From Streptomyces marianii (GTDB lineage Bacteria > Actinomycetota > Actinomycetes > Streptomycetales > Streptomycetaceae), in contig NZ_VAWE01000001.1 in assembly GCF_005795905.1 (NCBI RefSeq), forward strand, positions 3,134,501-3,198,500: 64,000 bases of DNA, read 5' to 3'. Under the pieces are notes generated by a model. The model did not search any database. It was not told the origin of the DNA and saw nothing but the letters and a program-made list of their open reading frames with translations. Positions within the stretch are counted from its first letter, which is position 1. Every line of letters begins with the position of its first letter. Below, in pieces: positions 1 to 64,000 of this stretch. Position numbers and translations under genes: made by a program.

Positions 1-1074
1 GTCCGCCGTCGAGCCGCAGTCGACCGTGCCGCCCAGGAGCTCGGCGCGCTGGCGCAGGCTGACGAGGCCGTAGTGGGCGCTGGGGAGGGGCAGGGCGGGA
101 CGGGTCGGGGCCGTGTTGGTGACCGTGACGCGGACCGCGCCGCCGTCGCTCCCCACCCGGACGGTTGCGGTGGCGCCGGGCGCGTGCTTGCGGACGTTGG
201 TCAGGGCCTCCTGGACGGTGCGGTAGACGGCGCGCTGGACGGTCGGCGGCAGCCCGTCGGGTCCGCTCCCGGAGGCCCAGGGGCCGGTGTGCAGTTCGGC
301 CCGGATGCCGCTGCCGTCCACGAGCCGCTGGAGGTCCGCCATGGACGGCTGGGGGGTGAGTTCGGCGGGTCGCCCGCCGGAGGCCCGCAGGACGCCGACC
401 ATGTGGCGCAGTTCGTCCAGGGTCTGCACGCTCAGCCGCCTGATCGTCGCCGCCGCGTCCCTGACCTCGGGGTCGCGGGTGCCGACCTGGAGTGCTCCGG
501 CCCGTACGGCGATCAGGCTGACCTGGTGGGAGACCACGTCGTGCATCTCGCGGGCGAGCTGGGCGCGCTCCTTGGCCAGGACGGTCTGGGTGGTCAGCAG
601 CCGCTCGTGGTCCCGCGCCTCGGAGATCTCCGCCAGCCGCAGCGAGAGATCGCGCCGGGTCTGGACGAGCTGGCCGAGGAAGACGGGCGCGGCAGCCGTG
701 GCGGCGGTGTAGCCGAGGGTGATGAGGGTGGCGGCGTTTGTGGGATCGAAGTGGGGATACGGCCACGAGGTCATGTCGCTGACCGTGAAGGCCAGCGCAC
801 AGACGGCGAGCAGGATCCGGCGGCGGGACAGCGAGGCGAGGGTGTAGAGGGCGGCCAGCCCGGCGAAGATCGCGTCGTTCAGGGCGACGGCGGGCAGCGT
901 GATCAGGAAGACGAGCAGCGGCACCCGGCGGCGCAGCGCGAGGGCGAACGCGGCGACCAGGGCGAAGCCCAGGCGCAGCGGCTCGGCGGCGGTGACGTTG
1001 ACCCAGACGTCGAGCAGTGCCACTCCGACCAGCGCGGCGTCCATCACGGGGGGAGGCACGCGGCGGGAGGTCAT
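1..1074 (-). CDS. Sensor histidine kinase, HisKA_3/NarL-type (3' end outside window)
   Basis: The frame starts at ATG 1074 and runs off the window, so only the first 358 codons are present. The N-terminal third is hydrophobic (several membrane segments, about residues 12-130). The dimerisation helix then carries REMHDVVSHQVS with the phospho-accepting His at residue 178, typical of the HisKA_3 subfamily that pairs with NarL/FixJ regulators. Further on, an N-box-like NVRKHAPG marks the start of the ATPase domain. The ATG overlaps the stop of the response regulator in an ATGA, so regulator and kinase are translationally coupled and form one two-component system. The stimulus cannot be read from the sequence. 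The class is certain; the particular system is not recognised. Confidence 0.9.
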   Translation of the reverse strand, partial: MTSRRVPPPVMDAALVGVALLDVWVNVTAAEPLRLGFALVAAFALALRRRVPLLVFLITLPAVALNDAIFAGLAALYTLASLSRRRILLAVCALAFTVSDMTSWPYPHFDPTNAATLITLGYTAATAAAPVFLGQLVQTRRDLSLRLAEISEARDHERLLTTQTVLAKERAQLAREMHDVVSHQVSLIAVRAGALQVGTRDPEVRDAAATIRRLSVQTLDELRHMVGVLRASGGRPAELTPQPSMADLQRLVDGSGIRAELHTGPWASGSGPDGLPPTVQRAVYRTVQEALTNVRKHAPGATATVRVGSDGGAVRVTVTNTAPTRPALPLPSAHYGLVSLRQRAELLGGTVDCGSTAD

Positions 1075-1736
1075 GGCGCCTCCCGGTCCCGGGGCGGCCT
1101 GAGCAGGCCGGCCCGCTCCGCGAGCAGGGCGGCCTGGACCCGGCCGGCCACTTCGAGTTTGGTGAGGATGGCGCTGACGTGGTCCTTCACCGTGCCGGTG
1201 CCCAGGTGCATCCGGGCGGCGATGTCGGCGTTGGAGAGTCCCTCGGCGATCAGCACGAGTACGGCGCGCTCCCGGTCGCTCAGCCGGGCGATGCCGCGTG
1301 CGGCGGTCTCCTCGGGGCCCGCGTCGAGATAGCCGTCCACGACGGTCCTGGTGACCTTGGACGACAGGACGGTTCCGCCGTCTGCGAGGGTCCGCACCAG
1401 GAACGGCAGTCCCTCGGGGTCGGTGTCCTTGAGCAGGAAGCCGGCGGCACCCGCACGCAGTGCCGTCGCCACGTACTCGTCCATGTCGAACGTCGTGAGC
1501 ATGGCGACGACCGGAGGGTGCGGCAGGCGGCGCAGGCCGCCGAGGACGGTGAGTCCGTCCACGTCCGGCATCCGGATGTCCAGCAGTACGACGTCGGGGC
1601 GGGACTCCTCGGCGGTCCGGACCGCCTCGGCACCGGGGACCGCGGCCACGACCTCGATGTCGTCGGCCGCGTCGAGGATGTGCTGGAAGCCCGTGCGGAT
1701 CAGGGCTTCGTCGTCGACCACCATTACCCGGATCAC
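1071..1736 (-). CDS. NarL/FixJ-family response regulator
   Basis: A 221-aa two-domain regulator. The receiver has the acidic pair MVVDDE near the start, the phospho-acceptor in LLDIRMPD (Asp about 53) and the conserved Lys in FLLKDTDPEG. The C-terminus has a LuxR-type helix-turn-helix (LSDREREVL-like start, GLSNADIAARMHLGTGTVKDH). I place the start at GTG 1736, where the receiver fold begins. The frame stays open upstream to 2057, but that extension is low-complexity Arg/Gly/Pro and is not protein-like. It lies upstream of its kinase with a 4-bp overlap. It presumably activates its own target promoters when phosphorylated by the partner kinase; the targets are unknown. Confidence 0.92.
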   Translation of the reverse strand: MIRVMVVDDEALIRTGFQHILDAADDIEVVAAVPGAEAVRTAEESRPDVVLLDIRMPDVDGLTVLGGLRRLPHPPVVAMLTTFDMDEYVATALRAGAAGFLLKDTDPEGLPFLVRTLADGGTVLSSKVTRTVVDGYLDAGPEETAARGIARLSDRERAVLVLIAEGLSNADIAARMHLGTGTVKDHVSAILTKLEVAGRVQAALLAERAGLLRPPRDREAP

Positions 1737-2242
1737 GCGTGCTCCGCTCGCCGTGCCCCGTGGGACCACTGTCCGATTCGTACCATGGCGGGCGGTGAGC
1801 CGCGCGGGTGAGAGGGGTGGGACAGACCCGTCCGGGGCCGGTGGCGGGCCGCCGTTCTCCGGCCCCCGGCCCGCTGACGAGGGCGGCCTCCCGTGCCCCG
1901 CGACGGGAACTCGGGGCGGGCCGCCCGTGCCGACGCCCGGCTGAGCAGTTCCGTCACGCCGGACGGTGCTGTCCCGCCGCCTCCCGCGCTTGGCTGCGGT
2001 ACGGCCGCCCGCAGTGGCGGGGCGCCGTCGGACGCGCGCCGGCCGGGACACGCTCATACGCGTAGGGGCGGTGAGGCGTCCGACGTCGTGACACGTACGA
2101 CCGACAGGTAGCGCCCAACGCCTACGAGCACCAACGACGAAGACGGCGGCCCCGGTGCGACCCGGGTGCCACCGCCTTCGTGCGGCAGGTTCGGTGGACG
2201 AGCGGCTGGTCCTCCGGGCGGGCCGACGGGCCCGTCGCGGGA
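1737..2242. other. Intergenic region upstream of the response regulator
   Basis: About 500 bp without a convincing gene. All open frames here are Arg/Pro/Gly-rich by-products of G+C content. It holds the terminator hairpin of the L,D-transpeptidase gene (2137-2181) and must contain the promoter of the two-component operon, which I cannot place. The short palindrome TACGCGTA near 2054 lacks the extra central CG of the salvage operator found elsewhere in the window. Confidence 0.6.
2137..2181 (-). terminator. Likely intrinsic terminator of the L,D-transpeptidase gene
   Basis: Arms at 2137-2150 and 2168-2181 pair over 14 positions with two mismatches. It lies about 60 bp beyond the stop codon. 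No T-run, as is usual in Streptomyces. Confidence 0.55.
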
Positions 2243-3487
2243 TCAGACCGCCGAGCCGGCCTTCCAGTCCGCCCAGCTCATGTTCCAGCCGTTGAGGCCG
2301 TTGTCGGGCTGGATCGTCTTGTCCTTGGAGTTCTTGACGACCACGACGTCACCGACGATCGAGTTGTCGTAGAACCAGGCCGCGGGCTGCTTCGGGTCGC
2401 CGGCACCCTTGACGTCGTTCAGGCCCACGCAGCCGTGGCTGGTGTTGGCGCTGCCGAAGATCGAGTCGGCGCCCCAGTAGTTGCCGTGGATGAACGTGCC
2501 GGAGGTGGACAGCCGCATGGCGTGCGGGACGTCCTTGATGTCGTACTCGCCCTTGCCGTCGTCGTCCGTGAAGCCGACCGTGGCCCCGTTCATCCGGGTC
2601 TCCTTGAACTTCTCCGAGATGACCATCCGACCGTTGTAGGTCGGGTTCTCGGGCGAGCCGGCGGAGATCGGGATGGTCTTGATGGTCTTGCCGTCCTGGG
2701 TGACCGTCATGGTCTTGGCGGAAGCGTCCACGGTGGAGACCTGGTTGCGCCCGATGGTGAAGGTCACCGTCTTCTGCTGGACGCCGAAGACGCCGTCGGC
2801 GCCCTCCACACCGTCCAGGTTCAGCTTCAGCGTGACCGTGGAACCCTCCTGCCAGTAGTCGTCCGGGCGGAAGTCCAGCCGCTGGGAGTTGAACCAGTGG
2901 CCGACGACCTCCTGGCCGCTGCTGGAGGAGACGGTGATGCCGGACTGCACGGCCTTGCGGTCCGTGATCGCCTTGTTGAAGTTGATCGAGACCGGCATGC
3001 CGACGCCCACGGTGGAGCCGTCCTCGGGCGTGAAGTTGCCGATGAAGCTGTTGTCGGGCGAGACCGTGGTGAACGAGGAGTTCTCGTGCGCCTCGCGGCC
3101 CTTCCCGTCCTTGGCGGACGCCGTGATCTTGTAGACGGTGGCGCGCTCCAGCTGCCCGTTGGGCTTCCAGCTCTTGCCGTCGTCGCTGAGCGTGCCCTCA
3201 ACGGCCTTGCCGTCGCCCGTGGTCATGGTGACCTCGGTGAGCGTGCCCTCGCTGACGCTGACCTTGGCGTCGTTGTTGATGCTCGCGTTGGTCGCGCCGT
3301 TCTTGGGCGAGATGACTATTCGGGCGTCCGAGGCGTCCTTGGCGGCCGCCTCGTCCACCTGCTCCTGCGACTTCTTCGCCTCGGCACCGGGGCCGTCGGC
3401 ATCGGCGCTGCTGCAGCCCGTGAGTACCAGTACGCCGCCGAGCAGGGCGGACACGGTCAGACGTCCGCGCCGCTTGCTGTCCGTCAT
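2243..3487 (-). CDS. L,D-transpeptidase lipoprotein with Ig-like domains (YkuD family)
   Basis: A 414-aa cell-wall enzyme that should form 3-3 cross-links between meso/LL-diaminopimelate residues of peptidoglycan stems. The N-terminus has basic residues, a hydrophobic stretch and the lipobox LTGC, so it is a membrane-anchored lipoprotein. Two bacterial Ig-like domains follow (about residues 45-260). The YkuD catalytic domain then shows the active-site signature: His in IHGNYWG and the nucleophile in SHGCVGL. The length and domain order match mycobacterial LdtMt2-type enzymes. I chose ATG 3487 because GGAGAAG lies about 6 nt upstream; in-frame starts at 3490 (GTG), 3502 and 3532 are alternatives. 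It appears monocistronic. Confidence 0.93.
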   Translation of the reverse strand: MTDSKRRGRLTVSALLGGVLVLTGCSSADADGPGAEAKKSQEQVDEAAAKDASDARIVISPKNGATNASINNDAKVSVSEGTLTEVTMTTGDGKAVEGTLSDDGKSWKPNGQLERATVYKITASAKDGKGREAHENSSFTTVSPDNSFIGNFTPEDGSTVGVGMPVSINFNKAITDRKAVQSGITVSSSSGQEVVGHWFNSQRLDFRPDDYWQEGSTVTLKLNLDGVEGADGVFGVQQKTVTFTIGRNQVSTVDASAKTMTVTQDGKTIKTIPISAGSPENPTYNGRMVISEKFKETRMNGATVGFTDDDGKGEYDIKDVPHAMRLSTSGTFIHGNYWGADSIFGSANTSHGCVGLNDVKGAGDPKQPAAWFYDNSIVGDVVVVKNSKDKTIQPDNGLNGWNMSWADWKAGSAV

Positions 3488-3767
3488 CACACGCTTCTCC
3501 ATCGTCACCGATTTACCTGCGATCTCTATCAAGAAGACCCAAAACGTCCCGCCTGGTTCCAGTCCTGGCGGATTTTGTGGGCAACACCACTCATCGACGC
3601 ACCCGAGGGCGCGCCGGTTGCGGTTGCGCGCCCTCCCGTTTCGGGTTCCGGCGATCCTTCACGACTTTCCTGTGGACCCGTTTCCTGTGGACCCGCAGGG
3701 CGGGGACGGGCCCCGAGCGCCGCCCGCGGCGCCCGGGGCCCGGTCGGTCCGCCCGGCTCCCGCCACG

Positions 3768-4133
3768 TCACGGGCGCCCAGCGCGGTCCGCCCCGTCGTC
3801 CTGCCCGTCCTCGTCCGTCTCCCCATCTTCCTCGTCGATATCCCAGTCGTCGGCGTCGGGGTCGTAGTCGATCTGCTCACAGCTCCACGACGCCTGGGCG
3901 AGTTCCACGCCGGGAACGTCGCCGATCAGGCCGAACGGGTCGACGAGGTAGGCCAGGGCCTCCGCGGAGTCGTCGCTCACGGACGAGGAGGCGTGCGCGC
4001 GCTCCTCGTCCGGCATGAGTTCGTCCGTCTCGATACGGTCGAGGGCCGCCCCGGCGAGCTCTTCCGGTTCGGCCACCTCCAGCACCAATTCGACGTGTAG
4101 CCGCACATAGCGTGATGTCTCAGAAGTGGTCAT
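3768..4133 (-). CDS. Conserved acidic hypothetical protein
   Basis: A 121-aa soluble protein starting MTTSETSRYVRLHVELVLEV. It has a beta-strand-like first half and an extremely acidic tail (runs of Asp/Glu after residue 100). There is no signal peptide, membrane segment or motif I recognise. The ATG at 4133 is preferred over an open extension to 4214 because the extra residues are Ser/Arg-rich and not protein-like. It is divergent from the small surface protein at 4254. Function unknown; codon bias and a plausible amino-acid composition argue that it is real. Confidence 0.7.
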   Translation of the reverse strand: MTTSETSRYVRLHVELVLEVAEPEELAGAALDRIETDELMPDEERAHASSSVSDDSAEALAYLVDPFGLIGDVPGVELAQASWSCEQIDYDPDADDWDIDEEDGETDEDGQDDGADRAGRP

Positions 4134-4253
4134 ACGACGGAGACTAGAGCGCGGGGCCTCCCGACTTTCCTGCGACCCGCTGCTTTCATTAGCATCGCCG
4201 GAGCATCGCCTCACACGGTCAATTCGCCGCTGTCACAAGGGGGATCGTTTCCC

Positions 4254-4661
4254 GTGCCCGTCGCTCGTCGTCCGCTGCTGACCGCCGCCGCGGCCGGTTC
4301 CCTGCTCTGCGCGCTGTGGTTCGTGCCCTCGGCCAACGCCACGGCCAACGGTGAGCAGGGGCAGCCGGACCGGTCCCCGTCCGGGGATTCCGCTTCTGCC
4401 GTCGCCTACGGCAGCCGGGACACGGACCCGGCGGGCGGCGCGGCGGCCGTGCCCGACACCGGGGGCGCCGGGGACACCCGGGCCGCGGACGGCGTCACGG
4501 CGGGCGCCGAGGCCCCGCAGGGCGGCTCGCAGGGGCTGTCGCTGGCGGACACCGGAAGCGTGGACACGACGCCGTATCTCGTCGGGGGCACGCTCTTCCT
4601 CGGGGTCGGTGCAGGGTTCGTGAGCTATGCCGCACGCAGGAGCGGCGGCCGGCTGGTCTGA
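4254..4661 (+). CDS. Small LAxTG surface protein (class E sortase substrate-like)
   Basis: A 135-aa exported protein. A signal peptide occupies about residues 1-30 (RR, Ala/Leu core, SANA cleavage region). A Gly/Ala/Asp-rich low-complexity spacer follows, and the C-terminal sorting signal has all three parts: LADTG at residues 97-101, a hydrophobic segment, and a positively charged end (AARRSGG). LAxTG is the motif used by Streptomyces class E sortases, for example for long chaplins. The start is GTG 4254, with an AAGGGGG-type ribosome-binding site just upstream. No sortase gene lies in the window. The spacer shows no enzyme domain, so a structural or surface-display role is the likely reading. 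It is followed by a strong terminator. Confidence 0.8.
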   Translation: MPVARRPLLTAAAAGSLLCALWFVPSANATANGEQGQPDRSPSGDSASAVAYGSRDTDPAGGAAAVPDTGGAGDTRAADGVTAGAEAPQGGSQGLSLADTGSVDTTPYLVGGTLFLGVGAGFVSYAARRSGGRLV

Positions 4662-4711
4662 CCCGCCAAGGCCGGGGCGGGGCCGTCCGCCCCGGCCGCC
4701 CGAAGCAACGT

Positions 4712-4743
4712 CGAAGGGCCTCCCCGGCTGAGGAGGCCCTTCG
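4712..4743 (+). terminator. Strong intrinsic terminator
   Basis: A perfect 12-bp stem, CGAAGGGCCTCC (4712-4723) with GGAGGCCCTTCG (4732-4743), and an 8-nt loop. It lies 50 bp after the LAxTG gene. Confidence 0.85.
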
Positions 4744-4833
4744 GTGCGGGGCACCTGGGACGGCGGGGCGACGGGCAGCGGGACGGCGCACGCCGCGACG
4801 GCCACGGGTCGCCGGGGAGGGCGACAAGCCTTC

Positions 4834-5158
4834 TAGTGCCGCGCAGGCGAGGTTTGCCCGTCAAGGAGCGGCGTCCGGTGCACGGGGCCTCCCCAGGCCC
4901 TCCGGCCGAGGGAGTGGGGCCTCCCCAGGCCCTCCGGCCGAGCGAGTGGGGCCTCCCCAGGCCCTCCGGCCGAGCGAGTGGGGCCTCCCCAGGCCCTCCG
5001 GCCGAGGGAGTGGGGCCTCCCCAGGCCCTCCCGGGCCGAGGGGAAGAACGCAAGGCGCCGGATCGACCCCGTAGGGGGCCTACTCGGTTGATCCGGCAAC
5101 GCCGCGAGTCGCCGTGCCGGGCGCCGCGACGGGGCGAACGTCGCCTGACGCGGCACTA
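4834..5158. repeat. MITE-like element, copy 1
   Basis: A 325-bp element with imperfect terminal inverted repeats. The left end reads TAGTGCCGCGCAGGCGAGG and the right end, read inward, TAGTGCCGCGTCAGGCGACG. The interior has almost five tandem 32-bp units (starting 4885, 4917, 4949, 4981, 5013), each containing the small palindrome GGGCCT-CCCC-AGGCCC. Next to them is a larger hairpin with arms CCGGATCGACC and GGTTGATCCGG, about 5056-5097. A second copy is at 45959-46254. There is no coding capacity. It sits directly after the hutH stop codon (5162). It looks like a non-autonomous mobile element or a structured 3' RNA element. Confidence 0.8.
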
Positions 5159-5161
5159 CAC

Positions 5162-6724
5162 CTAGGCCAGTGGACCGGTCACCGACTCCACGGCCCCGAC
5201 CAGCCGCCCGTCCCGGACGAACGCCTCGGCGGCTGCCAGTTCCGGTGCGAGGAAACGATCCGGCCCGGGTCCGTCCACGCCCGCCGCACGCAGGGCCGCG
5301 ATGGCAGCCTGGCTCGCGGGCGCGGGAGTGAGACCGCGGCGGAGTTCGATCGCGCGGGTCGCCGCGTACAGCTCGACGGCGATGATCCGGGCCAGGTTGT
5401 CGACGGCCGTGCGCAGCTTGCGCGCGGCCGACCAGCCCATGGAGACGTGGTCCTCCTGCATCGCTGAGGAGGGGATCGAGTCGGCGGAGGCCGGGACTGC
5501 GAGCCGCTTCATCTCGCTGACGAGCGCCGCCTGTGTGTACTGGGCGATCATCAGGCCCGAGTCCACGCCCGCGTCGTCGGCGAGGAAGGGCGGCAGGCCG
5601 TGCGAGCGGTTCTTGTCCAGCAGCCGGTCGGTGCGGCGCTCGGCGATGGAGCCGAGATCGGCGGCGGCGACGGCGAGGAAGTCGAGCACGTACGCGACGG
5701 GCGCGCCGTGGAAGTTGCCGTTGGACTCGACCCTGCCCGCCCCGGGGCCTCCACCGGGCAGCACCACCGGATTGTCGATGGCGGCGGCGAGTTCGCGGTC
5801 GGCGACCAGGGCGGCGTGGGCGATGGTGTCCCGCCCGGCACCGGCGACCTGAGGTGCGCAGCGCACCGAGTAGGCGTCCTGGACGCGAGGGGCCTCTTCC
5901 TCCTGGAAGTGGCCGGTCAGCTCGGAGCCCTTGAGCACGGCGCTCATGTTGGCGGCCGCGGCGGCCTGGCCCGGATGGGGGCGAATGGCGTGCAGTTCGG
6001 GCGCGAGGACCTTGTCCGTACCGAGCAGGCCCTCCAGCGTGAGAGCGGCGGTGATGTCGGCGGAGGTGTAGAGCCTGCGCAGATCGGCGAGAGCCATGAT
6101 CAGCATGCCGAGCATGCCGTCGGTGCCGTTGAGGAGGGCGAGGCCCTCCTTCTCGTGCAGTTCGACGGGCTCGATGCCGTGGGCGGCGAGGAGTTCGCCG
6201 GCGGGGCGGACGGTGCCGTCGGGGCCTTCCGCGTCTCCCTCCCCCATCAGCGTCAGCGCACAGTGCGACAGCGGCGCGAGGTCTCCGGAGCAGCCGAGGG
6301 AGCCGTACTCGTGCACGACCGGCGTGATCCCCGCGTTCAGGACGTCCACCATGGTCTGTGCGACCTCGGGGCGTACGCCGGTGTGCCCGGAGGCCACGGT
6401 CTTCAGCCGCAGGAACATCAGGGCGCGGACGACCTCGCGCTCGACGCGCGGACCCATACCGGCGGCGTGCGAGCGGACGATGTTGCGCTGCAGCTGGGTG
6501 CGCAGGTCGTGACCGATGTGCCGGGTGGCCAGGGCGCCGAACCCGGTCGAGACCCCGTACACCGGCTCGGGCTTCGCGGCCAGGGCGTCCACGATCGCGC
6601 GCGCGGCGGAGAGCGCGGAGAGCGCGTCGTCGGAGAGCTCGATCCTGGCGTTGCCGCGGGCCACGGCGATGACGTCTTCGGCGGTGGTCCCGGACGTCCC
6701 CACCACGACAGTGTGCATATCCAT
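5162..6724 (-). CDS. hutH: Histidine ammonia-lyase
   Basis: A 520-aa enzyme that deaminates L-histidine to trans-urocanate, the first step of histidine utilisation. The family signature GSLGCSGDLAPLSH is at residues 141-154. The MIO-forming tripeptide is Cys145-Ser146-Gly147 rather than the usual Ala-Ser-Gly, with the essential Ser kept. The VYGVSTGFG motif near residue 55 and the helical C-terminal domain are as expected. The start is ATG 6724 (MDMHTVVV); the open frame continues upstream through the minisatellite as Gly/Arg repeats and is not part of the enzyme. There is no Shine-Dalgarno sequence, but a promoter whose -10 ends 7 nt before the ATG, so the mRNA is probably leaderless. No other hut genes are nearby. 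Confidence 0.95.
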   Translation of the reverse strand: MDMHTVVVGTSGTTAEDVIAVARGNARIELSDDALSALSAARAIVDALAAKPEPVYGVSTGFGALATRHIGHDLRTQLQRNIVRSHAAGMGPRVEREVVRALMFLRLKTVASGHTGVRPEVAQTMVDVLNAGITPVVHEYGSLGCSGDLAPLSHCALTLMGEGDAEGPDGTVRPAGELLAAHGIEPVELHEKEGLALLNGTDGMLGMLIMALADLRRLYTSADITAALTLEGLLGTDKVLAPELHAIRPHPGQAAAAANMSAVLKGSELTGHFQEEEAPRVQDAYSVRCAPQVAGAGRDTIAHAALVADRELAAAIDNPVVLPGGGPGAGRVESNGNFHGAPVAYVLDFLAVAAADLGSIAERRTDRLLDKNRSHGLPPFLADDAGVDSGLMIAQYTQAALVSEMKRLAVPASADSIPSSAMQEDHVSMGWSAARKLRTAVDNLARIIAVELYAATRAIELRRGLTPAPASQAAIAALRAAGVDGPGPDRFLAPELAAAEAFVRDGRLVGAVESVTGPLA

Positions 6725-6731
6725 ATTCAGC

Positions 6732-6760
6732 ACCCTACGGATTGAATCCCTCTCTGTCAC
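6732..6760 (-). promoter_or_regulatory. hutH promoter with internal palindrome
   Basis: On the minus strand, GTGACA (6760-6755), a 17-nt spacer and TAGGGT (6737-6732), then 7 nt to the ATG. The spacer holds a perfect inverted repeat GGATT-C-AATCC (6739-6749), well placed for a repressor. The regulator is unknown. Confidence 0.6.
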
Positions 6761-6916
6761 GGGGTGGGCGGCCGGGACCGGTGACGGCCTGCGAACGACT
6801 GCCCGGACGCGGCCTCGCACATGCCCGGAGGAGCCGGCGGCCGACCCGGGACGCGGCGCGGACACGACAGCCCGGGGGCCTGCCGCTGCGGAAGCGCACC
6901 CGGAACGAGCCCCGGC

Positions 6917-7159
6917 AGCACCGCGAGCACCGCGAGCACCGCGAGCACCGCGAGCACCGCGAGCACCGCGAGCACCGCGAGCACCGCGAGCACCGCGAGC
7001 ACCGCGAGCACCGCGAGCACCGCGAGCACCGCGAGCACCGCGAGCACCGCGACCACCGCGACCACCGCGACCACCGCGACCACCGCGACCACCGCGACCA
7101 CCGCGACCACCGCGACCACCGCGACCACCGCGACCACCGCGACCACCGCGACCACCGGC
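6917..7159. repeat. 9-bp minisatellite (27 units) between hutH and the GGDEF gene
   Basis: Fifteen exact copies of AGCACCGCG (6917-7051) are followed by eleven exact copies of ACCACCGCG and one degenerate copy (7052-7159). The two blocks differ by a single base per unit (G to C). Since the period is 9, all six frames stay open, giving artificial Ser-Thr-Ala, Gly-Ala-Arg or Val-Ala-Val frames. It lies about 190 bp upstream of hutH and 100 bp beyond the end of the diguanylate cyclase gene, so it is read here as intergenic. Copy number is likely to vary between strains. Confidence 0.95.
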
Positions 7160-7258
7160 GGGAACGACCGCCCCGGCAGGCGCGGCAGGCGCGGCAGGCG
7201 CGGCACGGACGGGCGCACCGCGGAAGCGCCCCGCGACGGCTCGCACCGCGGCCGCGAC

Positions 7259-8392
7259 TCAGTGGCGGGCGTCCCGGAAACGGCGGCGGTCCTGCGGCGA
7301 CGGCGGCGGGGTGTCCGCCAGCGGGAGCACCGAGTCGTCCCGGCCCGCGACCACCGGCCCCGTCGCCCGGGCGGCCTTCGCGCGGTACTGCGCGGCGTCC
7401 GCGAGGCGGAACAGCCGGCGGGCGGAGCGGACCGCGCCGATCGGGTCGCCGGTGGACGCGACGCCGCACGCGACCCCCTCCCCCAGTTTCAACTCACCGG
7501 CCCGCTCACAGAGTTCCTCGGCGACCTTCACGACGTCGTCGGCGGACGGGCCCGCCGTGAGCAGACAGAACTCGTCTCCGCCGAGCCGGGCGGCCAGCGC
7601 CCCCGGCAGCATCGCACCGCACAGCGACAGCACCGATCCGAAGCGTTCCAGCAGCCGGTCGCCCGCCGCGTGGCCGTGGGTGTCGTTGACCCGCTTGAGT
7701 CCGTTGAGGTCGCACACCACCAGCGAGACCACGGAGCCGTCCACCCGGTGCCGCTCCAGCACCTCGTCCAGCCGGACGTCGACGGCCCGCCGGTTCGCGA
7801 GCCCGGTCAGCGGATCGGTGAACGCGAGCCTGCGGACCTCCTCCAGCCGCTCCTGCTGCGCGATCCCGGCTGCCACGACCTGGGCGAGCACGGTCGCGAA
7901 GTCCGCGTCGTCCCGGTCGAACACGGCCTCCCCCGCGGGACGGGCTACGTACAGCTCGCCCCAGGCCCGGCCGTGCAGCACGATCGGCGCGACGACGCAG
8001 CAGCCGCGCCCGCGCTGCCGCAGCGCGTCGACCCGCTGGTGACTGTAGCCGTGTTCGCCCTCCGCCATGCCGTCCGCCGTCTCCACCCAGGCGCGCGGAG
8101 CACCGCCCCCCGCCCACTGCTCGTGCAGGAACTCGGTGATCTCGGGGAAGCGGTGCACCGGATAGGTCTCGCCGTCCGGGAACTCCTCCTCGTCCGGGGC
8201 TCGGGCCCCCGCGTTCACGAGCACCTTCAGACGCCCCCGATCCCGCTCCCAGACGGAGAGCGCGGCGAAACTCCCCCTCAGCGCGTCACACGCGGCCGCC
8301 GCCGCGCCACGCCACAGCTCCCGCGGTGTGCGTGCGGCCGCCATCGCCTGTGCCAACGCCACGACGGCTCGCAGCCGGACATCCTCACCCAT
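7259..8392 (-). CDS. GAF-GGDEF diguanylate cyclase
   Basis: A 377-aa cytosolic signalling protein. A GAF-like sensor domain fills about residues 5-180. A linker follows, with the typical entry LAFTDPLTGLANRRAVD. The GGDEF domain carries an intact LGGDEF active site, so it should make c-di-GMP from two GTP. No RxxD inhibitory site is present five residues before the motif (the sequence there is LPGALAARL), so product inhibition may be weak. The C-terminal 30 residues are Pro/Arg/Asp-rich. The start is ATG 8392. It is followed upstream by an enoyl-CoA hydratase and a cAMP cyclase gene on the same strand; in Streptomyces c-di-GMP controls development via BldD. The ligand of the GAF domain is unknown. 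Confidence 0.92.
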   Translation of the reverse strand: MGEDVRLRAVVALAQAMAAARTPRELWRGAAAAACDALRGSFAALSVWERDRGRLKVLVNAGARAPDEEEFPDGETYPVHRFPEITEFLHEQWAGGGAPRAWVETADGMAEGEHGYSHQRVDALRQRGRGCCVVAPIVLHGRAWGELYVARPAGEAVFDRDDADFATVLAQVVAAGIAQQERLEEVRRLAFTDPLTGLANRRAVDVRLDEVLERHRVDGSVVSLVVCDLNGLKRVNDTHGHAAGDRLLERFGSVLSLCGAMLPGALAARLGGDEFCLLTAGPSADDVVKVAEELCERAGELKLGEGVACGVASTGDPIGAVRSARRLFRLADAAQYRAKAARATGPVVAGRDDSVLPLADTPPPSPQDRRRFRDARH

Positions 8393-8422
8393 TACCCCAG
8401 CTTAGGGATTTTCGTACGGGTT

Positions 8423-9253
8423 TCACTCGCCGGGCCACTCCGGCTTCCGCTTCTCGTTGAAGGCCGCGACACCCTCGGCGCGGTCGCCGGAGAACGCCAC
8501 CGAACGCCATGCCGCGTCCTCGACGTCGAGCCCCGCCCGCAGGTCGAGCCCGTGGCCGAGCCGCAGCGCCCGCTTCGCGGCCCGCAGACCGACCGGGGAG
8601 TTGGCTGCCATGCGGACCGCCAGGGCGAGGGCGGCGGGGCGGGCGTCGTCGGCGAGCTCGTCGACCAGGCCCAACTCCCGGGCCTCGGCGGCCTCCACGC
8701 GCCGCGCCGTGAACACCAGCTCGGCCGCCCGCGCCGCGCCGACGCGCCGCGGCAGCAGCTGCGTACCGCCGCCGCCGGGGATCACACCGACGGACACCTC
8801 GGGCAGGCCGACGACGGCCGTCGCGTCGGCCACGATCACATCGCAGGAGAGTGCCAGCTCGAACCCGCCGCCCAGTGCGAAGCCGTGCACCGCCGCGATC
8901 GTGGGCATCGGCAGTTCCAGCACCCCGGCGTACGCGGCGCGGGCGGTCGGGCGCTGCCGGACCAACTCGGCGTCCGTGAAGGAGTTGCGCTCCTTGAGGT
9001 CGGCACCGACGCAGAAGGCCCGGTCGTTCGACGAGGTCACGACGGCCACCCGGACGGACCGGTCCGCCGCGAGCGCGTCACAGGCCGCGGCGATGGAACC
9101 GGCCATCCCAGTGGAGACCGCGTTCATGGCTTTGGGCCGGTCGAGCACCAGCTCTGCGACGTGCCCGCCCTCGTGGCGGCGTACGGCGACGAACTCCCCG
9201 AAGCGCTGCTCGGACACGCTTTCGGACCCGACCTCGGAGCTGATCTCGGACAT
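8423..9253 (-). CDS. Enoyl-CoA hydratase/isomerase family protein
   Basis: A 276-aa crotonase-fold enzyme that should hydrate 2-enoyl-CoA in beta-oxidation or a related acyl-CoA pathway. The family elements are in order: LDRPKAMNAV near residue 43, the oxyanion-hole segments AFCVGADLKER and HGFALGGGFELALSCD, and VGVIPGGGGTQLLPR. A Glu in LPEVSVG lies at the site of the second catalytic Glu; whether both catalytic acids are present needs alignment. A short, acidic, poorly conserved N-terminus (about 17 residues) precedes the fold. The start is ATG 9253. It lies 30 bp upstream of the diguanylate cyclase gene and 45 bp downstream of the adenylate cyclase gene, so the three are probably co-transcribed. 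Confidence 0.9.
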   Translation of the reverse strand: MSEISSEVGSESVSEQRFGEFVAVRRHEGGHVAELVLDRPKAMNAVSTGMAGSIAAACDALAADRSVRVAVVTSSNDRAFCVGADLKERNSFTDAELVRQRPTARAAYAGVLELPMPTIAAVHGFALGGGFELALSCDVIVADATAVVGLPEVSVGVIPGGGGTQLLPRRVGAARAAELVFTARRVEAAEARELGLVDELADDARPAALALAVRMAANSPVGLRAAKRALRLGHGLDLRAGLDVEDAAWRSVAFSGDRAEGVAAFNEKRKPEWPGE

Positions 9254-9297
9254 AGTCGACGACCTCCCGGTTAACGATGGTTCACCGGGAGGTGATC

Positions 9298-10542
9298 CTA
9301 GGCCGGGCGCCGCGTCAACAGCCAGGGCTCCACCACGCCGAGCCCGCGCACCGGCCGCTGCCACATGGGCTGCAGTGCGAAGCGGTACGACGGGGGCTCC
9401 TCGCCCTCCTTCTCGGCGGCGGCCGCCGCCTCCGCGGCCTCCGCCTCCGACGTGGGCGCGTCGCCGGTGCGGGCCAGCTCCTCCGCGAACGCCCCGTCCA
9501 CCAGGACGGCGTCCTTCGGCGCTATCGAGGTCAGCCGGCTCGCCAGGTTCACCGTCGTACCGAACACATCGCCCATCCGGGTCGTGACCGTCCCGAAGGA
9601 GATGCCGACCCGCAGGGCCGGCATGGTCTCGTCGTGCGACAGCGTCTCGATCAGCCGCATCGCGATCTCCGCGGCCGTCCCCGCGTCGTCCCCGGCGAAG
9701 AGCACCTCGTCCCCGAGGGTCTTGATCAGCCGACCGCCGTGCGCGGCGACCAGGTCGGCACAGGTCGTCTCGAAGGCCTCGACCAGCTCGCCCAGCTCCT
9801 CCTCCTCCAGGCGCCGGGTGAGCCGGGTGAAGCCGACGAGGTCTGCGAAGCCGACCGCGAGCCGCCGGTCGACCATCTCCTCGTCGTCCGCGGCCTGCAC
9901 GACCCGGCCGGTGGCGGCGGCCAGCTGTCGGCGCCACACATAGACGAGGAACTCCTCCAGCTCCGGCAGCAGCAGTTCGACCAGGGGATAGGTGACCTCG
10001 GTGCGGGTCATCCCCGGCTCGGGCGGTTCGGTGAGGCCCTCGAGGAAGGAGTCGATCTGCCACTCCGCGAGCCGGGCCGTGGTCTGGCCGGTGGACCGCG
10101 CCACCTGGACCGCCATCGGCTCGCTCAGCAGCCCTGCCTCGACCAGGCCGGCCAGTCGGCGCAGCGCGAGCACATCGGCCTCGGTCAGGGCCTTGGCCTG
10201 GCCGATGTCCGCGAATCCCATGGCCCGCCAGAAGCGCGACGCCAGGTCCATGGAGACCCCGGCGGTCCTTGCGGCCTGAAAGGGGGTGTAGCGGCGGTCC
10301 GCGCCGAGGATCAGCTGTTCCAGCCGGATGGCCAGCGGGTCCTTGGTCGGCTCGGCCGTGTGGTCCACCTCGTGGTGCGGCGTCGGGTGGACGTCCGACG
10401 TCTGCCTCCGGCCGGAGCCGCCCCCGGAGGAGTCCGCCCCGGCGGACGCGCCCCCGCCGGAAGGCTCCATCCCTGGCCCGCTTCCGCCCGGGGAGTCCCC
10501 ACCGGAAGCGTCCGCGCCGGAGGCGCTGTCGTCGACGGTCAC
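9298..10542 (-). CDS. cya: Class III adenylate cyclase, Rv1264-like
   Basis: A 414-aa cyclase making cAMP from ATP. The first 65 residues are Ser/Gly/Asp-rich and disordered. A helical N-terminal domain (about 70-210) resembles the autoinhibitory pH-sensing domain of mycobacterial Rv1264. The catalytic domain (about 215-375) shows the metal Asp residues in FADLVGFT and LGDEVLF, the adenine-selecting Lys in IKTLGD with Asp in GDVFG, and the transition-state Asn/Arg pair in TVNLASRL. All key residues are intact. The start is GTG 10542 with AGGAGG a few nt upstream. No membrane segment is present. It is the probable source of cAMP, which in Streptomyces affects germination and antibiotic production. 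Confidence 0.93.
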   Translation of the reverse strand: MTVDDSASGADASGGDSPGGSGPGMEPSGGGASAGADSSGGGSGRRQTSDVHPTPHHEVDHTAEPTKDPLAIRLEQLILGADRRYTPFQAARTAGVSMDLASRFWRAMGFADIGQAKALTEADVLALRRLAGLVEAGLLSEPMAVQVARSTGQTTARLAEWQIDSFLEGLTEPPEPGMTRTEVTYPLVELLLPELEEFLVYVWRRQLAAATGRVVQAADDEEMVDRRLAVGFADLVGFTRLTRRLEEEELGELVEAFETTCADLVAAHGGRLIKTLGDEVLFAGDDAGTAAEIAMRLIETLSHDETMPALRVGISFGTVTTRMGDVFGTTVNLASRLTSIAPKDAVLVDGAFAEELARTGDAPTSEAEAAEAAAAAEKEGEEPPSYRFALQPMWQRPVRGLGVVEPWLLTRRPA

Positions 10543-10725
10543 CGGCCGCCTCCTGCCCGATCCCTGCGCACTGCCCTGCCGATCTGTCGTGCGTGCCGGT
10601 CCGCGTACGGCCGCGGGAAGCCCGGCGCGGCCTCAACGATACGGCAGGTGTGCCCTAGCTCACGTCCCGGTGGCGCGGCCCGTCCGGGGTGTCCGGCCGA
10701 TCACGCCGGACGGCCGCACCCCCGG

Positions 10726-11616
10726 TCACCGGCCGTTCGGCCGCAGGTGGACGATGTCGCCGGCCCCGATGGGGTGGTCCTTGCCGTCGGGGGTGGTCAC
10801 CACGAGCCGTCCGTCGCCGTCGATCGCGACCGCCTCGCCGATCAGGCTGCGGTCGCCGGGGAGCTCGGCGCGGACCGTGAGCCCCAGGGTCGAGCAGCCG
10901 GCCGCGTACGTCTCCTGCAGCCGCGAGGCGTGGGCGTCGCCGTTCGCCGCGCGCCAGATGCCGTACCAGTCCTCCAGCGAGCGCAGCAGCGCCCGAAGCA
11001 GGGGGTCGCGGTCGGTGGAGACGGCGTTCGCGAGGGCCAGGGAGCCCGCCCGCGGCACGGGGAGCTCGTCCGCGCGCAAGGTGACGTTGATCCCGATGCC
11101 GATGACGACGCCGTCGCCGCCCACGCGCTCGGCGAGGATGCCGCCGGCCTTCCGCTCCTCCCCGGCCACCTTCACCATCAGGTCGTTCGGCCACTTCAGC
11201 GCGAAGTCGGCCCCGGCCGCCCTGGCCAGGCCCGTCGCCGCGGCGACACCGGTCAGCAGCGGCAGCCACCCCCAGCGGTCCACGGGCACGTCGGGCTTCA
11301 GCAGTACGGAGAGGAAGAGTCCGGAGCGTGGGGGCGCGGTCCAGCTGCGGTCGAGACGGCCGCGGCCGGACGTCTGCTCCTCGGCGACGAGCACGGCCCC
11401 CTCGCCGAGCTCCGCGGCCCGGGCCGCGAGGTCGGAGTTGGTGGAGCCGGTCGCCTCGACGACGTCGAGCGAGGTCCACAGCCCGCCGGGGCGGATCAGT
11501 GCGCGGCGCAGGGCGGCGGCGTTGAGCGGTGGGCGGTCGAGATCGGACCAGCGGCCGCCTGCGGGGCCGCCGGTGAACTCGTCGGACGGACTGCCGGAGG
11601 TGTCGTGAGGCGTCAT
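10726..11616 (-). CDS. birA: Biotin-[acyl-CoA carboxylase] ligase
   Basis: A 296-aa enzyme that activates biotin as biotinyl-AMP and attaches it to the carboxyl carrier Lys. The biotin-binding loop TSGRGRLDRSW, the LKWPNDLMV segment with its catalytic Lys, GGILAE and GIGINV are all present, with a small C-terminal SH3-like domain (about 245-296). It lacks an N-terminal winged helix, so it is a ligase only and not a repressor. The start is ATG 11616 (MTPHDTSG). It is divergent from pccB across 198 bp. Its obvious substrate, the biotin carrier domain of AccA2, is encoded 5 kb away in the same window. Confidence 0.93.
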   Translation of the reverse strand: MTPHDTSGSPSDEFTGGPAGGRWSDLDRPPLNAAALRRALIRPGGLWTSLDVVEATGSTNSDLAARAAELGEGAVLVAEEQTSGRGRLDRSWTAPPRSGLFLSVLLKPDVPVDRWGWLPLLTGVAAATGLARAAGADFALKWPNDLMVKVAGEERKAGGILAERVGGDGVVIGIGINVTLRADELPVPRAGSLALANAVSTDRDPLLRALLRSLEDWYGIWRAANGDAHASRLQETYAAGCSTLGLTVRAELPGDRSLIGEAVAIDGDGRLVVTTPDGKDHPIGAGDIVHLRPNGR

Positions 11617-11814
11617 GCCGCACAGCTTGGCCCCATCCGTCCCCGTGACGCGAACCGCGGAGGCGGACCGTGTCGGGCCCTGCGCGCAAGCGCTACGGGG
11701 TGTGGCCAACGCCGCACTGCCGAACGGTATCCGCGCCGATACGCTACGAGTCAGTAGCCAGACCTCTCCTTACGTAGCCAACACCCCCGTGACCAGGCAG
11801 GGAGCCGCATCCCG

Positions 11815-13416
<1,602 letters not shown>

Positions 13417-13442
13417 ATCCCCGAGGACCGCGAGGAGCAGTG

Positions 13443-13649
13443 ATGATCAGGGTCGTACGGGGAAACCCGACCCCGGAGGAACTGGCCGCCGCCCTGGCGG
13501 TGGTCCAGGCACGCGCCGCCGCGACGGCCTCCGCGGTGTCCGGCGCGCCGCTGCCGCCCGAGGAGTGGTCGGACCCCGCCCGAATCGCCCGGGCCCGGGC
13601 GCTGCGAGTGGGACCGCGGGCGTGGACGCGGACGTACTGGCCGGGCTGA
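13443..13649 (+). CDS. accE: Acyl-CoA carboxylase epsilon subunit
   Basis: A 68-aa actinobacterial epsilon subunit that stabilises and stimulates the AccA-PccB complex. The family features are visible: the start IRVVRGNPTPEELAAL-like helix and the C-terminal W-rich end (RAWTRTYWPG). I start it at ATG 13443, 5 nt after AGGAG (13433-13437); a GTG at 13440 overlaps the ribosome-binding site too closely. The position right after pccB confirms the assignment. A perfect terminator hairpin follows. Confidence 0.9.
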   Translation: MIRVVRGNPTPEELAAALAVVQARAAATASAVSGAPLPPEEWSDPARIARARALRVGPRAWTRTYWPG

Positions 13650-13707
13650 GCCACCGAGCGGGGGTTCACGACGGCTCCGCCGATCCGTGACCGGTCCCCT
13701 GCCACCG

Positions 13708-13737
13708 GGGCGCCTGAGTATCCGTACTCAGGCGCCC
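13708..13737 (+). terminator. Intrinsic terminator of pccB-accE
   Basis: A perfect 13-bp stem, GGGCGCCTGAGTA with TACTCAGGCGCCC, and a TCCG loop, followed by TTCG. Confidence 0.85.
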
Positions 13738-13765
13738 TTCGCGTCCCGCCGCCACCATCGGAACC

Positions 13766-13894
13766 ATGCTGTGGTCCGACCCGGAGAACGAACCTCCGCA
13801 GGAGATGCGCGACATGCAGGCGATGCTGCGCCGCGCCGGCATCCTGCTCGCGCTTGCCATGATCGTCGCGATGTTCGTCGTCGGACTGCGCTGA
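13766..13894 (+). CDS. Small single-pass membrane protein
   Basis: A 42-aa protein (MLWSDPENEPP start). It has an acidic, Pro-rich cytosolic head, a short amphipathic segment (EMRDMQAMLRRAG) and a C-terminal membrane helix (ILLALAMIVAMFVVGLR). To my recollection a protein with the same opening is conserved at this place in other Streptomyces, between the carboxylase genes and maf; this was not checked. Function unknown. Confidence 0.65.
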   Translation: MLWSDPENEPPQEMRDMQAMLRRAGILLALAMIVAMFVVGLR

Positions 13895-13955
13895 CGGACG
13901 GGTCCGGGTGCGGGTAGGGGACGGGCAAGGGGACACCGGCTCCATTGAAGGGACG

Positions 13956-14215
13956 GGTGCTGCTGCCACCGGTCCGCCACGGGCCGGCACGGGGGCATGC
14001 GCTCCGGACACCGGTACGCGACAAGCCGACACGGGGACATGCGCTCCTGCCACCGGTCCGCGACGGGCCGGCACGGGGGCATGCGCTCCGGACACCGGTA
14101 CGCGACGGGCCGACACGGGGACACGCGCTCCGGACACCGGTACGCGACAAGCCGACACGGGGACATGCGCTCCGGACACCGGTCCGCGACAAGCCGGCAC
14201 GGGCCGGGGACGGTC
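13956..14215. repeat. 42-bp minisatellite before maf
   Basis: About six tandem units of 42 bp with phase-marking CC at 13984, 14026, 14068, 14110, 14152 and 14194. Units alternate between GCCGGCACGGGGGCATGCGC-type and GCCGACACGGGGACATGCGC-type starts, so a higher-order 84-bp dimer is also visible. It is intergenic between the 42-aa protein and maf (13895-14331). A plus frame reads as a 14-residue Thr-Gly-rich repeat, but no start site or continuation supports translation. The rest of this gap holds only the maf promoter. Confidence 0.85.
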
Positions 14216-14331
14216 CTCTCCACCGACCGGGACGTCGGTGCCGTGCACACCGCCGGTCCCGGCGCCCCCACCGGGGGCGGGCTGCCGCATCGGCCTCCTG
14301 GCCGTCACCCGGGCCGCCTACGATGGCCCGC

Positions 14332-14937
14332 ATGACCGTTCAGCGCCGCCGCGTCGTCCTCGCCTCCGCCTCACCCGCCCGCCTCCGACTGCTCCGGGAC
14401 GCCGGGCTCGCCCCGGAGGTCGTCGTCAGCGGTGTCGACGAGGACGCGCTGACCGCGCCCGGGCCGGGCGCGCTCGCGCTCGCCCTCGCCGAGGCCAAGG
14501 CGGACGCGGTCGCCGCCCGCCCCGAGGCCGCCGGCGCCCTCGTCATCGGCTGCGACTCCGTGCTCGAACTCGACGGCGAGGCCCTCGGCAAGCCGGCCGA
14601 CGAGGAAGAGGCCACCGCCCGGTGGAAGTCCATGCGCGGCCGTGCGGGCGTCCTGCAGACCGGTCACTGCGTCATCGACAGCGCCACCGGCCGCCGCGCC
14701 TCCGCGACCGCCTCCACCACGGTCCGCTTCGGCGAACCGACCGACGCCGAGATCGCCGCGTACGTCGCGAGCGGCGAACCGCTGCACGTGGCGGGCGCGT
14801 TCACGCTGGACGGCCGATCCGCCCCGTTCGTCGACTCGATCGAGGGCAGCCACGGCAACGTGATCGGACTGTCGCTGCCGCTGCTGCGCGGTCTGCTGGC
14901 GGACCTGGGGATCGGCATCACGGACCTCTGGACCTGA
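14332..14937 (+). CDS. maf: Maf-family nucleotide pyrophosphatase
   Basis: A 201-aa house-cleaning enzyme that hydrolyses non-canonical or modified NTPs to NMP and PPi and is linked to septum arrest. It has the family start [15 protein letters not shown], the catalytic Asp context [18 protein letters not shown], and the C-terminal [16 protein letters not shown]. The start is ATG 14332: TACGAT (14319-14324) lies exactly 7 nt upstream, which suggests a leaderless transcript, while the in-frame ATG 14323 overlaps that hexamer. In this Streptomyces order it lies between the two acyl-CoA carboxylase subunit loci. Confidence 0.92.
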
Positions 14938-15046
14938 CGCGGAGGGGCGGGCAGATCTGCGGGCGCGGGACGGACCGCGCGCTCCGGGGCGCGCACGGAC
15001 GCGGCCGGGCGCCGACCGCACCGGGCCGGGCCCGCTCCCGAAAGCC

Positions 15047-15547
15047 TCAGGCCGTGGCCGGCCCGTCGCCGACGACGGGCCCCTTGTCCATGGAGACCGA
15101 CGGGCCCGTGCCGCCGGGCGCGGCCCCTCCCCCGCTCCCCTCGGGCTCCGTTCCGCCGTACTGCAGCAGGGCGAGCACGATCAGGCCCAGCACCACCATC
15201 AGGAACGCGAACGCGTGCCAGCCGACCAGCCCCACGGTCAGCGCGCCCAGCACGCCGTGCACCACCGCACAGCTGACCAGGAGCACCCGGCTCCAGCGGC
15301 CGGGGCCGCGGTCGCGGAGGGCGGCGACCAGGAAGAGCGTGCCGCAGACGGCGAGGAAGAACCCGAAGACCCCTCCCATCACCCAGGTGCCGGCGGCCAT
15401 GACATCGGGATCGAGGCCGTCCACGGACATGCTCTGGCCGTTCACGAAGGTGGCCATGATGCCGTTGATCACCACGATGCCGACGGCTTCCAGATAGAGC
15501 ACGATGGCGGCCACCACGGCCACCGTTCTGCGTACCACGGCGCCCAC
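15047..15547 (-). CDS. Four-helix membrane protein of unknown function
   Basis: A 166-aa protein with four predicted membrane helices (about residues 8-32, 50-75, 85-107, 110-128), loops rich in small residues, and a Gly/Pro/Asp-rich soluble tail of about 35 residues. No catalytic motif is seen. It converges with maf across about 110 bp. Conserved proteins of this shape are common in Streptomyces core regions; I do not recognise a function. Confidence 0.8.
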   Translation of the reverse strand: MGAVVRRTVAVVAAIVLYLEAVGIVVINGIMATFVNGQSMSVDGLDPDVMAAGTWVMGGVFGFFLAVCGTLFLVAALRDRGPGRWSRVLLVSCAVVHGVLGALTVGLVGWHAFAFLMVVLGLIVLALLQYGGTEPEGSGGGAAPGGTGPSVSMDKGPVVGDGPATA

Positions 15548-16004
15548 CCCTTAGCTTCCCGGTCTCTGTTACCAGCAGTACGAACGACACGGCGAACGCT
15601 ACTAACGGGTAAACCCGCGGACAAGGGCCCGGGCACGGGCAAAGAATCATTCGGCCATTCGTAGGGACTCCACAAAGAAACGCGCGTCGCCGCTGGCCGC
15701 CGAGGCAGAGACCTTGACCACACCTGACGGCTACTCTGCACAGGAGAAAACAGACGTACCGTGGTGCCACAAGGGCATTCACAGCACGGCCACACCCCGG
15801 ATCACCCTCCGTGTGGGGAAGCTCACGACCGGGAACGGGTCGAAAGGCCGTGTCGGTAGTCCCTAAACTCAGCGTGTTTCAGCGAAGTCTTCGGCGCGGT
15901 GACAGGCCGAGTGCTCCGGCCGGCACGCCCGGACCGGGGCCCGGCCCGCGGCGTGGCCGCGAACCGGGGCGTCGCCCCGGGACAACAGCAAGGAGGGAGC
16001 CATC
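15548..16004. other. Divergent promoter region upstream of accA2
   Basis: A 457-bp gene-free stretch between the divergent membrane protein and accA2. It is more A/T-rich than its surroundings between 15580 and 15780. A TAAACT (15864-15869) is the best -10 candidate for accA2, giving a leader of roughly 130 nt before an AAGGAGGGA ribosome-binding site. No hairpin or riboswitch-like structure is apparent. Confidence 0.45.
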
Positions 16005-17768
<1,764 letters not shown>

Positions 17769-17786
17769 CACCGGCCGTCCGGCCGT

Positions 17787-17832
17787 ACGTGGGCGGGGCC
17801 CGCCGGGAGCATCCGGCGGGCCCCGCCCACGT
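17787..17832 (+). terminator. Intrinsic terminator of accA2
   Basis: A perfect 20-bp G+C-rich stem (17787-17806 with 17813-17832) and a 6-nt loop, 19 bp after the stop. Confidence 0.9.
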
Positions 17833-17889
17833 TCCGCCTGAGGACCGGGCGGGCTTCGCAACCCCCGCACCGATGGCATGCTGGGTGCC

Positions 17890-18483
17890 ATGACGACGAG
17901 TACGGCGGCCGGCGCCACAGCGGGCGCGGTACGGCCGATGCGGGCCGACGCGCGCCGCAACTACGAGCGGTTGCTCGTCGAGGCGCGCAAGGCGTTCGCC
18001 GAGCACGGCACGGACGCCTCCCTCGAGGACATCGCCAAGCGGGCGGGCGTGGGTATCGGCACGCTGTACCGCCATTTCCCGAACCGTCACGCACTGATGA
18101 ACGCGGTCTTCCAGGACGCGCTGACATCTCTGCTCAGCCGGTCCGGGGAACTGGCCTCGGCGGACCAGCCGTGCGCCGCCCTGGTGGAATGGCTGCGCGC
18201 CATCATCACTCATGCGGGTGAATACCGCGGGGTGGCCCGGGCACTCATGTCCGCCTCGCACGACGCCAGTTCCGCCCTCTCCCAGTGCAGCGTCCCCCTG
18301 CGCGACGCAGGCACCCGACTCCTGTCCCGCGCCCAGGCGGCCGGCGCGGTCCGCTCCGACGTCTCCATCACCGACCTGCTTCAGCTCACCAACGCGATCG
18401 CCCTGGCGGCCGAGCAGGCCCCGTCCGACCCCGAACTCGCGGACCGGTTGCTGATGCTGACGTTGCGCGGCCTGAAGGCGTAG
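17890..18483 (+). CDS. TetR-family transcriptional regulator
   Basis: A 197-aa regulator. The N-terminal DNA-binding domain has the usual order: RRNYERLLVEARKAFAEHG, ASLEDIAKRAGVGIGTLYRHFPNR (recognition helix) and ALMNAVF. The C-terminal helical domain would bind a small ligand. The start is taken at ATG 17890; an in-frame ATG 17878 adds four residues. It lies after the accA2 terminator and is not followed by an obvious target operon, so it probably regulates itself and distant genes. Ligand unknown. Confidence 0.9.
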   Translation: MTTSTAAGATAGAVRPMRADARRNYERLLVEARKAFAEHGTDASLEDIAKRAGVGIGTLYRHFPNRHALMNAVFQDALTSLLSRSGELASADQPCAALVEWLRAIITHAGEYRGVARALMSASHDASSALSQCSVPLRDAGTRLLSRAQAAGAVRSDVSITDLLQLTNAIALAAEQAPSDPELADRLLMLTLRGLKA

Positions 18484-18722
18484 CCCATCTCCCCCTCGTC
18501 GTGAGGGGGTTCACGGTCCGCCACGGGCGGGGCTCCGCTCCCCGCGCGGCTTTGGCAGAACGCGTCCTGCCGGACGGGGCCCGGCCGGTGGGGTCGCCCC
18601 GAGGGGCCGCGGCAGCTGCGGCAGCCCGCGCCCTCGACACGCCCGGTGCCGGCGCGGTCGCGGCCACCGCCCCGCCCCCGCTACCTCGCACCCGGTCCCG
18701 ACGGCGCGGTGGTCCGGCGCCC

Positions 18723-19646
18723 TCAGCGGCGGCGGAGGTCCGCCACGCGCCGCTCCGGGGGCTCGGCGGCGAGGGCCGCGGCCGGACGGAGCGGGGTGGT
18801 CGGGGGGGTCGTACGGCGCTGGCCCGGGAGGGGGACATCACGGCGCTGCTGGGTCGTGTCGGCCGCCGTGCCCGCCACGGCGACCTGCACCCCCTGGTCC
18901 GCGAGCGCCTGCAGCTCCGTGGCCGCCCGGTCGTCGTGCTGCGGCGGCTCGTCCGTCACCAGGCGGGTGATCACGTCCGTCGGCACGGTCTGGAACATCG
19001 TGTCCGTGCCCAGCTTGGTGTGGTCGGCCAGCACGACGACCTCCGAGGCAGCCTGCACCAGCGCCCGGTCCACACTCGCCGACAGCATGTTGGACGTGGA
19101 CAGACCGCGCTCGGCCGTCAGGCCGCTGCCGGACAGGAAGGCACGGGAGACCCTCAGCCCCTGGAGGGACTGCTCCGCCCCGCTGCCGACCAGCGCGTAG
19201 TTCGAGCCACGCAGCGTGCCGCCGGTCATGACGACCTCGACGCGGTTGGCGTGCGCCAACGCCTGCGCGACCAGAAGGGAGTTGGTGACCACGGTGAGCC
19301 CCGGGATCCGCGCGAGCCGGCGGGCCAGCTCCTGCGTGGTCGTACCGGCGCCGACCACGACGGCCTCGCCCTCTTCGGCCAGGCCGGCGGCGAGATCGGC
19401 GATGGCCGTCTTCTCCGCGGTCGCGAGATGGGATTTCTGCGGGAAGCCGGATTCTCGCGTGAATCCGCCCGGCAACACCGCACCGCCGTGCCGGCGGTCG
19501 AGCAGTCCTTCTGCCTCCAAGGCCCGCACGTCCCGCCGTACGGTCACTTCGGAGGTCTGGACGACGCGGGCGAGCTCACGGAGCGAAACCGCCCCGTTGG
19601 CGCGCACCATTTCGAGGATCAATTGACGACGTTCTGCAGCGAACAC
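18723..19646 (-). CDS. DeoR-family sugar-phosphate-responsive regulator
   Basis: A 307-aa regulator. The N-terminal HTH (about 1-57) reads ERRQLILEMV...ELARVVQTSEVTVRRDVRALEAEGLL, followed by RRHGGAVL, the DeoR hallmark. The C-terminal sensor (about 75-230) has the DeoRC effector-binding pattern (VVGAGTTTQELARRL, VVTNSLLVA, VMTGGTLR, FLSGSGL), normally a phosphorylated sugar site. The last 70 residues are low-complexity. The start is GTG 19646: TACTGT lies 7 nt ahead with no Shine-Dalgarno, so it is probably leaderless. Its place within a deoxyribose/nucleoside salvage region makes it a candidate for the CTACGCGCGTAG regulon, but its own promoter lacks that palindrome. Confidence 0.9.
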   Translation of the reverse strand: MFAAERRQLILEMVRANGAVSLRELARVVQTSEVTVRRDVRALEAEGLLDRRHGGAVLPGGFTRESGFPQKSHLATAEKTAIADLAAGLAEEGEAVVVGAGTTTQELARRLARIPGLTVVTNSLLVAQALAHANRVEVVMTGGTLRGSNYALVGSGAEQSLQGLRVSRAFLSGSGLTAERGLSTSNMLSASVDRALVQAASEVVVLADHTKLGTDTMFQTVPTDVITRLVTDEPPQHDDRAATELQALADQGVQVAVAGTAADTTQQRRDVPLPGQRRTTPPTTPLRPAAALAAEPPERRVADLRRR

Positions 19647-19791
19647 GAAACTGACAGTAACCCCAGCGGTCGATGCTTTTCAGCACTTTGCGCCGAATAC
19701 GGGAAGTTGCCCAAACAGGGGTACCGGAAGTGGTATGGGGCCGCTGCACTATCGTCCCGGCTTGCCGGGGTTGATCCCCGCGGCTCCCGCG

Positions 19792-21231
19792 CTACGCCCC
19801 GCCGGTCGCCTTCCGGCTCTGCAACTGGCGCGCGACCTCCGCGATCGAGCCCGACAACGACGGGTACACGGTGAAGGCGTTTGCGATCTGCTCCACCGTC
19901 AGGTTGTTGTCGACCGCGATCGAGATGGGGTGAATCAGTTCCGAAGCGCGCGGCGCCACGACCACTCCGCCGACCACGATGCCGGTGCCGGGTCGGCAGA
20001 AGATCTTCACGAAGCCGTCCCTGATGCCCTGCATCTTGGCGCGCGGGTTGCGCAGCAGCGGCAGTTTGACGACCCGGGCCTCGATGACGCCGCCGTCCAC
20101 GTCCGCCTGGGTGTAGCCGACGGTCGCGATCTCCGGGTCGGTGAAGACGTTCGACGAGACCGTCTTCAGGTTGAGCGGGGTCACCGCGTCGCCCAGGAAG
20201 TGGTACATGGCGATGCGTCCCTGCATCGCCGCCACCGAGGCCAGCGCGAAGACGCCGGTGACGTCGCCGGCCGCGTACACGCCCGGAGCCGTGGTGCGCG
20301 AGACCTTGTCGGTCCAGATGTGCCCGGACTCGGTGAGCTTGATCCCGGCCTCCTCCAGGCCCATGCCCGCGGAGTTGGGGACGGCGCCGACGGCCATCAG
20401 ACAGTGGGTGCCGGTGATGACCCGGCCGTCGGCCAGCGTCACCTCGACACGGTCTCCGACCCGCTTGGCGGACTGGGCGCGGGAGCGGGCCATGACGTTC
20501 ATGCCGCGGCGCCGGAAGACGTCCTCGAGGACCGCGGCGGCGTCCGGGTCCTCCCCCGGCAGCACCCGGTCGCGGGAGGAGACGAGCGTGACCCGGGAGC
20601 CGAGCGCCTGGTAGGCGCCGGCGAACTCGGCGCCGGTCACGCCCGAGCCGACCACGATCAGCTCTGCGGGGAGCTCGTCCAGGTCGTACACCTGGGTCCA
20701 GTTGAGGATCCGCTCGCCGTCGGGCCGGGCGTCCGGGATCTCGCGCGGGTGACCGCCGGTGGCGATCAGCACGGCGTCGGCGGTGAGCGTCTCCTCGCTG
20801 CCGTCCGCCGCGGTGACGACGACCTTCCGGGAGCCGTCCAGGGCCTGACCGCCCTCCAGCCGGCCCCGGCCGCGCATGACGCGGGCGCCGGCACGGGTCA
20901 CTGAGGCCGTGATGTCGTGGGACTGGGCGAGTGCGAGCCGCTTGACCCGCCGGTTGACCTTGCCGAGGTCGACGCCGACGATCCGGGCGGCCTGCTCGAT
21001 GTGCGGGGTGTCGTCCGCGACGATGATGCCGAGCTCCTCGTGCGACGAGTCGAAGTTCGTCATCACCTCGGCGGTGGCGATCAGGGTCTTCGAGGGTACG
21101 CAGTCGGTGAGTACGGAGGCTCCGCCGAGGCCGTCGCAGTCGACGACGGTCACCTCCGCGCCGAGCTGGGCGGCCACCAGAGCCGCCTCGTATCCGCCGG
21201 GTCCGCCACCGATGATCACGATCCGGGTCAC
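19792..21231 (-). CDS. lpdA: LpdA-type NAD(P)H quinone reductase (flavoprotein disulfide reductase fold)
   Basis: A 479-aa FAD enzyme: the FAD-binding GGGPGGYEAA at the N-terminus, the second dinucleotide-binding VVGSGVTGAEFAGAY, YAAGDVTGVF, and a C-terminal dimerisation domain. The redox-active pair is incomplete: the segment reads GGASVLTDCVPSKT, so one Cys of the usual CxxxxC is missing. The C-terminal catalytic His-Glu segment reads TVYPSLSGSIAE, with Tyr replacing His. These are the same defects as in Mycobacterium tuberculosis LpdA (Rv3303c), a quinone reductase. It therefore should not act as dihydrolipoamide dehydrogenase. The start is GTG 21231, where the Rossmann fold begins. Confidence 0.88.
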   Translation of the reverse strand: MTRIVIIGGGPGGYEAALVAAQLGAEVTVVDCDGLGGASVLTDCVPSKTLIATAEVMTNFDSSHEELGIIVADDTPHIEQAARIVGVDLGKVNRRVKRLALAQSHDITASVTRAGARVMRGRGRLEGGQALDGSRKVVVTAADGSEETLTADAVLIATGGHPREIPDARPDGERILNWTQVYDLDELPAELIVVGSGVTGAEFAGAYQALGSRVTLVSSRDRVLPGEDPDAAAVLEDVFRRRGMNVMARSRAQSAKRVGDRVEVTLADGRVITGTHCLMAVGAVPNSAGMGLEEAGIKLTESGHIWTDKVSRTTAPGVYAAGDVTGVFALASVAAMQGRIAMYHFLGDAVTPLNLKTVSSNVFTDPEIATVGYTQADVDGGVIEARVVKLPLLRNPRAKMQGIRDGFVKIFCRPGTGIVVGGVVVAPRASELIHPISIAVDNNLTVEQIANAFTVYPSLSGSIAEVARQLQSRKATGGA

Positions 21232-21491
21232 TGGGGTTACGCCTCGCGCTCTCGCTCTGCCGGGTGTCCGTCCACCCCATTCTCCCGCACCCGGGAACCT
21301 GCTTCGCGCCCGGGGCTCTCCCGGGCCCGGAACGGACCGGGAGGGAACCGGGGAGAAGACGGAGGGACCCGGCGCGGACGCGGGACCTGCACGTACGGGC
21401 CCGGGCCCGTACGGCGGCGGGCCTCCCCGCGGCTCCGTCCCGGGGGATCGGGGCGGGCGGCCACCGCTTCCCCTCCCGTACCCTCGACCCC

Positions 21492-21929
21492 ATGTCGCTC
21501 TACGCCGCGTACGCCGGCAACCTCGACGCGCGGCTGATGACCCGCCGCGCACCGCACTCCCCGTTGCGCGGCACGGGCTGGCTCAACGGCTGGCGGCTGA
21601 CGTTCGGCGGCGAGCAGATGGGCTGGGAGGGGGCGCTGGCCACGATCGTGGAGGCTCCCCGCTCGCAGGTCTTCGTCGCGCTGTACGACATCGCCCCGCT
21701 CGACGAGGACTCGATGGACCGCTGGGAGGGCGTCGGACTCGACATCTACCGCCGCATGCGGGTCCGGGTGCACACGCTGGACGGCGAGGAGCCGGCCTGG
21801 GTGTACGTGCTGAACGGGTACGAGGGCGGGCTGCCCTCCGCCCGCTACCTGGGTGAGATCGCCGACGCGGCCGAGTCCGCCGGCGCCCCCCACGACTACG
21901 TGATGGAGCTGCGCAAGCGCCCCTGCTGA
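21492..21929 (+). CDS. Gamma-glutamylcyclotransferase-like protein
   Basis: A 145-aa protein with the GGCT-like (AIG2-like) fold: the substrate loop YAAYAGNLD at the N-terminus (family YGSN), the central Glu-containing GWEGALATIVEA and the MDRWEGVG segment carrying the probable catalytic acid. It would cyclise a gamma-glutamyl-amine or related substrate; the exact substrate is unknown. The start is ATG 21492. A TACCCT hexamer 7 nt upstream may serve as a -10 of a leaderless transcript. It is divergent from lpdA. Confidence 0.8.
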   Translation: MSLYAAYAGNLDARLMTRRAPHSPLRGTGWLNGWRLTFGGEQMGWEGALATIVEAPRSQVFVALYDIAPLDEDSMDRWEGVGLDIYRRMRVRVHTLDGEEPAWVYVLNGYEGGLPSARYLGEIADAAESAGAPHDYVMELRKRPC

Positions 21930-22062
21930 CCGGGGCGCCCGGAGGCCCTCCCCGGGGCGCGCACCGGTTCCCCGTACCCGTCGGGCCGTGCGCCCGGCGC
22001 GCTTCCCGGGGCCTTTGTGCATTTCCACGAGGAAACGGTTGCAGAGTCGTGAGCATCGTCAT

Positions 22063-22098
22063 CTACGCGCGTAGGGATTCTCAGGCTAGGCTTTTCTC
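22063..22098 (+). promoter_or_regulatory. Salvage operator and leaderless promoter of the PNP gene
   Basis: The perfect palindrome CTACGCGCGTAG is at 22063-22074. TAGGCT (22087-22092) is a -10 exactly 6 nt before the GTG at 22099, and there is no ribosome-binding site. The operator covers the position expected for the -35. Confidence 0.75.
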
Positions 22099-22908
22099 GT
22101 GAACGTTTCCCTTACCCCGGACCCCCACGCCGCCGCCGACGCCGCGGCCGCGCGCCTGCGAGAGCTGACCGGCGCCGAGACCCACGACGTCGCCCTGGTG
22201 ATGGGCTCGGGCTGGGCGCCCGCGGTCGACGCCCTCGGCGCCCCCGACGCCGAGTTCCCGGTCACCGAACTGCCCGGCTTCCCGCCCCCGGCGGTCGAGG
22301 GCCACGGCGGCAAGATCCGCTCGTACCGGATCGGTGAGAAGCGGGCGCTCGTCTTCCTCGGCCGTACGCACTACTACGAGGGCCGCGGCGTCGCCGCCGT
22401 GGCGCACGGTGTGCGCACCGCCGTCGCCTCCGGCTGCAAGACCGTGGTCCTGACCAACGGCTGCGGCGGTCTGCGCGAGGGCATGCGGCCCGGCCAGCCG
22501 GTCCTCATCGGCGACCACATCAACCTCACCGCGGCCTCCCCGATCGTCGGCGCCAACTTCGTGGACCTGACCGACCTGTACTCGCCGCGGCTGCGGGCCC
22601 TGTGCAAGGAGGTGGACCCGACGCTGGAGGAGGGCGTCTACGTCCAGTTCCCCGGCCCGCACTACGAGACCCCTGCCGAGATCAACATGGTCCGTGTCAT
22701 GGGCGGCGACCTGGTCGGCATGTCCACGGTTCTCGAGGCCATCGCGGCCCGCGAGGCCGGCGCCGAGGTCCTCGGCATCTCCCTCGTCACCAACCTCGCC
22801 GCCGGGCTGTCGGGTGAGCCGCTGAACCACGAAGAGGTCCTGCAGGCAGGCCGTGACTCCGCGGCGCGGATGGGCGAGCTGCTGACCCGGGTGCTGGACC
22901 GGATCTGA
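22099..22908 (+). CDS. Purine-nucleoside phosphorylase (trimeric class)
   Basis: A 269-aa enzyme that splits (deoxy)inosine and (deoxy)guanosine with phosphate into base and (deoxy)ribose-1-phosphate. Signatures of the low-molecular-mass trimeric class are visible: the phosphate loop [48 protein letters not shown], and [16 protein letters not shown] with the base-site segment SLVTNLAAG. The start is GTG 22099, with a leaderless-type promoter and the salvage operator directly upstream. The phosphopentomutase-like gene follows 178 bp later, a logical next step for the ribose-1-phosphate product. Confidence 0.93.
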
Positions 22909-23086
22909 CGGGTCGCCGCCCCGGCGCCGGCGCGGCGCCGGGCGCGGACCCCACCCGCCGGGCGCGCCGCCCGGAGCGCAGCGGGCCGACACCGCCGCCC
23001 GGAACGGGCAGACGCAGTCGTGGACGCTGTCGGGCACACAGCCGGCGGCGCTCACGCTCACGACGACACCAGAGAGGCACATCACC

Positions 23087-24748
23087 GTGGCGCAGGACCT
23101 GATCGCGCAGGCCCGGGCTTGGCTGGCCGAGGACCCCGACGCGGAGACCCGCGACGAGCTGGGCCGGATCATCGAGGCCGGGGACACGGCGGAGCTGGGC
23201 GCCCGGTTCGCCGGGACCCTTCAGTTCGGCACGGCCGGTCTGCGCGGGGAACTCGGGGCCGGGCCGATGCGGATGAACCGCGTCGTCGTCATCCGCGCCG
23301 CCGCCGGGCTGGCCGCGTACCTCAAGGCGCAGGGCCATGACGGCGGCCTGGTCGTGATCGGCTACGACGCCCGCCACAAGTCCGCGGACTTCGCCCGCGA
23401 CACCGCCGCCGTCATGGCCGGTGCCGGACTGCGGGCCGCGCTGCTGCCGCGCCCGCTGCCCACGCCCGTACTCGCGTTCGCGATCCGGCACCTGGGGGCC
23501 GTCGCCGGCGTCGAGGTCACCGCGAGCCACAACCCGCCGCGCGACAACGGATACAAGGTCTACCTCGGGGACGGCGCCCAGATCGTGCCCCCGGCCGACG
23601 CCGGGATCGCCGCGGCGATCGAGGCGGTCGGCAGCATCCACGACCTGCCGCGCCCCGAGGGCGGCTGGGAGACGCTCGGGGACGAGGTCCTGGAGGCGTA
23701 TCTGGAGCGCACGGACGCGGTCCTGAGCCCGCACTCGCCGCGTACGGCCCGCGTGGTCCACACGGCCCTGCACGGCGTCGGCAGCGACGTGGTGCTGGCG
23801 GCCTGGGAACGGGCCGGGTTCCCCGCCCCCGTGCTCGTCGGCGAGCAGGCCGAGCCGGACCCCGACTTCCCCACGGTCGCCTTCCCCAACCCGGAGGAGC
23901 CGGGCGCGATGGACCTCGCGTTCGCGAAGGCGCGCGAGGCCGGGCCGGACCTCGTCATCGCCAACGACCCCGACGCCGACCGCTGCGCGGTGGCGGTCCC
24001 CGACGAAAGCGCGGACGGCGGCTGGCGCATGCTCCGCGGCGACGAGGTCGGCGCGCTGCTCGGCGCCCATCTCGTCCGCAAGGGCGTGGCGAAGGACGCG
24101 AGCAACACCTTCGCCACGTCGATCGTGTCGTCGTCGCTGCTCGGCCGGATCGCCGCCGCGGCCGGGCTCGGCTACGAGGAGACGCTGACGGGCTTCAAGT
24201 GGATCTCCCGTGCGGAGGGTCTGCGGTACGGCTACGAAGAGGCGCTCGGCTACTGCGTCGACCCGGACGGCGTGCGCGACAAGGACGGCATCACCGCCGC
24301 CCTGCTGGTCGCCGAACTGGCCTCGGAGCTGAAGGCCGAGGGCCGTACGCTCACGGACCTGCTGGACGACCTCGCCGTCGCCCACGGCCTGCACGCGACC
24401 GACCAGCTCTCGGTGCGCGTGGAGGACCTGGACGTCATCGCGGAGGCCATGCGCCGACTGCGCGGGAAGCCGCCCGTGGCACTGGCCGGGCTGCGGGTGG
24501 TGTCGGCGGAGGACCTGTCGAAGGGCACCGAGGCACTGCCGCCCACTGACGGTCTGCGGTACTACCTGGAGGGCGAGTACGACGCCCGCGTCATCGTCCG
24601 CCCCAGCGGCACCGAGCCCAAGCTCAAGTGCTACCTGGAGGTCGTGGTCCCGGTCGGCGGTCGGGACGGGCTGGCCTCCGCGCGGACCCGTGCCTCCGAG
24701 GTCCTCGCGGCCGTCAAGCGGGACCTCGCGAAGGCCGCCGGGATCTGA
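23087..24748 (+). CDS. Phosphohexomutase family enzyme, probable phosphopentomutase
   Basis: A 553-aa alpha-D-phosphohexomutase with all four domains. The catalytic phosphoserine lies in VTASHNPPRDNGYKVY, the metal loop in ANDPDADRCAVAV, the sugar loop in GYEEALGYCVDPD, and the phosphate-binding loop in RPSGTEPKLKCYLEV. The family acts on hexose- or pentose-1-phosphates. Placement right after the PNP gene, as in mycobacteria where pmmB follows the PNP gene deoD, suggests conversion of (deoxy)ribose-1-phosphate to the 5-phosphate, feeding DeoC. A phosphoglucomutase or phosphomannomutase activity remains possible. The start is GTG 23087 with GAGAGG upstream. Confidence 0.88.
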   Translation: MAQDLIAQARAWLAEDPDAETRDELGRIIEAGDTAELGARFAGTLQFGTAGLRGELGAGPMRMNRVVVIRAAAGLAAYLKAQGHDGGLVVIGYDARHKSADFARDTAAVMAGAGLRAALLPRPLPTPVLAFAIRHLGAVAGVEVTASHNPPRDNGYKVYLGDGAQIVPPADAGIAAAIEAVGSIHDLPRPEGGWETLGDEVLEAYLERTDAVLSPHSPRTARVVHTALHGVGSDVVLAAWERAGFPAPVLVGEQAEPDPDFPTVAFPNPEEPGAMDLAFAKAREAGPDLVIANDPDADRCAVAVPDESADGGWRMLRGDEVGALLGAHLVRKGVAKDASNTFATSIVSSSLLGRIAAAAGLGYEETLTGFKWISRAEGLRYGYEEALGYCVDPDGVRDKDGITAALLVAELASELKAEGRTLTDLLDDLAVAHGLHATDQLSVRVEDLDVIAEAMRRLRGKPPVALAGLRVVSAEDLSKGTEALPPTDGLRYYLEGEYDARVIVRPSGTEPKLKCYLEVVVPVGGRDGLASARTRASEVLAAVKRDLAKAAGI

Positions 24749-24784
24749 CGGTCCGCCGGGCCGGACTCCCCGCCCGCGTCCGGC

Positions 24785-24885
24785 CCCCGGACGGGCGCGG
24801 GCAGACACCGCCGGGCGCGGGCAGACGCAGGCAGACACCGCCGGGCGCAGGCAGACGCGGCAGGCGCGGGCAGGCGCGGGCCGTC
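24785..24885. repeat. Short degenerate minisatellite
   Basis: Overlapping GCGGGCAGAC / ACCGCCGGGC units repeat imperfectly for about 100 bp between the mutase and the mannosyltransferase-like gene. Non-coding. Confidence 0.55.
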
Positions 24886-24992
24886 TTCCTGCGGGTGATT
24901 TCCGTACGGCAACCGACCTACCGGCCCGTGCCCCTCCGTGCCCTTCGGGCGAGGGTGGCCCCGGTAGCGCCCGCCGAATCACCGGAGCCCCC

Positions 24993-26189
24993 GTGCCCCC
25001 GACCGCAACCCCTCACGCCACCGTCCCCGCCTCCCGCCGGGCACCCGGCTCGGGAGGCGGCGCCGTACCCGGTGGGGGGAGCCGGCTGCTCCACGCACTG
25101 CACCGGGCCGCCCCGGCGCTGCTCGGCTATCTGGCCGTACGGCTGACGGGGCTCCTGGTGCTCGCGCGGTGGGCCCACCTCAAGGGCGAGAGCCTCTGGC
25201 CGACGCTGGCCGCCTCCTGGGACTCCCACTGGTACCTGGGGATCGCCGACCACGGCTACCACCACGAGCTCGGACCCGCCCCGAACACCAACAACCTGGC
25301 GTTCTTCCCGCTCTATCCGGTACTGGTGAGAGCCGTCGCCGCGGTGACCCCGGGCAGCCGCGCCTCGGTGGCCCTGGCGGTCGCGGTGGTGGCGTCAGTC
25401 GCCGCGGCGTGGGGCATCTTCGCGGTCGGCGAGCGGCTGCACGGGTGGCGTGCCGGGACCGTGCTGGCGGTGCTCTGGGGCGCGATGCCCGTCGCGGTCG
25501 TCCAGTGGATGGCCTACACCGAATCGCTGTTCACGGCGCTCGTGGCCTGGTCGCTGTACGCGGCGCTCACCGGCCGCTGGCTGTGGGCCGGCTGGCTGGC
25601 GGCCCTGGCCGGGCTCACCCGGCCGACGGGCGTCGCGATCGCCGTGGCGGTGACGATGGCCGGGCTGGCCGCGTTCGTCCGCGGCCGCGGCCGGCGTGCG
25701 CTCGCGGGAGCGCTGCTCGCTCCGCTGGGCTGGTGCGGCTACGTGGCCTGGGTGGCGCTCCGCCTCGGGCGCTGGGACGGCTACTTCGCCGTGCAGCGGC
25801 GGTGGGCCAACGTGTGGGACGGCGGGAAGGTGACGCTGGAGGAGCTCACGCAGCAACTCGCCTACGACGCGGACCCGCAGTTGCTGATGCTGCTCGTGTC
25901 CGTCGTCCTGGTGCTGGCCGCCGGGCTGTTCCTGCTCTGCCTCGCCGACCGGCAGCCGATGGTGCTGGTGGTGTTCACGGGTGTGCTGCTGCTCATCGTC
26001 CTCGGCAGCGGCGGCGTCTACTTCCCGCGCGCGCGGTTCCTGCTGCCCGCGTTCCCGCTGCTGCTGCCCGTCGCGGTGGCGGTGGCGCGGGCGCGGAGGG
26101 CGGCGGCGCTGCTGGTCCTCGGCGGTGCGGTGCTGTCCTCGGCCTGGCTCGGCGGGCATCTGCTGCTGGTGTGGCAGGGCCCGCCGTGA
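24993..26189 (+). CDS. Polytopic membrane mannosyltransferase-like protein (PIG-V-like)
   Basis: A 398-aa integral membrane protein with about nine to ten helices. The first extracytoplasmic loop has the acidic motif ASWDSHWYLGIADHGY, characteristic of GT-C glycosyltransferases that use polyprenyl-phosphate sugars, and FFPLYPVLVR follows as in PIG-V-like mannosyltransferases. It probably glycosylates a lipid, glycan or protein outside the membrane; donor and acceptor are unknown. The start is GTG 24993, 5 nt after GGAG; the open frame upstream of it is low-complexity. Confidence 0.82.
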   Translation: MPPTATPHATVPASRRAPGSGGGAVPGGGSRLLHALHRAAPALLGYLAVRLTGLLVLARWAHLKGESLWPTLAASWDSHWYLGIADHGYHHELGPAPNTNNLAFFPLYPVLVRAVAAVTPGSRASVALAVAVVASVAAAWGIFAVGERLHGWRAGTVLAVLWGAMPVAVVQWMAYTESLFTALVAWSLYAALTGRWLWAGWLAALAGLTRPTGVAIAVAVTMAGLAAFVRGRGRRALAGALLAPLGWCGYVAWVALRLGRWDGYFAVQRRWANVWDGGKVTLEELTQQLAYDADPQLLMLLVSVVLVLAAGLFLLCLADRQPMVLVVFTGVLLLIVLGSGGVYFPRARFLLPAFPLLLPVAVAVARARRAAALLVLGGAVLSSAWLGGHLLLVWQGPP

Positions 26190-26259
26190 CGGGCAGGCGG
26201 CCGGCTCCGCGCCGCGGTCCGCGCCTGCCGCGCACCCGACCGGGGAGGCCAGTCCCGGC

Positions 26260-26901
26260 TCAGCCGACGGCGAGCAGGACGAGCAGGGCGACCGCTCCCA
26301 CGAGGACCGGGCCGACGATCTCGTAGGCCCAGCGCACCTGCGGTTCTCCGGTGGCGGTCGGCCGGTGCGCGGCCCGCTCGGACAGCTCCCGCAGTTCGGC
26401 GATCGTCCGGCCGCCGGGCGCCATGTGCGACGCGCCGCCCGCGGCGGGGACGCCGCCCTGCCCGGTGCCGATCCCGGAGTCGGCCGCGGCGGCCCTCGAC
26501 CGCCTGCGGGCGGCCGCCTTGCGCTGCCGCAGCGACACCGGCACGGCCCACAGCTGGTACTTCGTGCCGTCCTCGGTGAGGACCTCGCTCGAGTACACGG
26601 CGCGCACGTGCGCGACCGTCCGCCAGGGCAGCACGATGGTACGGAAGGGGTTCCTGATGCGGAGCCGGTCGTCGTTGGCGAAGACCGCGGGCCGCACGGT
26701 GAAGGCGACGATCAGCGGCACCAGCATCAGGAGTCCGGCGAGCGCGACCCAGGGCGTGAGCCCCTCGCCGCGGACGAGCGCGTCGCCGCCGATCAAGCCG
26801 GTGAGCGCGAGCAGCAGCACACCGGCCGCGATGCCGGAAAGCGAACGGTAGGCGCGGTCGGCGCAGGCCGGCTCGGCGGTCGGCTGCTCGGGGCTCTTCA
26901 T
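26260..26901 (-). CDS. Membrane-anchored PH-domain protein
   Basis: A 213-aa protein with two N-terminal membrane helices (about residues 22-40 and 48-70). A bacterial PH-like domain follows (DRLRIRNPFRTIVLPWRTVAHVRA...YQLWAVPVSLR), then an Arg/Ala-rich disordered region and a C-terminal helix (VLVGAVALLVLLAVG). The layout matches actinobacterial PH_6-type membrane proteins. It is convergent with the mannosyltransferase-like gene and divergent from deoC. The ATG at 26901 is preferred; a GTG 6 nt earlier is also possible. Function unknown. Confidence 0.82.
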   Translation of the reverse strand: MKSPEQPTAEPACADRAYRSLSGIAAGVLLLALTGLIGGDALVRGEGLTPWVALAGLLMLVPLIVAFTVRPAVFANDDRLRIRNPFRTIVLPWRTVAHVRAVYSSEVLTEDGTKYQLWAVPVSLRQRKAAARRRSRAAAADSGIGTGQGGVPAAGGASHMAPGGRTIAELRELSERAAHRPTATGEPQVRWAYEIVGPVLVGAVALLVLLAVG

Positions 26902-26969
26902 GCTCACGATTCTGCCCCATGGGCCCGTGGCACCCCACGACGAGTCCCAGGTGCCCCCTGTACAGGTTG

Positions 26970-26994
26970 CTACGCGCGTAGATATGCTGGTCTG
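26970..26994 (+). promoter_or_regulatory. Salvage operator and leaderless promoter of deoC
   Basis: The palindrome CTACGCGCGTAG (26970-26981) lies 1 nt before the -10 TATGCT (26983-26988), between -35 and -10. Six nt then lead to GTG 26995. There is no ribosome-binding site. Confidence 0.75.
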
Positions 26995-27948
26995 GTGACC
27001 ATGCCCACCATTGCACCTGCATTCGCTGACGTGACCTCGTCCGACAGCGCACTGCGCCGCTTCCTGCACGGGCTGCCCGGTGTCGACGCCGTCGGCCTGG
27101 AAGCGCGCGCCGCGTCTCTCGGCACCCGCTCCATCAAGTCGACGGCCAAGGCGTACGCCATCGACCTGGCCATCTCGATGATCGACCTGACGACGCTGGA
27201 AGGCGCGGACACCCCGGGCAAGGTCCGGGCGCTCGCCGCCAAGGCCGTCAACCCCGACCCGACCGACCGCTCCGCACCGAGGACGGCCGCCGTCTGCGTC
27301 TACCCCGACATGGTGGCCACCGCCAAGGCCGGCCTGGGCGGGGCGGACGTGAAGGTCGCCTCCGTCGCCACCGCCTTCCCCGCCGGCCGCGCCGCCCTGG
27401 ACGTCAAGCTCGCGGACACCCGTGACGCCGTCGAGGCCGGGGCCGACGAGATCGACATGGTGATCGACCGCGGCGCGTTCCTCGCGGGCGACTACATGAA
27501 GGTCTTCGAGGAGATCCGCGCCGTGAAGGAGGCCTCCGGCGCCGCCCGGCTGAAGGTCATCTTCGAGACCGGCGAGCTCTCCACGTACGACAACATCCGC
27601 CGCGCCTCCTGGCTCGGCATGATGGCCGGAGCCGACTTCATCAAGACGTCGACCGGGAAGGTCGCCGTCAACGCGACCCCGGCCAACACCCTCCTCATGC
27701 TGGAAGCCGTCCGCGACTTCCGCGCGCAGACCGGCGTACAGGTCGGCGTGAAGCCCGCCGGCGGCATCCGCACCAGCAAGGACGCCATCAAGTTCCTGGT
27801 ACTCGTCAACGAGACCGCGGGCCAGGACTGGCTGGACAACCACTGGTTCCGGTTCGGCGCGTCCAGCCTGCTGAACGACCTGCTGATGCAGCGCCAGAAG
27901 CTGGCGACCGGCCGCTACTCCGGCCCCGACTACGTGACGGTGGACTGA
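26995..27948 (+). CDS. deoC: Deoxyribose-phosphate aldolase
   Basis: A 317-aa class I aldolase that cleaves 2-deoxyribose-5-phosphate to glyceraldehyde-3-phosphate and acetaldehyde, the last step of deoxynucleoside breakdown. TIM-barrel signatures include ASVATAFPAG, ADEIDMVIDRGAF, the Schiff-base Lys in FIKTSTGKVAVNAT, and the second Lys in VGVKPAGGIRT. The form is about 60 residues longer than E. coli DeoC, with an extended N-terminus. GTG 26995 fits the promoter (6 nt after the -10); ATG 27001 is in frame and would lose two residues. The next gene starts 6 bp downstream and encodes an aldehyde dehydrogenase suited to remove the acetaldehyde. Confidence 0.94.
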   Translation: MTMPTIAPAFADVTSSDSALRRFLHGLPGVDAVGLEARAASLGTRSIKSTAKAYAIDLAISMIDLTTLEGADTPGKVRALAAKAVNPDPTDRSAPRTAAVCVYPDMVATAKAGLGGADVKVASVATAFPAGRAALDVKLADTRDAVEAGADEIDMVIDRGAFLAGDYMKVFEEIRAVKEASGAARLKVIFETGELSTYDNIRRASWLGMMAGADFIKTSTGKVAVNATPANTLLMLEAVRDFRAQTGVQVGVKPAGGIRTSKDAIKFLVLVNETAGQDWLDNHWFRFGASSLLNDLLMQRQKLATGRYSGPDYVTVD

Positions 27949-27954
27949 GACCCC

Positions 27955-29403
27955 ATGACCATGGACAAGCATTCTGTCTTCGAGTACGCGCCCGCACCCG
28001 AGTCGCGGTCGGTCGTCGACATCGCCCCGTCGTACGGACTCTTCATCGACGGCGAGTTCACCGACGCCGCCGACGGCAAGGTCTTCAAGACCGTCTCCCC
28101 CTCCACCGAGGAGGTCCTGTCCGAGGTCGCACGGGCGGGCGCCGAGGACGTCGACCGCGCGGTGAGGGCCGCGCGCAAGGCGTTCGAGAAGTGGTCCGCG
28201 CTGCCGGGCTCCGAGCGCGCCAAGTACCTCTTCCGCATCGCCCGCATCGTCCAGGAGCGCTCGCGCGAGCTCGCCGTCCTGGAGACCCTGGACAACGGAA
28301 AGCCGATCAAGGAGACCCGCGACTCCGACCTCCCGCTGGTCGCGGCGCACTTCTTCTACTACGCGGGCTGGGCCGACAAGCTCGGCCACGCGGGGTACGG
28401 ACCCGACCCGCGGCCCCTCGGCGTCGCCGGCCAGGTCATCCCCTGGAACTTCCCGCTGCTGATGCTGGCGTGGAAGATCGCCCCGGCGCTCGCCACCGGC
28501 AACACGGTGGTGCTGAAGCCCGCGGAGACCACCCCCCTGTCCGCGCTGTTCTTCGCCGACGTCTGCCGCCAGGCCGGGCTGCCCAAGGGCGTCGTCAACA
28601 TCGTCCCCGGCTACGGCGACGCGGGTGCCGCGCTCGTGGCCCACCCGGACGTGAACAAGGTGGCTTTCACCGGTTCCACCGCGGTCGGCAAGGCCATCGC
28701 CCGCGAGGTCGCGGGCACCGACAAGAAGCTCACGCTGGAGCTGGGCGGCAAGGGCGCCAACATCGTCTTCGACGACGCCCCGATCGACCAGGCCGTCGAG
28801 GGCATCGTCGGCGGCATCTTCTTCAACCAGGGCCAGGTCTGCTGCGCGGGCTCCCGCCTCCTCGTCCAGGAGTCGATCCAGGACGAGCTGCTGGACTCCC
28901 TCAAGCGGCGGCTGTCGACGCTGCGCCTCGGCGACCCGCTGGACAAGAACACCGACATCGGCGCCATCAACTCGGCCGAGCAGCTGTCCCGGATCACGGC
29001 CCTCGCCGAGACCGGTGAGGCCGAGGGCGCCGAGCGCTGGACGGCACCGTGCGAACTGCCGTCGTCCGGCTACTGGTTCGCCCCGACGCTGTTCACCAAC
29101 GTCACCCAGGCCCACACCATCGCCCGTGACGAGATCTTCGGCCCGGTGCTGTCGGTGCTGACGTTCCGCACCCCGGACGAGGCCGTCGCCAAGGCCAACA
29201 ACAGCCAGTACGGCCTGTCGGCGGGCATCTGGACGGAGAAGGGCTCCCGCATCCTCGCGGTGGCGAACAAGCTCCGCGCGGGTGTCGTCTGGGCGAACAC
29301 CTTCAACAAGTTCGACCCGACCTCGCCCTTCGGCGGATACAAGGAGTCGGGCTTCGGCCGCGAGGGCGGCCGCCACGGTCTGGAGGCCTACCTCGATGTC
29401 TGA
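27955..29403 (+). CDS. Aldehyde dehydrogenase (catalytically complete)
   Basis: A 482-aa NAD(P)-dependent aldehyde dehydrogenase. All active-site elements are present: the oxyanion Asn in VIPWNFPLLM, the cofactor Lys in VVLKPAETTPLSA, the Rossmann Gly motif FTGSTAVGKA, the general base Glu in LELGGKGAN, the nucleophile in NQGQVCCAGSR and the EIFGPVL segment. It is co-directional with deoC (6-bp gap), so acetaldehyde from deoxyribose breakdown is a likely substrate by context; this is inference. Its 3' end overlaps the next gene by 8 bp. Two in-frame ATGs (27955, 27961) could start it. Confidence 0.92.
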   Translation: MTMDKHSVFEYAPAPESRSVVDIAPSYGLFIDGEFTDAADGKVFKTVSPSTEEVLSEVARAGAEDVDRAVRAARKAFEKWSALPGSERAKYLFRIARIVQERSRELAVLETLDNGKPIKETRDSDLPLVAAHFFYYAGWADKLGHAGYGPDPRPLGVAGQVIPWNFPLLMLAWKIAPALATGNTVVLKPAETTPLSALFFADVCRQAGLPKGVVNIVPGYGDAGAALVAHPDVNKVAFTGSTAVGKAIAREVAGTDKKLTLELGGKGANIVFDDAPIDQAVEGIVGGIFFNQGQVCCAGSRLLVQESIQDELLDSLKRRLSTLRLGDPLDKNTDIGAINSAEQLSRITALAETGEAEGAERWTAPCELPSSGYWFAPTLFTNVTQAHTIARDEIFGPVLSVLTFRTPDEAVAKANNSQYGLSAGIWTEKGSRILAVANKLRAGVVWANTFNKFDPTSPFGGYKESGFGREGGRHGLEAYLDV

Positions 29404-30310
29404 GTCGACGCGTCTGTCCGTCTTCAAGACCTACAAGCTGTACGTCGGGGGCAAGTTCCCCCGCAGCGAGAGCGGCCGGGTGTACGAGGTGACCACAGCG
29501 ACATCAGCCGGCGGCGCGGCGGGCAAGGGCAGGTGGCTCGCCAACGCGCCGCTGTCCTCACGCAAGGACGCCCGTGACGCGGTCGTCGCCGCACGCAAGG
29601 CGTTCGGCGGCTGGTCGGGCGCCACGGCGTACAACCGCGGGCAGATCCTCTACCGCGTCGCCGAGATGCTCCAGGGCCGCAGGGAGCAGTTCGTCCGCGA
29701 GGTGGCCGACGCCGAGGGCCTGTCGAAGTCCAAGGCGGGCGCGGCCGTGGACGCCGCGATCGACCGCTGGGTGTGGTACGCGGGCTGGACGGACAAGATC
29801 GGCCAGGTCGTCGGCGGGGCGAACCCGGTCGCGGGCCCGTTCTTCAACCTGTCGACCCCCGAGCCGACCGGCGTCGTCGCCGTCCTCGCCCCGCAGGAGT
29901 CGTCCCTCCTCGGGCTGGTCTCGGTGATCGCCCCCGCGATCGCGACGGGCAACACGGTCGTGGTCGTCGCCTCGGAGCGCGCCCCGCTGCCGGCCCTCTC
30001 CCTCGGCGAGGTGCTGGCCACGTCCGACCTCCCCGGCGGCGTGGTCAACGTCCTTTCCGGCCGCACGGCCGAGATCGCCGCCCCGCTGGCCGCGCACCAG
30101 GACGTCAACGCGATCGACCTCACCGGGGCCGAGGCGCAGCTCGCCAAGGAGCTGGAGGTCGCCGCCGCGGACAATCTGAAGCGGGTGCTGCGCCCCCGCG
30201 CGGAGGACTGGACGGCCGACCCCGGCACGGACCGGATGACGGCCTTCCTGGAGACCAAGACGGTCTGGCACCCCACGGGTTCGCTGGGGGCCTCCGGCTC
30301 GGCGTACTGA
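29396..30310 (+). CDS. Truncated aldehyde dehydrogenase paralogue (pseudoenzyme)
   Basis: A 304-aa protein aligning with only the first 60% of an aldehyde dehydrogenase. The N-terminal NAD-binding part is recognisable (ARKAFGGWSG, VAEMLQGRREQF, VSVIAPAIATGNTVVVVASE). However, PWNF is replaced by PQES, the cofactor Lys segment by VVVASERAPL, the general-base Glu motif is absent, and the whole Cys-containing catalytic domain is missing. It starts at ATG 29396 within the end of the complete enzyme (8-bp overlap), so the two are translationally coupled. The clean coding sequence and a terminator just after it argue against random decay. It may be a regulatory or structural partner of the full enzyme. 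Confidence 0.85.
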   Translation: MSESTRLSVFKTYKLYVGGKFPRSESGRVYEVTTATSAGGAAGKGRWLANAPLSSRKDARDAVVAARKAFGGWSGATAYNRGQILYRVAEMLQGRREQFVREVADAEGLSKSKAGAAVDAAIDRWVWYAGWTDKIGQVVGGANPVAGPFFNLSTPEPTGVVAVLAPQESSLLGLVSVIAPAIATGNTVVVVASERAPLPALSLGEVLATSDLPGGVVNVLSGRTAEIAAPLAAHQDVNAIDLTGAEAQLAKELEVAAADNLKRVLRPRAEDWTADPGTDRMTAFLETKTVWHPTGSLGASGSAY

Positions 30311-30351
30311 GCCGCCCCGCGGTGGCGCCCCGGCGCACCGCGCCGCACGCT

Positions 30352-30389
30352 CGGCGGGCCCGCGGGGATCGCTCCCCGCGGGCCCGCCG
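30352..30389 (+). terminator. Terminator of the deoC-aldehyde dehydrogenase operon
   Basis: A perfect 17-bp stem, 30352-30368 with 30373-30389, and a TCGC loop. It could also end transcription of the convergent secreted-protein gene. Confidence 0.85.
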
Positions 30390-30404
30390 TCGCGCACCCT
30401 CCGG

Positions 30405-30746
30405 TCAGCCCGGGATGAGCCCGCCGAGCAGCGGACCGGCGACCGGCACCTCCCGCGGGCTGCCGAGCGACCCGGTGACGTGCCGGGTCTCGAGCGCGTG
30501 GAAGTCGGCGACCTGCGTGCCGACTCCGTTGTCGAGCGGGTCCACACCGGTGTGCGCCAGCGGGTTCAGCGGAACGTTCTCGACGGGCGCCCCGACGTAC
30601 CCGACGCTGTCCGCGAGGGCGTTCACGGTCGCCGAGCCGTGGCCGTCGGCGTGCGCCGCCTGGGCCGGTGCGGCCCCGGCGCCGAGCGCCGCGCCCAGCG
30701 CGGTGACGGTCAGCCCGGCCGCCCTGAGGAATTTCGTGCCTGCCAT
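30405..30746 (-). CDS. Small secreted protein of unknown function
   Basis: A 113-aa exported protein with a clear signal peptide (MAGTKFLRAAGL..., cleavage near AQAA/HADG, residue about 31). The mature part is about 80 residues, Gly/Pro/Val-rich, with no Cys and no catalytic motif. It ends GPLLGGLIPG, like several small Streptomyces wall-associated proteins. ATG 30746 is preceded by GGAGGCAGGA. Function unknown. Confidence 0.78.
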   Translation of the reverse strand: MAGTKFLRAAGLTVTALGAALGAGAAPAQAAHADGHGSATVNALADSVGYVGAPVENVPLNPLAHTGVDPLDNGVGTQVADFHALETRHVTGSLGSPREVPVAGPLLGGLIPG

Positions 30747-30865
30747 GGAATCCTGCCTCCAGAAGTAACCGGTCGACGACGCAGCGTAGTTGTGATGTGA
30801 CGCTCGATACCAACCGGACCTCCGGGGGATCCCACGCACGGGTCAATGCCTCACACTGGTGTCCC

Positions 30866-31504
30866 GTGAGTTCCCAACCCCCGCCGACGCGCGTCGTCCT
30901 GCTGTCCGGGCCCTCGGGTTCCGGAAAATCGTCCCTCGCCGCCCGCTCCGGCCTCCCGGTGCTGCGCCTCGACGACTTCTACAAGGAGGGTGACGACCCC
31001 GGTCTCCCGCTGATGGCGGGCACCACGGCCGTCGACTGGGACTCCCCCGTCTCCTGGGACGCCGACGCCGCGGTACGGGCGGTCGCGGAACTGTGCCGTA
31101 CGGGACGGACGACGGTCCCGGTGTACGACATCGCCACCAGTTCCCGGAGCGGCGCCGAGTTCGTCGACATCTCCCGTGCCCCGCTCTTCGTCGCGGAGGG
31201 CGTCTTCGCCGCGGACATCGTGGACCGCTGCCGGGAGCTCGGCATCCTCGCGGACGCCCTGTGCCTGCGCGGACGGCCCTCGACGACGTTCCGCCGCCGA
31301 CTCGTGCGGGATCTGCGCGAAGGCCGCAAGTCCGTGCCCTTCCTGCTCCGGCGCGGCTGGCGGCTGATGCGGGCCGAACGCGGCATCGTCACCCGCCAGA
31401 CGGCGCTGGGCGCCCACCCCTGCGGCGCGGACGAGGCGCTGGGCCGTCTCGCCACGGCCGCCGCGGGCCACTGCCGCCGCGCCCCGGCGAAGGAAGCCGT
31501 GTAG
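30866..31504 (+). CDS. Uridine kinase-like P-loop protein
   Basis: A 212-aa P-loop kinase: Walker A GPSGSGKSS near residue 15, LRLDDFYKEGDDPGLP as in the uridine kinase acceptor-binding region, DWDSPVSWD and VPVYDIATS, and an Arg-rich lid (FRRRLVRDLREGRK). It would phosphorylate uridine/cytidine or a similar substrate, in keeping with the surrounding salvage genes, but the substrate is inferred. The start is GTG 30866. It is shorter and more divergent than classical Udk, so no symbol is given. It converges with sigQ across a shared terminator. Confidence 0.82.
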   Translation: MSSQPPPTRVVLLSGPSGSGKSSLAARSGLPVLRLDDFYKEGDDPGLPLMAGTTAVDWDSPVSWDADAAVRAVAELCRTGRTTVPVYDIATSSRSGAEFVDISRAPLFVAEGVFAADIVDRCRELGILADALCLRGRPSTTFRRRLVRDLREGRKSVPFLLRRGWRLMRAERGIVTRQTALGAHPCGADEALGRLATAAAGHCRRAPAKEAV

Positions 31505-31597
31505 GGAGCCCCGAGCCCGGGGGAGCCGCCCCGCCGACGTGGCGGGGCGCGGGCGGGCGCCCGCGGGTCCGGCCCGCTCCCGCCCGCCCTCGGACGC

Positions 31598-31646
31598 GCG
31601 AAGCGGGGTCGTGCAGAACCCCCTGTCCTGTACGGCCCCGCTTCGC
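31598..31646. terminator. Bidirectional terminator between the kinase gene and sigQ
   Basis: Perfect 11-bp arms GCGAAGCGGGG (31598-31608) and CCCCGCTTCGC (31636-31646) with a long 27-nt loop. Confidence 0.6.
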
Positions 31647-31693
31647 TTCCCCCCGTGGATCCCCCGTGATCCCCGTGACCCCCCGTACCGCCT

Positions 31694-32473
31694 TCAGGCC
31701 ACCAGCTCGCCGAAGGACTCTTCCTCGTCACGGCCGAAGCTGAGGGCGTCGTCCTCGCGCATCCGGCGCAGGGAGCGCCAGATGCTCGACTTCACCGTGC
31801 CGACACTGATGTCGAGGATCTCCGCGATCTCCGGGTCCGTGCGTCCCTCGTAGTAGCGCAGCACCAGCATCGTGCGCTGCAGCTCGGGGAGCCGGGCCAG
31901 GGCCTGCCACAGGACCGCGCGCAGCTCGGTGCCGCGCATCGCGTCCGTGTCGCCCGCCGTCTCGGGAAGCTCCTCGGTCGGGTACTCGTCGATCTTGCGC
32001 CGGCGCCAGGCGCTGATGTGCAGGTTGGTCATCGTCCGGCGCAGGTAGCCGCCGACCGCCGCCTTGTCGCTGATCCGGTCCCACGCCCGGTAGGTGGAGA
32101 ACAGCGCGCTCTGCAGCAGGTCCTCCGCCTCGTAGCGGTCACCGGTCAGGTGGTAGGCGGTCGCGTACAGGGAGGCGCGGCGCTCCCGGACGTAGGCGGT
32201 GAACGCCGCTTCGGCGTCCGCCCGCTCCCCCGGGACGCTCCGCTCCCCCGCGGACTCCCCGTACGCGCTTCCCCCGTGGCTCGCCTCGGCCCTGGCCTCG
32301 ACGACCGTCATGCAGGACGTGCGTCCCTGCTCGGCGGTCGACGGCCGGTGCTGGCGCCCGGCGCCGCGAACGCACCCCCGCCCGTTCACGGCGCCGGACT
32401 TCTCGGTGTTCCGTACGACGTCGTGGAGACGCGTGACAACCGCGCTCGAAGACGTGCTGTGCAGTGCGTTCAT
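31694..32473 (-). CDS. sigQ: ECF sigma factor SigQ
   Basis: A SigE-like extracytoplasmic-function sigma factor. Region 2 (TAYVRERRASLYATAYHLTGDRYEAEDLLQSALFSTYRAWDRI) and region 4 (LPELQRTMLVLRYYEGRTDPEIAEILDISVGTVKSSIWRSLRRMRE; given here only as landmarks LPELQRT and SVGTVKSS) are complete. It is divergent from afsQ1-afsQ2, the arrangement known from S. coelicolor, where sigQ is a target of AfsQ1 and affects antibiotic production. The frame gives 259 aa from ATG 32473. The first 54 residues are not part of the sigma fold, and ATG 32311 would give a 205-aa protein. The extension has protein-like composition, so the long form is listed with that caveat. Confidence 0.88.
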   Translation of the reverse strand: MNALHSTSSSAVVTRLHDVVRNTEKSGAVNGRGCVRGAGRQHRPSTAEQGRTSCMTVVEARAEASHGGSAYGESAGERSVPGERADAEAAFTAYVRERRASLYATAYHLTGDRYEAEDLLQSALFSTYRAWDRISDKAAVGGYLRRTMTNLHISAWRRRKIDEYPTEELPETAGDTDAMRGTELRAVLWQALARLPELQRTMLVLRYYEGRTDPEIAEILDISVGTVKSSIWRSLRRMREDDALSFGRDEEESFGELVA

Positions 32474-32557
32474 CCCGCGCCCCCCGCCGGTAGGAGTCCG
32501 TTCGTGCCTTGTGGAGAAGACTCTGCCCGGGGGACTTCACACCGCTGTCTGCCGACT

Positions 32558-32573
32558 GTCACAGACCTGTCAC
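32558..32573. promoter_or_regulatory. AfsQ1 binding site between sigQ and afsQ1
   Basis: GTCAC-AGACCT-GTCAC fits exactly the published AfsQ1 consensus GTnAC-n6-GTnAC. It lies about 80 bp upstream of both divergent genes and should mediate control of sigQ, and perhaps of afsQ1. Confidence 0.85.
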
Positions 32574-32654
32574 AGGGCCCCGTGTCCCTGGCGGAACGGG
32601 CCGGAGCGGTCCGACGGTCGAACTGTCGGGGCCGCATGGGCCAGAATGACCTCC

Positions 32655-33332
32655 GTGCCTTTCCTGTTGCTGATCGAGGACGACGACGCCATCCGCACGG
32701 CCCTCGAACTCTCCCTGTCACGCCAGGGCCACCGTGTGGCCACCGCGGCGACGGGCGAGGACGGCCTGAAACTGCTGCGCGAGCAGCGGCCGGACCTGAT
32801 CGTGCTGGACGTGATGCTGCCAGGCATCGACGGTTTCGAGGTGTGCCGGCGGATCAGGCGCACGGACCAGTTGCCGATCATCCTGCTGACCGCGCGGAGC
32901 GACGACATCGACGTCGTCGTCGGGCTGGAGTCGGGCGCCGACGACTACGTGGTCAAACCGGTGCAGGGGCGGGTGCTCGACGCCCGGATCCGCGCCGTGC
33001 TGCGGCGGGGTGAGCGCGAGTCGACGGACTCGGCGACCTTCGGCTCGCTGGTCATCGACCGCTCCGCCATGACGGTCACCAAGAACGGCGAGGACCTGCA
33101 GCTCACACCGACCGAGCTGCGCCTCCTGCTGGAGCTGAGCCGCCGGCCCGGCCAGGCTCTGTCCCGCCAGCAGCTGCTTCGCCTGGTGTGGGAGCACGAC
33201 TACCTGGGCGACTCCCGGCTGGTGGACGCCTGCGTCCAGCGGCTGCGGGCGAAGGTGGAGGACGTGCCGTCCTCGCCGACGCTGATCCGCACGGTCAGAG
33301 GTGTCGGCTACCGGCTGGACACGCCTCAGTGA
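32655..33332 (+). CDS. afsQ1: Response regulator AfsQ1
   Basis: A 225-aa OmpR/PhoB-type regulator. The receiver begins VPFLLLIEDDDAIRTALELS, with the phospho-acceptor in VLDVMLPGIDGFE and the conserved Lys in YVVKPVQGRVLDARIR. The C-terminal winged helix shows LTPTELRLLLELSR and VDACVQRLRAKVED...VRGVGYRL. Length, sequence style and neighbours match AfsQ1 of S. coelicolor, which controls actinorhodin, undecylprodigiosin and nitrogen-related genes. The start is GTG 32655: CAGAAT lies 7 nt upstream with no ribosome-binding site, suggesting a leaderless mRNA. It overlaps afsQ2 by 4 bp. Confidence 0.93.
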   Translation: MPFLLLIEDDDAIRTALELSLSRQGHRVATAATGEDGLKLLREQRPDLIVLDVMLPGIDGFEVCRRIRRTDQLPIILLTARSDDIDVVVGLESGADDYVVKPVQGRVLDARIRAVLRRGERESTDSATFGSLVIDRSAMTVTKNGEDLQLTPTELRLLLELSRRPGQALSRQQLLRLVWEHDYLGDSRLVDACVQRLRAKVEDVPSSPTLIRTVRGVGYRLDTPQ

Positions 33333-34852
33333 GCGGTGCCGCAAAGAGGGCCATACTCGCGGGACTCGGCTGGACCAGTCTCAGACTGCGCCTCGTCGTC
33401 GTGTTCGGCATGGTCGCGCTGACCGCCGCCGTGTCCGCGTCCGGGATCGCGTACTGGCTGAACCGGGAGGCGGTACTGACCCGTACGCAGGACGCGGCGC
33501 TGGGCGACTTCCGGCAGCAGATGCAGAACCGTGCCGCATCGCTGCCCGCTCGGCCCACGGAGGGCGAACTCCAGACGACGGCGGAACAGATGGCGGGGGG
33601 CACCACCGGCTACAGCGTGCTGCTCCTCGGGGAGCGGGCCGCGGGCAAGCCGATCGTCGGCGCCTCCGACCCCGACGTCTTCACCCTCGACGACGTGCCC
33701 GCGGAGCTGCGCAAGGCGGTGAACGACCAGTCGCATCTGTTCTGGGTGCGCATCCAGCGCGGCAGCACGCCCTACCTGGTGGCCGGCACGCGCGTCGTCG
33801 GCGGCGGGCCGACGGGCTATCTGTTCAAGTCCCTCGACCAGGAGCGCCAGGACCTGAACTCGCTGGCCTGGTCGCTGGGCATCGCCACGGCCCTGGCCCT
33901 GGCCGGCTCGGCGCTGCTGGCGCAGGCCGCCGCGACGACCGTGCTCAAGCCCGTCCAGCGGCTCGGGCAGGCGGCCCGGCAGCTCGGCGAGGGCAAGCTG
34001 GACACCCGGCTTCAGGTGTCCGGCACGGACGAACTGGCCGAGCTGTCCCGGACCTTCAACAAGGCGGCGGAGTCGCTGGAGAAGAAGATGGCGGACATGA
34101 GCGCGCGGGAGGAGTCCAGCCGCCGCTTCGTCGCCGACATGTCGCACGAGCTGCGTACGCCGCTGACCGCGCTGACCGCCGTGACGGAGATCCTGGAGGG
34201 CGAACAGGACGCCCTCGACCCGATGATCGCCCCGGCCGTGGAGCTGGTGGTGAGCGAGACGCGGCGGCTGAACGACCTGGTGGAGAATCTGATGGAGGTG
34301 ACCCGCTTCGACGCGGGCACCGCGCGACTGGTCCTCGACGACGTCGACGTCGCCGACCAGGTCACCGCCTGCATCGACGCGCGGGCCTGGCTGGACGCCG
34401 TCGAACTGGACGCGGAGCGCGGCATCATGGCCCGCCTCGACCCGCGCCGCCTCGACGTCATACTCGCGAATCTGATCGGCAACGCGCTGAAGCACGGCGG
34501 CTCGCCGGTGCGGGTGGCGGTGCGTACGGAGGGCGAGGAGTTGCTCATCGAGGTACGGGACCACGGTCCGGGCATCCCGGAGGAGGTCCTGCCGCACGTC
34601 TTCGACCGGTTCTACAAGGCGAGCGCCTCGCGGCCGCGGTCCGAGGGCAGCGGCCTGGGGCTGTCCATCGCGATGGAGAACGCCCTGATCCACGGGGGCG
34701 GCATCACCGCGGCCAACTGCACGGACGGCGACGGCGGTGCGGTGTTCGTGCTGCGGCTGCCCCGTGACGCCTCCGGCATCACCCCGGAGGGCCACGGTCG
34801 GACGTCCGGGGAGCGCGACGGCGGGCGGGGAGCGGAGGGCGACGCACGGTGA
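33329..34852 (+). CDS. afsQ2: Sensor histidine kinase AfsQ2
   Basis: A 507-aa membrane kinase. Helix 1 (about residues 18-45) and helix 2 (about 175-205) flank an extracytoplasmic sensor domain of about 130 residues. A HAMP linker (VLKPVQRLGQAARQLGEG) precedes the HisKA domain with the phospho-acceptor His in FVADMSHELRTPL. The HATPase domain has N-box LIGNALKHGG, G1 DHGPGIPEE and G2 GSGLGLSIAME. It starts at GTG 33329 in a GTGA overlap with afsQ1. The C-terminal 35 residues are Gly/Arg/Asp-rich and disordered. The stimulus is not visible; nitrogen source has been implicated for the S. coelicolor system. Confidence 0.93.
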   Translation: MSGAAKRAILAGLGWTSLRLRLVVVFGMVALTAAVSASGIAYWLNREAVLTRTQDAALGDFRQQMQNRAASLPARPTEGELQTTAEQMAGGTTGYSVLLLGERAAGKPIVGASDPDVFTLDDVPAELRKAVNDQSHLFWVRIQRGSTPYLVAGTRVVGGGPTGYLFKSLDQERQDLNSLAWSLGIATALALAGSALLAQAAATTVLKPVQRLGQAARQLGEGKLDTRLQVSGTDELAELSRTFNKAAESLEKKMADMSAREESSRRFVADMSHELRTPLTALTAVTEILEGEQDALDPMIAPAVELVVSETRRLNDLVENLMEVTRFDAGTARLVLDDVDVADQVTACIDARAWLDAVELDAERGIMARLDPRRLDVILANLIGNALKHGGSPVRVAVRTEGEELLIEVRDHGPGIPEEVLPHVFDRFYKASASRPRSEGSGLGLSIAMENALIHGGGITAANCTDGDGGAVFVLRLPRDASGITPEGHGRTSGERDGGRGAEGDAR

Positions 34853-35550
34853 GCCGAGTACATGGGTCATGCAAAGCCCCCGCGCCGGCCGGCCCGGCGG
34901 ACGCGGCCGGGCCGGGCCGGGGCATCGCACTGCCCGGGTTGCGCCGAACGGCGGTGGCCGTGGCCGGTGCCGTCGCCCTCGCGGCCGCCGTGGGCGGCTG
35001 CGGCATCAGGACGACCACGGTCCCGGTCGACGCCGGACCGGCGCCCTCCCGGGTGCCGTGCACTCTCTCCGGCAAGGAGACCGCCACCCGATCGGAGCCG
35101 CAGATTCCGGTACGGGTGTACCTGGTGTGCGCGTCGGCGCTGGAGGCGGTGGACCGTACCGTCCCGATCGCCGAGGGACGGACCGGCAACCGGGTGCGGA
35201 TGGCCCAGGCACTCCTCCAGGAGCTGCGGGAGGATCCGTCGGAGACCGAGCGGGAGGCCGGGTTCGCGAGCCTCGTACGGGGCCCGCTGACGGTCTCCCC
35301 GCCACGTGACGGCGACCCGGCGGGCACGCTGCGGCTGAGCCGGCAGCCCGAGGACCTGCCGCCGGCGGCGCTTGCACAGGTCGTGTGCACGCTGGCGGAG
35401 AGTGAGGCGGCGACCGCGGGCGGCACGGTGGTGCTCGCGGGACCGGGCGAGTACGCGCCGCGCGGCTACCGCTGCACCGACTCGGTGAAACAGCGTCCCG
35501 ACACGGCCCTGCCGACCGCGGGGCCGCTGCCGTCGCCGGCCGCCTCCTGA
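34849..35550 (+). CDS. AfsQ-locus lipoprotein (GerMN-like)
   Basis: A 233-aa protein starting at GTG 34849 in a GTGA overlap with afsQ2, so it is part of the afsQ operon. A long N-terminus leads to a hydrophobic stretch and the lipobox-like VGGC (about residues 47-50), so the mature protein is probably a lipoprotein. The following domain (IPVRVYLVCASALEAVDRTVP...MAQALLQELREDP) resembles a GerMN-type fold. A Pro/Ser-rich tail ends it. The coupling suggests that it tunes sensing by AfsQ2 outside the membrane; this is inference from context. Confidence 0.82.
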   Translation: MSRVHGSCKAPAPAGPADAAGPGRGIALPGLRRTAVAVAGAVALAAAVGGCGIRTTTVPVDAGPAPSRVPCTLSGKETATRSEPQIPVRVYLVCASALEAVDRTVPIAEGRTGNRVRMAQALLQELREDPSETEREAGFASLVRGPLTVSPPRDGDPAGTLRLSRQPEDLPPAALAQVVCTLAESEAATAGGTVVLAGPGEYAPRGYRCTDSVKQRPDTALPTAGPLPSPAAS

Positions 35551-35627
35551 CGAGAATTCCGGCGGGTGACCTACTCCGGCACGACCGGCACGGAACCGAT
35601 CCCACCGGTCGTCGCGTCTTGTGGTGC

Positions 35628-36227
35628 GTGCAGCGTCAAGGTTCGGGCGGCAGTGCCGCCATCCGCTTCCGCGTGGCAGGAGGCATCCTCCTGCTCGCAC
35701 ATCTCGCTCTCGTGGCGTGGCTGACACTCCGCCCGCTGGACGTGCCGTGGGTGACGGCGGCGAACCTGGAACCGCTGGCGGGCATCAAGGCCGACCTCGC
35801 GGCGGGCCCCCTCCACGCGGCCCGTCGGATCGGCGAGGGACTGCTGCTCCTGGCGCCCCTCGGGATACTCCTCCCGATGGCGGGCGGCAGACTCGCCGTC
35901 TCCCCCTGGGCGTCACTGGCACGCACGGTCGCGGCGGGGGCGCTGCTGTCCCTGGGCATCGAACTGCTCCAGACCGCGGTGCCGGGCCGGGTCGTCGACG
36001 TGGACTCGCTGCTGCTCAACACCGCCGGGGTGGCGCTGGCCCATCTCCTCGTCGTTCCCGCCGGGCGCGCCCGGCTGCGGCGCGGGGGCTCGGGACACCG
36101 GCCGGCAGGCCGTGGGAGGGACCGGGGGCCCCTGCTCCGGGAGGACGCTCCTCAGGGGCCCACCCCGACGATTCCCAGGGTCGGGATCGCCCCCTGGAGC
36201 GACGCTTGTTCCGCTCGTTCCCGGTGA
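35628..36227 (+). CDS. VanZ-family membrane protein
   Basis: A 199-aa membrane protein with four helices (about residues 12-30, 60-80, 92-112, 125-145). It has the VanZ-like pattern LRPLDVPWVTAANLEPLAGI, LLLLAPLGILLPM and SLGIELLQTAVPGRVVDVDSLLLNTAGVALAH; the last is the most characteristic. A 50-residue Arg/Gly/Pro tail follows. GTG 35628 is preferred to the TTG at 35619. In enterococci VanZ confers low-level teicoplanin resistance; the role of Streptomyces homologues is not established. Confidence 0.82.
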   Translation: MQRQGSGGSAAIRFRVAGGILLLAHLALVAWLTLRPLDVPWVTAANLEPLAGIKADLAAGPLHAARRIGEGLLLLAPLGILLPMAGGRLAVSPWASLARTVAAGALLSLGIELLQTAVPGRVVDVDSLLLNTAGVALAHLLVVPAGRARLRRGGSGHRPAGRGRDRGPLLREDAPQGPTPTIPRVGIAPWSDACSARSR

Positions 36228-36289
36228 ACATGGAGTCATCGGGAGCCCGACGGAGCGGCTCCCACGAAGGACTCCTGAAGGAGCACACC

Positions 36290-36490
36290 ATGGCCGCACT
36301 TGCCCGCCCCCGCGACGGACGGATGATCGGCGGAGTGTGCGCAGCGCTGGCACGGCGCTTCGGCACCTCCGCGACCACGATGCGCGTGATCTTCCTGGTT
36401 TCCTGTCTGCTGCCCGGCCCGCAGTTCCTGCTGTACCTGGCGCTGTGGCTGCTGCTGCCGGCGGAGAAGACCGCCTCCACCGCCTGGTGA
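36290..36490 (+). CDS. PspC-domain membrane protein
   Basis: A 66-aa protein that is almost entirely one PspC domain: DGRMIGGVCAALARRFGTSATTMRVIF followed by a hydrophobic helix (LLPGPQFLLYLALWLLLP). The family is linked to envelope stress and membrane integrity. The start is ATG 36290 with AAGGAG 6 nt upstream. A perfect terminator follows. Confidence 0.9.
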   Translation: MAALARPRDGRMIGGVCAALARRFGTSATTMRVIFLVSCLLPGPQFLLYLALWLLLPAEKTASTAW

Positions 36491-36510
36491 CGACCGCCGC
36501 GACCACGCGG

Positions 36511-36548
36511 GGGAGGCGCGCACCCGGACGTCCGGGTGCGCGCCTCCC
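36511..36548 (+). terminator. Terminator after the PspC gene
   Basis: A perfect 18-bp stem, 36511-36528 with 36531-36548, and a CG loop. Confidence 0.85.
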
Positions 36549-36607
36549 GTCGTCGGCGGTCGCGCCGTAGGGCGCCCTCGTCGGTGACCGGACGCCGCAC
36601 GCCCCGG

Positions 36608-36922
36608 TCACACGGGGAGCGGAAGACCGTTCAGCGGAAGGCCGTTCAGCGGCAGACCGCCTGCCGGCACACCGCTGACCGGCAGACCGCCGAGGAGGCC
36701 GCCGACCGGGGCGGGCGCGGGCGCGGGCAGGATCCTGGGACCGGACTGCTGGGCGAGCTCCTCGACGGCGGGCAGCACGGTCGGCTGGACGGCGGAGAGG
36801 GCGTCCACGGGCGTGCCGACGTCGGGGAGGGCCGTCGTGGCCGACGCGGAACCGGCGGCGGCAGCGGCGAAGGCGGCGCCGAGAGCGGCGACACCGAGGG
36901 TCTTGGCAGCAGCTTGCTTCAT
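36608..36922 (-). CDS. Small secreted protein with GLPLNG-type repeats
   Basis: A 104-aa exported protein. The signal peptide is MKQAAAKTLGVAALGAAFAAAAAGSASA/TT. The mature part is Ala/Pro/Val-rich and ends in short repeats (GGLPVSG, AGGLPLNG, GLPLNG, GLPLPV). ATG 36922 is chosen because the signal peptide starts there; a GGGGAGG-like site was not found at ideal spacing, although CCAAGGAAA is close by. Proteins of this kind are common in Streptomyces and often cell-wall associated. Function unknown. Confidence 0.78.
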   Translation of the reverse strand: MKQAAAKTLGVAALGAAFAAAAAGSASATTALPDVGTPVDALSAVQPTVLPAVEELAQQSGPRILPAPAPAPVGGLLGGLPVSGVPAGGLPLNGLPLNGLPLPV

Positions 36923-37056
36923 CAGGTGTGTTTCCTTGGGGAGGGGAATTGCACGGCTTTGCAAGCTAGCCAGCGCCGCCACGGCCCCGCAAACACCCGG
37001 AGGAAGGAAAAACGACCGGGGGTTGACACTCCCGGCCGTTTCCACATCACTTCGCT

Positions 37057-38244
37057 TCAGCCTTTTCTAGCGGCAGAACCGCTGGTCGTGGCCGTCTGCT
37101 GGAAAAGCCACTCCGACCTGAGTTCGGCGTATCCCGGCTTGATGACGTCATTGATCATCGCGAGCCGCTCATCAAAAGGAATGAACGCCGACTTCATCGC
37201 ATTGACCGTGAACCACTGCATGTCGTCGAGCGTGTAGCCGAATGTCTCGGTCAGCAGCTCGAATTCGCGGCTCATGCTCGTGTTGCTCATCAGCCGGTTG
37301 TCCGTGTTGACGGTGGCCCGGAAGTGCAGCCGTCGCAGCAGCCCGATGGGGTGCTCCTCGTACGAGGACGCGGCACCCGTCTGCAGGTTGGACGTCGGGC
37401 ACAGTTCGAGCGGGACCCGCTTGTCCCGGACGTACGCGGCGAGCCGCCCCATCTTCACGCCGCCGTCGGCGGCGACCTCGATGTCGTCGATGATGCGGAC
37501 GCCGTGGCCGAGACGGTCCGCGCCGCACCACTGGAGGGCCTGCCAGATGGACGGCAGCCCGAATCCCTCGCCGGCGTGGATCGTGAAGTGGTTGTTCTCC
37601 CGCTTGAGGTACTCGAACGCGTCGAGGTGGCGGGTGGGCGGGTAGCCGGCCTCGGCGCCCGCGATGTCGAAGCCGACGACGCCCGCGTCGCGGTAGCGGT
37701 TGGCGAGTTCGGCGATCTCCAGGGCCCGAGCCGCGTGCCGCATCGCGGTCAGGAGGGCACCGACCCGGATGCGGTGGCCGTTGGCGCGGGCCCGGCGTTC
37801 GCCCTCCCGGAAACCGTCGTTGACGGCCTCGACGACCTCTTCGAGGGTCAGCCCCGCTTCGAGGTGCTGCTCCGGCGCGTACCGCACCTCGGCGTACACG
37901 ACGCCGTCCTCGGCCAGGTCCTCGGCGCACTCGATCGCGACGCGCTTGAGGGCCTCCCGGGTCTGCATGACGGCACAGGTGTGCGCGAACGTCTCCAGGT
38001 AGCGCTCCAGCGAGCCGGAGTCGGCCGCTTCGTGGAACCAGACGCCGAGCTTGTCCGGCTCGGTCTCGGGCAGGGCGTCGTAGCCGACGGCGCGGGCGAG
38101 GTCGATGACGGTGCCGGGGCGCAGCCCGCCGTCGAGATGGTCGTGCAGAAGAACCTTCGGGGCGCGGCGGATCTGGTCCGTGGTGGGCCCCTGGTGCCCG
38201 GGGGCGCTTCCCCGGGAGGATGCGTGGGGTGTCTGGCTCGTCAT
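37057..38244 (-). CDS. add: Adenosine deaminase
   Basis: A 395-aa TIM-barrel metallo-enzyme converting (deoxy)adenosine to (deoxy)inosine, which PNP can then split. Zinc ligands and catalytic residues are visible: HDHLDGG near residue 34, [12 protein letters not shown] (His and Glu), RLGHGVR, and the Asp pair region [11 protein letters not shown]. The N-terminal 25 residues and the last 10 are disordered. ATG 38244 lies exactly 6 nt after a -10 hexamer with no ribosome-binding site, so the mRNA is probably leaderless, and the salvage operator sits just upstream of the -10. Confidence 0.95.
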
Positions 38245-38250
38245 CTCCGC

Positions 38251-38272
38251 ACTCTAGTCCCTACGCGCGTAG
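38251..38272 (-). promoter_or_regulatory. Salvage operator and leaderless promoter of add
   Basis: The palindrome CTACGCGCGTAG (38261-38272) lies 4 nt upstream of the -10 TAGAGT (minus strand 38256-38251). Six nt then lead to ATG 38244. Confidence 0.75.
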
Positions 38273-38428
38273 AAGGCAGCTGCACGAATCACCTGTCGAT
38301 ACGTAACAGTGACCGTGCGGACGGGTGGAGTACACCTGCCCTTCTGAGACTGTTCTGCCGTGACTCCACCCACGCGCGAACGCGCGGGCTTCCCGTGCCG
38401 GTGGCCGCGCCGCCTCGCAGGGGGACGG

Positions 38429-38587
38429 CCCGGCCCTGCCGAGGACGTTCGACGCGCCGACGTGGTCCGCGTTCACGGTGAACCCGCACGCCGTGCGTGC
38501 GGACTTCGCCCGGGTGACGCGGTTTCCCTTCTCGGCTCGCCCGCAGGACGGGCGGGCGGGCGCGGGAGGTGCTGCGGGGTGGTCCAC
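38429..38587 (-). pseudogene. Remnant of a TnpB (IS200/IS605-type) transposase 3' end
   Basis: A minus-strand frame reads VDHPAAP...PSCGRAEKGNRVTRAKSARTACGFTVNADHVGASNVLGRAG. This matches in order the C-terminal zinc-ribbon and RuvC end of TnpB (pattern CxxCG..KxNRxxQAxFxCxxCGFxxxADxxxAxNVL). Two of the four zinc-binding Cys are lost (ARPSCG, SARTACGF), and nothing upstream matches the rest of the protein. A G+C-rich hairpin region at about 38372-38395, with GCGCG repeats, may be the old right end. The fragment fills most of the gap 38273-38655. Confidence 0.7.
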
Positions 38588-38655
38588 GGCTATGGCGGTC
38601 CGACCGGTGCTCCCCCATCGGCTGAAGCCGGTGGTCCCCTTGCTCAGGAGGATTG

Positions 38656-39516
38656 ATGGCACACCACCCACTGCCCCGCTGGTGGGGGCGCACGGCCGGC
38701 GCGGCGGGAACGGCCCGTGCCCGGTTCGAGGGGAACGCGGCACGAGGGGAACGGCGGAGCGGCACGGCCGCGCGGGCCCGGCTGGGCCGCGCCGTCCGGC
38801 CGGGCGGAGAGGCGGCGGACGGCGTCGTCACCGCAGTGGTGCTGGTGCTGCCGGACGGTGAGCCCGAGTCGGCACGCCGCCCGTCCGCGCTCGCCCGCGC
38901 CTCCGCCCTGCCACTGGCGCGCTCCCTGGCCCGGGCGGGCCGCGGGGACGGCCTCGTCGCGCACGTCGTGCGCTACGGCGGGCGCGGCTGGAACGGCACG
39001 GACGCCCGGCTCGCGACGGACGCGTCCCGGGCGGCGGACGAGGCGGTGCGGCGCTACGGTGACGTACCCGTCTGCCTGGCCGGACAGGGCATGGGAGGGC
39101 GGGCCGCCCTCCACGCGGCGGGGCACGGCGCCGTCAACTCCGTGCTGGCTCTCGCCCCTTGGCTGCCGGAGGACGACGTCGCGGCGCAACCCGAACCGGT
39201 GAAGCAGCTCGTGGGCCGCCGGGTCCTGATCGTGCACGGCACGAACGACGCGAGGAGCGATCCGGAGCTGTCGTACCGGCTGGCGGAGCGGGCGAAGAAG
39301 GCGAACCGGGACACGTGCCGGTTCGAGGTCCATTCGGACGGGCACGCGCTGCGGCAGTACCAGGTCGAGGTCCAGGCGCTGGCCGCGGACTTCGTCATCG
39401 GCTCCCTCCTCTCGCGCGCCTACGCCCGCCCCGTCGCGGACGCGCTCGCCGCGCCCCCGCCGCTGGGGCTCCGGATGCCGCTCGCCGCGGGCTTCGGGAG
39501 GGCGCTGCGCCACTGA
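38656..39516 (+). CDS. Alpha/beta hydrolase
   Basis: A 286-aa hydrolase-fold protein. The first 45 residues are basic and low-complexity. The nucleophile elbow is GQGMGG (Ser replaced by Met, if this is indeed the elbow GxSxG), the acid is likely the Asp in VHGTNDARSDPE, and the His is in HSDGHALRQY. The apparent G-Q-G-M-G elbow means the usual Ser is missing, so activity is uncertain. ATG 38656 follows AGGAGGA. The substrate is unknown; it may be a non-catalytic member of the fold. Confidence 0.75.
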   Translation: MAHHPLPRWWGRTAGAAGTARARFEGNAARGERRSGTAARARLGRAVRPGGEAADGVVTAVVLVLPDGEPESARRPSALARASALPLARSLARAGRGDGLVAHVVRYGGRGWNGTDARLATDASRAADEAVRRYGDVPVCLAGQGMGGRAALHAAGHGAVNSVLALAPWLPEDDVAAQPEPVKQLVGRRVLIVHGTNDARSDPELSYRLAERAKKANRDTCRFEVHSDGHALRQYQVEVQALAADFVIGSLLSRAYARPVADALAAPPPLGLRMPLAAGFGRALRH

Positions 39517-39742
39517 CGGCACGGGCCCGCCGTGCAGTACGTGCACCCCCAGGTCATCCGTTCGACAGGGGGGAACGGTCATGCCGGGCCCGGAGGCCAG
39601 CGGTCCTCTTACCGGACCGCGAAGAAGATGACGGGGGCCGGCGGTACGGGAACGCCGCCCCGGCGTCCCTCGCGCGGAGGGGCGCCGCACTCCGGTGCGC
39701 GGGCGCGTTCACCGGCGCGGCACCGGGCCCCAGGCGAGCGGC

Positions 39743-40696
39743 TCAGTCCGGAAGCAGGTTGCCCCGGCGCGACAGCAGGAACTTCTTGAACGCCGCCACC
39801 GGCGGAGTGTCCGCGTGCCCGTCCAGCCACGCCACCCCCACCTCCCGGATCGCCCGCGGTGCCGTCACCGTCAGCTCGACCACGCCCGGGCGCGGCACCG
39901 CCGGCGGGGGCAGCAGGGCCACGCCGAGACCCGCGGCGACCAGACCGCGCAGCGTCTCGGCCTCCTCCCCCTCGAACGCGACGCGCGGCGAGAATCCCGC
40001 CTCGGCGCAGAGCGCGTCGGTGATGCGCCGCAGCCCGTAGCCCGGTTCGAGGGTCACGAAGGTCTCGTCCGCCGCCTCGGCCAGCCGGACCCGTTTCCGG
40101 GTGGCGAGCCGGTGGTCGTCGGGCACGACGAGCCGCAGCCGCTGTTCGTCCAGGCGCCGGGCGACGAGGTCGGGTGCGTCCGGGACCGGTGAGGTGAGGC
40201 AGAGGTCGAGCTCGCCGGCCCGGAGCCGCTCGATCATCGCCTCGCCGTAGTTCTGCACGAGCGTGAAGCGGATCCGGGGGTGGTCGACGCGGAACGCCCG
40301 GATCAGTTCGGGCACGGTCTCGGAACCCATGGTGTGCAGGAATCCGAAGGCGACCTTGCCCCCGGACGGGTCGGCGTCGGCGCGTACCGACTCCGCCGCA
40401 CGTTCCACCTCGCCGAGCGCCCGCTCCACCGAGACGAGGAAGTCGCGGCCCGCTGGCGTCAGCGACACGGTGCGGCCCTTTCGGGTGAACAGCGTCACCC
40501 CCAGGTCCTGTTCGAGGCGGACCATGGCGCGCGACAGGGTCGACTGGGGCACGCCGAGTTCCTGCGCGGCCCTGGTCACATGCTCCTGCCGGGCGACCCC
40601 GGCGAAGTACGCCAGGCGCGGCGCGAGCAGCAGCCGCATGTCTTCTTCGTAACTGCTCGGTGACAGGTGAGCCTGTGAGCTGTATTCATGCGCCAT
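39743..40696 (-). CDS. LysR-family transcriptional regulator
   Basis: A 317-aa LysR regulator. The HTH (about residues 26-85) reads YFAGVARQEHVTRAAQELGVPQSTLSRAMVRLEQDLGVTLF, and TRKGRTVSLTPAG follows. The C-terminal effector domain has the type II periplasmic binding fold (KVAFGFLHTMGSETVPELI, GLVAAGLGVALLP). It is divergent from the MFS transporter across 62 bp with two inverted repeats, so it very probably controls that transporter. ATG 40696 is chosen; a start at about 40640 (MRLLLAPRL) is possible. Confidence 0.9.
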   Translation of the reverse strand: MAHEYSSQAHLSPSSYEEDMRLLLAPRLAYFAGVARQEHVTRAAQELGVPQSTLSRAMVRLEQDLGVTLFTRKGRTVSLTPAGRDFLVSVERALGEVERAAESVRADADPSGGKVAFGFLHTMGSETVPELIRAFRVDHPRIRFTLVQNYGEAMIERLRAGELDLCLTSPVPDAPDLVARRLDEQRLRLVVPDDHRLATRKRVRLAEAADETFVTLEPGYGLRRITDALCAEAGFSPRVAFEGEEAETLRGLVAAGLGVALLPPPAVPRPGVVELTVTAPRAIREVGVAWLDGHADTPPVAAFKKFLLSRRGNLLPD

Positions 40697-40697
40697 G

Positions 40698-40744
40698 GGA
40701 ACGATTAAAGCCGTTCCATGCATTGGACGCATCAAAACGATGCG
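40698..40744. promoter_or_regulatory. Twin inverted repeats between lysR and MFS genes
   Basis: GGAACG-n8-CGTTCC (40698-40717) and CGCATC-n5-GATGCG (40728-40744) are both perfect. They fit LysR binding sites controlling the divergent promoters. Confidence 0.6.
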
Positions 40745-40758
40745 CCTACCTTCGAAGT

Positions 40759-42054
40759 ATGCCTTCCGCAAGTACCGGGGCGCCCACCACCGTGGGTGCC
40801 CTCTCCTCGCCGTCCCCCGAACCCACCTCGTCGCGCCTCGCTCCCGGAGCCCCCGGCTACCGGCGGATGAGCTTCGCGCTCTTCTCCGCGGGCGTGGCCA
40901 CCTTCGCCCTCCTCTACTCCACCCAGGCCCTGCTGCCCGCCCTGTCCGACGACTTCGGCGTGACCGCGAGCGCGGCCAGCTGGACGGTCTCCGCGGCCAC
41001 CGGGGCGCTCGCCCTGTGCGTGCTGCCGCTGAGTGCGCTGTCCGAGCGGTTCGGCCGGGTGCGGCTGATGACGGTGTCCCTGGTGGTGGCGACGGTCCTG
41101 GGGCTGCTGGTGCCGCTCGCGCCCGGCCCGGAGTGGCTGGTGGCCCTGCGTGCGGTCCAGGGCGCGGCACTGGCCGGCGTCCCCGCCTCGGCGATGGCGT
41201 ACCTGGCGGAGGAGGTGCGCCCGCAGGCGCTGGTCGCCGCGATCGGGCTGTTCGTCGCCGGCAACAGCATCGGCGGGATGAGCGGCCGGATCGTGACCGG
41301 CTGGGTCTCGCAGGCCTGGGGCTGGCGGGCAGCGCTCGCCGCGGTCGGGCTGATGGCGGTGGTCTGCACCGTCGCGTTCCGGCTGCTGCTGCCGAAGGCG
41401 CGGAACTTCACGCCCGGTTCGCTGAACCCGAGCGCGTTGGCGCGCACCGTCCGCGGTCATCTGTCGGATCCTCTGCTGATGCGGCTGTACGGGATCGGCG
41501 CACTGTTCATGACGGTCTTCGGCGCGGTCTACACCGTGATCGGCTACCGCCTCGTCGGCGCCCCGTTCGGCCTCCCCCAGGGTGTCGTCGGCTCCGTCTT
41601 CCTGGTCTATCTGGTCGGCACGGTCGCGTCGGCCGCCGCGGGCCGTCTCGTGGGCAGGCTGGGCCGGCGCGGTGCGCTCTACCTCGCGGTCGGCACGACG
41701 GCGGCGGGTCTGCTGCTGTCGCTCGCCGACTCGCTGACCGCGGTGCTCCTGGGCCTGGTGCTGATCACGGCGGGCTTCTTCGCGGGGCACGCGGTGGCCT
41801 CCTCCTCGGTCAGCCGTACCGCGACGACGGGCCGCGCCCAGGCCTCGGCCCTGTACCAGTCCGCTTACTACCTGGGCAGCAGCGCGGGCGGCACGCTGGG
41901 CGCGGTCGCCTTCCACTCCGGCGGCTGGGCGGGCACGGTCCTGCTGGGGCTGCTCGCGGTGCTCGGCGTCGTGTCGATCACGCTGTACGGGTCGTACGCG
42001 GCACGTGCGCGGGAACGCCGGCCGATTCTCTCCGCGGCGGCAGTTCGCCACTGA
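40759..42054 (+). CDS. MFS transporter (drug:H+ antiporter type)
   Basis: A 431-aa permease with 12 predicted helices after a 35-residue Ser/Pro head. The loop between helices 2 and 3 has SALSERFGRVRL, the MFS motif A equivalent, and helix 5 has the antiporter-like GNSIGGMSGRIVTGW. The style (YSTQALLPALSDDFGVTASAASWTVSA) matches YnfM/arabinose-efflux-like transporters. The substrate is unknown, and control by the divergent LysR protein is likely. The start is ATG 40759. Confidence 0.9.
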   Translation: MPSASTGAPTTVGALSSPSPEPTSSRLAPGAPGYRRMSFALFSAGVATFALLYSTQALLPALSDDFGVTASAASWTVSAATGALALCVLPLSALSERFGRVRLMTVSLVVATVLGLLVPLAPGPEWLVALRAVQGAALAGVPASAMAYLAEEVRPQALVAAIGLFVAGNSIGGMSGRIVTGWVSQAWGWRAALAAVGLMAVVCTVAFRLLLPKARNFTPGSLNPSALARTVRGHLSDPLLMRLYGIGALFMTVFGAVYTVIGYRLVGAPFGLPQGVVGSVFLVYLVGTVASAAAGRLVGRLGRRGALYLAVGTTAAGLLLSLADSLTAVLLGLVLITAGFFAGHAVASSSVSRTATTGRAQASALYQSAYYLGSSAGGTLGAVAFHSGGWAGTVLLGLLAVLGVVSITLYGSYAARARERRPILSAAAVRH

Positions 42055-42178
42055 GGCCCGTGTGACGACGGTCCCGGAAATCCGCCGAATCGGTCCTCTC
42101 CTCCCTACAACCGCGGCTCCCCCGTACGCGTCCAAAGGTCGAGGCAACCGCGCCGGGCGTACAGGGGAGTTGGTGACC

Positions 42179-42892
42179 GTGAGTCGTGCAGGACACCGGG
42201 GGACCATACGGAGACGGGGTGGTGTCGCCCTCGGCATCACCGGGCTGGTGGTGCCGTTGGGCTTCGCGCTCGGAGCCGCGCCGGCCCAGGCGGCGTCGTG
42301 CACGACGTCGACCGGGCCGTACCAGAGGCAGGTCGAGAAGTTCATGGGCCTGAAGGTCGACGGGCGGCAGTCGCCGTCCGACTGCAAGGCGATCCAGACC
42401 TTCCAGCGCTGGCACGGGATCACCCCGACCATCGGCTACGCGGGTCCGGTCACCTGGCGCACGATGAACACGATCCTCGCCCAACGGGCCGCGGGCACGA
42501 CCCCGAACAAGGCCGGCACGTGCCCGACCGACAAGGGGCGCATCGCCTGTGTCGACCTGACCAGGCAGCTGAGCTGGATCCAGGACGGCTCGAAGCTGAA
42601 GTACGGGCCGGTGCCGGTGCGGACCGGGCGGGACGGCGCGGAGACCCGGACCGGCGCGAAGCGGGTCTACTACCGCAGCGCCAACCACTGGTCGACGATC
42701 TACAAGGTGTGGATGCCGTACTCGCAGTTCTTCGACGGAGGGCAGGCGTTCCACTCGGTCACCAAGAGCATGTACAACCCGCCGGGCTCCGGCGGCTGCG
42801 TCAATATGCGGCCGGCGGACGCCAAGGCGTACTGGAACCTGCTCAAGAACGGGGACGACGTGTACGTCTACGGCCGCAAGCCCGGAACCTGA
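42179..42892 (+). CDS. Secreted L,D-transpeptidase-like protein with peptidoglycan-binding domain
   Basis: A 237-aa exported protein. The signal peptide (RRRGGVALGITGLVVPLGFALGAAPAQA) ends at about residue 38. A peptidoglycan-binding-like region follows (VEKFMGLKVDGRQSPSDCKAIQTFQ). The YkuD domain has the catalytic region FHSVTKSMYNPPGSGGCVNMRPADAKAYW, cited here only for its His and Cys. The nucleophile motif is SGGC instead of SHGC: Cys and the upstream His are kept. GTG 42179 has GGAG 9 nt upstream; GTG 42173 is an alternative. It should cross-link peptidoglycan or anchor proteins. Confidence 0.85.
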   Translation: MSRAGHRGTIRRRGGVALGITGLVVPLGFALGAAPAQAASCTTSTGPYQRQVEKFMGLKVDGRQSPSDCKAIQTFQRWHGITPTIGYAGPVTWRTMNTILAQRAAGTTPNKAGTCPTDKGRIACVDLTRQLSWIQDGSKLKYGPVPVRTGRDGAETRTGAKRVYYRSANHWSTIYKVWMPYSQFFDGGQAFHSVTKSMYNPPGSGGCVNMRPADAKAYWNLLKNGDDVYVYGRKPGT

Positions 42893-42958
42893 CGCTCGTT
42901 GTCAGTCCGCTCCGGTAGCGTCCGAAGGGCTGGTGCGGATGGCGACAGGGGTGGACCC

Positions 42959-43945
42959 ATGGGTGATCTGGCAACGACGCAGGACCTCGAGTCCCGGCTG
43001 GAGGGCTACCGGACGGAGCTCACCGGTTACTGCTACCGCATGCTCGGATCGGCCTTCGAGGCGGAGGACGCGGTCCAGGACACCATGGTGCGGGCCTGGA
43101 AGAGCTTCGAGAAGTTCGAGGGGAGGTCCTCGCTGCGTTCCTGGCTGTACCGCATCGCCACGAACGTGTGCCTGGACATGCTGAACGCGGGCAACCGCCG
43201 GGCCCGCCCGATGGACCTGACCGACGCCACCCCGGTGGCCCAGGCGCAGCTCACCGCCCGTTCGGAGATCACCTGGCTGGAACCGGTGCCGGACGGGCGG
43301 GTGCTGCCTTCGGTGGCAGACCCGGCCGACACGGCGGTGGCGCGGGAGTCGATCAGACTGGCGTTCGTCGCGGCGCTGCAGCACCTGCCGCCGAAGCAGC
43401 GCGCGGTGCTGATCCTGCGGGAGGTGCTGGCCTGGAAGGCCGCCGAGGTGGCCGAGCTGCTGGGCACGTCCGTCGCCTCGGTCAACAGCGCGCTCCAGCG
43501 GGCCCGCGCCACCCTCGCCGAGTACGACCTCTCGGACTCCGATCCCGCGGACCCGCTCGACCGGGAGCAGCAGAAGCTGCTGGAGCGCTATGTCGCCGCC
43601 TTCGAGGGGTACGACATGCAGGCGCTCACGGCACTGCTGCGTGAGGACGCGACGATGTCCATGCCGCCGTACGACCTGTGGCTGCGCGGCCACGACGACA
43701 TCGTGGGCTGGATGCTCAACGTCGGTGAGGTGTGCCGCGGCTCGAAGCTGGTGCCCACGGTGGCCAACGGCTCGCCGGCCTTCGCCCAGTACCACACGAG
43801 CCGGGACGGCGAGGGGTACGAGCCCTGGGCGCTGATCGTGCTGGAGATCGCCGGCAGCCGGATCGGCGCGATGGACTTCTACCTGGACACCAAGCGCTGG
43901 TTCCCGCTGTTCGGACTGCCGGAGCGGCTCAGCGCCGGGGGCTGA
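42959..43945 (+). CDS. ECF sigma factor with C-terminal SnoaL-like domain
   Basis: A 328-aa sigma factor. Region 2 ([29 protein letters not shown]) and region 4 ([44 protein letters not shown]; landmarks only) are complete. A further 120 residues ([42 protein letters not shown] as landmark start) form a SnoaL-like fold, as in the SigJ/SigG-like ECF groups, where this extension modulates activity instead of an anti-sigma factor. The start is ATG 42959. Its 3' end overlaps the convergent STAS gene by 17 bp. Confidence 0.9.
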
Positions 43946-44249
43946 CCGGCGAGGGCCGGTCCGGGTCGTCGTCGCCCAGTCCGGCGAGGGCGAGCAGCGT
44001 GAGCAGTTCGGGACCGGCGTTCGCCAGGTGCAGCTCCCGGCCGAGTCTGCGGGCGGTGAGCCTCAGCCGGGCGACGGCCTCGACGGCGGTCAGATCGGCG
44101 ACGGTCAGCCGGGCCGCGTCGCACACGACCTCCCGGCCGGCGCAGTCCCCGGTGGCTCGTCTCCGCAGCCGGGCGCACAACAGCGGCACATCGGCCGGGG
44201 TGATCCGGCCGATGAGCTCCACGACGATCGGCTGCCGAGTGCTGTCCAC
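43929..44249 (-). CDS. STAS-domain protein (anti-sigma factor antagonist-like)
   Basis: A 106-aa single STAS domain: [57 protein letters not shown]. The usual phosphorylatable Ser/Thr position (DxSGxxFxDSxG in SpoIIAA) is replaced by [13 protein letters not shown], with a Thr at a comparable place. It would bind an anti-sigma kinase. GTG 44249 is the start. The tail ([14 protein letters not shown]) overlaps the end of the convergent sigma gene. Confidence 0.78.
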
Positions 44250-44341
44250 ACGAGAGGAGACCGCGCCCGCGACGGCGACTCATCGGTCGGCACGGCCACT
44301 TCCCGCTTGGGGCCGGTGCGCGTGGGAGACCGGGTGGGAAG

Positions 44342-44461
44342 TCAGCCGACGGGGAAGGCCCCGTGTCGATCCTCTGGTGCGTCCGTCTCCTCCCGGAGAC
44401 GGACGAGGCCGTCCCACTCCTGGCCGTGAGGTGCCGGTGGGTCGACGCTGAGTGCGCCCAT
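44342..44461 (-). CDS. Putative 39-aa protein upstream of the STAS gene
   Basis: A short frame with a strong ribosome-binding site (AGAGGAG, 6 nt before ATG 44461), giving MGALSVDPPAPHGQEWDGLVRLREE... and a normal stop. It is soluble, acidic and has no motif. It lies about 90 bp upstream of the STAS gene on the same strand. It may be real or a short leader; conservation would decide. Confidence 0.4.
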   Translation of the reverse strand: MGALSVDPPAPHGQEWDGLVRLREETDAPEDRHGAFPVG

Positions 44462-44579
44462 GGCGGTCTCCTCTGTCGGTGCGTCACCGGGTCCAGCATG
44501 CCGAACGGGACCGGCGGCCCACCACCGGTCCCGTTCGCCCGAAAGACGTCACCCGGGCCCGTGCCCGCGCTCGCCCGGG

Positions 44580-45857
44580 TCAGGCGATGCGCTCCAGCAC
44601 CACCGGGGTCGCCTCGTACGAGGCGCCCGGTGCGGCGATGTCGAAGGAGCCCTCCAGGGACTGCAGGGCGTAGTCGAACTTCTCGGGGGTGTCCGTGTGC
44701 AGGGTCATCAGCGGGGCGCCCGCGGTGACCTCGTCGCCGGGCTTGGCGTGGAGTTCGACGCCCGCGCCCGCCTGCACCGGGTCCTCCTTGCGGGCCCGGC
44801 CGGCTCCCAGGCGCCAGGCCGCCACGCCGACCTCGTAGGCGTCGAGACGGGTCAGCACGCCCGAGGCCGGAGCCGTGATCACATGCTGCTCGCGGGCGAC
44901 CGGCAGCGCGGCGTCCGGGTCGCCGCCCTGTGCGGCGATCATGCGGCGCCAGACGTCCATCGCCGAACCGTCGGCCAGGGCCTTCGCCGGGTCGGCGTCC
45001 TTGATCCCCGCCGCGTCGAGCATCTCACGGGCCAGTGCGATGGTCAGCTCCACGACGTCCGCCGGGCCGCCGCCCGCCAGCACCTCGACGGACTCGCGGA
45101 CCTCCAGGGCGTTGCCCGCGGTGAGGCCGAGCGGCGTCGACATGTCGGTCAGCAGCGCGACGGTCTTCACCCCGTGGTCCGTACCGAGGCCGACCATGGT
45201 GGAGGCGAGCTCGCGGGCGTCCTCGATGTTCTTCATGAAGGCGCCGGTACCGACCTTCACGTCCAGCACGAGCGAGCCCGTGCCCTCGGCGATCTTCTTG
45301 GACATGATCGAGGAGGCGATCAGCGGGATGGCCTCGACCGTGCCGGTGACGTCGCGCAGGGCGTACAGCTTCTTGTCGGCGGGGGCGAGCCCGTCGCCCG
45401 CGGCGCAGATGACCGCGCCGGTGGTGTCGAGGACCCGCAGCATCTCCTCGTTGGACAGCAGCGCCCGCCAGCCGGGGATGGACTCCAGCTTGTCGAGCGT
45501 GCCGCCGGTGTGGCCGAGGCCACGGCCGGAGAGCTGGGGAACGGCTGCGCCGCAGGCGGCTACCAGCGGGGCCAGCGGGAGCGTGATCTTGTCACCCACG
45601 CCGCCCGTGGAGTGCTTGTCGGCGGTCGGGCGCGACAGTGACGAGAAGTCCATGCGCTCGCCGGACCCGATCATCGCGGCGGTCCAGCGGGCGATCTCCG
45701 TACGGTTCATGCCGTTCAGCAGGATCGCCATCGCCAGCGCCGACATCTGCTCGTCGGCGACCTCGCCGCGGGTGTACGCGTCGATGACCCAGTCGATCTG
45801 CTCGGGAGTGAGCTCGCCTCGGTCGCGCTTGGTGCGGATGACGGAGATGGCGTCCAT
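44580..45857 (-). CDS. deoA: Thymidine phosphorylase
   Basis: A 425-aa enzyme splitting thymidine and deoxyuridine into base and 2-deoxyribose-1-phosphate. Family motifs: AMAILLNGMNRTEIARWT, the phosphate-binding region STGGVGDKITLPLAPLVAACG, SGRGLGHTGGTLDKLESIPG (the phosphorylase signature), and VLDVKVGTGAFMK. The C-terminal domain (PVQAGAGVELHAKPGDEV) is complete. ATG 45857 is chosen, since the open frame upstream enters a hairpin. It lies downstream of cdd, separated by the MITE-like repeat and a stem-loop, so operon read-through may be modulated there. Confidence 0.94.
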   Translation of the reverse strand: MDAISVIRTKRDRGELTPEQIDWVIDAYTRGEVADEQMSALAMAILLNGMNRTEIARWTAAMIGSGERMDFSSLSRPTADKHSTGGVGDKITLPLAPLVAACGAAVPQLSGRGLGHTGGTLDKLESIPGWRALLSNEEMLRVLDTTGAVICAAGDGLAPADKKLYALRDVTGTVEAIPLIASSIMSKKIAEGTGSLVLDVKVGTGAFMKNIEDARELASTMVGLGTDHGVKTVALLTDMSTPLGLTAGNALEVRESVEVLAGGGPADVVELTIALAREMLDAAGIKDADPAKALADGSAMDVWRRMIAAQGGDPDAALPVAREQHVITAPASGVLTRLDAYEVGVAAWRLGAGRARKEDPVQAGAGVELHAKPGDEVTAGAPLMTLHTDTPEKFDYALQSLEGSFDIAAPGASYEATPVVLERIA

Positions 45858-45905
45858 GTGCTTTGGGTCCTTCCGGGTGCGAACCAGGTGGTGCGGGAAT
45901 GTCGC

Positions 45906-45934
45906 GGCCCCTCCGCCGGAACAGCGGAGGGGCC
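45906..45934 (-). terminator. Hairpin between cdd and deoA
   Basis: A perfect 11-bp stem GGCCCCTCCGC with GCGGAGGGGCC and a 7-nt loop, 49 bp upstream of deoA. A terminator of cdd or an attenuator reducing deoA expression. Confidence 0.6.
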
Positions 45935-45958
45935 GCCGGGTCATGGCCCTGCGGGGCC

Positions 45959-46254
45959 TAGTGCCGCCTCGGGCAAGGTGTGCCCGTCAAGGAGCGGCGT
46001 CCGGTGCACGGGGTCTCCCCCGGCCCTCCGGCCGAGGGAGTGGGGCCTCCCCAGGCCCTCCGGCCGAGGGAGTGGGGCCTCCCCAGGCCCTCCCGGGCCG
46101 AGGGGGTGGGGCCTCCCCAGGCCCTCCCGGGCCGAGGGGAAGAACGCAAGGTGCCGGATCGACCCCGTAGGGGGCCTACTCGGTTGATCCGGCAACGCCG
46201 CGAGCCGCCGTGCCGGGCGCCGCGACGGAGCGAACGCTGCCCGACGCGGCACTA
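45959..46254. repeat. MITE-like element, copy 2
   Basis: A second copy of the element at 4834-5158. Its ends read TAGTGCCGCCTCGGGCAAGG and, inward from the right, TAGTGCCGCGTCGGGCAGCG. It has one fewer 32-bp unit and two 33-bp variants, and the same hairpin CCGGATCGACC/GGTTGATCCGG (about 46153-46194). The right terminus supplies the cdd stop codon (CTA, 46252-46254). The end-specific bases differ from copy 1 but match each other within each copy. Confidence 0.82.
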
Positions 46255-46731
46255 GCCGAGCTCCTCCGGGCCGAGCTCCTCCGGGCCGAGCTTCTCCGGG
46301 CCGAGCTTCTGCGGGCCGAGCTTCTGCGGGCCGAAGGCCAGGGGCAGCATCTCGGCGAGGGGCAGGATGCCCGCCTCGGTCTCCAGCAGCAGGCCGGGGC
46401 CGCCGAACTCGTACAGCAGCTGGCGGCAGCGGCCGCACGGCATCAGTACGTCGCCGTTGCCGTCCACACAGGTGAAGTGCGTGAGCCGGCCACCGCCCGA
46501 GGCGTTCAGCTGCGAGACGAGCCCGCACTCGGCGCACAGCGACAGTCCGTACGAGGCGTTCTCGACGTTGCAGCCGCTGACCGTGCGACCGTCGTCGACG
46601 AGGGCGGCCGCGCCGACCGGGTAGCCCGAGTACGGGACGTACGCGTGGGACATCGCGTCCCGCGCCGCCTCCCGCAGGGCTCCCCAGTCGACGGCGCCGG
46701 CGTCGGCCGCCGGCGCGGGGCCGGGCGTCAC
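46252..46731 (-). CDS. cdd: Cytidine deaminase with C-terminal GPxxL repeat tail
   Basis: A 159-aa enzyme deaminating (deoxy)cytidine to (deoxy)uridine, feeding DeoA. The core is complete: YVPYSGYPVGAAAL, CNVENASYGLSLCAEC (zinc Cys and catalytic Glu region) and MPCGRCRQLLYEFG. The usual protein ends soon after LPLAF. Here 26 extra residues follow as five GPxxL units plus a Gly (GPQKL twice, GPEKL, GPEEL twice). The stop codon is formed by the first bases of the adjacent MITE-like element. GTG 46731 overlaps the permease stop (GTGA). Confidence 0.93.
   Translation of the reverse strand: MTPGPAPAADAGAVDWGALREAARDAMSHAYVPYSGYPVGAAALVDDGRTVSGCNVENASYGLSLCAECGLVSQLNASGGGRLTHFTCVDGNGDVLMPCGRCRQLLYEFGGPGLLLETEAGILPLAEMLPLAFGPQKLGPQKLGPEKLGPEELGPEELG
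46255..46332 (-). repeat. 15-bp tandem repeat within the cdd 3' end
   Basis: Five 15-bp units encode GPxxL pentapeptides, with only the third and fourth codons of the unit varying (Gln/Glu, Lys/Glu). Directly adjacent to the MITE terminus. Confidence 0.85.
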
Positions 46732-47990
46732 TTGCCCTGGCCCTTCTTGTACGGCTGTCCGATGACCTTGGGTGGCCGCAGACGCTGCGCCGACAGCGCG
46801 AGCACCAGAAGGGTGGTCACATAGGGAGCGGCGTCCACGAACTGGCTGGGCAGCGCGTCGGTGAGCCCGTACCAGGCGAAGAGCAGACCGGAGACACCGA
46901 GGCAGATACCCGCCTGCCAGTGCTTCCTCTTGTAGAGCTGCCAGGCGAAGACCAGCACCAGCAGGATCGCCAGGAGCAGAAGCATGGCGTGGACGTTCTC
47001 GGCGCCGCCGCGCAGCTTCAGGCTGTCGGTGAAGCCGAACAGTCCGGCACCGAGCGCCAGTCCGCCCGGCATCCAGTTGCCGAAGATCATGGCGGCGAGA
47101 CCGATGTAGCCTCGGCCGCCGGTCTGGCCCTCCTGGTAGATGCCCGTGGAAACGATGGCGAGGAACGCGCCTCCGAGTCCGGCCAGCGCACCGGAGACGA
47201 TCACGGCGATGTACTTGTACTTGTAGACGTTCACGCCGAGGGACTCGGCGGCGACGGCGTTCTCACCGCAGGACCGCAGCCGCAGACCGAAGCCGGTGCG
47301 CCACAGGACCCACCAGGTGGCGGGCACGAGCAGCAGCGCGATGACGGTCAGCAGGGAGAGGTTGGTGACCAGTCCGCCGAGCACGCCCGCCAGGTCGGAG
47401 ACGAAGAACCAGTGCTTGGCCTGAAGGTCCGCCAGGGCGTCCGAGAGCCCGGGAATCGTGATCTCGGTGATCGCGTCGATGCGCGGGGACTGCTTCGAGG
47501 AGCCGCCCGGCGCCTCGGCGAAGGTGAAGTCGGACAGGTAGCGGGTGGCACCGACGGCCAGGATGTTGATGGCGACACCGGAGACGATGTGGTTGACGTT
47601 GAACGTCACCGTCATGATCGCGTGCAGCAGGCCGCCGAGCGCGCCGCCGATGATGCCCACCGCGACGCCCGTCCACGGGCCCCACTGGTAACCCGCCCAG
47701 GCGCCGAACCAGGTACCGAGGATCATCATGCCCTCGAGGCCGATGTTGATCACGCCTGCCCGCTCGGCCCACAGGCCGCCGAGACCGGCGAGACCGATGG
47801 GCACGGCGAGCTGGAGGGCGCCGGACACCTGCCCGACCGAGGTGAGGTCGTTGGCGCCGCTGATGACGCGGACCAGCGAGAACAGTGCCAGACCGCCCGC
47901 GATGATGAGCAGGATCATGGGCACGGAAAGGGTGCGACGGGCGCGCTTGATGGGCGCCGCGCCGGCCGGGACGGCCGTGGTGGTCGTCAC
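46728..47990 (-). CDS. Nucleoside ABC transporter permease 2
   Basis: A 420-aa inner-membrane permease of the BmpA-associated nucleoside family (BPD_transp_2). The landmarks are LAVPIGLAGLGGLWAERAGVINIGLEGMM and GFGLRLRSCGENAVAAESLGVNVYKYKY, the permease EAA-like loop. About nine to ten helices are present, and residues 1-20 are cytosolic. GTG 47990 overlaps the first permease stop (GTGA), and its own stop overlaps cdd. It imports purine or pyrimidine nucleosides with its partners. Confidence 0.92.
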   Translation of the reverse strand: MTTTTAVPAGAAPIKRARRTLSVPMILLIIAGGLALFSLVRVISGANDLTSVGQVSGALQLAVPIGLAGLGGLWAERAGVINIGLEGMMILGTWFGAWAGYQWGPWTGVAVGIIGGALGGLLHAIMTVTFNVNHIVSGVAINILAVGATRYLSDFTFAEAPGGSSKQSPRIDAITEITIPGLSDALADLQAKHWFFVSDLAGVLGGLVTNLSLLTVIALLLVPATWWVLWRTGFGLRLRSCGENAVAAESLGVNVYKYKYIAVIVSGALAGLGGAFLAIVSTGIYQEGQTGGRGYIGLAAMIFGNWMPGGLALGAGLFGFTDSLKLRGGAENVHAMLLLLAILLVLVFAWQLYKRKHWQAGICLGVSGLLFAWYGLTDALPSQFVDAAPYVTTLLVLALSAQRLRPPKVIGQPYKKGQGK

Positions 47991-49096
47991 GCGGCCACCT
48001 CCTCACGGTTCTTGCGGGCCTGGGCGGCGAGTTCCTCGCCGACCTTCTGCTGCTGGCGGCGGAGCCCGTACTGGCGGACGAGTTCGTAGGACACGACGAC
48101 CGCGATCACGATCAGGCCCTGCATGATGATGGAGATCTCCTTGGGGTACCCCGCGAGACCGAGCCCTTCCGCCGTCTTCTCCAGGAAGGAGATGAGCACG
48201 GCGGCGAAGAAGATGCCGATGGGGCTGTTGCGGCCCAGCAGCGCGATGGTGATGGCGGTGAAGCCGACGCCCACCGGGAAGCTGAGGCTGTAGGTGTGGG
48301 TCTGTCCCAGCAGCATCGGCATGCCGGCGAGGCCCGCGACCGCACCCGAGATCAGCATGGCGGTCATGACCATCTTCTTGGCGTCGACGCCGCTCGCCTG
48401 CGCCGCGGACTCGCTGGCGCCGGTGGCGCGCAGGTCGAAGCCGAAGCGGGTGCGGTTCAGTACGAACCAGTAGACGAGGCCGAGTGCGAAGGCGACGAAG
48501 GTGAAGCCGTAGATGGTGCCGCCTTCGAGCTCGAGACCGGGGACCCAGCCGGACTCGGCGATCTCTCCGGTCGTCAGGTCGTTGGAGCCCTTGGGCTGCA
48601 CACCGAGGTTCGCGGGCAGGATCAGCCAGGCGATCAGGCTGGTCGCGATGGCGTTCAGCATGATCGTGGAGACGACCTCGCTGACCCCTCGGGTCGTCTT
48701 CAGGATGCCCGCGATACCGGCCCAGAGCGCGCCGACGAGCATGGCGACGAGCACGATCAGCGCGACGTGCAGCGGGCCGGGCAGCTCGACGGAGGCGCCG
48801 ACGACGGCCGCCAGCATCACCGCGAGGCGGTACTGGCCGTCGACGCCGATGTTGAACAGGTTCATCCGGAAGCCGATGGCGACGGCGAGGGCGGCGAGGT
48901 AGTAGATGCCGCTCTGGTTGAGGATGTTCACCTGGACATCGGTGAACTCCACCTGCTCCGCCATCAGCTGGTAGGGCTCGATGGGGCTGAGGCCCGACAC
49001 CAGCAGCACCACGGAGGTCAGCACGAAGGCGACGACCAGGGCGAGCGCCGGTCCGGCGAAGCCCAGGATCAGCCGGTCCTTGTCGAATTTCCTCAT
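47987..49096 (-). CDS. Nucleoside ABC transporter permease 1
   Basis: A 369-aa permease paralogous to the next gene: IGFRMNLFNIGVDGQYRLAV, STIMLNAIATSLIAWLI and FGFDLRATGASESAAQASGVDAKKMV are the family landmarks. About eight to nine helices are present. ATG 49096 overlaps the ATPase stop (ATGA). It forms the heterodimeric channel with the second permease. Confidence 0.92.
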   Translation of the reverse strand: MRKFDKDRLILGFAGPALALVVAFVLTSVVLLVSGLSPIEPYQLMAEQVEFTDVQVNILNQSGIYYLAALAVAIGFRMNLFNIGVDGQYRLAVMLAAVVGASVELPGPLHVALIVLVAMLVGALWAGIAGILKTTRGVSEVVSTIMLNAIATSLIAWLILPANLGVQPKGSNDLTTGEIAESGWVPGLELEGGTIYGFTFVAFALGLVYWFVLNRTRFGFDLRATGASESAAQASGVDAKKMVMTAMLISGAVAGLAGMPMLLGQTHTYSLSFPVGVGFTAITIALLGRNSPIGIFFAAVLISFLEKTAEGLGLAGYPKEISIIMQGLIVIAVVVSYELVRQYGLRRQQQKVGEELAAQARKNREEVAA

Positions 49097-50634
49097 CGGC
49101 CCTCACCGGTTCCGTTCTCGTGGCGCTCAAGGTGGCCGGTGGCGGCGCCGGTCATGGCCGAGCCCAGCTCCTCGGGGGTGATCGTGGCGGGGTCGGCGTC
49201 CGCGACCAGCCGGCCGCGGTACATCACCCGCAGGGTGTCGGAGAGCCCGATGAGCTCGTCCAGGTCGGCCGAGATCAGCAGCACCGCGAGGCCCTCGCGG
49301 CGGGCCTCGCGGATCTGGTCCCAGATCTGCGCCTGCGCGCCGACGTCCACACCACGGGTGGGGTGGGCGGCGATCAGCAGCTTGGGCGCGTGGCTCATCT
49401 CGCGACCGACGATCAGCTTCTGCTGGTTGCCGCCGGAGAGGGAGGCCGCGGTGACCTCGATCCCGGGGGTGCGGACGTCGTACTCGCGCACGATCCGCTC
49501 GGTGTCCTTCCGGGCGGCCTTGAGGTCGAGCAGGCCGTTCTTGCTGTTGGGGCGCTCGGTGACATGGCCGAGGATACGGTTCTCCCACAGCGGGGACTCC
49601 AGCAGCAGACCGTGCCGATGGCGGTCCTCGGGGATGTACCCGATCCCGCCCTCGCGGCGCTTGCGGGTCGGCGCGTGGGAGATGTCGGCACCGTCGAGGG
49701 TGATCATGCCGCCGTCGGGGTCGCGCATGCCCATGAGCGCCTCGATGAGCTCGGTCTGGCCGTTGCCCTCGACCCCCGCGATGCCCATGACCTCACCCTT
49801 GTGGATGGTGAGGGTGATGCCCGCGAGGACCTCGCGGACGACGCCGTCGGGGTCGACCGCGGTCAACCGGAGGTTGCCGACGTCGAGCATCGGCACATCG
49901 GTGACCGTCGACTCGCGCGTCTCCGGCGAGGGGAGCTCGCTGCCGACCATCAGCTCGGCCAGCTGCTTCGGGGTGGTGGTGCGCGGGTCGGCGGTGCCCA
50001 CGGTCGTACCGCGGCGGATGACGGTGATGTCGTCGGCGACCGACAGCACCTCGCCCAGCTTGTGCGAGATGAAGATGACCGTGAGGCCCTCGGCCTTGAG
50101 CTCCCGCAGGTTGTCGAAGAGCGCGTCGACCTCCTGCGGGACCAGCACGGCGGTCGGTTCGTCGAGAATCAGAGTGCGGGCACCGCGGTAGAGGACCTTG
50201 AGGATCTCCACGCGCTGGCGGTCGGCGACACCGAGCTCCTCCACGAGGACGTCCGGGCGGATGTTCAGCCCGTACGCGTCCGAGATGTCCTTGATCTTCT
50301 TCCGGGCCTGGGCGCCGATGCCGTACAGCTTCTCGCCGCCGAGGACGACGTTCTCCAGCACGGTGAGGTTGTCGGCCAGCATGAAGTGCTGGTGGACCAT
50401 GCCGATGCCGGTGGCGATGGCATCGGCCGGGCTGTGGAAGCTGACCTGGTTGCCGTCGACGGTGATGGTGCCCTCGTCCGGCTTCTGCATGCCGTAGAGG
50501 ATCTTCATGAGGGTCGACTTGCCGGCACCGTTCTCACCGACGAGAGCATGGACTGTGCCCTTGCGGATGGTGATGTCGATGTCGTGGTTGGCGACGACGC
50601 CGGGGAAGCGCTTGGTGATGCCGTGCAGTTCCAC
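49093..50634 (-). CDS. Nucleoside ABC transporter ATPase (duplicated cassette)
   Basis: A 513-aa protein with two ATPase domains. The first is complete: Walker A GENGAGKST, signature region ELGVADRQRVEILK, Walker B RTLILDEPTAVL. The second has a weakened Walker A (GVEGNGQTEL), with LSGGNQQKLIVGREM and KLLIAAHPTRGVD, as normal for this family. It drives uptake with the two permeases. The start is listed as GTG 50634, but no ribosome-binding site precedes it. AAGGAG at 50690-50685 is followed in frame only by GAGTGCGTCATCAACGCG, so the true start codon may be non-standard (ATC 50676) or altered by an indel. Confidence 0.9.
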   Translation of the reverse strand: MELHGITKRFPGVVANHDIDITIRKGTVHALVGENGAGKSTLMKILYGMQKPDEGTITVDGNQVSFHSPADAIATGIGMVHQHFMLADNLTVLENVVLGGEKLYGIGAQARKKIKDISDAYGLNIRPDVLVEELGVADRQRVEILKVLYRGARTLILDEPTAVLVPQEVDALFDNLRELKAEGLTVIFISHKLGEVLSVADDITVIRRGTTVGTADPRTTTPKQLAELMVGSELPSPETRESTVTDVPMLDVGNLRLTAVDPDGVVREVLAGITLTIHKGEVMGIAGVEGNGQTELIEALMGMRDPDGGMITLDGADISHAPTRKRREGGIGYIPEDRHRHGLLLESPLWENRILGHVTERPNSKNGLLDLKAARKDTERIVREYDVRTPGIEVTAASLSGGNQQKLIVGREMSHAPKLLIAAHPTRGVDVGAQAQIWDQIREARREGLAVLLISADLDELIGLSDTLRVMYRGRLVADADPATITPEELGSAMTGAATGHLERHENGTGEGR

Positions 50635-50784
50635 GGCGGCAGCAGCCGGCGGCGATGACGGACTGGACGCGTTGATGACGCACTCTCCTTGGAGGAAGGA
50701 GCGAGAAGCAGGGGCAGGGCAGGCGTGGGGGCGGGCAGTTCCGCGGTCAGGGGTGGTGGCGAAGCTATCGCGCCCGAATGAACT

Positions 50785-50796
50785 CTACGCGCGTAG
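50785..50796 (-). promoter_or_regulatory. Salvage operator upstream of the transporter ATPase
   Basis: The perfect palindrome CTACGCGCGTAG, about 17 nt upstream of a TAGCTT (minus 50767-50762) that may be a -10. It lies between the substrate-binding protein gene and the ATPase, giving the ATPase-permease-cdd-deoA unit its own regulated promoter. Confidence 0.75.
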
Positions 50797-50836
50797 CAGC
50801 AACAAAGAGCGAGAACCGGTGGACGGAACCCGGTCC

Positions 50837-50875
50837 GGGTCCGGAGGGGCTGCTGCGCGCCGCCCCTCCGGACCC
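50837..50875 (-). terminator. Terminator of the substrate-binding protein gene
   Basis: A perfect 13-bp stem (50837-50849 with 50863-50875) and a 13-nt loop, 26 bp after the stop codon. Probably partial, as the transporter genes follow. Confidence 0.75.
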
Positions 50876-50901
50876 GTGGGCCCGTGGTTCCCGTCGCCCG
50901 G

Positions 50902-51948
50902 TTACGGGGCGGTCTTGACCGTGACCTTGCCCGCGATGATGTCGGCCTTGGCCTTGTCGATCGCGGCGGTGACCTCGGTCATCTTGGTGAAGGCCGGGTT
51001 GGAGGTGGCCAGGCCCACGCCACCCTTGTCGAGGCCGTAGCGGACCTCACCGGACTGCGGCTTGCCGTCCTTGACCGACTTGATCAGGTTGTAGACGGCT
51101 CCGGACACGTCCTTGGTCACCGAGGTGAGGATGTAGTCCTGGTACTGGGCGAGACCCCGCTGCTTGTACTGGTCGGAGTCCACGCCGATGGCCCACTTCT
51201 TGGCCTTGGCGGCGGCCTCGATCGAGCCCGAGCCGGCGAGACCGGCGGCGGCGTAGATCACGTCGGCGCCCGCGTCGAGCTGGCCCTGCGCGGCGGCCTT
51301 GCCCAGGTCCGGCTTGGAGAAGCCACCGAAGTCCGGCGGCTGGGTCAGGTACTGGACCTTGACGTTGACGTTCTTGTTGGTGTCCTTGACGCCCTGGACG
51401 AAGCCGGCCTCGAACTTCTTGATCAGCGGCACCTCGACGCCGCCGATGAAGCCGACGGTGTTGCTCTTGGTGACCTTGGCGGCGGCGACGCCGGCCAGGT
51501 AGGAGCCCTGCTCCTCGTTGAAGACCAGGTTGGCGATGTTCTTGCCGGTCTTGGAGGTGTCGTCGATGAGGCCGAACGTGGTGTTCGGGAACTTCGGCGC
51601 GACCTCGGCGATGGCCGGGGCGTAGGCGAAGCCGACGCCGATCACCGGGTTGTTGCCGGCCCGGGCCAGCGAGGTGAGGCGCTGCACCTTGTCCGGGTCG
51701 CCCTCGCCTTCACTGGGCTCGGCCTCGGCGCCCGTGACGTCGAGTTCCTTCTCGGCCTTGGCGAGACCCGCGTAGGCGGCGTCGTTGAACGACTGGTCTC
51801 CGCGGCCGCCGATGTCGTAGGCGATGGCCGCCTTGGCGCCACTGCCCGATCCGGCCTCGGACGAGGACTTGCCGCCACATGCGGTGGCGGACAACGCGAG
51901 TGCCGTGGACGCGATGCCCACGGTGGCGATCCTGGTGATCCGGCGCAC
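50902..51948 (-). CDS. BmpA/PnrA-type nucleoside-binding lipoprotein
   Basis: A 348-aa substrate-binding lipoprotein: signal peptide with lipobox ATAC (Cys about 24), a Gly/Ser linker, then a type I periplasmic-binding fold with GRGDQSFNDAAYAGL, VIGVGFAYAPAIAEVA, FNEEQGSYLAGVAAA, GFIGGVEVPLIKKFEAGF and VIYAAAGLAGSGSIEAA, the PnrA/Med family pattern. It delivers nucleosides to the permeases downstream. GTG 51948 has AAGGAG 6 nt upstream. A 6-bp-arm hairpin (51976-51993) sits in the 5' leader. It has its own promoter. Confidence 0.93.
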   Translation of the reverse strand: MRRITRIATVGIASTALALSATACGGKSSSEAGSGSGAKAAIAYDIGGRGDQSFNDAAYAGLAKAEKELDVTGAEAEPSEGEGDPDKVQRLTSLARAGNNPVIGVGFAYAPAIAEVAPKFPNTTFGLIDDTSKTGKNIANLVFNEEQGSYLAGVAAAKVTKSNTVGFIGGVEVPLIKKFEAGFVQGVKDTNKNVNVKVQYLTQPPDFGGFSKPDLGKAAAQGQLDAGADVIYAAAGLAGSGSIEAAAKAKKWAIGVDSDQYKQRGLAQYQDYILTSVTKDVSGAVYNLIKSVKDGKPQSGEVRYGLDKGGVGLATSNPAFTKMTEVTAAIDKAKADIIAGKVTVKTAP

Positions 51949-52005
51949 TAGAGGCTCCTTATAAACCTGACCGAAAGCGCCACTTCCGGCGCTGGTTTTG
52001 CGGCG

Positions 52006-52033
52006 ATCGTAACGCGCGTAGATGTCAGGTAAA
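52006..52033 (-). promoter_or_regulatory. Promoter of the binding-protein gene with variant operator
   Basis: TTTACC (minus 52033-52028), 16 nt, TACGAT (52011-52006). The variant operator CTACGCGCGTTA (52021-52010) overlaps the -10 and matches 10 of 12 bases of the perfect palindrome. Confidence 0.65.
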
Positions 52034-52094
52034 GACGTGTTCGACAGCCGTTATCGGATCGTCGCGTTGGACGAACGTAAGATGAACTGTCTGG

Positions 52095-53345
52095 TTACGA
52101 TCGGTGGTCGTCCAGCAACGCCGCCGCCGTGAAGAGCTCGACGCCGACACGAATCGCCTCCTCGTCCACGTCGAAGTCGCCCCGATGCAGGTCGAGGCGC
52201 GAGCCCGAGCCGGGAGCGCGGACGCCGAGGCGGGCCATCGCACCCGGAACGTGCTCCAGGTACCAGGAGAAGTCCTCACCCCCGAGACTCTGCTCGGTGT
52301 CCTCGATCGCCTGCGATCCCCGCCGCGCGGCGTGGGCATCGCGCAGCAGTTCCGTGATCACCGGGTCGTTGACCACGGGCGGCACCCCGCGGATGTAGTT
52401 GATCTGGGACTTGGCGCGGTGCAGCGTGGCGATCTCGTCGACCGCCGCGTGCACCAGGTCCGGGGCCTCGCGCCAGGCGGGCAGATCCAGACAGCGGACG
52501 GTGCCCGCGAGCTCCGCGTGCTGCGGGATGACGTTGCAGGCGTGCCCGGACTCGATACGGCCCCAGGTCAGGGCCAGTCCGGAGCGGGTGTCCACCCGGC
52601 GGGACAGCAGCGCGGGGACCTCGGTGACGATCTTGGCGGCGGCGGTGACGAGGTCCGTCGTCAGATGCGGACGCGCGGTGTGGCCGCCGGGGCCGTCGAG
52701 GGTGATTTCCAGCCGGTCGCACGCCGAGGTGATGGGACCGACGCGCAGCCCGATCCGGCCGGCGTCGACACGGGGATCGCAGTGCACGGCGATGATCCGG
52801 CCCACGCCGTCCAGTACCCCCGACTCGATCGCGTCGGCCGCACCGCCCGGCAGCACCTCCTCGGCGGGCTGGAAGATCAGCCGCACCGGGTGGGGCAGCA
52901 GGCCCTGCCGGTCGAGGTCGGCGAGGACCAGTCCGGCCCCGAGGACCGCCGCGGTGTGGACGTCGTGGCCGCAGGCGTGGGCCCGGTCCGGCACGGTCGA
53001 CCGGTACGGCACGCCGGCCTTGGTGTCCGGAATCGGGAGGGCGTCGATGTCGGCGCGCAGGGCGAGCACGGGCCGGACCCCGTCCGTACCCACGTCGCAC
53101 ACGAGTCCCGTGCCCGTCGACAGCACCTGCGGGCGCAGGCCGGCGGCCTCCAGCCGCGCCTTGATCGCCGCAGTCGTCCGGAACTCCTGGTTCCCGAGCT
53201 CCGGGTGCATGTGCAAGTCCCGGCGGAAGGCGATGAGTTCGGTGCGCAGGGCGTCGGACAGCGTGCCGGGCAGAACGTAGTCGCCGGGCAACTCGGCTTC
53301 GCCGGGAAGGCCGGCGTCGGGCTCGCGGGACATCAACTGGTTCAC
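52095..53345 (-). CDS. M20-family amidohydrolase
   Basis: A 416-aa metal-dependent amidohydrolase (M20D, N-acyl-amino acid/hippurate type). The landmarks are FRRDLHMHPELGNQEF, LRADIDALPIPDT, the metal site HACGHDVHTAAVLG, FQPAEEVLPGGA and, near the end, SLGGEDFSWYLEHVPG. It would cleave an N-acylated amino acid or similar amide; the substrate is unknown. GTG 53345 fits a leaderless start (TACTCT 7 nt upstream); ATG 53333 would shorten it by four residues. It is upstream of the nucleoside-binding protein but separately promoted. Confidence 0.88.
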   Translation of the reverse strand: MNQLMSREPDAGLPGEAELPGDYVLPGTLSDALRTELIAFRRDLHMHPELGNQEFRTTAAIKARLEAAGLRPQVLSTGTGLVCDVGTDGVRPVLALRADIDALPIPDTKAGVPYRSTVPDRAHACGHDVHTAAVLGAGLVLADLDRQGLLPHPVRLIFQPAEEVLPGGAADAIESGVLDGVGRIIAVHCDPRVDAGRIGLRVGPITSACDRLEITLDGPGGHTARPHLTTDLVTAAAKIVTEVPALLSRRVDTRSGLALTWGRIESGHACNVIPQHAELAGTVRCLDLPAWREAPDLVHAAVDEIATLHRAKSQINYIRGVPPVVNDPVITELLRDAHAARRGSQAIEDTEQSLGGEDFSWYLEHVPGAMARLGVRAPGSGSRLDLHRGDFDVDEEAIRVGVELFTAAALLDDHRS

Positions 53346-53759
53346 CCGTTGAAGAGTAGGCCCCTTCAAGGCCCAACTAACTCGAGATCAACAAAAGTTC
53401 AGCCCTATAGGGGGAAGAAAGTGCGTCTGACGACGCTTGGCCGTCGTTCGGTGTGGGTAAGCTCACCCGCTTTTGACCACGATATGGACACTCCGGCCTG
53501 TTGTCGCGTCCAGGTCGGCCGTTCGGGTACCCGGGCCGGGCGGCTCGGAGCGTCCGTACGCCGGTCCGGCCCGCCCCCGGGCTCTCCGCACCGGCCGGCC
53601 CGTCGCGCCCCCGGCCACGCGGCACCGGCCGCACCCGGGCGGGGCGGGACCGCCCCACTCCCCGGTCAGCTCCGAGCCACCCGGTCCACCCCGGCCGGGC
53701 TCCGGACCGCTCGTAGGCCCCGGGACCTGGTCCGTTCGCCTGGGCCGGGGCCCGGCGCG
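53346..53759. other. Intergenic region between amidohydrolase and glycopolymer cluster
   Basis: About 410 bp with no credible gene. It holds the amidohydrolase promoter and an inverted repeat ACGACG-n6-CGTCGT (53430-53447). The part 53500-53750 is G+C-rich and without structure that I can name. Confidence 0.5.
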
Positions 53760-54839
53760 TCAGGCGGGCGCCGAGAGCCGCTGCACGTGGCGCGCCGTGC
53801 CCGTGACCCCCGCGAGGAAGCCCTGGGCCCGTGGTGACGCCGTGTCCCTGAGCCACTCCGGGGCGATGTCGCACACCGCAACCGTCACACCGGTGCCCGC
53901 CAGCGCGAGCGGCAGGGTGTGCACGACGGTGGAGGGGAAACTCAGCACCGTACGGCCGACCGGGCCGCGCCGGGCGATCAGCTCCAGCGGCAGATCGGGC
54001 CGGACGATCTCCAGACCGGTGTCGGCCGCGAGCCGGCGCAGCTTGTCCGCGCCCTCCCGGCGATGGGCGAAGTAGCGGGTGGCGTCGTGCGCACGGGCGA
54101 GCGAGGCGACGGCGTCCAGGTACCGCTGGAGATCGACCACCCCGGTCTCCACGAGCGAGGTGCCCACCAGGTCCACGCCCCGGGTGAGCAGCGGCGGGCC
54201 GAACCGCGTGCGCGTCCAGCGGAACCGGTGGGGGGTGACGGTGATGCCGTCCGGCGCCTCCTCCACGGGCATCGCGGTGAAGAGCTCGACCTCGCGGCAG
54301 CGCGACGGCGTGAGCCTCCGGCGTGCGGCCGCCGAGACCGGGGCGAGCAGCAACTCGCGCGGGCCGCGGCGGCCGCGGCGGTGCCAGCGCACCAGCCGTT
54401 CACCGCGCGTCAGCTGCGCCACGAACTCCATGGTGGCCGTGCCGTCGTCGACCACGGTCAGCCGTCGCGTGCCCACGAGGGTGAGCAGGAGCTGCACATA
54501 GCGGGAGAACGGGTCGCCGATGACGATCCGCTCGGCCCGGCGCAGCACGGGGCCCAGCGCCCGCACGGTCCGTACGACCGCGTCCGCGCCGCCGCGGGCC
54601 TCCTGCCAGCGCACCGTGATCCCCTCGTCGCGCGCCAGCTCCGCCATCCGGCGCAGCTGCCCTCGGGACATGGGATCGGTGGGCGAGAGCACGACGACCG
54701 TCAGGTCGCCGCCCCGGGCAGCCTCGCCGCGGGCGGCGCCCGGTCCCGGCTGCGCGGGTATCGCGGCCGGCGCGGGGGTGTGCGCCCACTCCAGGACGTT
54801 CAGCAGCTGGACCGGGCTCTCGACGAAGGCGAGGTCCAT
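53760..54839 (-). CDS. Polysialyltransferase-like glycosyltransferase
   Basis: A 359-aa protein resembling bacterial sialyl/polysialyltransferases. It starts MDLAFVESPVQLLNVLEWAH. The DDG-type motif is in TVVDDGTATMEF, and an ST/SS-type motif occurs as LSFPSTVVHTLPLAL near the C-terminus; an HP-type motif is not obvious (FAHRREG is the nearest). There is no membrane segment. It follows neuB in the same operon (5-bp gap), so it probably transfers a nonulosonic acid (Kdn or sialic acid-like) from its CMP-derivative. Function is by context and motif only. Confidence 0.72.
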   Translation of the reverse strand: MDLAFVESPVQLLNVLEWAHTPAPAAIPAQPGPGAARGEAARGGDLTVVVLSPTDPMSRGQLRRMAELARDEGITVRWQEARGGADAVVRTVRALGPVLRRAERIVIGDPFSRYVQLLLTLVGTRRLTVVDDGTATMEFVAQLTRGERLVRWHRRGRRGPRELLLAPVSAAARRRLTPSRCREVELFTAMPVEEAPDGITVTPHRFRWTRTRFGPPLLTRGVDLVGTSLVETGVVDLQRYLDAVASLARAHDATRYFAHRREGADKLRRLAADTGLEIVRPDLPLELIARRGPVGRTVLSFPSTVVHTLPLALAGTGVTVAVCDIAPEWLRDTASPRAQGFLAGVTGTARHVQRLSAPA

Positions 54840-54844
54840 GGGAG

Positions 54845-55774
54845 TCAGACCGCGACCGGCTCGGCCCGCTCGCTCTGCTCGGCCTCGGCGACGACGCCGG
54901 GGACGCGGCGGAGCTTCTTCATCGGGGCGAGCTCGGACTCGTAGACCTTCTTCAATCCGTCGCCGAGGGCGGCCTCGATGGTGCGGATGTCGCGGACCAT
55001 GCGCTGCAGACCGCCGGGCTCGACGGAGGCGGCCTGGTCCGAACCCCACATGGCGCGGTCGAGGGTGATGTGGCGCTCGACGAACGCGGCGCCGAGCGCG
55101 ACGGCCGCGAGGGTGGTCTGCAGACCGGTCTCGTGGCCGGAGTAGCCGATCGGGACGTTCGGGTACTCCTGCATCAGGGTGTTGATGACGCGGAGGTTGA
55201 GCTCCTCGGCCTTGGCCGGGTAGGTCGAGGTGGCGTGGCAGAGCAGGATGTTCTCGCTGCCGAGGACCTCGACGGCGTGCCGGATCTGCTTCGGCGTCGA
55301 CATACCGGTGGACAGGATGACCGTCCTGCCGGTGGCGCGCAGCTCGCGCAGCAGCTCGTCGTCCGTGAGGGAGGCGGAGGCCACCTTGTGGGCGGGGACG
55401 TCGAACTTCTCCAGGAAGGCGACGGCCTCGGTGTCCCACGGCGAGGCGAACCAGTCGATGCCGCGCTCGCGGCAGTGCTCGTCTATGGCGCGGTACTCGT
55501 CCTCGCCGAACTCCACGCGGTGGCGGTAGTCGATGTACGTCATCCGGCCCCAGGGGGTGTCGCGTTCGATGTCCCACTGGTCGCGGGGGGTGCAGATCTC
55601 CGGGGTGCGCTTCTGGAACTTGACCGCGTCGCAGCCCGCGTCGGCGGCGGCGTCGATCAGCGCGAAGGCGTTGTCCAGGTCGCCGTTGTGGTTGATGCCG
55701 ATCTCGCCGGTGACGTAGACGGGCCGGCCGGGACCGGCGGTCTTGCCGCCGAGGGTGCGCAGACGGGAGTTCAT
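54845..55774 (-). CDS. neuB: NeuB-type nonulosonic acid synthase (Kdn/sialic acid synthase)
   Basis: A 309-aa TIM-barrel enzyme condensing a mannose-type sugar (phosphate) with phosphoenolpyruvate. The landmarks are GEIGINHNGD, DAVKFQKRTP, FASPWDTEAVAFLEKF, KVASASLTDDELL, LSTGMSTP, LLCHATSTYPA, IGYSGHETG and FVERHITLDR. The C-terminal SAF (antifreeze-like) domain of full-length NeuB (about 345 aa) is absent. From the S. coelicolor teichulosonic-acid pathway, the product is likely Kdn (or Kdn-9-phosphate), but the substrate cannot be read from sequence. ATG 55774; 22 bp downstream of the CMP-transferase. Confidence 0.88.
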   Translation of the reverse strand: MNSRLRTLGGKTAGPGRPVYVTGEIGINHNGDLDNAFALIDAAADAGCDAVKFQKRTPEICTPRDQWDIERDTPWGRMTYIDYRHRVEFGEDEYRAIDEHCRERGIDWFASPWDTEAVAFLEKFDVPAHKVASASLTDDELLRELRATGRTVILSTGMSTPKQIRHAVEVLGSENILLCHATSTYPAKAEELNLRVINTLMQEYPNVPIGYSGHETGLQTTLAAVALGAAFVERHITLDRAMWGSDQAASVEPGGLQRMVRDIRTIEAALGDGLKKVYESELAPMKKLRRVPGVVAEAEQSERAEPVAV

Positions 55775-55796
55775 GAGGGGTTCCTTACGGTTCGGC

Positions 55797-57038
55797 CTAC
55801 TGGGCGGGGGTGCTGAGGGTGGGACCGAGAAGCCAGGTGGCGATCTCCCGGATCGCGCCGGCGCCACCCGGGGTGGTGGTCACGGCACGGGCGGCGGCAC
55901 GCACGGAGTCGTGCGCGCTCGCCACGGCGACGGGCCAGCCGACGAGCCCGAAGCAGGGCAGGTCGTTGACGTCGTTGCCGGCGTAGAGGACCCGCTCGGG
56001 CGCGACCGCGTTCTCCGCGCACCACCGCTCCAGGGCGGCGTCCTTGCGGTCGATGCCGTGCAGGACGGGGAGGCCGAGCTTGCGGGCCCGGGCCGCGACG
56101 ACGGGGTTCTGTTCGGTGGAGAGGACCAGCAGCTTCAGCCCGGCACGGCGCAGCGCGGCGATGCCGAGGCCGTCGCCGCGGTGCACGGCGACGAGTTCGC
56201 GTCCGTCGGAGTCGACCAGGACGCGGTCGTCGGTCTGGGTGCCGTCGAAGTCGAGGACGACGGCGTCGACGTCCGCGCGGGTGGGGACGGCCACCGGGTC
56301 GAGCAGCGGTGCGAGGACGCGGGCCCGGGCGAGGTCGTGCGGGTCGTCGATCTCCAGGACCCGTGCGGGGTCGGTCTCGACCAGCGCGGTGCGCCCGAAG
56401 AAGCGGTGTCCGTGGACCCGCAGGCCGCGGGCGTCCATCGCGTACGCGGCCCCGGTCTCCAGGAAGTCCTCGGGCCGGTCCTGCCGCCGGGGGCGGTGGC
56501 TCTTGTCGTGGTTGACGCCTCGGCCGTCGTCGTGGGCGGTACCGGCGGGGGCGGGCGTGCCCGTCGCCGCCGCTTCACGGCGCCAGACGAAGGCGTGGAA
56601 AGGGGCGACCGTGACCGCGGTGTCGGCGCCGTCCTTGGCCACCGCGGAGGCGACCCGTTCGATGTCGTCGACGGTCAGGAAGGGGCTGGTGCACTGGACG
56701 AGGAGGACCACATCGACCGTGCGGCCGTGGTCCGCCTCGTAGGCGTCCACGGCGTGGAGCACCGCGGACTCGCTGGTCGCGGTGTCGCCCGCGATGTCCG
56801 CCGGGCGCTCGACGCAGTGGACCCGGCCGGCGGCGCCGGCGGCCGCTCCGGCCGCCCGCGCGGCGTCCGCGATCGCCGGGTCGTCGGTGGACACCACGAC
56901 ATCGGTGACCAGGGGGGATCCGGTGCAGGCCCGTACGGCGCGCGCGACGAGCGGCACGCCGCCGACCGCGGCGAGGTTCTTGCCGGGCACGCCCTTGGAG
57001 CCGCCCCTGGCGGGGATCACGGCGAGGACGGTGGTCAT
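55797..57038 (-). CDS. neuA: NeuA-HAD fusion: CMP-nonulosonate cytidylyltransferase with phosphatase domain
   Basis: A 413-aa two-domain protein. The N-terminal 225 residues are a CMP-sugar cytidylyltransferase: IPARGGSKGVPGKNLA, VVSTDDPAIA, LLVQCTSPFLT, ALVETDPARVLEIDDPHDLA. The C-terminal 170 residues are a HAD phosphatase of the KdsC/nonulosonate-9-phosphatase type: DFDGTQTDDRVLV, LSTEQNPVVAARA, GNDVNDLPCF. So it would dephosphorylate the NeuB product and activate it with CTP. An internal insertion (about 160-185) is His/Arg-rich and disordered. Next to neuB in the same operon. ATG 57038. Confidence 0.88.
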   Translation of the reverse strand: MTTVLAVIPARGGSKGVPGKNLAAVGGVPLVARAVRACTGSPLVTDVVVSTDDPAIADAARAAGAAAGAAGRVHCVERPADIAGDTATSESAVLHAVDAYEADHGRTVDVVLLVQCTSPFLTVDDIERVASAVAKDGADTAVTVAPFHAFVWRREAAATGTPAPAGTAHDDGRGVNHDKSHRPRRQDRPEDFLETGAAYAMDARGLRVHGHRFFGRTALVETDPARVLEIDDPHDLARARVLAPLLDPVAVPTRADVDAVVLDFDGTQTDDRVLVDSDGRELVAVHRGDGLGIAALRRAGLKLLVLSTEQNPVVAARARKLGLPVLHGIDRKDAALERWCAENAVAPERVLYAGNDVNDLPCFGLVGWPVAVASAHDSVRAAARAVTTTPGGAGAIREIATWLLGPTLSTPAQ

Positions 57039-57069
57039 GAGGTGGAGCTCCTTCTGGCCTTCGGAACGG

Positions 57070-58398
57070 TCACAGCTCGCCCATGCGGCGGATGACGGGC
57101 GCCACGCGCTGCACGCCGTGGCGGTAGGCGCCGCGTGCCGCCCCGCGCACCGCGTCGCGGACGAGTCGGCGCACCCCGGTGGGACCGGCGGCCGGCGCCG
57201 TTCCCGGGAGCGGGCTGCCGTCCGGGGCGAGACGGTGGCGGGCGAGGATCCCCGGCAGGTAACCGGGTGCCGTGGTGGCGGTGTAGTAGGGGGTGACGGG
57301 CGGGAGCTCCGGCCGGCGCAGAAGTGCGGCCACGCGCTCCCGCGCCTCGTCGAAGGCCGTCCCGTACCGCCCGTCGGCGGCGACGCCCTGCCGGGCCAGC
57401 CATTCCTCGTCGGGTACGGGCCGGTGGTCCCGGTCGAGCCGGTCCCAGGAGGTGAGCAGCCCGGAGCCGAGGAAGTGGTGGTTGCCGAGCGCCTCGCGTA
57501 CGCCGAGATCGGTGAGGATCGCGGTGGGGATGCGCCGGTGGAGCGCTTCGAGGGCGGCGGTCGAGGAGACGGTGACCAGCAGGTCCGTCCGGTCCAGGAC
57601 CTCGCCCATGTGCCCGTACACGAGGCCGAGGTTCGGCGGAAGCCCCCCGGGGAGCCGCTCGGCGAGCCTCTGGTACGGCACCTCCTCCAGGTGCGTGGTG
57701 TGCTCGCCGGGCCGGGAGCGCAGCTTGAGCAGCACCTCGCGGGAGGGGTGGAGCCTCGCGTGCCCGGCGAGCCGGCCGAGCAGGTACTCGCGGTCGGAGC
57801 GGCTGTCGGGGACGGACGGCTGGACGGCGAAGACCACCGTGTCCCGGCCGTCCCTCCGCTCGTACGGGGCGCCGCCGAGGAACGGCAGCGCCGCCTCGGT
57901 CACCGCCGAGGGATCGGCGCCGACCCCCTCGTACACCGCGCGAAACCGTTCCGCGTCGTGGCGGGAGTTGGCGAGGACGACGTCCGCGCCGTGCCGCAGC
58001 AGCAGTCCGTCGGCGAGCTTCTCGTAGACGACGCCGACGTAGCCGGTGACCAGTACGGGCCGGCGGGGCAGCCGGAGGGCCGCGATCCCGTGGAGCACGG
58101 CCTGCACGGCGCCGCCGACGAGGGCGAGGACGACGACGTCGTACCCCTCGTCGCGTATCGCGCTGAGGAACTCGGCGGCGGTGACCTCGCGCACGCCGTC
58201 CGCGGCGACCCCGACCTCGGCGAGCTGCCGGGCGGTGGGCGTCGCCCGCCCCCTCAGGAGGAATCCGGCCGGTTCGGCGGAGGCCGCCGGGTCGTCCCCG
58301 GCGGCTATCCGGCGCGCGGTGAGCGCGCCCCATTTCCACCGGGTGTCGGAGTCGGCGAGCACGGCGACGCGCGGCGCCTGGCTGGTACGTGATGGCAC
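57070..58398 (-). CDS. Putative glycosyltransferase of the nonulosonic acid cluster
   Basis: A 442-aa soluble protein with a Rossmann-like N-terminal half (RVAVLADSDTRWKWGALTAR) and a second half with SRPGEHTTH and TVSSTAALEALHRRIPTAIL, the latter resembling the SS motif of bacterial polysialyltransferase-like and capsular GT-B enzymes. The C-terminal 50 residues are Arg-rich. I recognise the family only as an uncharacterised glycosyltransferase-like group seen beside polysialyltransferase-type genes. GTG 58398 lies 7 nt after TAACGT with no ribosome-binding site, a leaderless-type start. It is the first gene of the minus-strand operon. Confidence 0.75.
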   Translation of the reverse strand: MPSRTSQAPRVAVLADSDTRWKWGALTARRIAAGDDPAASAEPAGFLLRGRATPTARQLAEVGVAADGVREVTAAEFLSAIRDEGYDVVVLALVGGAVQAVLHGIAALRLPRRPVLVTGYVGVVYEKLADGLLLRHGADVVLANSRHDAERFRAVYEGVGADPSAVTEAALPFLGGAPYERRDGRDTVVFAVQPSVPDSRSDREYLLGRLAGHARLHPSREVLLKLRSRPGEHTTHLEEVPYQRLAERLPGGLPPNLGLVYGHMGEVLDRTDLLVTVSSTAALEALHRRIPTAILTDLGVREALGNHHFLGSGLLTSWDRLDRDHRPVPDEEWLARQGVAADGRYGTAFDEARERVAALLRRPELPPVTPYYTATTAPGYLPGILARHRLAPDGSPLPGTAPAAGPTGVRRLVRDAVRGAARGAYRHGVQRVAPVIRRMGEL

Positions 58399-58586
58399 GC
58401 CGAGGACGTTAGAAAGGCATTCGGCTCGGCGGCCCAACTCGGCAGCAACAAAGGGTTAACAGCGCGTCGACGGACGGCGAAAGAGCCACGGAATCGTTCG
58501 GGTTAACAATTCCGCCGCACCTTGTTCACCCGCCGTCCCTCCCGCGGTCAGAGCGAATGACGGGGCCCGCGCCTAATCTCCGGCGC
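58399..58586. promoter_or_regulatory. Divergent promoter region of the glycopolymer cluster
   Basis: 188 bp, distinctly A/T-richer than its surroundings. TAACGT (minus 58411-58406) and TAATCT (plus 58574-58579) each lie 7 nt from the start codon of the divergent genes. GGGTTAAC occurs twice, at 58453-58460 and 58500-58507, as possible regulator sites. Confidence 0.6.
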
Positions 58587-59582
58587 GTGGTCAAGCTCTC
58601 GGTCATCGTGCCCTTCTACAACGTCCAGGCCTATGCGCCCGACACCCTCGCAAGCCTCCGGGCGAACGCCCGGGAGGACTTCGAGTTCCTGCTCGTCGAC
58701 GACTGCTCGACGGACGGAACGCCGGAGATCCTGGAGCGTGCCGAACGCGAGTTGCCGGGAGCGGTCCTGATCAGACACGAACGCAACGGCGGGCTCGCCA
58801 CGGCCCGCAACACCGGTCTGGACGCCGCCAGCGGCGCGTACATCACCTTCCTGGACGGCGACGACTGGCTGGCCCCGGGCCACTACGAGCGGCTGCTCGC
58901 GGCCGCCGAGGAACTCGGCGTCGACTTCGTCCGCACCGACCACGTGCAGTGCACGGCCCGGGAGCGCAAGGTCTTCCGGGTGCCCGTCGGCCGTCGGAAC
59001 GAGGTGCTCCGGCCGCGTGACGCGATCCTGCCCGCCGACCGGTCCACCTCCGTCGACTACCCCATGGCCTGGGCCGGCATCTACCGGCGCGAGCTGCTGG
59101 ACCGGGGGCTGCTGCACTTCACGGACGGCCTGCGGACCGCCGAGGACCGGCCCTGGATCTGGCGGCTGCACCGCGGGGCGGAGTCCTTCGCCGCGGTGGG
59201 TCTGCTGGGAATCTTCTACCGCCGCGGGGTCGCCTCTTCACTGACCCAGATCGGTGACGTACGGCAGCTGGATTTCATCAGGGCTTTCGACCAGGTACTG
59301 GAAGAAACCGCGAATGATCCGGAATCCGGGCGGCTTCTGCCGAAAGCCGTCCGAACCTACTGCGCCGTCATTTCCCATCATCTGGGATCGATCGAGAGGT
59401 TCGAACCGTCCGTGGCCCGGAAACTGCGTTCGATGAGCGCGGACGCCCTGCACCGTATGCCGCAGGACATTCTCAAGGACGCACTCGACGGCATGGACGG
59501 CGAACGCTCCTCCCGACTGCGCAGGCTGCGCCGCCGAGCGACGGGAACACCGGCGGTCTCCGGCGCGGCGGGAGCGGCCTGA
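58587..59582 (+). CDS. Family 2 glycosyltransferase
   Basis: A 331-aa GT-A enzyme: LSVIVPFYNVQAY, FEFLLVDDCSTDGT, RHERNGGLATARNTGL, and the DXD-type ITFLDGDDWL, then a typical acceptor domain (AWAGIYRRELL, RTAEDRPWIW) and a basic C-terminus. It probably adds a sugar to the cell-wall glycopolymer. GTG 58587 follows TAATCT by 7 nt. The stop overlaps the next start (TGATG), so the two are coupled. Confidence 0.88.
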   Translation: MVKLSVIVPFYNVQAYAPDTLASLRANAREDFEFLLVDDCSTDGTPEILERAERELPGAVLIRHERNGGLATARNTGLDAASGAYITFLDGDDWLAPGHYERLLAAAEELGVDFVRTDHVQCTARERKVFRVPVGRRNEVLRPRDAILPADRSTSVDYPMAWAGIYRRELLDRGLLHFTDGLRTAEDRPWIWRLHRGAESFAAVGLLGIFYRRGVASSLTQIGDVRQLDFIRAFDQVLEETANDPESGRLLPKAVRTYCAVISHHLGSIERFEPSVARKLRSMSADALHRMPQDILKDALDGMDGERSSRLRRLRRRATGTPAVSGAAGAA

Positions 59583-60967
59583 TGGCTACGACGCCGAGCA
59601 CCGGACCGGGCACCGCACGGACCACGCAGATCTTCTTCGTCTCCACCCTTTACGGCGCGGCGACGCTGGCGGCGGCGCTCGACACCGGCCGCTTCGCACC
59701 CGCGGACCGGCGGCTGCTGCTGGTGAGCAACAACGCGACGACCCCGGAGACGGCGCCCCCGGTCGACCGGATGCCGGGCTTCGAGCGGCTGCGCGGCCGA
59801 TTCGACGGGGTGCTTTCGTGGAACGAGGCGATCACGCCCTTCCACCCGGGCGGCTGGTCGCCGCGCCCGGACGACGTCCCGATGTGGGAGCGGTATCTGC
59901 GGATGCTGTGGGACCTCGGGGACGACCGGATCGAGCTGGCACTGGAGTCCATCCAGGTCAACCCCGCCCTCGCGGTGGCCCAGTTGTTCCCGGACGCCCG
60001 CCTCGACGTGTACGCGGACGGGCTGATGAGCTACGGCCCGACGCGGAACAAGATCGATCCGCTGGTGGGCGAGCGGGTGCGCAGGCTGCTGCACCTCGAT
60101 CTGGTGCCGGGGCTGACGCCGCTGCTGCTGGAGGAGTTCGGGGCCCGGCCGGAAGCGGTGCCGGCCGAGGCGTTCACCAAGGTGGTCGCCGAACTCGCCG
60201 CCGACGCGGAGGGCCTGGCAGCCACGGTGGACACCCGGGATGCGGCGGTTCCGGCAGACGGCGGCGAGGGGCCCGCGCTGCTGCTCGGGCAGTACCTGGC
60301 GGCCCTGGGCATCCTCACCGCGGAGGAGGAGGAAGCCCTGTACGTGGGGATGGTGCGGGGCGCGGTCGCCCACGGCCACCGCCGACTCGTCTTCAAGCCG
60401 CATCCGACGGCGCCGGCGGCGTGGTCGCGGGCCCTGGAGCGCGAGGCGGAGGGCCTGGGCGCCGAACTGACCGTGCTGGACCGGCCGGTGCTGGCGGAGG
60501 TGCTGTACCGGCAGCTGAGGCCGGCGCTGGTGGTGGGGTGCTTCTCCACGGCGCTGCTGACCGCGAGCACGTTCTACGGCATCCCGGTCGCGCGGTTCGG
60601 GACGGAGCCGCTGCTCGACCGGCTGAAGCCGTACCAGAACAGCAACCGGGTGCCGGTGACGCTGGCCGACGCGCTGGTCCCCGACCTGGAGGGCAGCCGC
60701 CCCGGTGCCCCGCGCCGGGTGGACGAGGAGGTGTCGGGGCTGGTCCGGGCGGTCGGGTTCGCCATGCAGCCGCAGATCCGGGCGGACCTGCGAGGGGCGG
60801 CGGAGACATATCTGACGGCCCGTCTCACGACGGGGAGCGCACGCTACTTCAAGCGCCGCCGTCTGACGGTCCTCGGCCTCCCCGGCGGTCTCCCGGTCCC
60901 CCGCCACGCCGCGATCCGCCGCATGGCCCGCCGGGTCCGCCGCATCAGGCGCGGCACGCTCGGCTGA
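59582..60967 (+). CDS. Polysialyltransferase-family protein
   Basis: A 461-aa protein with the three signature elements of bacterial polysialyl/sialyltransferases in order: D/E-D/E-G-type LDVYADGLMSY, HP motif LVFKPHPTAP, and SS/ST motif GCFSTALLTAS. It starts with an exporter-free cytosolic N-terminus (TTQIFFVSTLYGAATLAAAL) and ends very basic (RRMARRVRRIRR), suggesting membrane association. It overlaps the GT2 gene by 1 nt. With CMP-Kdn or a sialic acid donor it would polymerise or cap a teichulosonic-acid-like wall polymer. Confidence 0.82.
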   Translation: MATTPSTGPGTARTTQIFFVSTLYGAATLAAALDTGRFAPADRRLLLVSNNATTPETAPPVDRMPGFERLRGRFDGVLSWNEAITPFHPGGWSPRPDDVPMWERYLRMLWDLGDDRIELALESIQVNPALAVAQLFPDARLDVYADGLMSYGPTRNKIDPLVGERVRRLLHLDLVPGLTPLLLEEFGARPEAVPAEAFTKVVAELAADAEGLAATVDTRDAAVPADGGEGPALLLGQYLAALGILTAEEEEALYVGMVRGAVAHGHRRLVFKPHPTAPAAWSRALEREAEGLGAELTVLDRPVLAEVLYRQLRPALVVGCFSTALLTASTFYGIPVARFGTEPLLDRLKPYQNSNRVPVTLADALVPDLEGSRPGAPRRVDEEVSGLVRAVGFAMQPQIRADLRGAAETYLTARLTTGSARYFKRRRLTVLGLPGGLPVPRHAAIRRMARRVRRIRRGTLG

Positions 60968-61097
60968 CGGACGGCTCCCCTCCCGGGGCGGGGGCGCGCC
61001 GGGGACGGGGCCGCCCGCGCCCCGGTGCGGTGCGGGGCGGGGCGGGGCGACCGTGATGCCCTCCCGCCGCGGCGAGTCTCGCGGTGAGGTCCGGGCG

Positions 61098-61313
61098 CAG
61101 ACGCCCTGCGCTCCGCTACCGGTACGGGACCGTCGTCTGCGAACCGCCGGGGACGGAGTCGGCGAGGGCCGGGACACCAACCAGGAGCGATACACCCGCA
61201 ACCCGAGTCGTCAGACGCCCTGCGCTCCGCTACCGGTACGGGACCGTCGTCTGCGAACCGCCGGGGACGGAGTCGGCGAGGGCCGGGACACCAACCAGGA
61301 GCGATGCACCCGC
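61098..61313. repeat. 102-bp near-perfect direct tandem duplication
   Basis: Copy 1 (61098-61199) and copy 2 (61212-61313) differ by a single base (GATACACC versus GATGCACC) and are separated by 12 bp, giving a 114-bp period. The unit holds no credible gene. It fills much of the gap 60968-61378 downstream of the polysialyltransferase-like gene; nothing else is seen there. Confidence 0.9.
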
Positions 61314-61378
61314 GAGAGGGCGGTGGCACCCCCGACGGCACCCTTCGACCCGGCCGCTGCGCTCGCGGCGGCCGGGCG

Positions 61379-61921
61379 TCACTCCGGCGCCGGGAGCTCT
61401 CCCGTGCAGGTGGCTCGGCCGAACTCACCGGAGGCCGTTGAGCTCTGGAGGTGCTTGCCACGGATGGCGAGGGCGCAGCGGGCCCGGCCGCCCCGCTCGT
61501 CGAGGACGATGCTGACCACCGGGTCCTTGCCGAGCGGCACGTCGACGGTCTTCTTCCACGGCAGCCGGACCCCCGATGCGGTGACGGCGGCGTCGGCCCC
61601 GGACGCGCCGAGGGCCCGGTAGGAGATGTCGACCGTGCCGGATCCCGTGACCTCGTACGTCACCTCGGCACGGGGAGTCGCCTTCGGCGCCGGCGCGCTC
61701 CCGGTCGTGGTGAAGACGCCGTACAGCACGAGCCCCGCGCAGGCAGCCGCCGTCGCGCCGGCGATGACGAGCCCGCTGCGGTCGAGGCGACGACGCTTCG
61801 GACCGGCGCCGGCGTCACCGGTCCCGGCCTCCTGGACGTCACTCACGTCACTCGCGCCGGTGGCCTCCGGCCCCTCGGAATTCTCCGTGGCCGTCGTGCA
61901 TTTCCGGGCTTCTGTGCCCAT
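61379..61921 (-). CDS. MmpS-like single-pass membrane protein
   Basis: A 180-aa protein with an acidic cytosolic N-terminus of about 50 residues, a basic patch (PKRRRLDRSG), one membrane helix (LVIAGATAAACAGLVLYGVF) and an extracytoplasmic beta-rich domain of about 110 residues, VTYEVTGSGTVDISYRA...GVRLPWKKTVDVPLGK, characteristic of MmpS-type transport accessory proteins. Two Cys near the C-terminus (RCALAI, ATCTGE) could form a disulfide. There is no MmpL partner in the window. ATG 61921 has GAGGAAGAG upstream. It is divergent from the giant secreted protein. Confidence 0.75.
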   Translation of the reverse strand: MGTEARKCTTATENSEGPEATGASDVSDVQEAGTGDAGAGPKRRRLDRSGLVIAGATAAACAGLVLYGVFTTTGSAPAPKATPRAEVTYEVTGSGTVDISYRALGASGADAAVTASGVRLPWKKTVDVPLGKDPVVSIVLDERGGRARCALAIRGKHLQSSTASGEFGRATCTGELPAPE

Positions 61922-62191
61922 GAACTCTTCCTCTCGGAAACGGAACCTCGCGGCGCGGAACCCGGCGTTTATACACGACGGTTGAAGTGCGTGGCCAGCG
62001 GCCGGAAATAACGGACATCGCACATCGGTGAATTGGCGTCAAGTCTGAAATCGCCCGTTTGTCGATTCGGTTGACTCGACGATCGCGGAGCGTCTAGAAC
62101 CTCGGCGCCGCTGCGCATGGCCTCCCGTACCGGCAGGTGGGACGGGTGCCGGTGCGGCGCGCATGTCATGACGCACAAGGAAAGGCTTGGC

Positions 62192-64000
62192 GTGAAACCC
62201 AGATTGGGCAGGCTTGTCGCGTGCCTTGCGGTATCTGCGGTGACGAGTTCACTGCTGCCGCAGATCGCTTATGCCGCACCGGTTTCCGGTGATGACGGCG
62301 AGGGAATAGTCGACACCGTAACGGACTGGCTGACGGATGACAGCAAGGAGAGGGAGCTCCCGCCGTCGTACGGGGAGCTGGGGATTGCCGACCGGCAGAA
62401 GCTCGCGAAGGGGAAGAACGAGCCGGAGGCGAAGCGGGTCAAGGAGCTGACGTCCCGGCGGACGTCCGGTGCGCGGTTCTGGCAGCTGTCGGACGGCCGG
62501 ATCGAGGCGGAGCTGTCGGCGGAGCCGACCTCCTACCGGGACGCGGCGTCCAAGTCCTGGAAGTCCATCGACACCTCCGTGCACGGCACGAAGGCGAAGG
62601 GCTTCGACTTCGCCAACACGGCGAACACCGGCCGCAGTTGGTTCGGTTCCGACACCGCGCGGCTGATGCGGTTCGAGGCCGACGGCGGTGGTGCGGTGAC
62701 GTTCGGCCTGGAGGGCGCGGGCGAGAGCCTGAAGCCGGAGGCCAAGGGCTCCACGGTCACCTACCGGGACGCGGTGGACGGCGCGGACCTGTCGTACGAG
62801 GTCGGGCCCGGCCGGGTCAAGGAGAACATCGTCCTGGCCGAGCGCCCGGACGGGCCGGTGTCGTTCACGTTCACGCTGGATGCCGAGGGGCTGACGCCCA
62901 AGGCGCGCAAGGACGGTTCGGTCGCCTTCTACGGCGAACTGCCGCACACACCCGCGCTGGTGATCCCCGCGCCGTACATGACGGATGCCAAGAAGGCGGA
63001 CGCGTCCGTCCACGGCAGGACGTACAGCACCAAGGTCACCCAGAAGCTCACACGCGACGGGAAGTCCTGGAAACTGACGGTCACCCCGGACGCGGCGTGG
63101 CTGGCGGCGAAGGACCGTCAGTACCCGGTGGTGATCGATCCGACGATCACCATCGCGCCGACTCCTTCGCAGTCGCAGGACACGATGGTGCTCTCCGACC
63201 AGCCGTCGGTGAACTTCGACACCACCTGGAAGCTGTCGGCGGGCAAGACGGACACGGGCACCTCCCGCTCGCTGATCAAGTTCCCGCTGAGCGAGGTCCC
63301 CGCCGGCACGAAGATCGACTCGGCGCGGCTGGAGATGTACTTCGACCAGGCGCACACCACCAACGGCAACGACGTCGCGATCGGCGCCTACCGGGCGACC
63401 GGTGCCTGGGACGAGTCGACGGCGAACTGGTCCAACACCAGCTCGCTGGTGGGTGAGCTGTCCGGCACCAGCGTGCAGGTCGACGACGGTGACGCGGGTA
63501 CGACGGCCGCGGTCGGCACCTGGCCGGCCTCCGGCTCCTCGCTGACCCAGTACGCGATCGGCCAGGACTACCGCTACAACAAGGACTCGGTGGCCGGGGA
63601 CGCCTACACCTGGCAGCCGAAGCTGCCGGAGACGGCCTCCTACCGGGTCGACGTGCACTACGTCGCGGCGGCCGACCGGGCCACCAACGCCCCGTACACG
63701 GTGACCGGCCAGGACGGTACCGCCACCTACACGGTCAACCAGCAGTCCGGCACCAACGGTGTGTGGGCCTCCCTCAACGGCGGTTCGCAGATCGACTTCG
63801 ACAAGGGCACCGCCGGCAAGGTCGTCCTCGGCGACGGCCCGGCCTCGTCCACGACCGCCGTCATCGCCGACGCGGTGCGCTGGGTGAACCCCGCCTCGAT
63901 CGTGAAGAACACCGGCGAGTACAACCAGTGGCACAAGTTCCCGGTCACCGACACGGTCCAGAAGTGGCTCGACGGCACCGCGAACCACGGCTTCGTGCTG
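62192..64000 (+). CDS. Large secreted DNRLRE/Rhs-type protein (3' end outside window)
   Basis: An open frame of more than 600 codons reaching the window end. GTG 62192 is preceded by AAGGAAAGG 6 nt away and opens a signal peptide (VKPRLGRLVACLAVSAVTSSLLPQIAYA). The exported part has a DNRLRE domain (about 325-440; QDTMVLSDQPSVNFDTTWKLSAG as landmark start), and further a golvesin-C-like domain (SYRVDVHYVAAADR...). This order is typical of Streptomyces Rhs-repeat polymorphic toxins or wall-associated proteins whose C-terminal toxin lies downstream. An ATG at 62168 would add eight residues. Confidence 0.85.
   Translation, partial: MKPRLGRLVACLAVSAVTSSLLPQIAYAAPVSGDDGEGIVDTVTDWLTDDSKERELPPSYGELGIADRQKLAKGKNEPEAKRVKELTSRRTSGARFWQLSDGRIEAELSAEPTSYRDAASKSWKSIDTSVHGTKAKGFDFANTANTGRSWFGSDTARLMRFEADGGGAVTFGLEGAGESLKPEAKGSTVTYRDAVDGADLSYEVGPGRVKENIVLAERPDGPVSFTFTLDAEGLTPKARKDGSVAFYGELPHTPALVIPAPYMTDAKKADASVHGRTYSTKVTQKLTRDGKSWKLTVTPDAAWLAAKDRQYPVVIDPTITIAPTPSQSQDTMVLSDQPSVNFDTTWKLSAGKTDTGTSRSLIKFPLSEVPAGTKIDSARLEMYFDQAHTTNGNDVAIGAYRATGAWDESTANWSNTSSLVGELSGTSVQVDDGDAGTTAAVGTWPASGSSLTQYAIGQDYRYNKDSVAGDAYTWQPKLPETASYRVDVHYVAAADRATNAPYTVTGQDGTATYTVNQQSGTNGVWASLNGGSQIDFDKGTAGKVVLGDGPASSTTAVIADAVRWVNPASIVKNTGEYNQWHKFPVTDTVQKWLDGTANHGFVL

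Follow-up and report, generated by a model that had tools for sequence, protein, structure and literature searches.

The 12-bp palindrome CTACGCGCGTAG, which stands before nucleoside uptake and breakdown genes in Streptomyces marianii, is probably (we put this at about 0.82) the operator of a LacI-family regulator, likely the orthologue of S. coelicolor SCO4158, that would control purine and nucleoside scavenging together with purSQL. This reading comes from sequence comparison. The DNA studied is a stretch of 64,000 nt, here called the window (GCF_005795905.1, NZ_VAWE01000001.1, 3,134,501-3,198,500, forward strand). Profile searches (NCBIfam, Pfam) served to check the gene names. The features are as follows, the putative operators being listed without strand.

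18723..19646, minus strand, DeoR-family regulator (profile search), rejected as cognate regulator, no site in its promoter
22063..22074, operator 1, CTACGCGCGTAG, in the PNP promoter
22099..22908, plus strand, PNP, purine-nucleoside phosphorylase (NCBIfam TIGR01698 above cut-off)
23087..24748, plus strand, phosphomannomutase/phosphoglucomutase-family (PMM-like) protein, mutase step, downstream of PNP (Pfam PF02878-PF02880, PF00408)
26970..26981, operator 2, CTACGCGCGTAG, abuts the -10-like sequence of deoC
27001..27948, plus strand, deoC, deoxyribose-phosphate aldolase (Pfam PF01791, DeoC/LacD family aldolase)
27955..29403, plus strand, aldehyde dehydrogenase, downstream of deoC (Pfam PF00171)
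37057..38244, minus strand, add, adenosine deaminase (NCBIfam NF006847 above cut-off)
38261..38272, operator 3, CTACGCGCGTAG, upstream of the -10-like TAGAGT of add
44580..45857, minus strand, deoA, pyrimidine/thymidine phosphorylase (NCBIfam NF004490, TIGR02644 above cut-off)
46252..46731, minus strand, cdd, cytidine deaminase (Pfam PF00383, PF08211)
46728..47990, minus strand, ABC permease (profile search, below cut-offs)
47987..49096, minus strand, ABC permease (profile search, below cut-offs)
49093..50634, minus strand, ABC transporter ATPase, nucleoside-type importer (below equivalog cut-offs)
50785..50796, operator 4, CTACGCGCGTAG, upstream of the ABC-cdd-deoA operon
50902..51948, minus strand, BMP/PnrA-type substrate-binding lipoprotein (Pfam PF02608)
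52010..52021, operator 5, CTACGCGCGTTA towards the gene, overlaps the -10-like TTACGAT of the BMP gene

The ABC ATPase is called nucleoside-type because of its neighbour genes. For deoC the start is taken as the ATG at 27001; GTG codons at 26995 and 27031 are also possible.

The 9.01-Mb genome contains four perfect copies of CTACGCGCGTAG, all inside the window: at 22063 (PNP), 26970 (deoC), 38261 (add) and 50785 (the nucleoside ABC operon). Markov chains of orders 1-4, trained on the window, predict 0.0017-0.0026 copies in the window and 0.24-0.37 in the genome, and the reversed word, used as a control, has two perfect copies in the genome compared with the four of CTACGCGCGTAG. The enrichment in the window is confined to perfect copies. 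Matches with up to two mismatches number six against 4.34 expected, a count reached by 30 of 100 shuffles; besides the perfect copies these are the 10/12 variant TAACGCGCGTAG at 52010, which reads as CTACGCGCGTTA towards its gene, and a single further match at 30885. As judged by eye, each operator lies 5′ of the gene named and appears to adjoin, overlap or shortly precede a -10-like hexamer. The original prediction had listed the four palindromes without a fifth, the variant over the -10 of the binding-protein gene, and positions in or at the edge of core promoters, and all of this is borne out, the promoter positions on reading by eye. Nor does the genome hold many copies unlinked to salvage, there being zero further perfect ones.

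How general is the operator? At least one perfect copy occurs in 199 of 200 genomes of the Streptomycetaceae (the family, below) and in 9 of 262 genomes outside it. When family loci were retrieved through one site per genome, 47 of 53 proved to be at PNP (the neighbour in 19), the ABC operon, add, an add paralogue or deoC, with purSQL and a 5′-nucleotidase represented by one locus each. The binding-protein gene is preceded by CTACGCGCGTTA in 16 of 16 relatives examined (loci with <120 bp upstream were dropped beforehand), where the reversed control has 4-5 mismatches, so that the variant site is real. None of six non-family loci carrying a perfect copy matches the regulon genes. In other families the BMP-ABC-cdd-deoA-add cluster is present, whole or in part, in most of 20 loci from 20 genomes; no site at ≤1 mismatch and no consistently adjoining regulator was seen in these 20. 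The claim that a single operator unites import, deamination, phosphorolysis and aldolase genes is thus strongly supported by the genome scan and by conservation across relatives, and the putative switch before the uptake and breakdown genes is conserved across the Streptomycetaceae.

The predicted regulon extends past salvage, to purSQL, in some lineages to purNH, and in some genomes to a secreted 5′-nucleotidase. The promoters of purS, located independently of the site, have a site with 1-2 mismatches 56-92 bp upstream in 28 of the 30 family genomes examined, the best control match in the 30 having 3-4 mismatches. Twelve of these 28 sites deviate from CTAnnCGnnTAG at an outer letter. A purN test, also independent of the site, matched 41/41 genomes, from which 30 loci were retrieved and, one being too short, 29 scored; a site at ≤2 mismatches was found in seven, including 3/3 of genus g14, and purNH is therefore regarded as a lineage-specific member. 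There are 11 single-mismatch sites in the S. marianii genome, five of them not before plausible genes. The other six precede purSQL, two 5′-nucleotidases, a Xan_ur permease, a carbon-nitrogen hydrolase and a secreted protein with a GmrSD_C domain, of which only purSQL and one 5′-nucleotidase are backed by relatives. Allowing one mismatch gives no enrichment across the genome, with 15 sites against 51 for the reversed control. CTAnnCGnnTAG occurs seven times in this genome, five occurrences being the four window sites and purSQL; at the remaining two (L330 and L331) no nucleoside gene was recognised nearby. The steps listed in the original prediction therefore hold, while its limitation to salvage was an under-call, since purSQL, some purNH and some secreted 5′-nucleotidase genes also carry sites.

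The candidate LacI gene lies outside the window, 1.35 Mb away (G000:C1:4549380-4550405), directly downstream of a glnR gene, and by this shared position it is likely the orthologue of SCO4158. Its product (L289:9381-10406) scores above cut-off for PF00356, PF13377 and PF00532, that is a LacI HTH and a periplasmic-binding-protein-like domain. A chain named GlnR, 4o1h, is matched by the neighbour (L289:10430-11224), and the matches to 8hih and 8hig, which we take to be GlnR as well, are better. By similarity, a GlnR-like gene adjoins the LacI gene in 8/8 family genomes tested. All eight have this LacI type with GTSTAVVSYV(I/V)NNGPRPVA, and the S-T/V-A-V-V-S-Y helix is found in each of the eight orthologues; of six LacI-type hits in S. 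marianii (E up to 1e-30), one alone has the S-T-A-V-V-S-Y helix. The site itself has the operator trait of the LacI family, a palindrome with a central CG (half-sites CTACGC and GCGTAG here, CTAnnCGnnTAG in relatives). The relationship of helix to site and the Kribbella arrangement, described next, agree with an early aside in which the symmetry and the central CG were said to suit a protein of the LacI type.

In Kribbella turkmenica a LacI gene of the same AVVSYV subfamily is separated from an operon of BMP protein, two permeases and ATPase by a stretch with two perfect 12-mers. An upstream site at the regulator's own gene is present in Kribbella and absent from the family LacI genes. A scan for tandem sites gave, apart from Kribbella, three places that look repeat-like by eye. 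We compared helix and site at 16 subfamily loci outside the family, ten with T/V and six with P in the helix. CTAnnCGnnTAG lies ≤300 bp upstream in 6/10 S-T/V-A-V-V-S-Y loci and CAAnnCGnnTTG in 5/6 S-P-A-V-V-S-Y loci, with no crossing between types among the 16; shuffling predicts 0.065 and 0.03 such hits, and other LacI genes have either site upstream in 0/14 cases. Of the six CTA hits, four come from near-identical genes of a single genus, and four T/V loci have no CTAnnCGnnTAG upstream. Profile searches of the neighbours of subfamily LacI genes identify nucleoside hydrolase, adenosine deaminase, PfkB kinase and ABC ATPase. In the tree the eight family LacI genes form one clade (100/98) nested in the subfamily (100/99), and the Kribbella and hydrolase-deaminase-linked genes are among those nearest to it (98/93).

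Across genomes, presence of the LacI type does not match presence of the exact 12-mer one to one. Six genomes have an S-T-A-V-V-S-Y homologue and no perfect 12-mer; five of these (G260, G278, G310, G326, G342) have another CTAnnCGnnTAG upstream of the LacI gene and the sixth (G201) has none. In G261, which also encodes such a homologue, there are three perfect copies, all of them away from regulon genes and more than 1.5 kb from the LacI gene. One of the three has a possible purine-related role, because it lies 269 bp upstream of a set of PTPS, radical-SAM, IMPDH and phosphoribosyltransferase family genes.

We suggest that a LacI dimer would recognise this palindrome, CTA-nn-CG-nn-TAG, within or next to core promoters in S. 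marianii, most likely repressing by blocking RNA polymerase. It would hold down BMP-ABC import, adenosine and cytidine deamination, phosphorolysis (PNP, deoA) and deoC breakdown, as well as de novo purine synthesis through purSQL. Some lineages would add purNH, a further adenosine deaminase and a secreted 5′-nucleotidase to its targets. The LacI protein may sense nucleosides, ribose or purine status. A simple single-ligand logic does not account for holding down purSQL and the catabolic genes together.

Such a LacI protein might mainly track purine sufficiency through a purine corepressor, as PurR does, rather than respond to nucleoside induction in the manner of CytR. This variant is compatible with the LacI explanation, and we hold it tentatively, at somewhat under an even chance. 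The purSQL and purNH sites argue for a sensor of purine supply, and among NCBIfam models, all below cut-off, PurR (NF007979, 173.5 bits against 501) comes close behind RbsR (NF047341, 185.6 against 382) and is followed by CytR (NF008269, 163.4 against 436) and UriR (NF051853, 117 against 550). Against this, its relatives elsewhere adjoin catabolic genes (nucleoside hydrolase, adenosine deaminase, kinase), which fits induction by nucleosides or ribose.

It is improbable that the palindrome is bound by some other, as yet unrecognised regulator (of TetR or MarR type, for instance) and that the LacI match is a convergence of half-sites. The family LacI promoter has no good match (2-4 mismatches in 8/8 genomes), so autoregulation gives the LacI reading no support and the unrecognised regulator gains some; in available text of PMC4365011 this promoter is termed constitutive. 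CTAC-N4-GTAG is perhaps read by unrelated regulators too, as one locus (L114) has three CACTACnnnnGTAGTG-like repeats by apparently non-nucleoside genes. Yet an unrecognised regulator leaves unexplained the Kribbella arrangement, the link of T/V or P to CTA or CAA sites, and the shared nucleoside neighbours. The DeoR-family protein, originally proposed as the regulator, is probably not, and that it binds the palindrome and answers a sugar phosphate such as deoxyribose-5-phosphate is very improbable: its gene and PNP are 2.4 kb apart, 18 other family genomes have orthologues (74-90% identity, near-identical HTH region) that are close to PNP in five 20-kb loci, and the ligand would fit deoC and PNP, but its conserved promoter lacks a copy of the site in 19/19 family genomes (best 3-5 mismatches in 150 bp, control-like), its SEVTVRRD(V/L/I) helix is common to 11/11 non-family homologues read from genomes of which 0/11 have a perfect copy, and in 4/11 the homologue adjoins sugar-type ABC transporter genes (by similarity and by eye).

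The LacI regulator proposed here resembles several known systems in part. E. coli CytR is also of the LacI family and governs how nucleosides are taken up and broken down, with cdd and deo genes among its targets; it works with CRP on variably spaced half-sites, whereas here the site is a compact 12-bp CTAnnCGnnTAG, purSQL is included and the CytR score is far below cut-off. E. coli PurR shares the LacI family, repression of de novo purine synthesis and a central-CG palindrome; the candidate falls well short of the PurR model, and we know of no control by PurR of deoC, deoA or cdd. UriR of Corynebacterium, by its model name, is an actinobacterial LacI regulator of nucleoside use, with a model that the candidate likewise fails to reach. 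Bacillus PurR governs synthesis and salvage jointly and belongs to a different protein family from the LacI candidate. It is a purine regulator linked to (p)ppGpp (PMC8789054, in part). XdhR of S. coelicolor shares the tie to purine salvage in Streptomyces, with different targets: it represses the xdh operon and answers ppGpp, is of the TetR family according to a title cited in PMC6627660, and is not linked to the present regulon genes in the available part of that paper.

The literature found on SCO4158, available in part, offers a predicted ArgR site, data on its expression, the suggestion that it acts at glnR, and one cited study of a pigment. That study, Meng et al. 2012, is reportedly, by its title, on an antibiotic pigment. 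SCO4158 is a LacI regulator encoded downstream of glnR/sco4159, the arrangement of the S. marianii gene, and the authors of PMC9739823 suggest that it may regulate glnR, its regulon not being given in the accessible part of that paper. In the open-access literature searched we found no paper naming the CTACGCGCGTAG operator or assigning SCO4158 this regulon; PMC8063756 and PMC8510090, whose titles concern DNA structure and GapR, contain all three fragments of the 12-mer and so could contain it whole.

We consider it an even chance that the LacI protein beside glnR switches the purine and nucleoside economy of all Streptomycetaceae, joining the roles of E. coli CytR and PurR from secreted nucleotide breakdown through uptake and salvage to de novo synthesis. 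Its ancestors would have been local repressors of nucleoside-hydrolase operons in which a helix residue decides the half-site (T/V for CTA, P for CAA), and the protein could connect nitrogen control and antibiotic production with purine status. If the LacI reading is true, the orphan SCO4158 gains an operator and a list of targets, a LacI subfamily gains a short, testable DNA-recognition code, and purine synthesis and nucleoside scavenging in the Streptomycetaceae gain a regulator that we did not find in the open-access literature searched. Purine pools feed ppGpp and c-di-GMP, which are relevant to antibiotic production and development (PMC6627660, in part).

The perfect palindrome CTACGCGCGTAG was located by sequence search of the window at the first four of these positions:

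22063, perfect copy at the PNP gene
26970, perfect copy at deoC
38261, perfect copy at add
50785, perfect copy at the ABC-cdd-deoA operon
52010, imperfect site at the BMP binding-protein gene
18723..19646, minus strand, DeoR gene
C1:4549380-4550405 of the same genome, outside the window, LacI gene directly 3′ of a GlnR-like gene

The four perfect copies stand exactly where the original prediction placed them, and a search of the whole genome (9,010,366 bases) finds these four only, while the reversed word used as a control has two. Markov chains of order 1–4 trained on the window give an expectation of 0.24–0.37 perfect copies per genome and ∼0.002 per window, so four within 28.7 kb cannot be ascribed to chance. 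There is no enrichment with up to two mismatches in the window (6 matches against 4.34 expected), nor with up to one in the genome (15 against 51 for the reversed control).

The imperfect fifth site reads CTACGCGCGTTA toward the binding-protein gene. Its prediction as a variant operator is upheld, since the twelve letters are identical in 16/16 relatives, 53–72 bp 5′ of the gene, with the reversed control 4–5 mismatches away; these relatives are those with at least 120 bp of upstream sequence, in loci originally retrieved on account of other sites. A −10-like TTACGAT shares the final three letters of the site, and this overlap would explain the deviation from the palindrome. A GATAACG/GTAACG-like stretch is also present 5′ of the BMP gene (window ∼52040–52075), and by eye recurs there in other actinobacterial families (examples outside the window are loci L185, L188, L191, L192 and L194); a different and older regulator may bind there.

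How general is the operator? At least one perfect copy is found in 199/200 Streptomycetaceae genomes. Most have two to five, whereas the control word is usually absent or present once. The sole exception (G010) has single-mismatch sites directly 5′ of deoC and add. Among 295 genomes drawn from the whole class, a copy was present in 33/33 of the same genus, and in 9/262 outside the family. When one site was taken per genome, 53 family loci were distributed as PNP 19, ABC operon 15, add 9, an add paralogue 2, deoC 2, purSQL 1, 5′-nucleotidase 1 and unassigned 4. PNP, deoC and add retain their sites in deep-branching genera, in some cases altered, e.g. to CTACGCGTGTAG or CTACGCGCATAG.

The DeoR protein (PF08220 and PF00455 domains, conserved across the family, with SCO4920 as its probable S. 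coelicolor counterpart), originally the nearest candidate for the regulator, is probably not the one: its promoter lacks the operator in 19/19 family genomes, including this one, the SEVTVRRD(V/L/I) helix is common to all 11 non-family homologues read, whose genomes have no perfect copy, and in four of the 11 the gene adjoins sugar-type ABC genes. Strong conservation of the deoR promoter (window 19640–19720 and L131–L148, GGTGCAAAC...GCTGAAA) suggests that it has regulation of its own.

A LacI protein emerged from scanning the contigs of the genome set for two perfect copies close together. In Kribbella turkmenica (L255) two copies of CTACGCGCGTAG, spaced by 12 bp, separate a divergent LacI gene from a set of genes that encode a BMP protein, an ATPase and two permeases. 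The helix region of this LacI is GTSTAVVSYVLNNGPRPVA. The closest relatives in family genomes (8/8) match at E values of 1e-69 to 1e-77 with an identical helix, whereas in seven non-family genomes the best match is weaker (1e-44 or worse) with an ordinary helix; G261, also outside the family, does have a relative. The GlnR-like gene 5′ of the LacI gene matches structures 8hih, 8hig and 4o1h, and the 5′-nucleotidase site is 6.5 kb from the LacI gene. In S. coelicolor the LacI gene SCO4158 is downstream of glnR/sco4159, according to PMC9739823; the S. marianii gene is likely its orthologue.

The link between helix and site was examined independently, with the LacI of this genome as query. Of the 262 non-family genomes 80 were searched and 31 gave a match at 1e-42; 30 loci were then retrieved, 16 of them of the AVVSYV type. 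Where T or V precedes A-V-V-S-Y, CTAnnCGnnTAG lies within 300 bp upstream in 6/10 and CAAnnCGnnTTG in none, although four of these six are close kin within one genus. Where P precedes it, CAAnnCGnnTTG is found in 5/6 (L303, L304, L305, L306 and L310) and the CTA site in none. The shuffled expectation is <0.1 for either type, and 0/14 of the other LacI genes have either site. Among the AVVSYV neighbours searched are inosine-uridine nucleoside hydrolases (the L307 match being under the Pfam cut-off), adenosine deaminases, PfkB kinases and an ABC ATPase. Beside the P-type genes there is a PfkB kinase in L305 and an ABC ATPase in L306, with L303, L304 and L310 similar by eye. A maximum-likelihood tree built from 60 LacI proteins recovers the AVVSYV subfamily as a clade (100/99), and likewise the family genes (100/98), with G261, Kribbella and the hydrolase-deaminase-linked genes joining the latter (98/93). 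CTAnnCGnnTAG occurs seven times in the S. marianii genome, against 4–5 expected from a Markov model and 118 for a reversed control whose composition is unmatched to the motif. The total is thus unremarkable; it is the placement that is remarkable, five being the four window sites and purSQL.

The regulon extends further. Single-mismatch sites lie 5′ of purSQL (L011) and a secreted 5′-nucleotidase (L012) in this genome; the former is perfect in relatives L069 and L128, the latter perfect in L055 and with one mismatch in L293. In a test made independent of the site, PurQ was matched in 40/41 family genomes and 30 loci were retrieved, of which 28 have the 12-mer with 1–2 mismatches 56–92 bp 5′ of purS, often ∼14 bp ahead of a predicted TACGCT-like −10 on reading the sequence; L240 has a match at an odd position only, and L250 none. 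CTAnnCGnnTAG is retained in 16/28 of these sites. An Lsr2 gene is divergent, upstream of purSQL (L011:944-1273 by Pfam, L069:1793-2110 by eye). A purNH site is found in 7/29 genomes, including 3/3 of genus g14, and in six g14 regions that were selected for their perfect copies. Further members are restricted to certain lineages. One is a second adenosine deaminase (L053, L068, L107, L108, L124–L127, L129). Another, in g14, is a secreted protein of ∼570 aa whose domains are Ig-like and, weakly, carbohydrate-binding-like; its gene has the operator in L111 (two tandem copies), L113, L115, L118, L120, L121 and L123. In L006, CTACGGGCGTAG lies ∼190 bp upstream of a GntR-family gene, and a near paralogue of add comes next (78% identical in the portion covered). 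Three CACTACnnnnGTAGTG-like repeats at L114:2440-2500, one containing the perfect 12-mer, adjoin genes with no apparent link to nucleosides; the repeats are probably the site of another regulator. One of three perfect copies in G261 (L292:4062-4073) is 269 bp 5′ of PTPS/radical-SAM/IMPDH/phosphoribosyltransferase-family genes, perhaps a 7-deazapurine pathway; a LacI gene with the S-T-A-V-V-S-Y helix is 14 kb away.

A LacI-type regulator is of a kind already known. The protein is nearest to the RbsR, PurR and GalS/CytR-type models, yet scores far under their cut-offs; the regulon, the operator and their assignment to SCO4158 were not found in the open-access literature searched. The LacI dimer would read CTAnnC|GnnTAG. 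The window sites overlap, abut or stand shortly 5′ of predicted −10-like hexamers, and the purSQL site would cover the −35 region. Variable spacing with constant core-promoter overlap points to steric repression. Salvage genes have perfect sites while those of purSQL are mostly weaker, so the two groups could be released at different levels. No good site was found upstream of the family LacI genes searched, and the LacI promoter has been employed as constitutive in PMC4365011; the level of the regulator is thus probably steady and its activity governed by ligand. That ligand may be a nucleoside or ribose causing release, in a CytR-like mode, or a purine favouring binding, in a PurR-like mode. 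The P-type LacI loci provide a ready test case for a switch of specificity by one residue.
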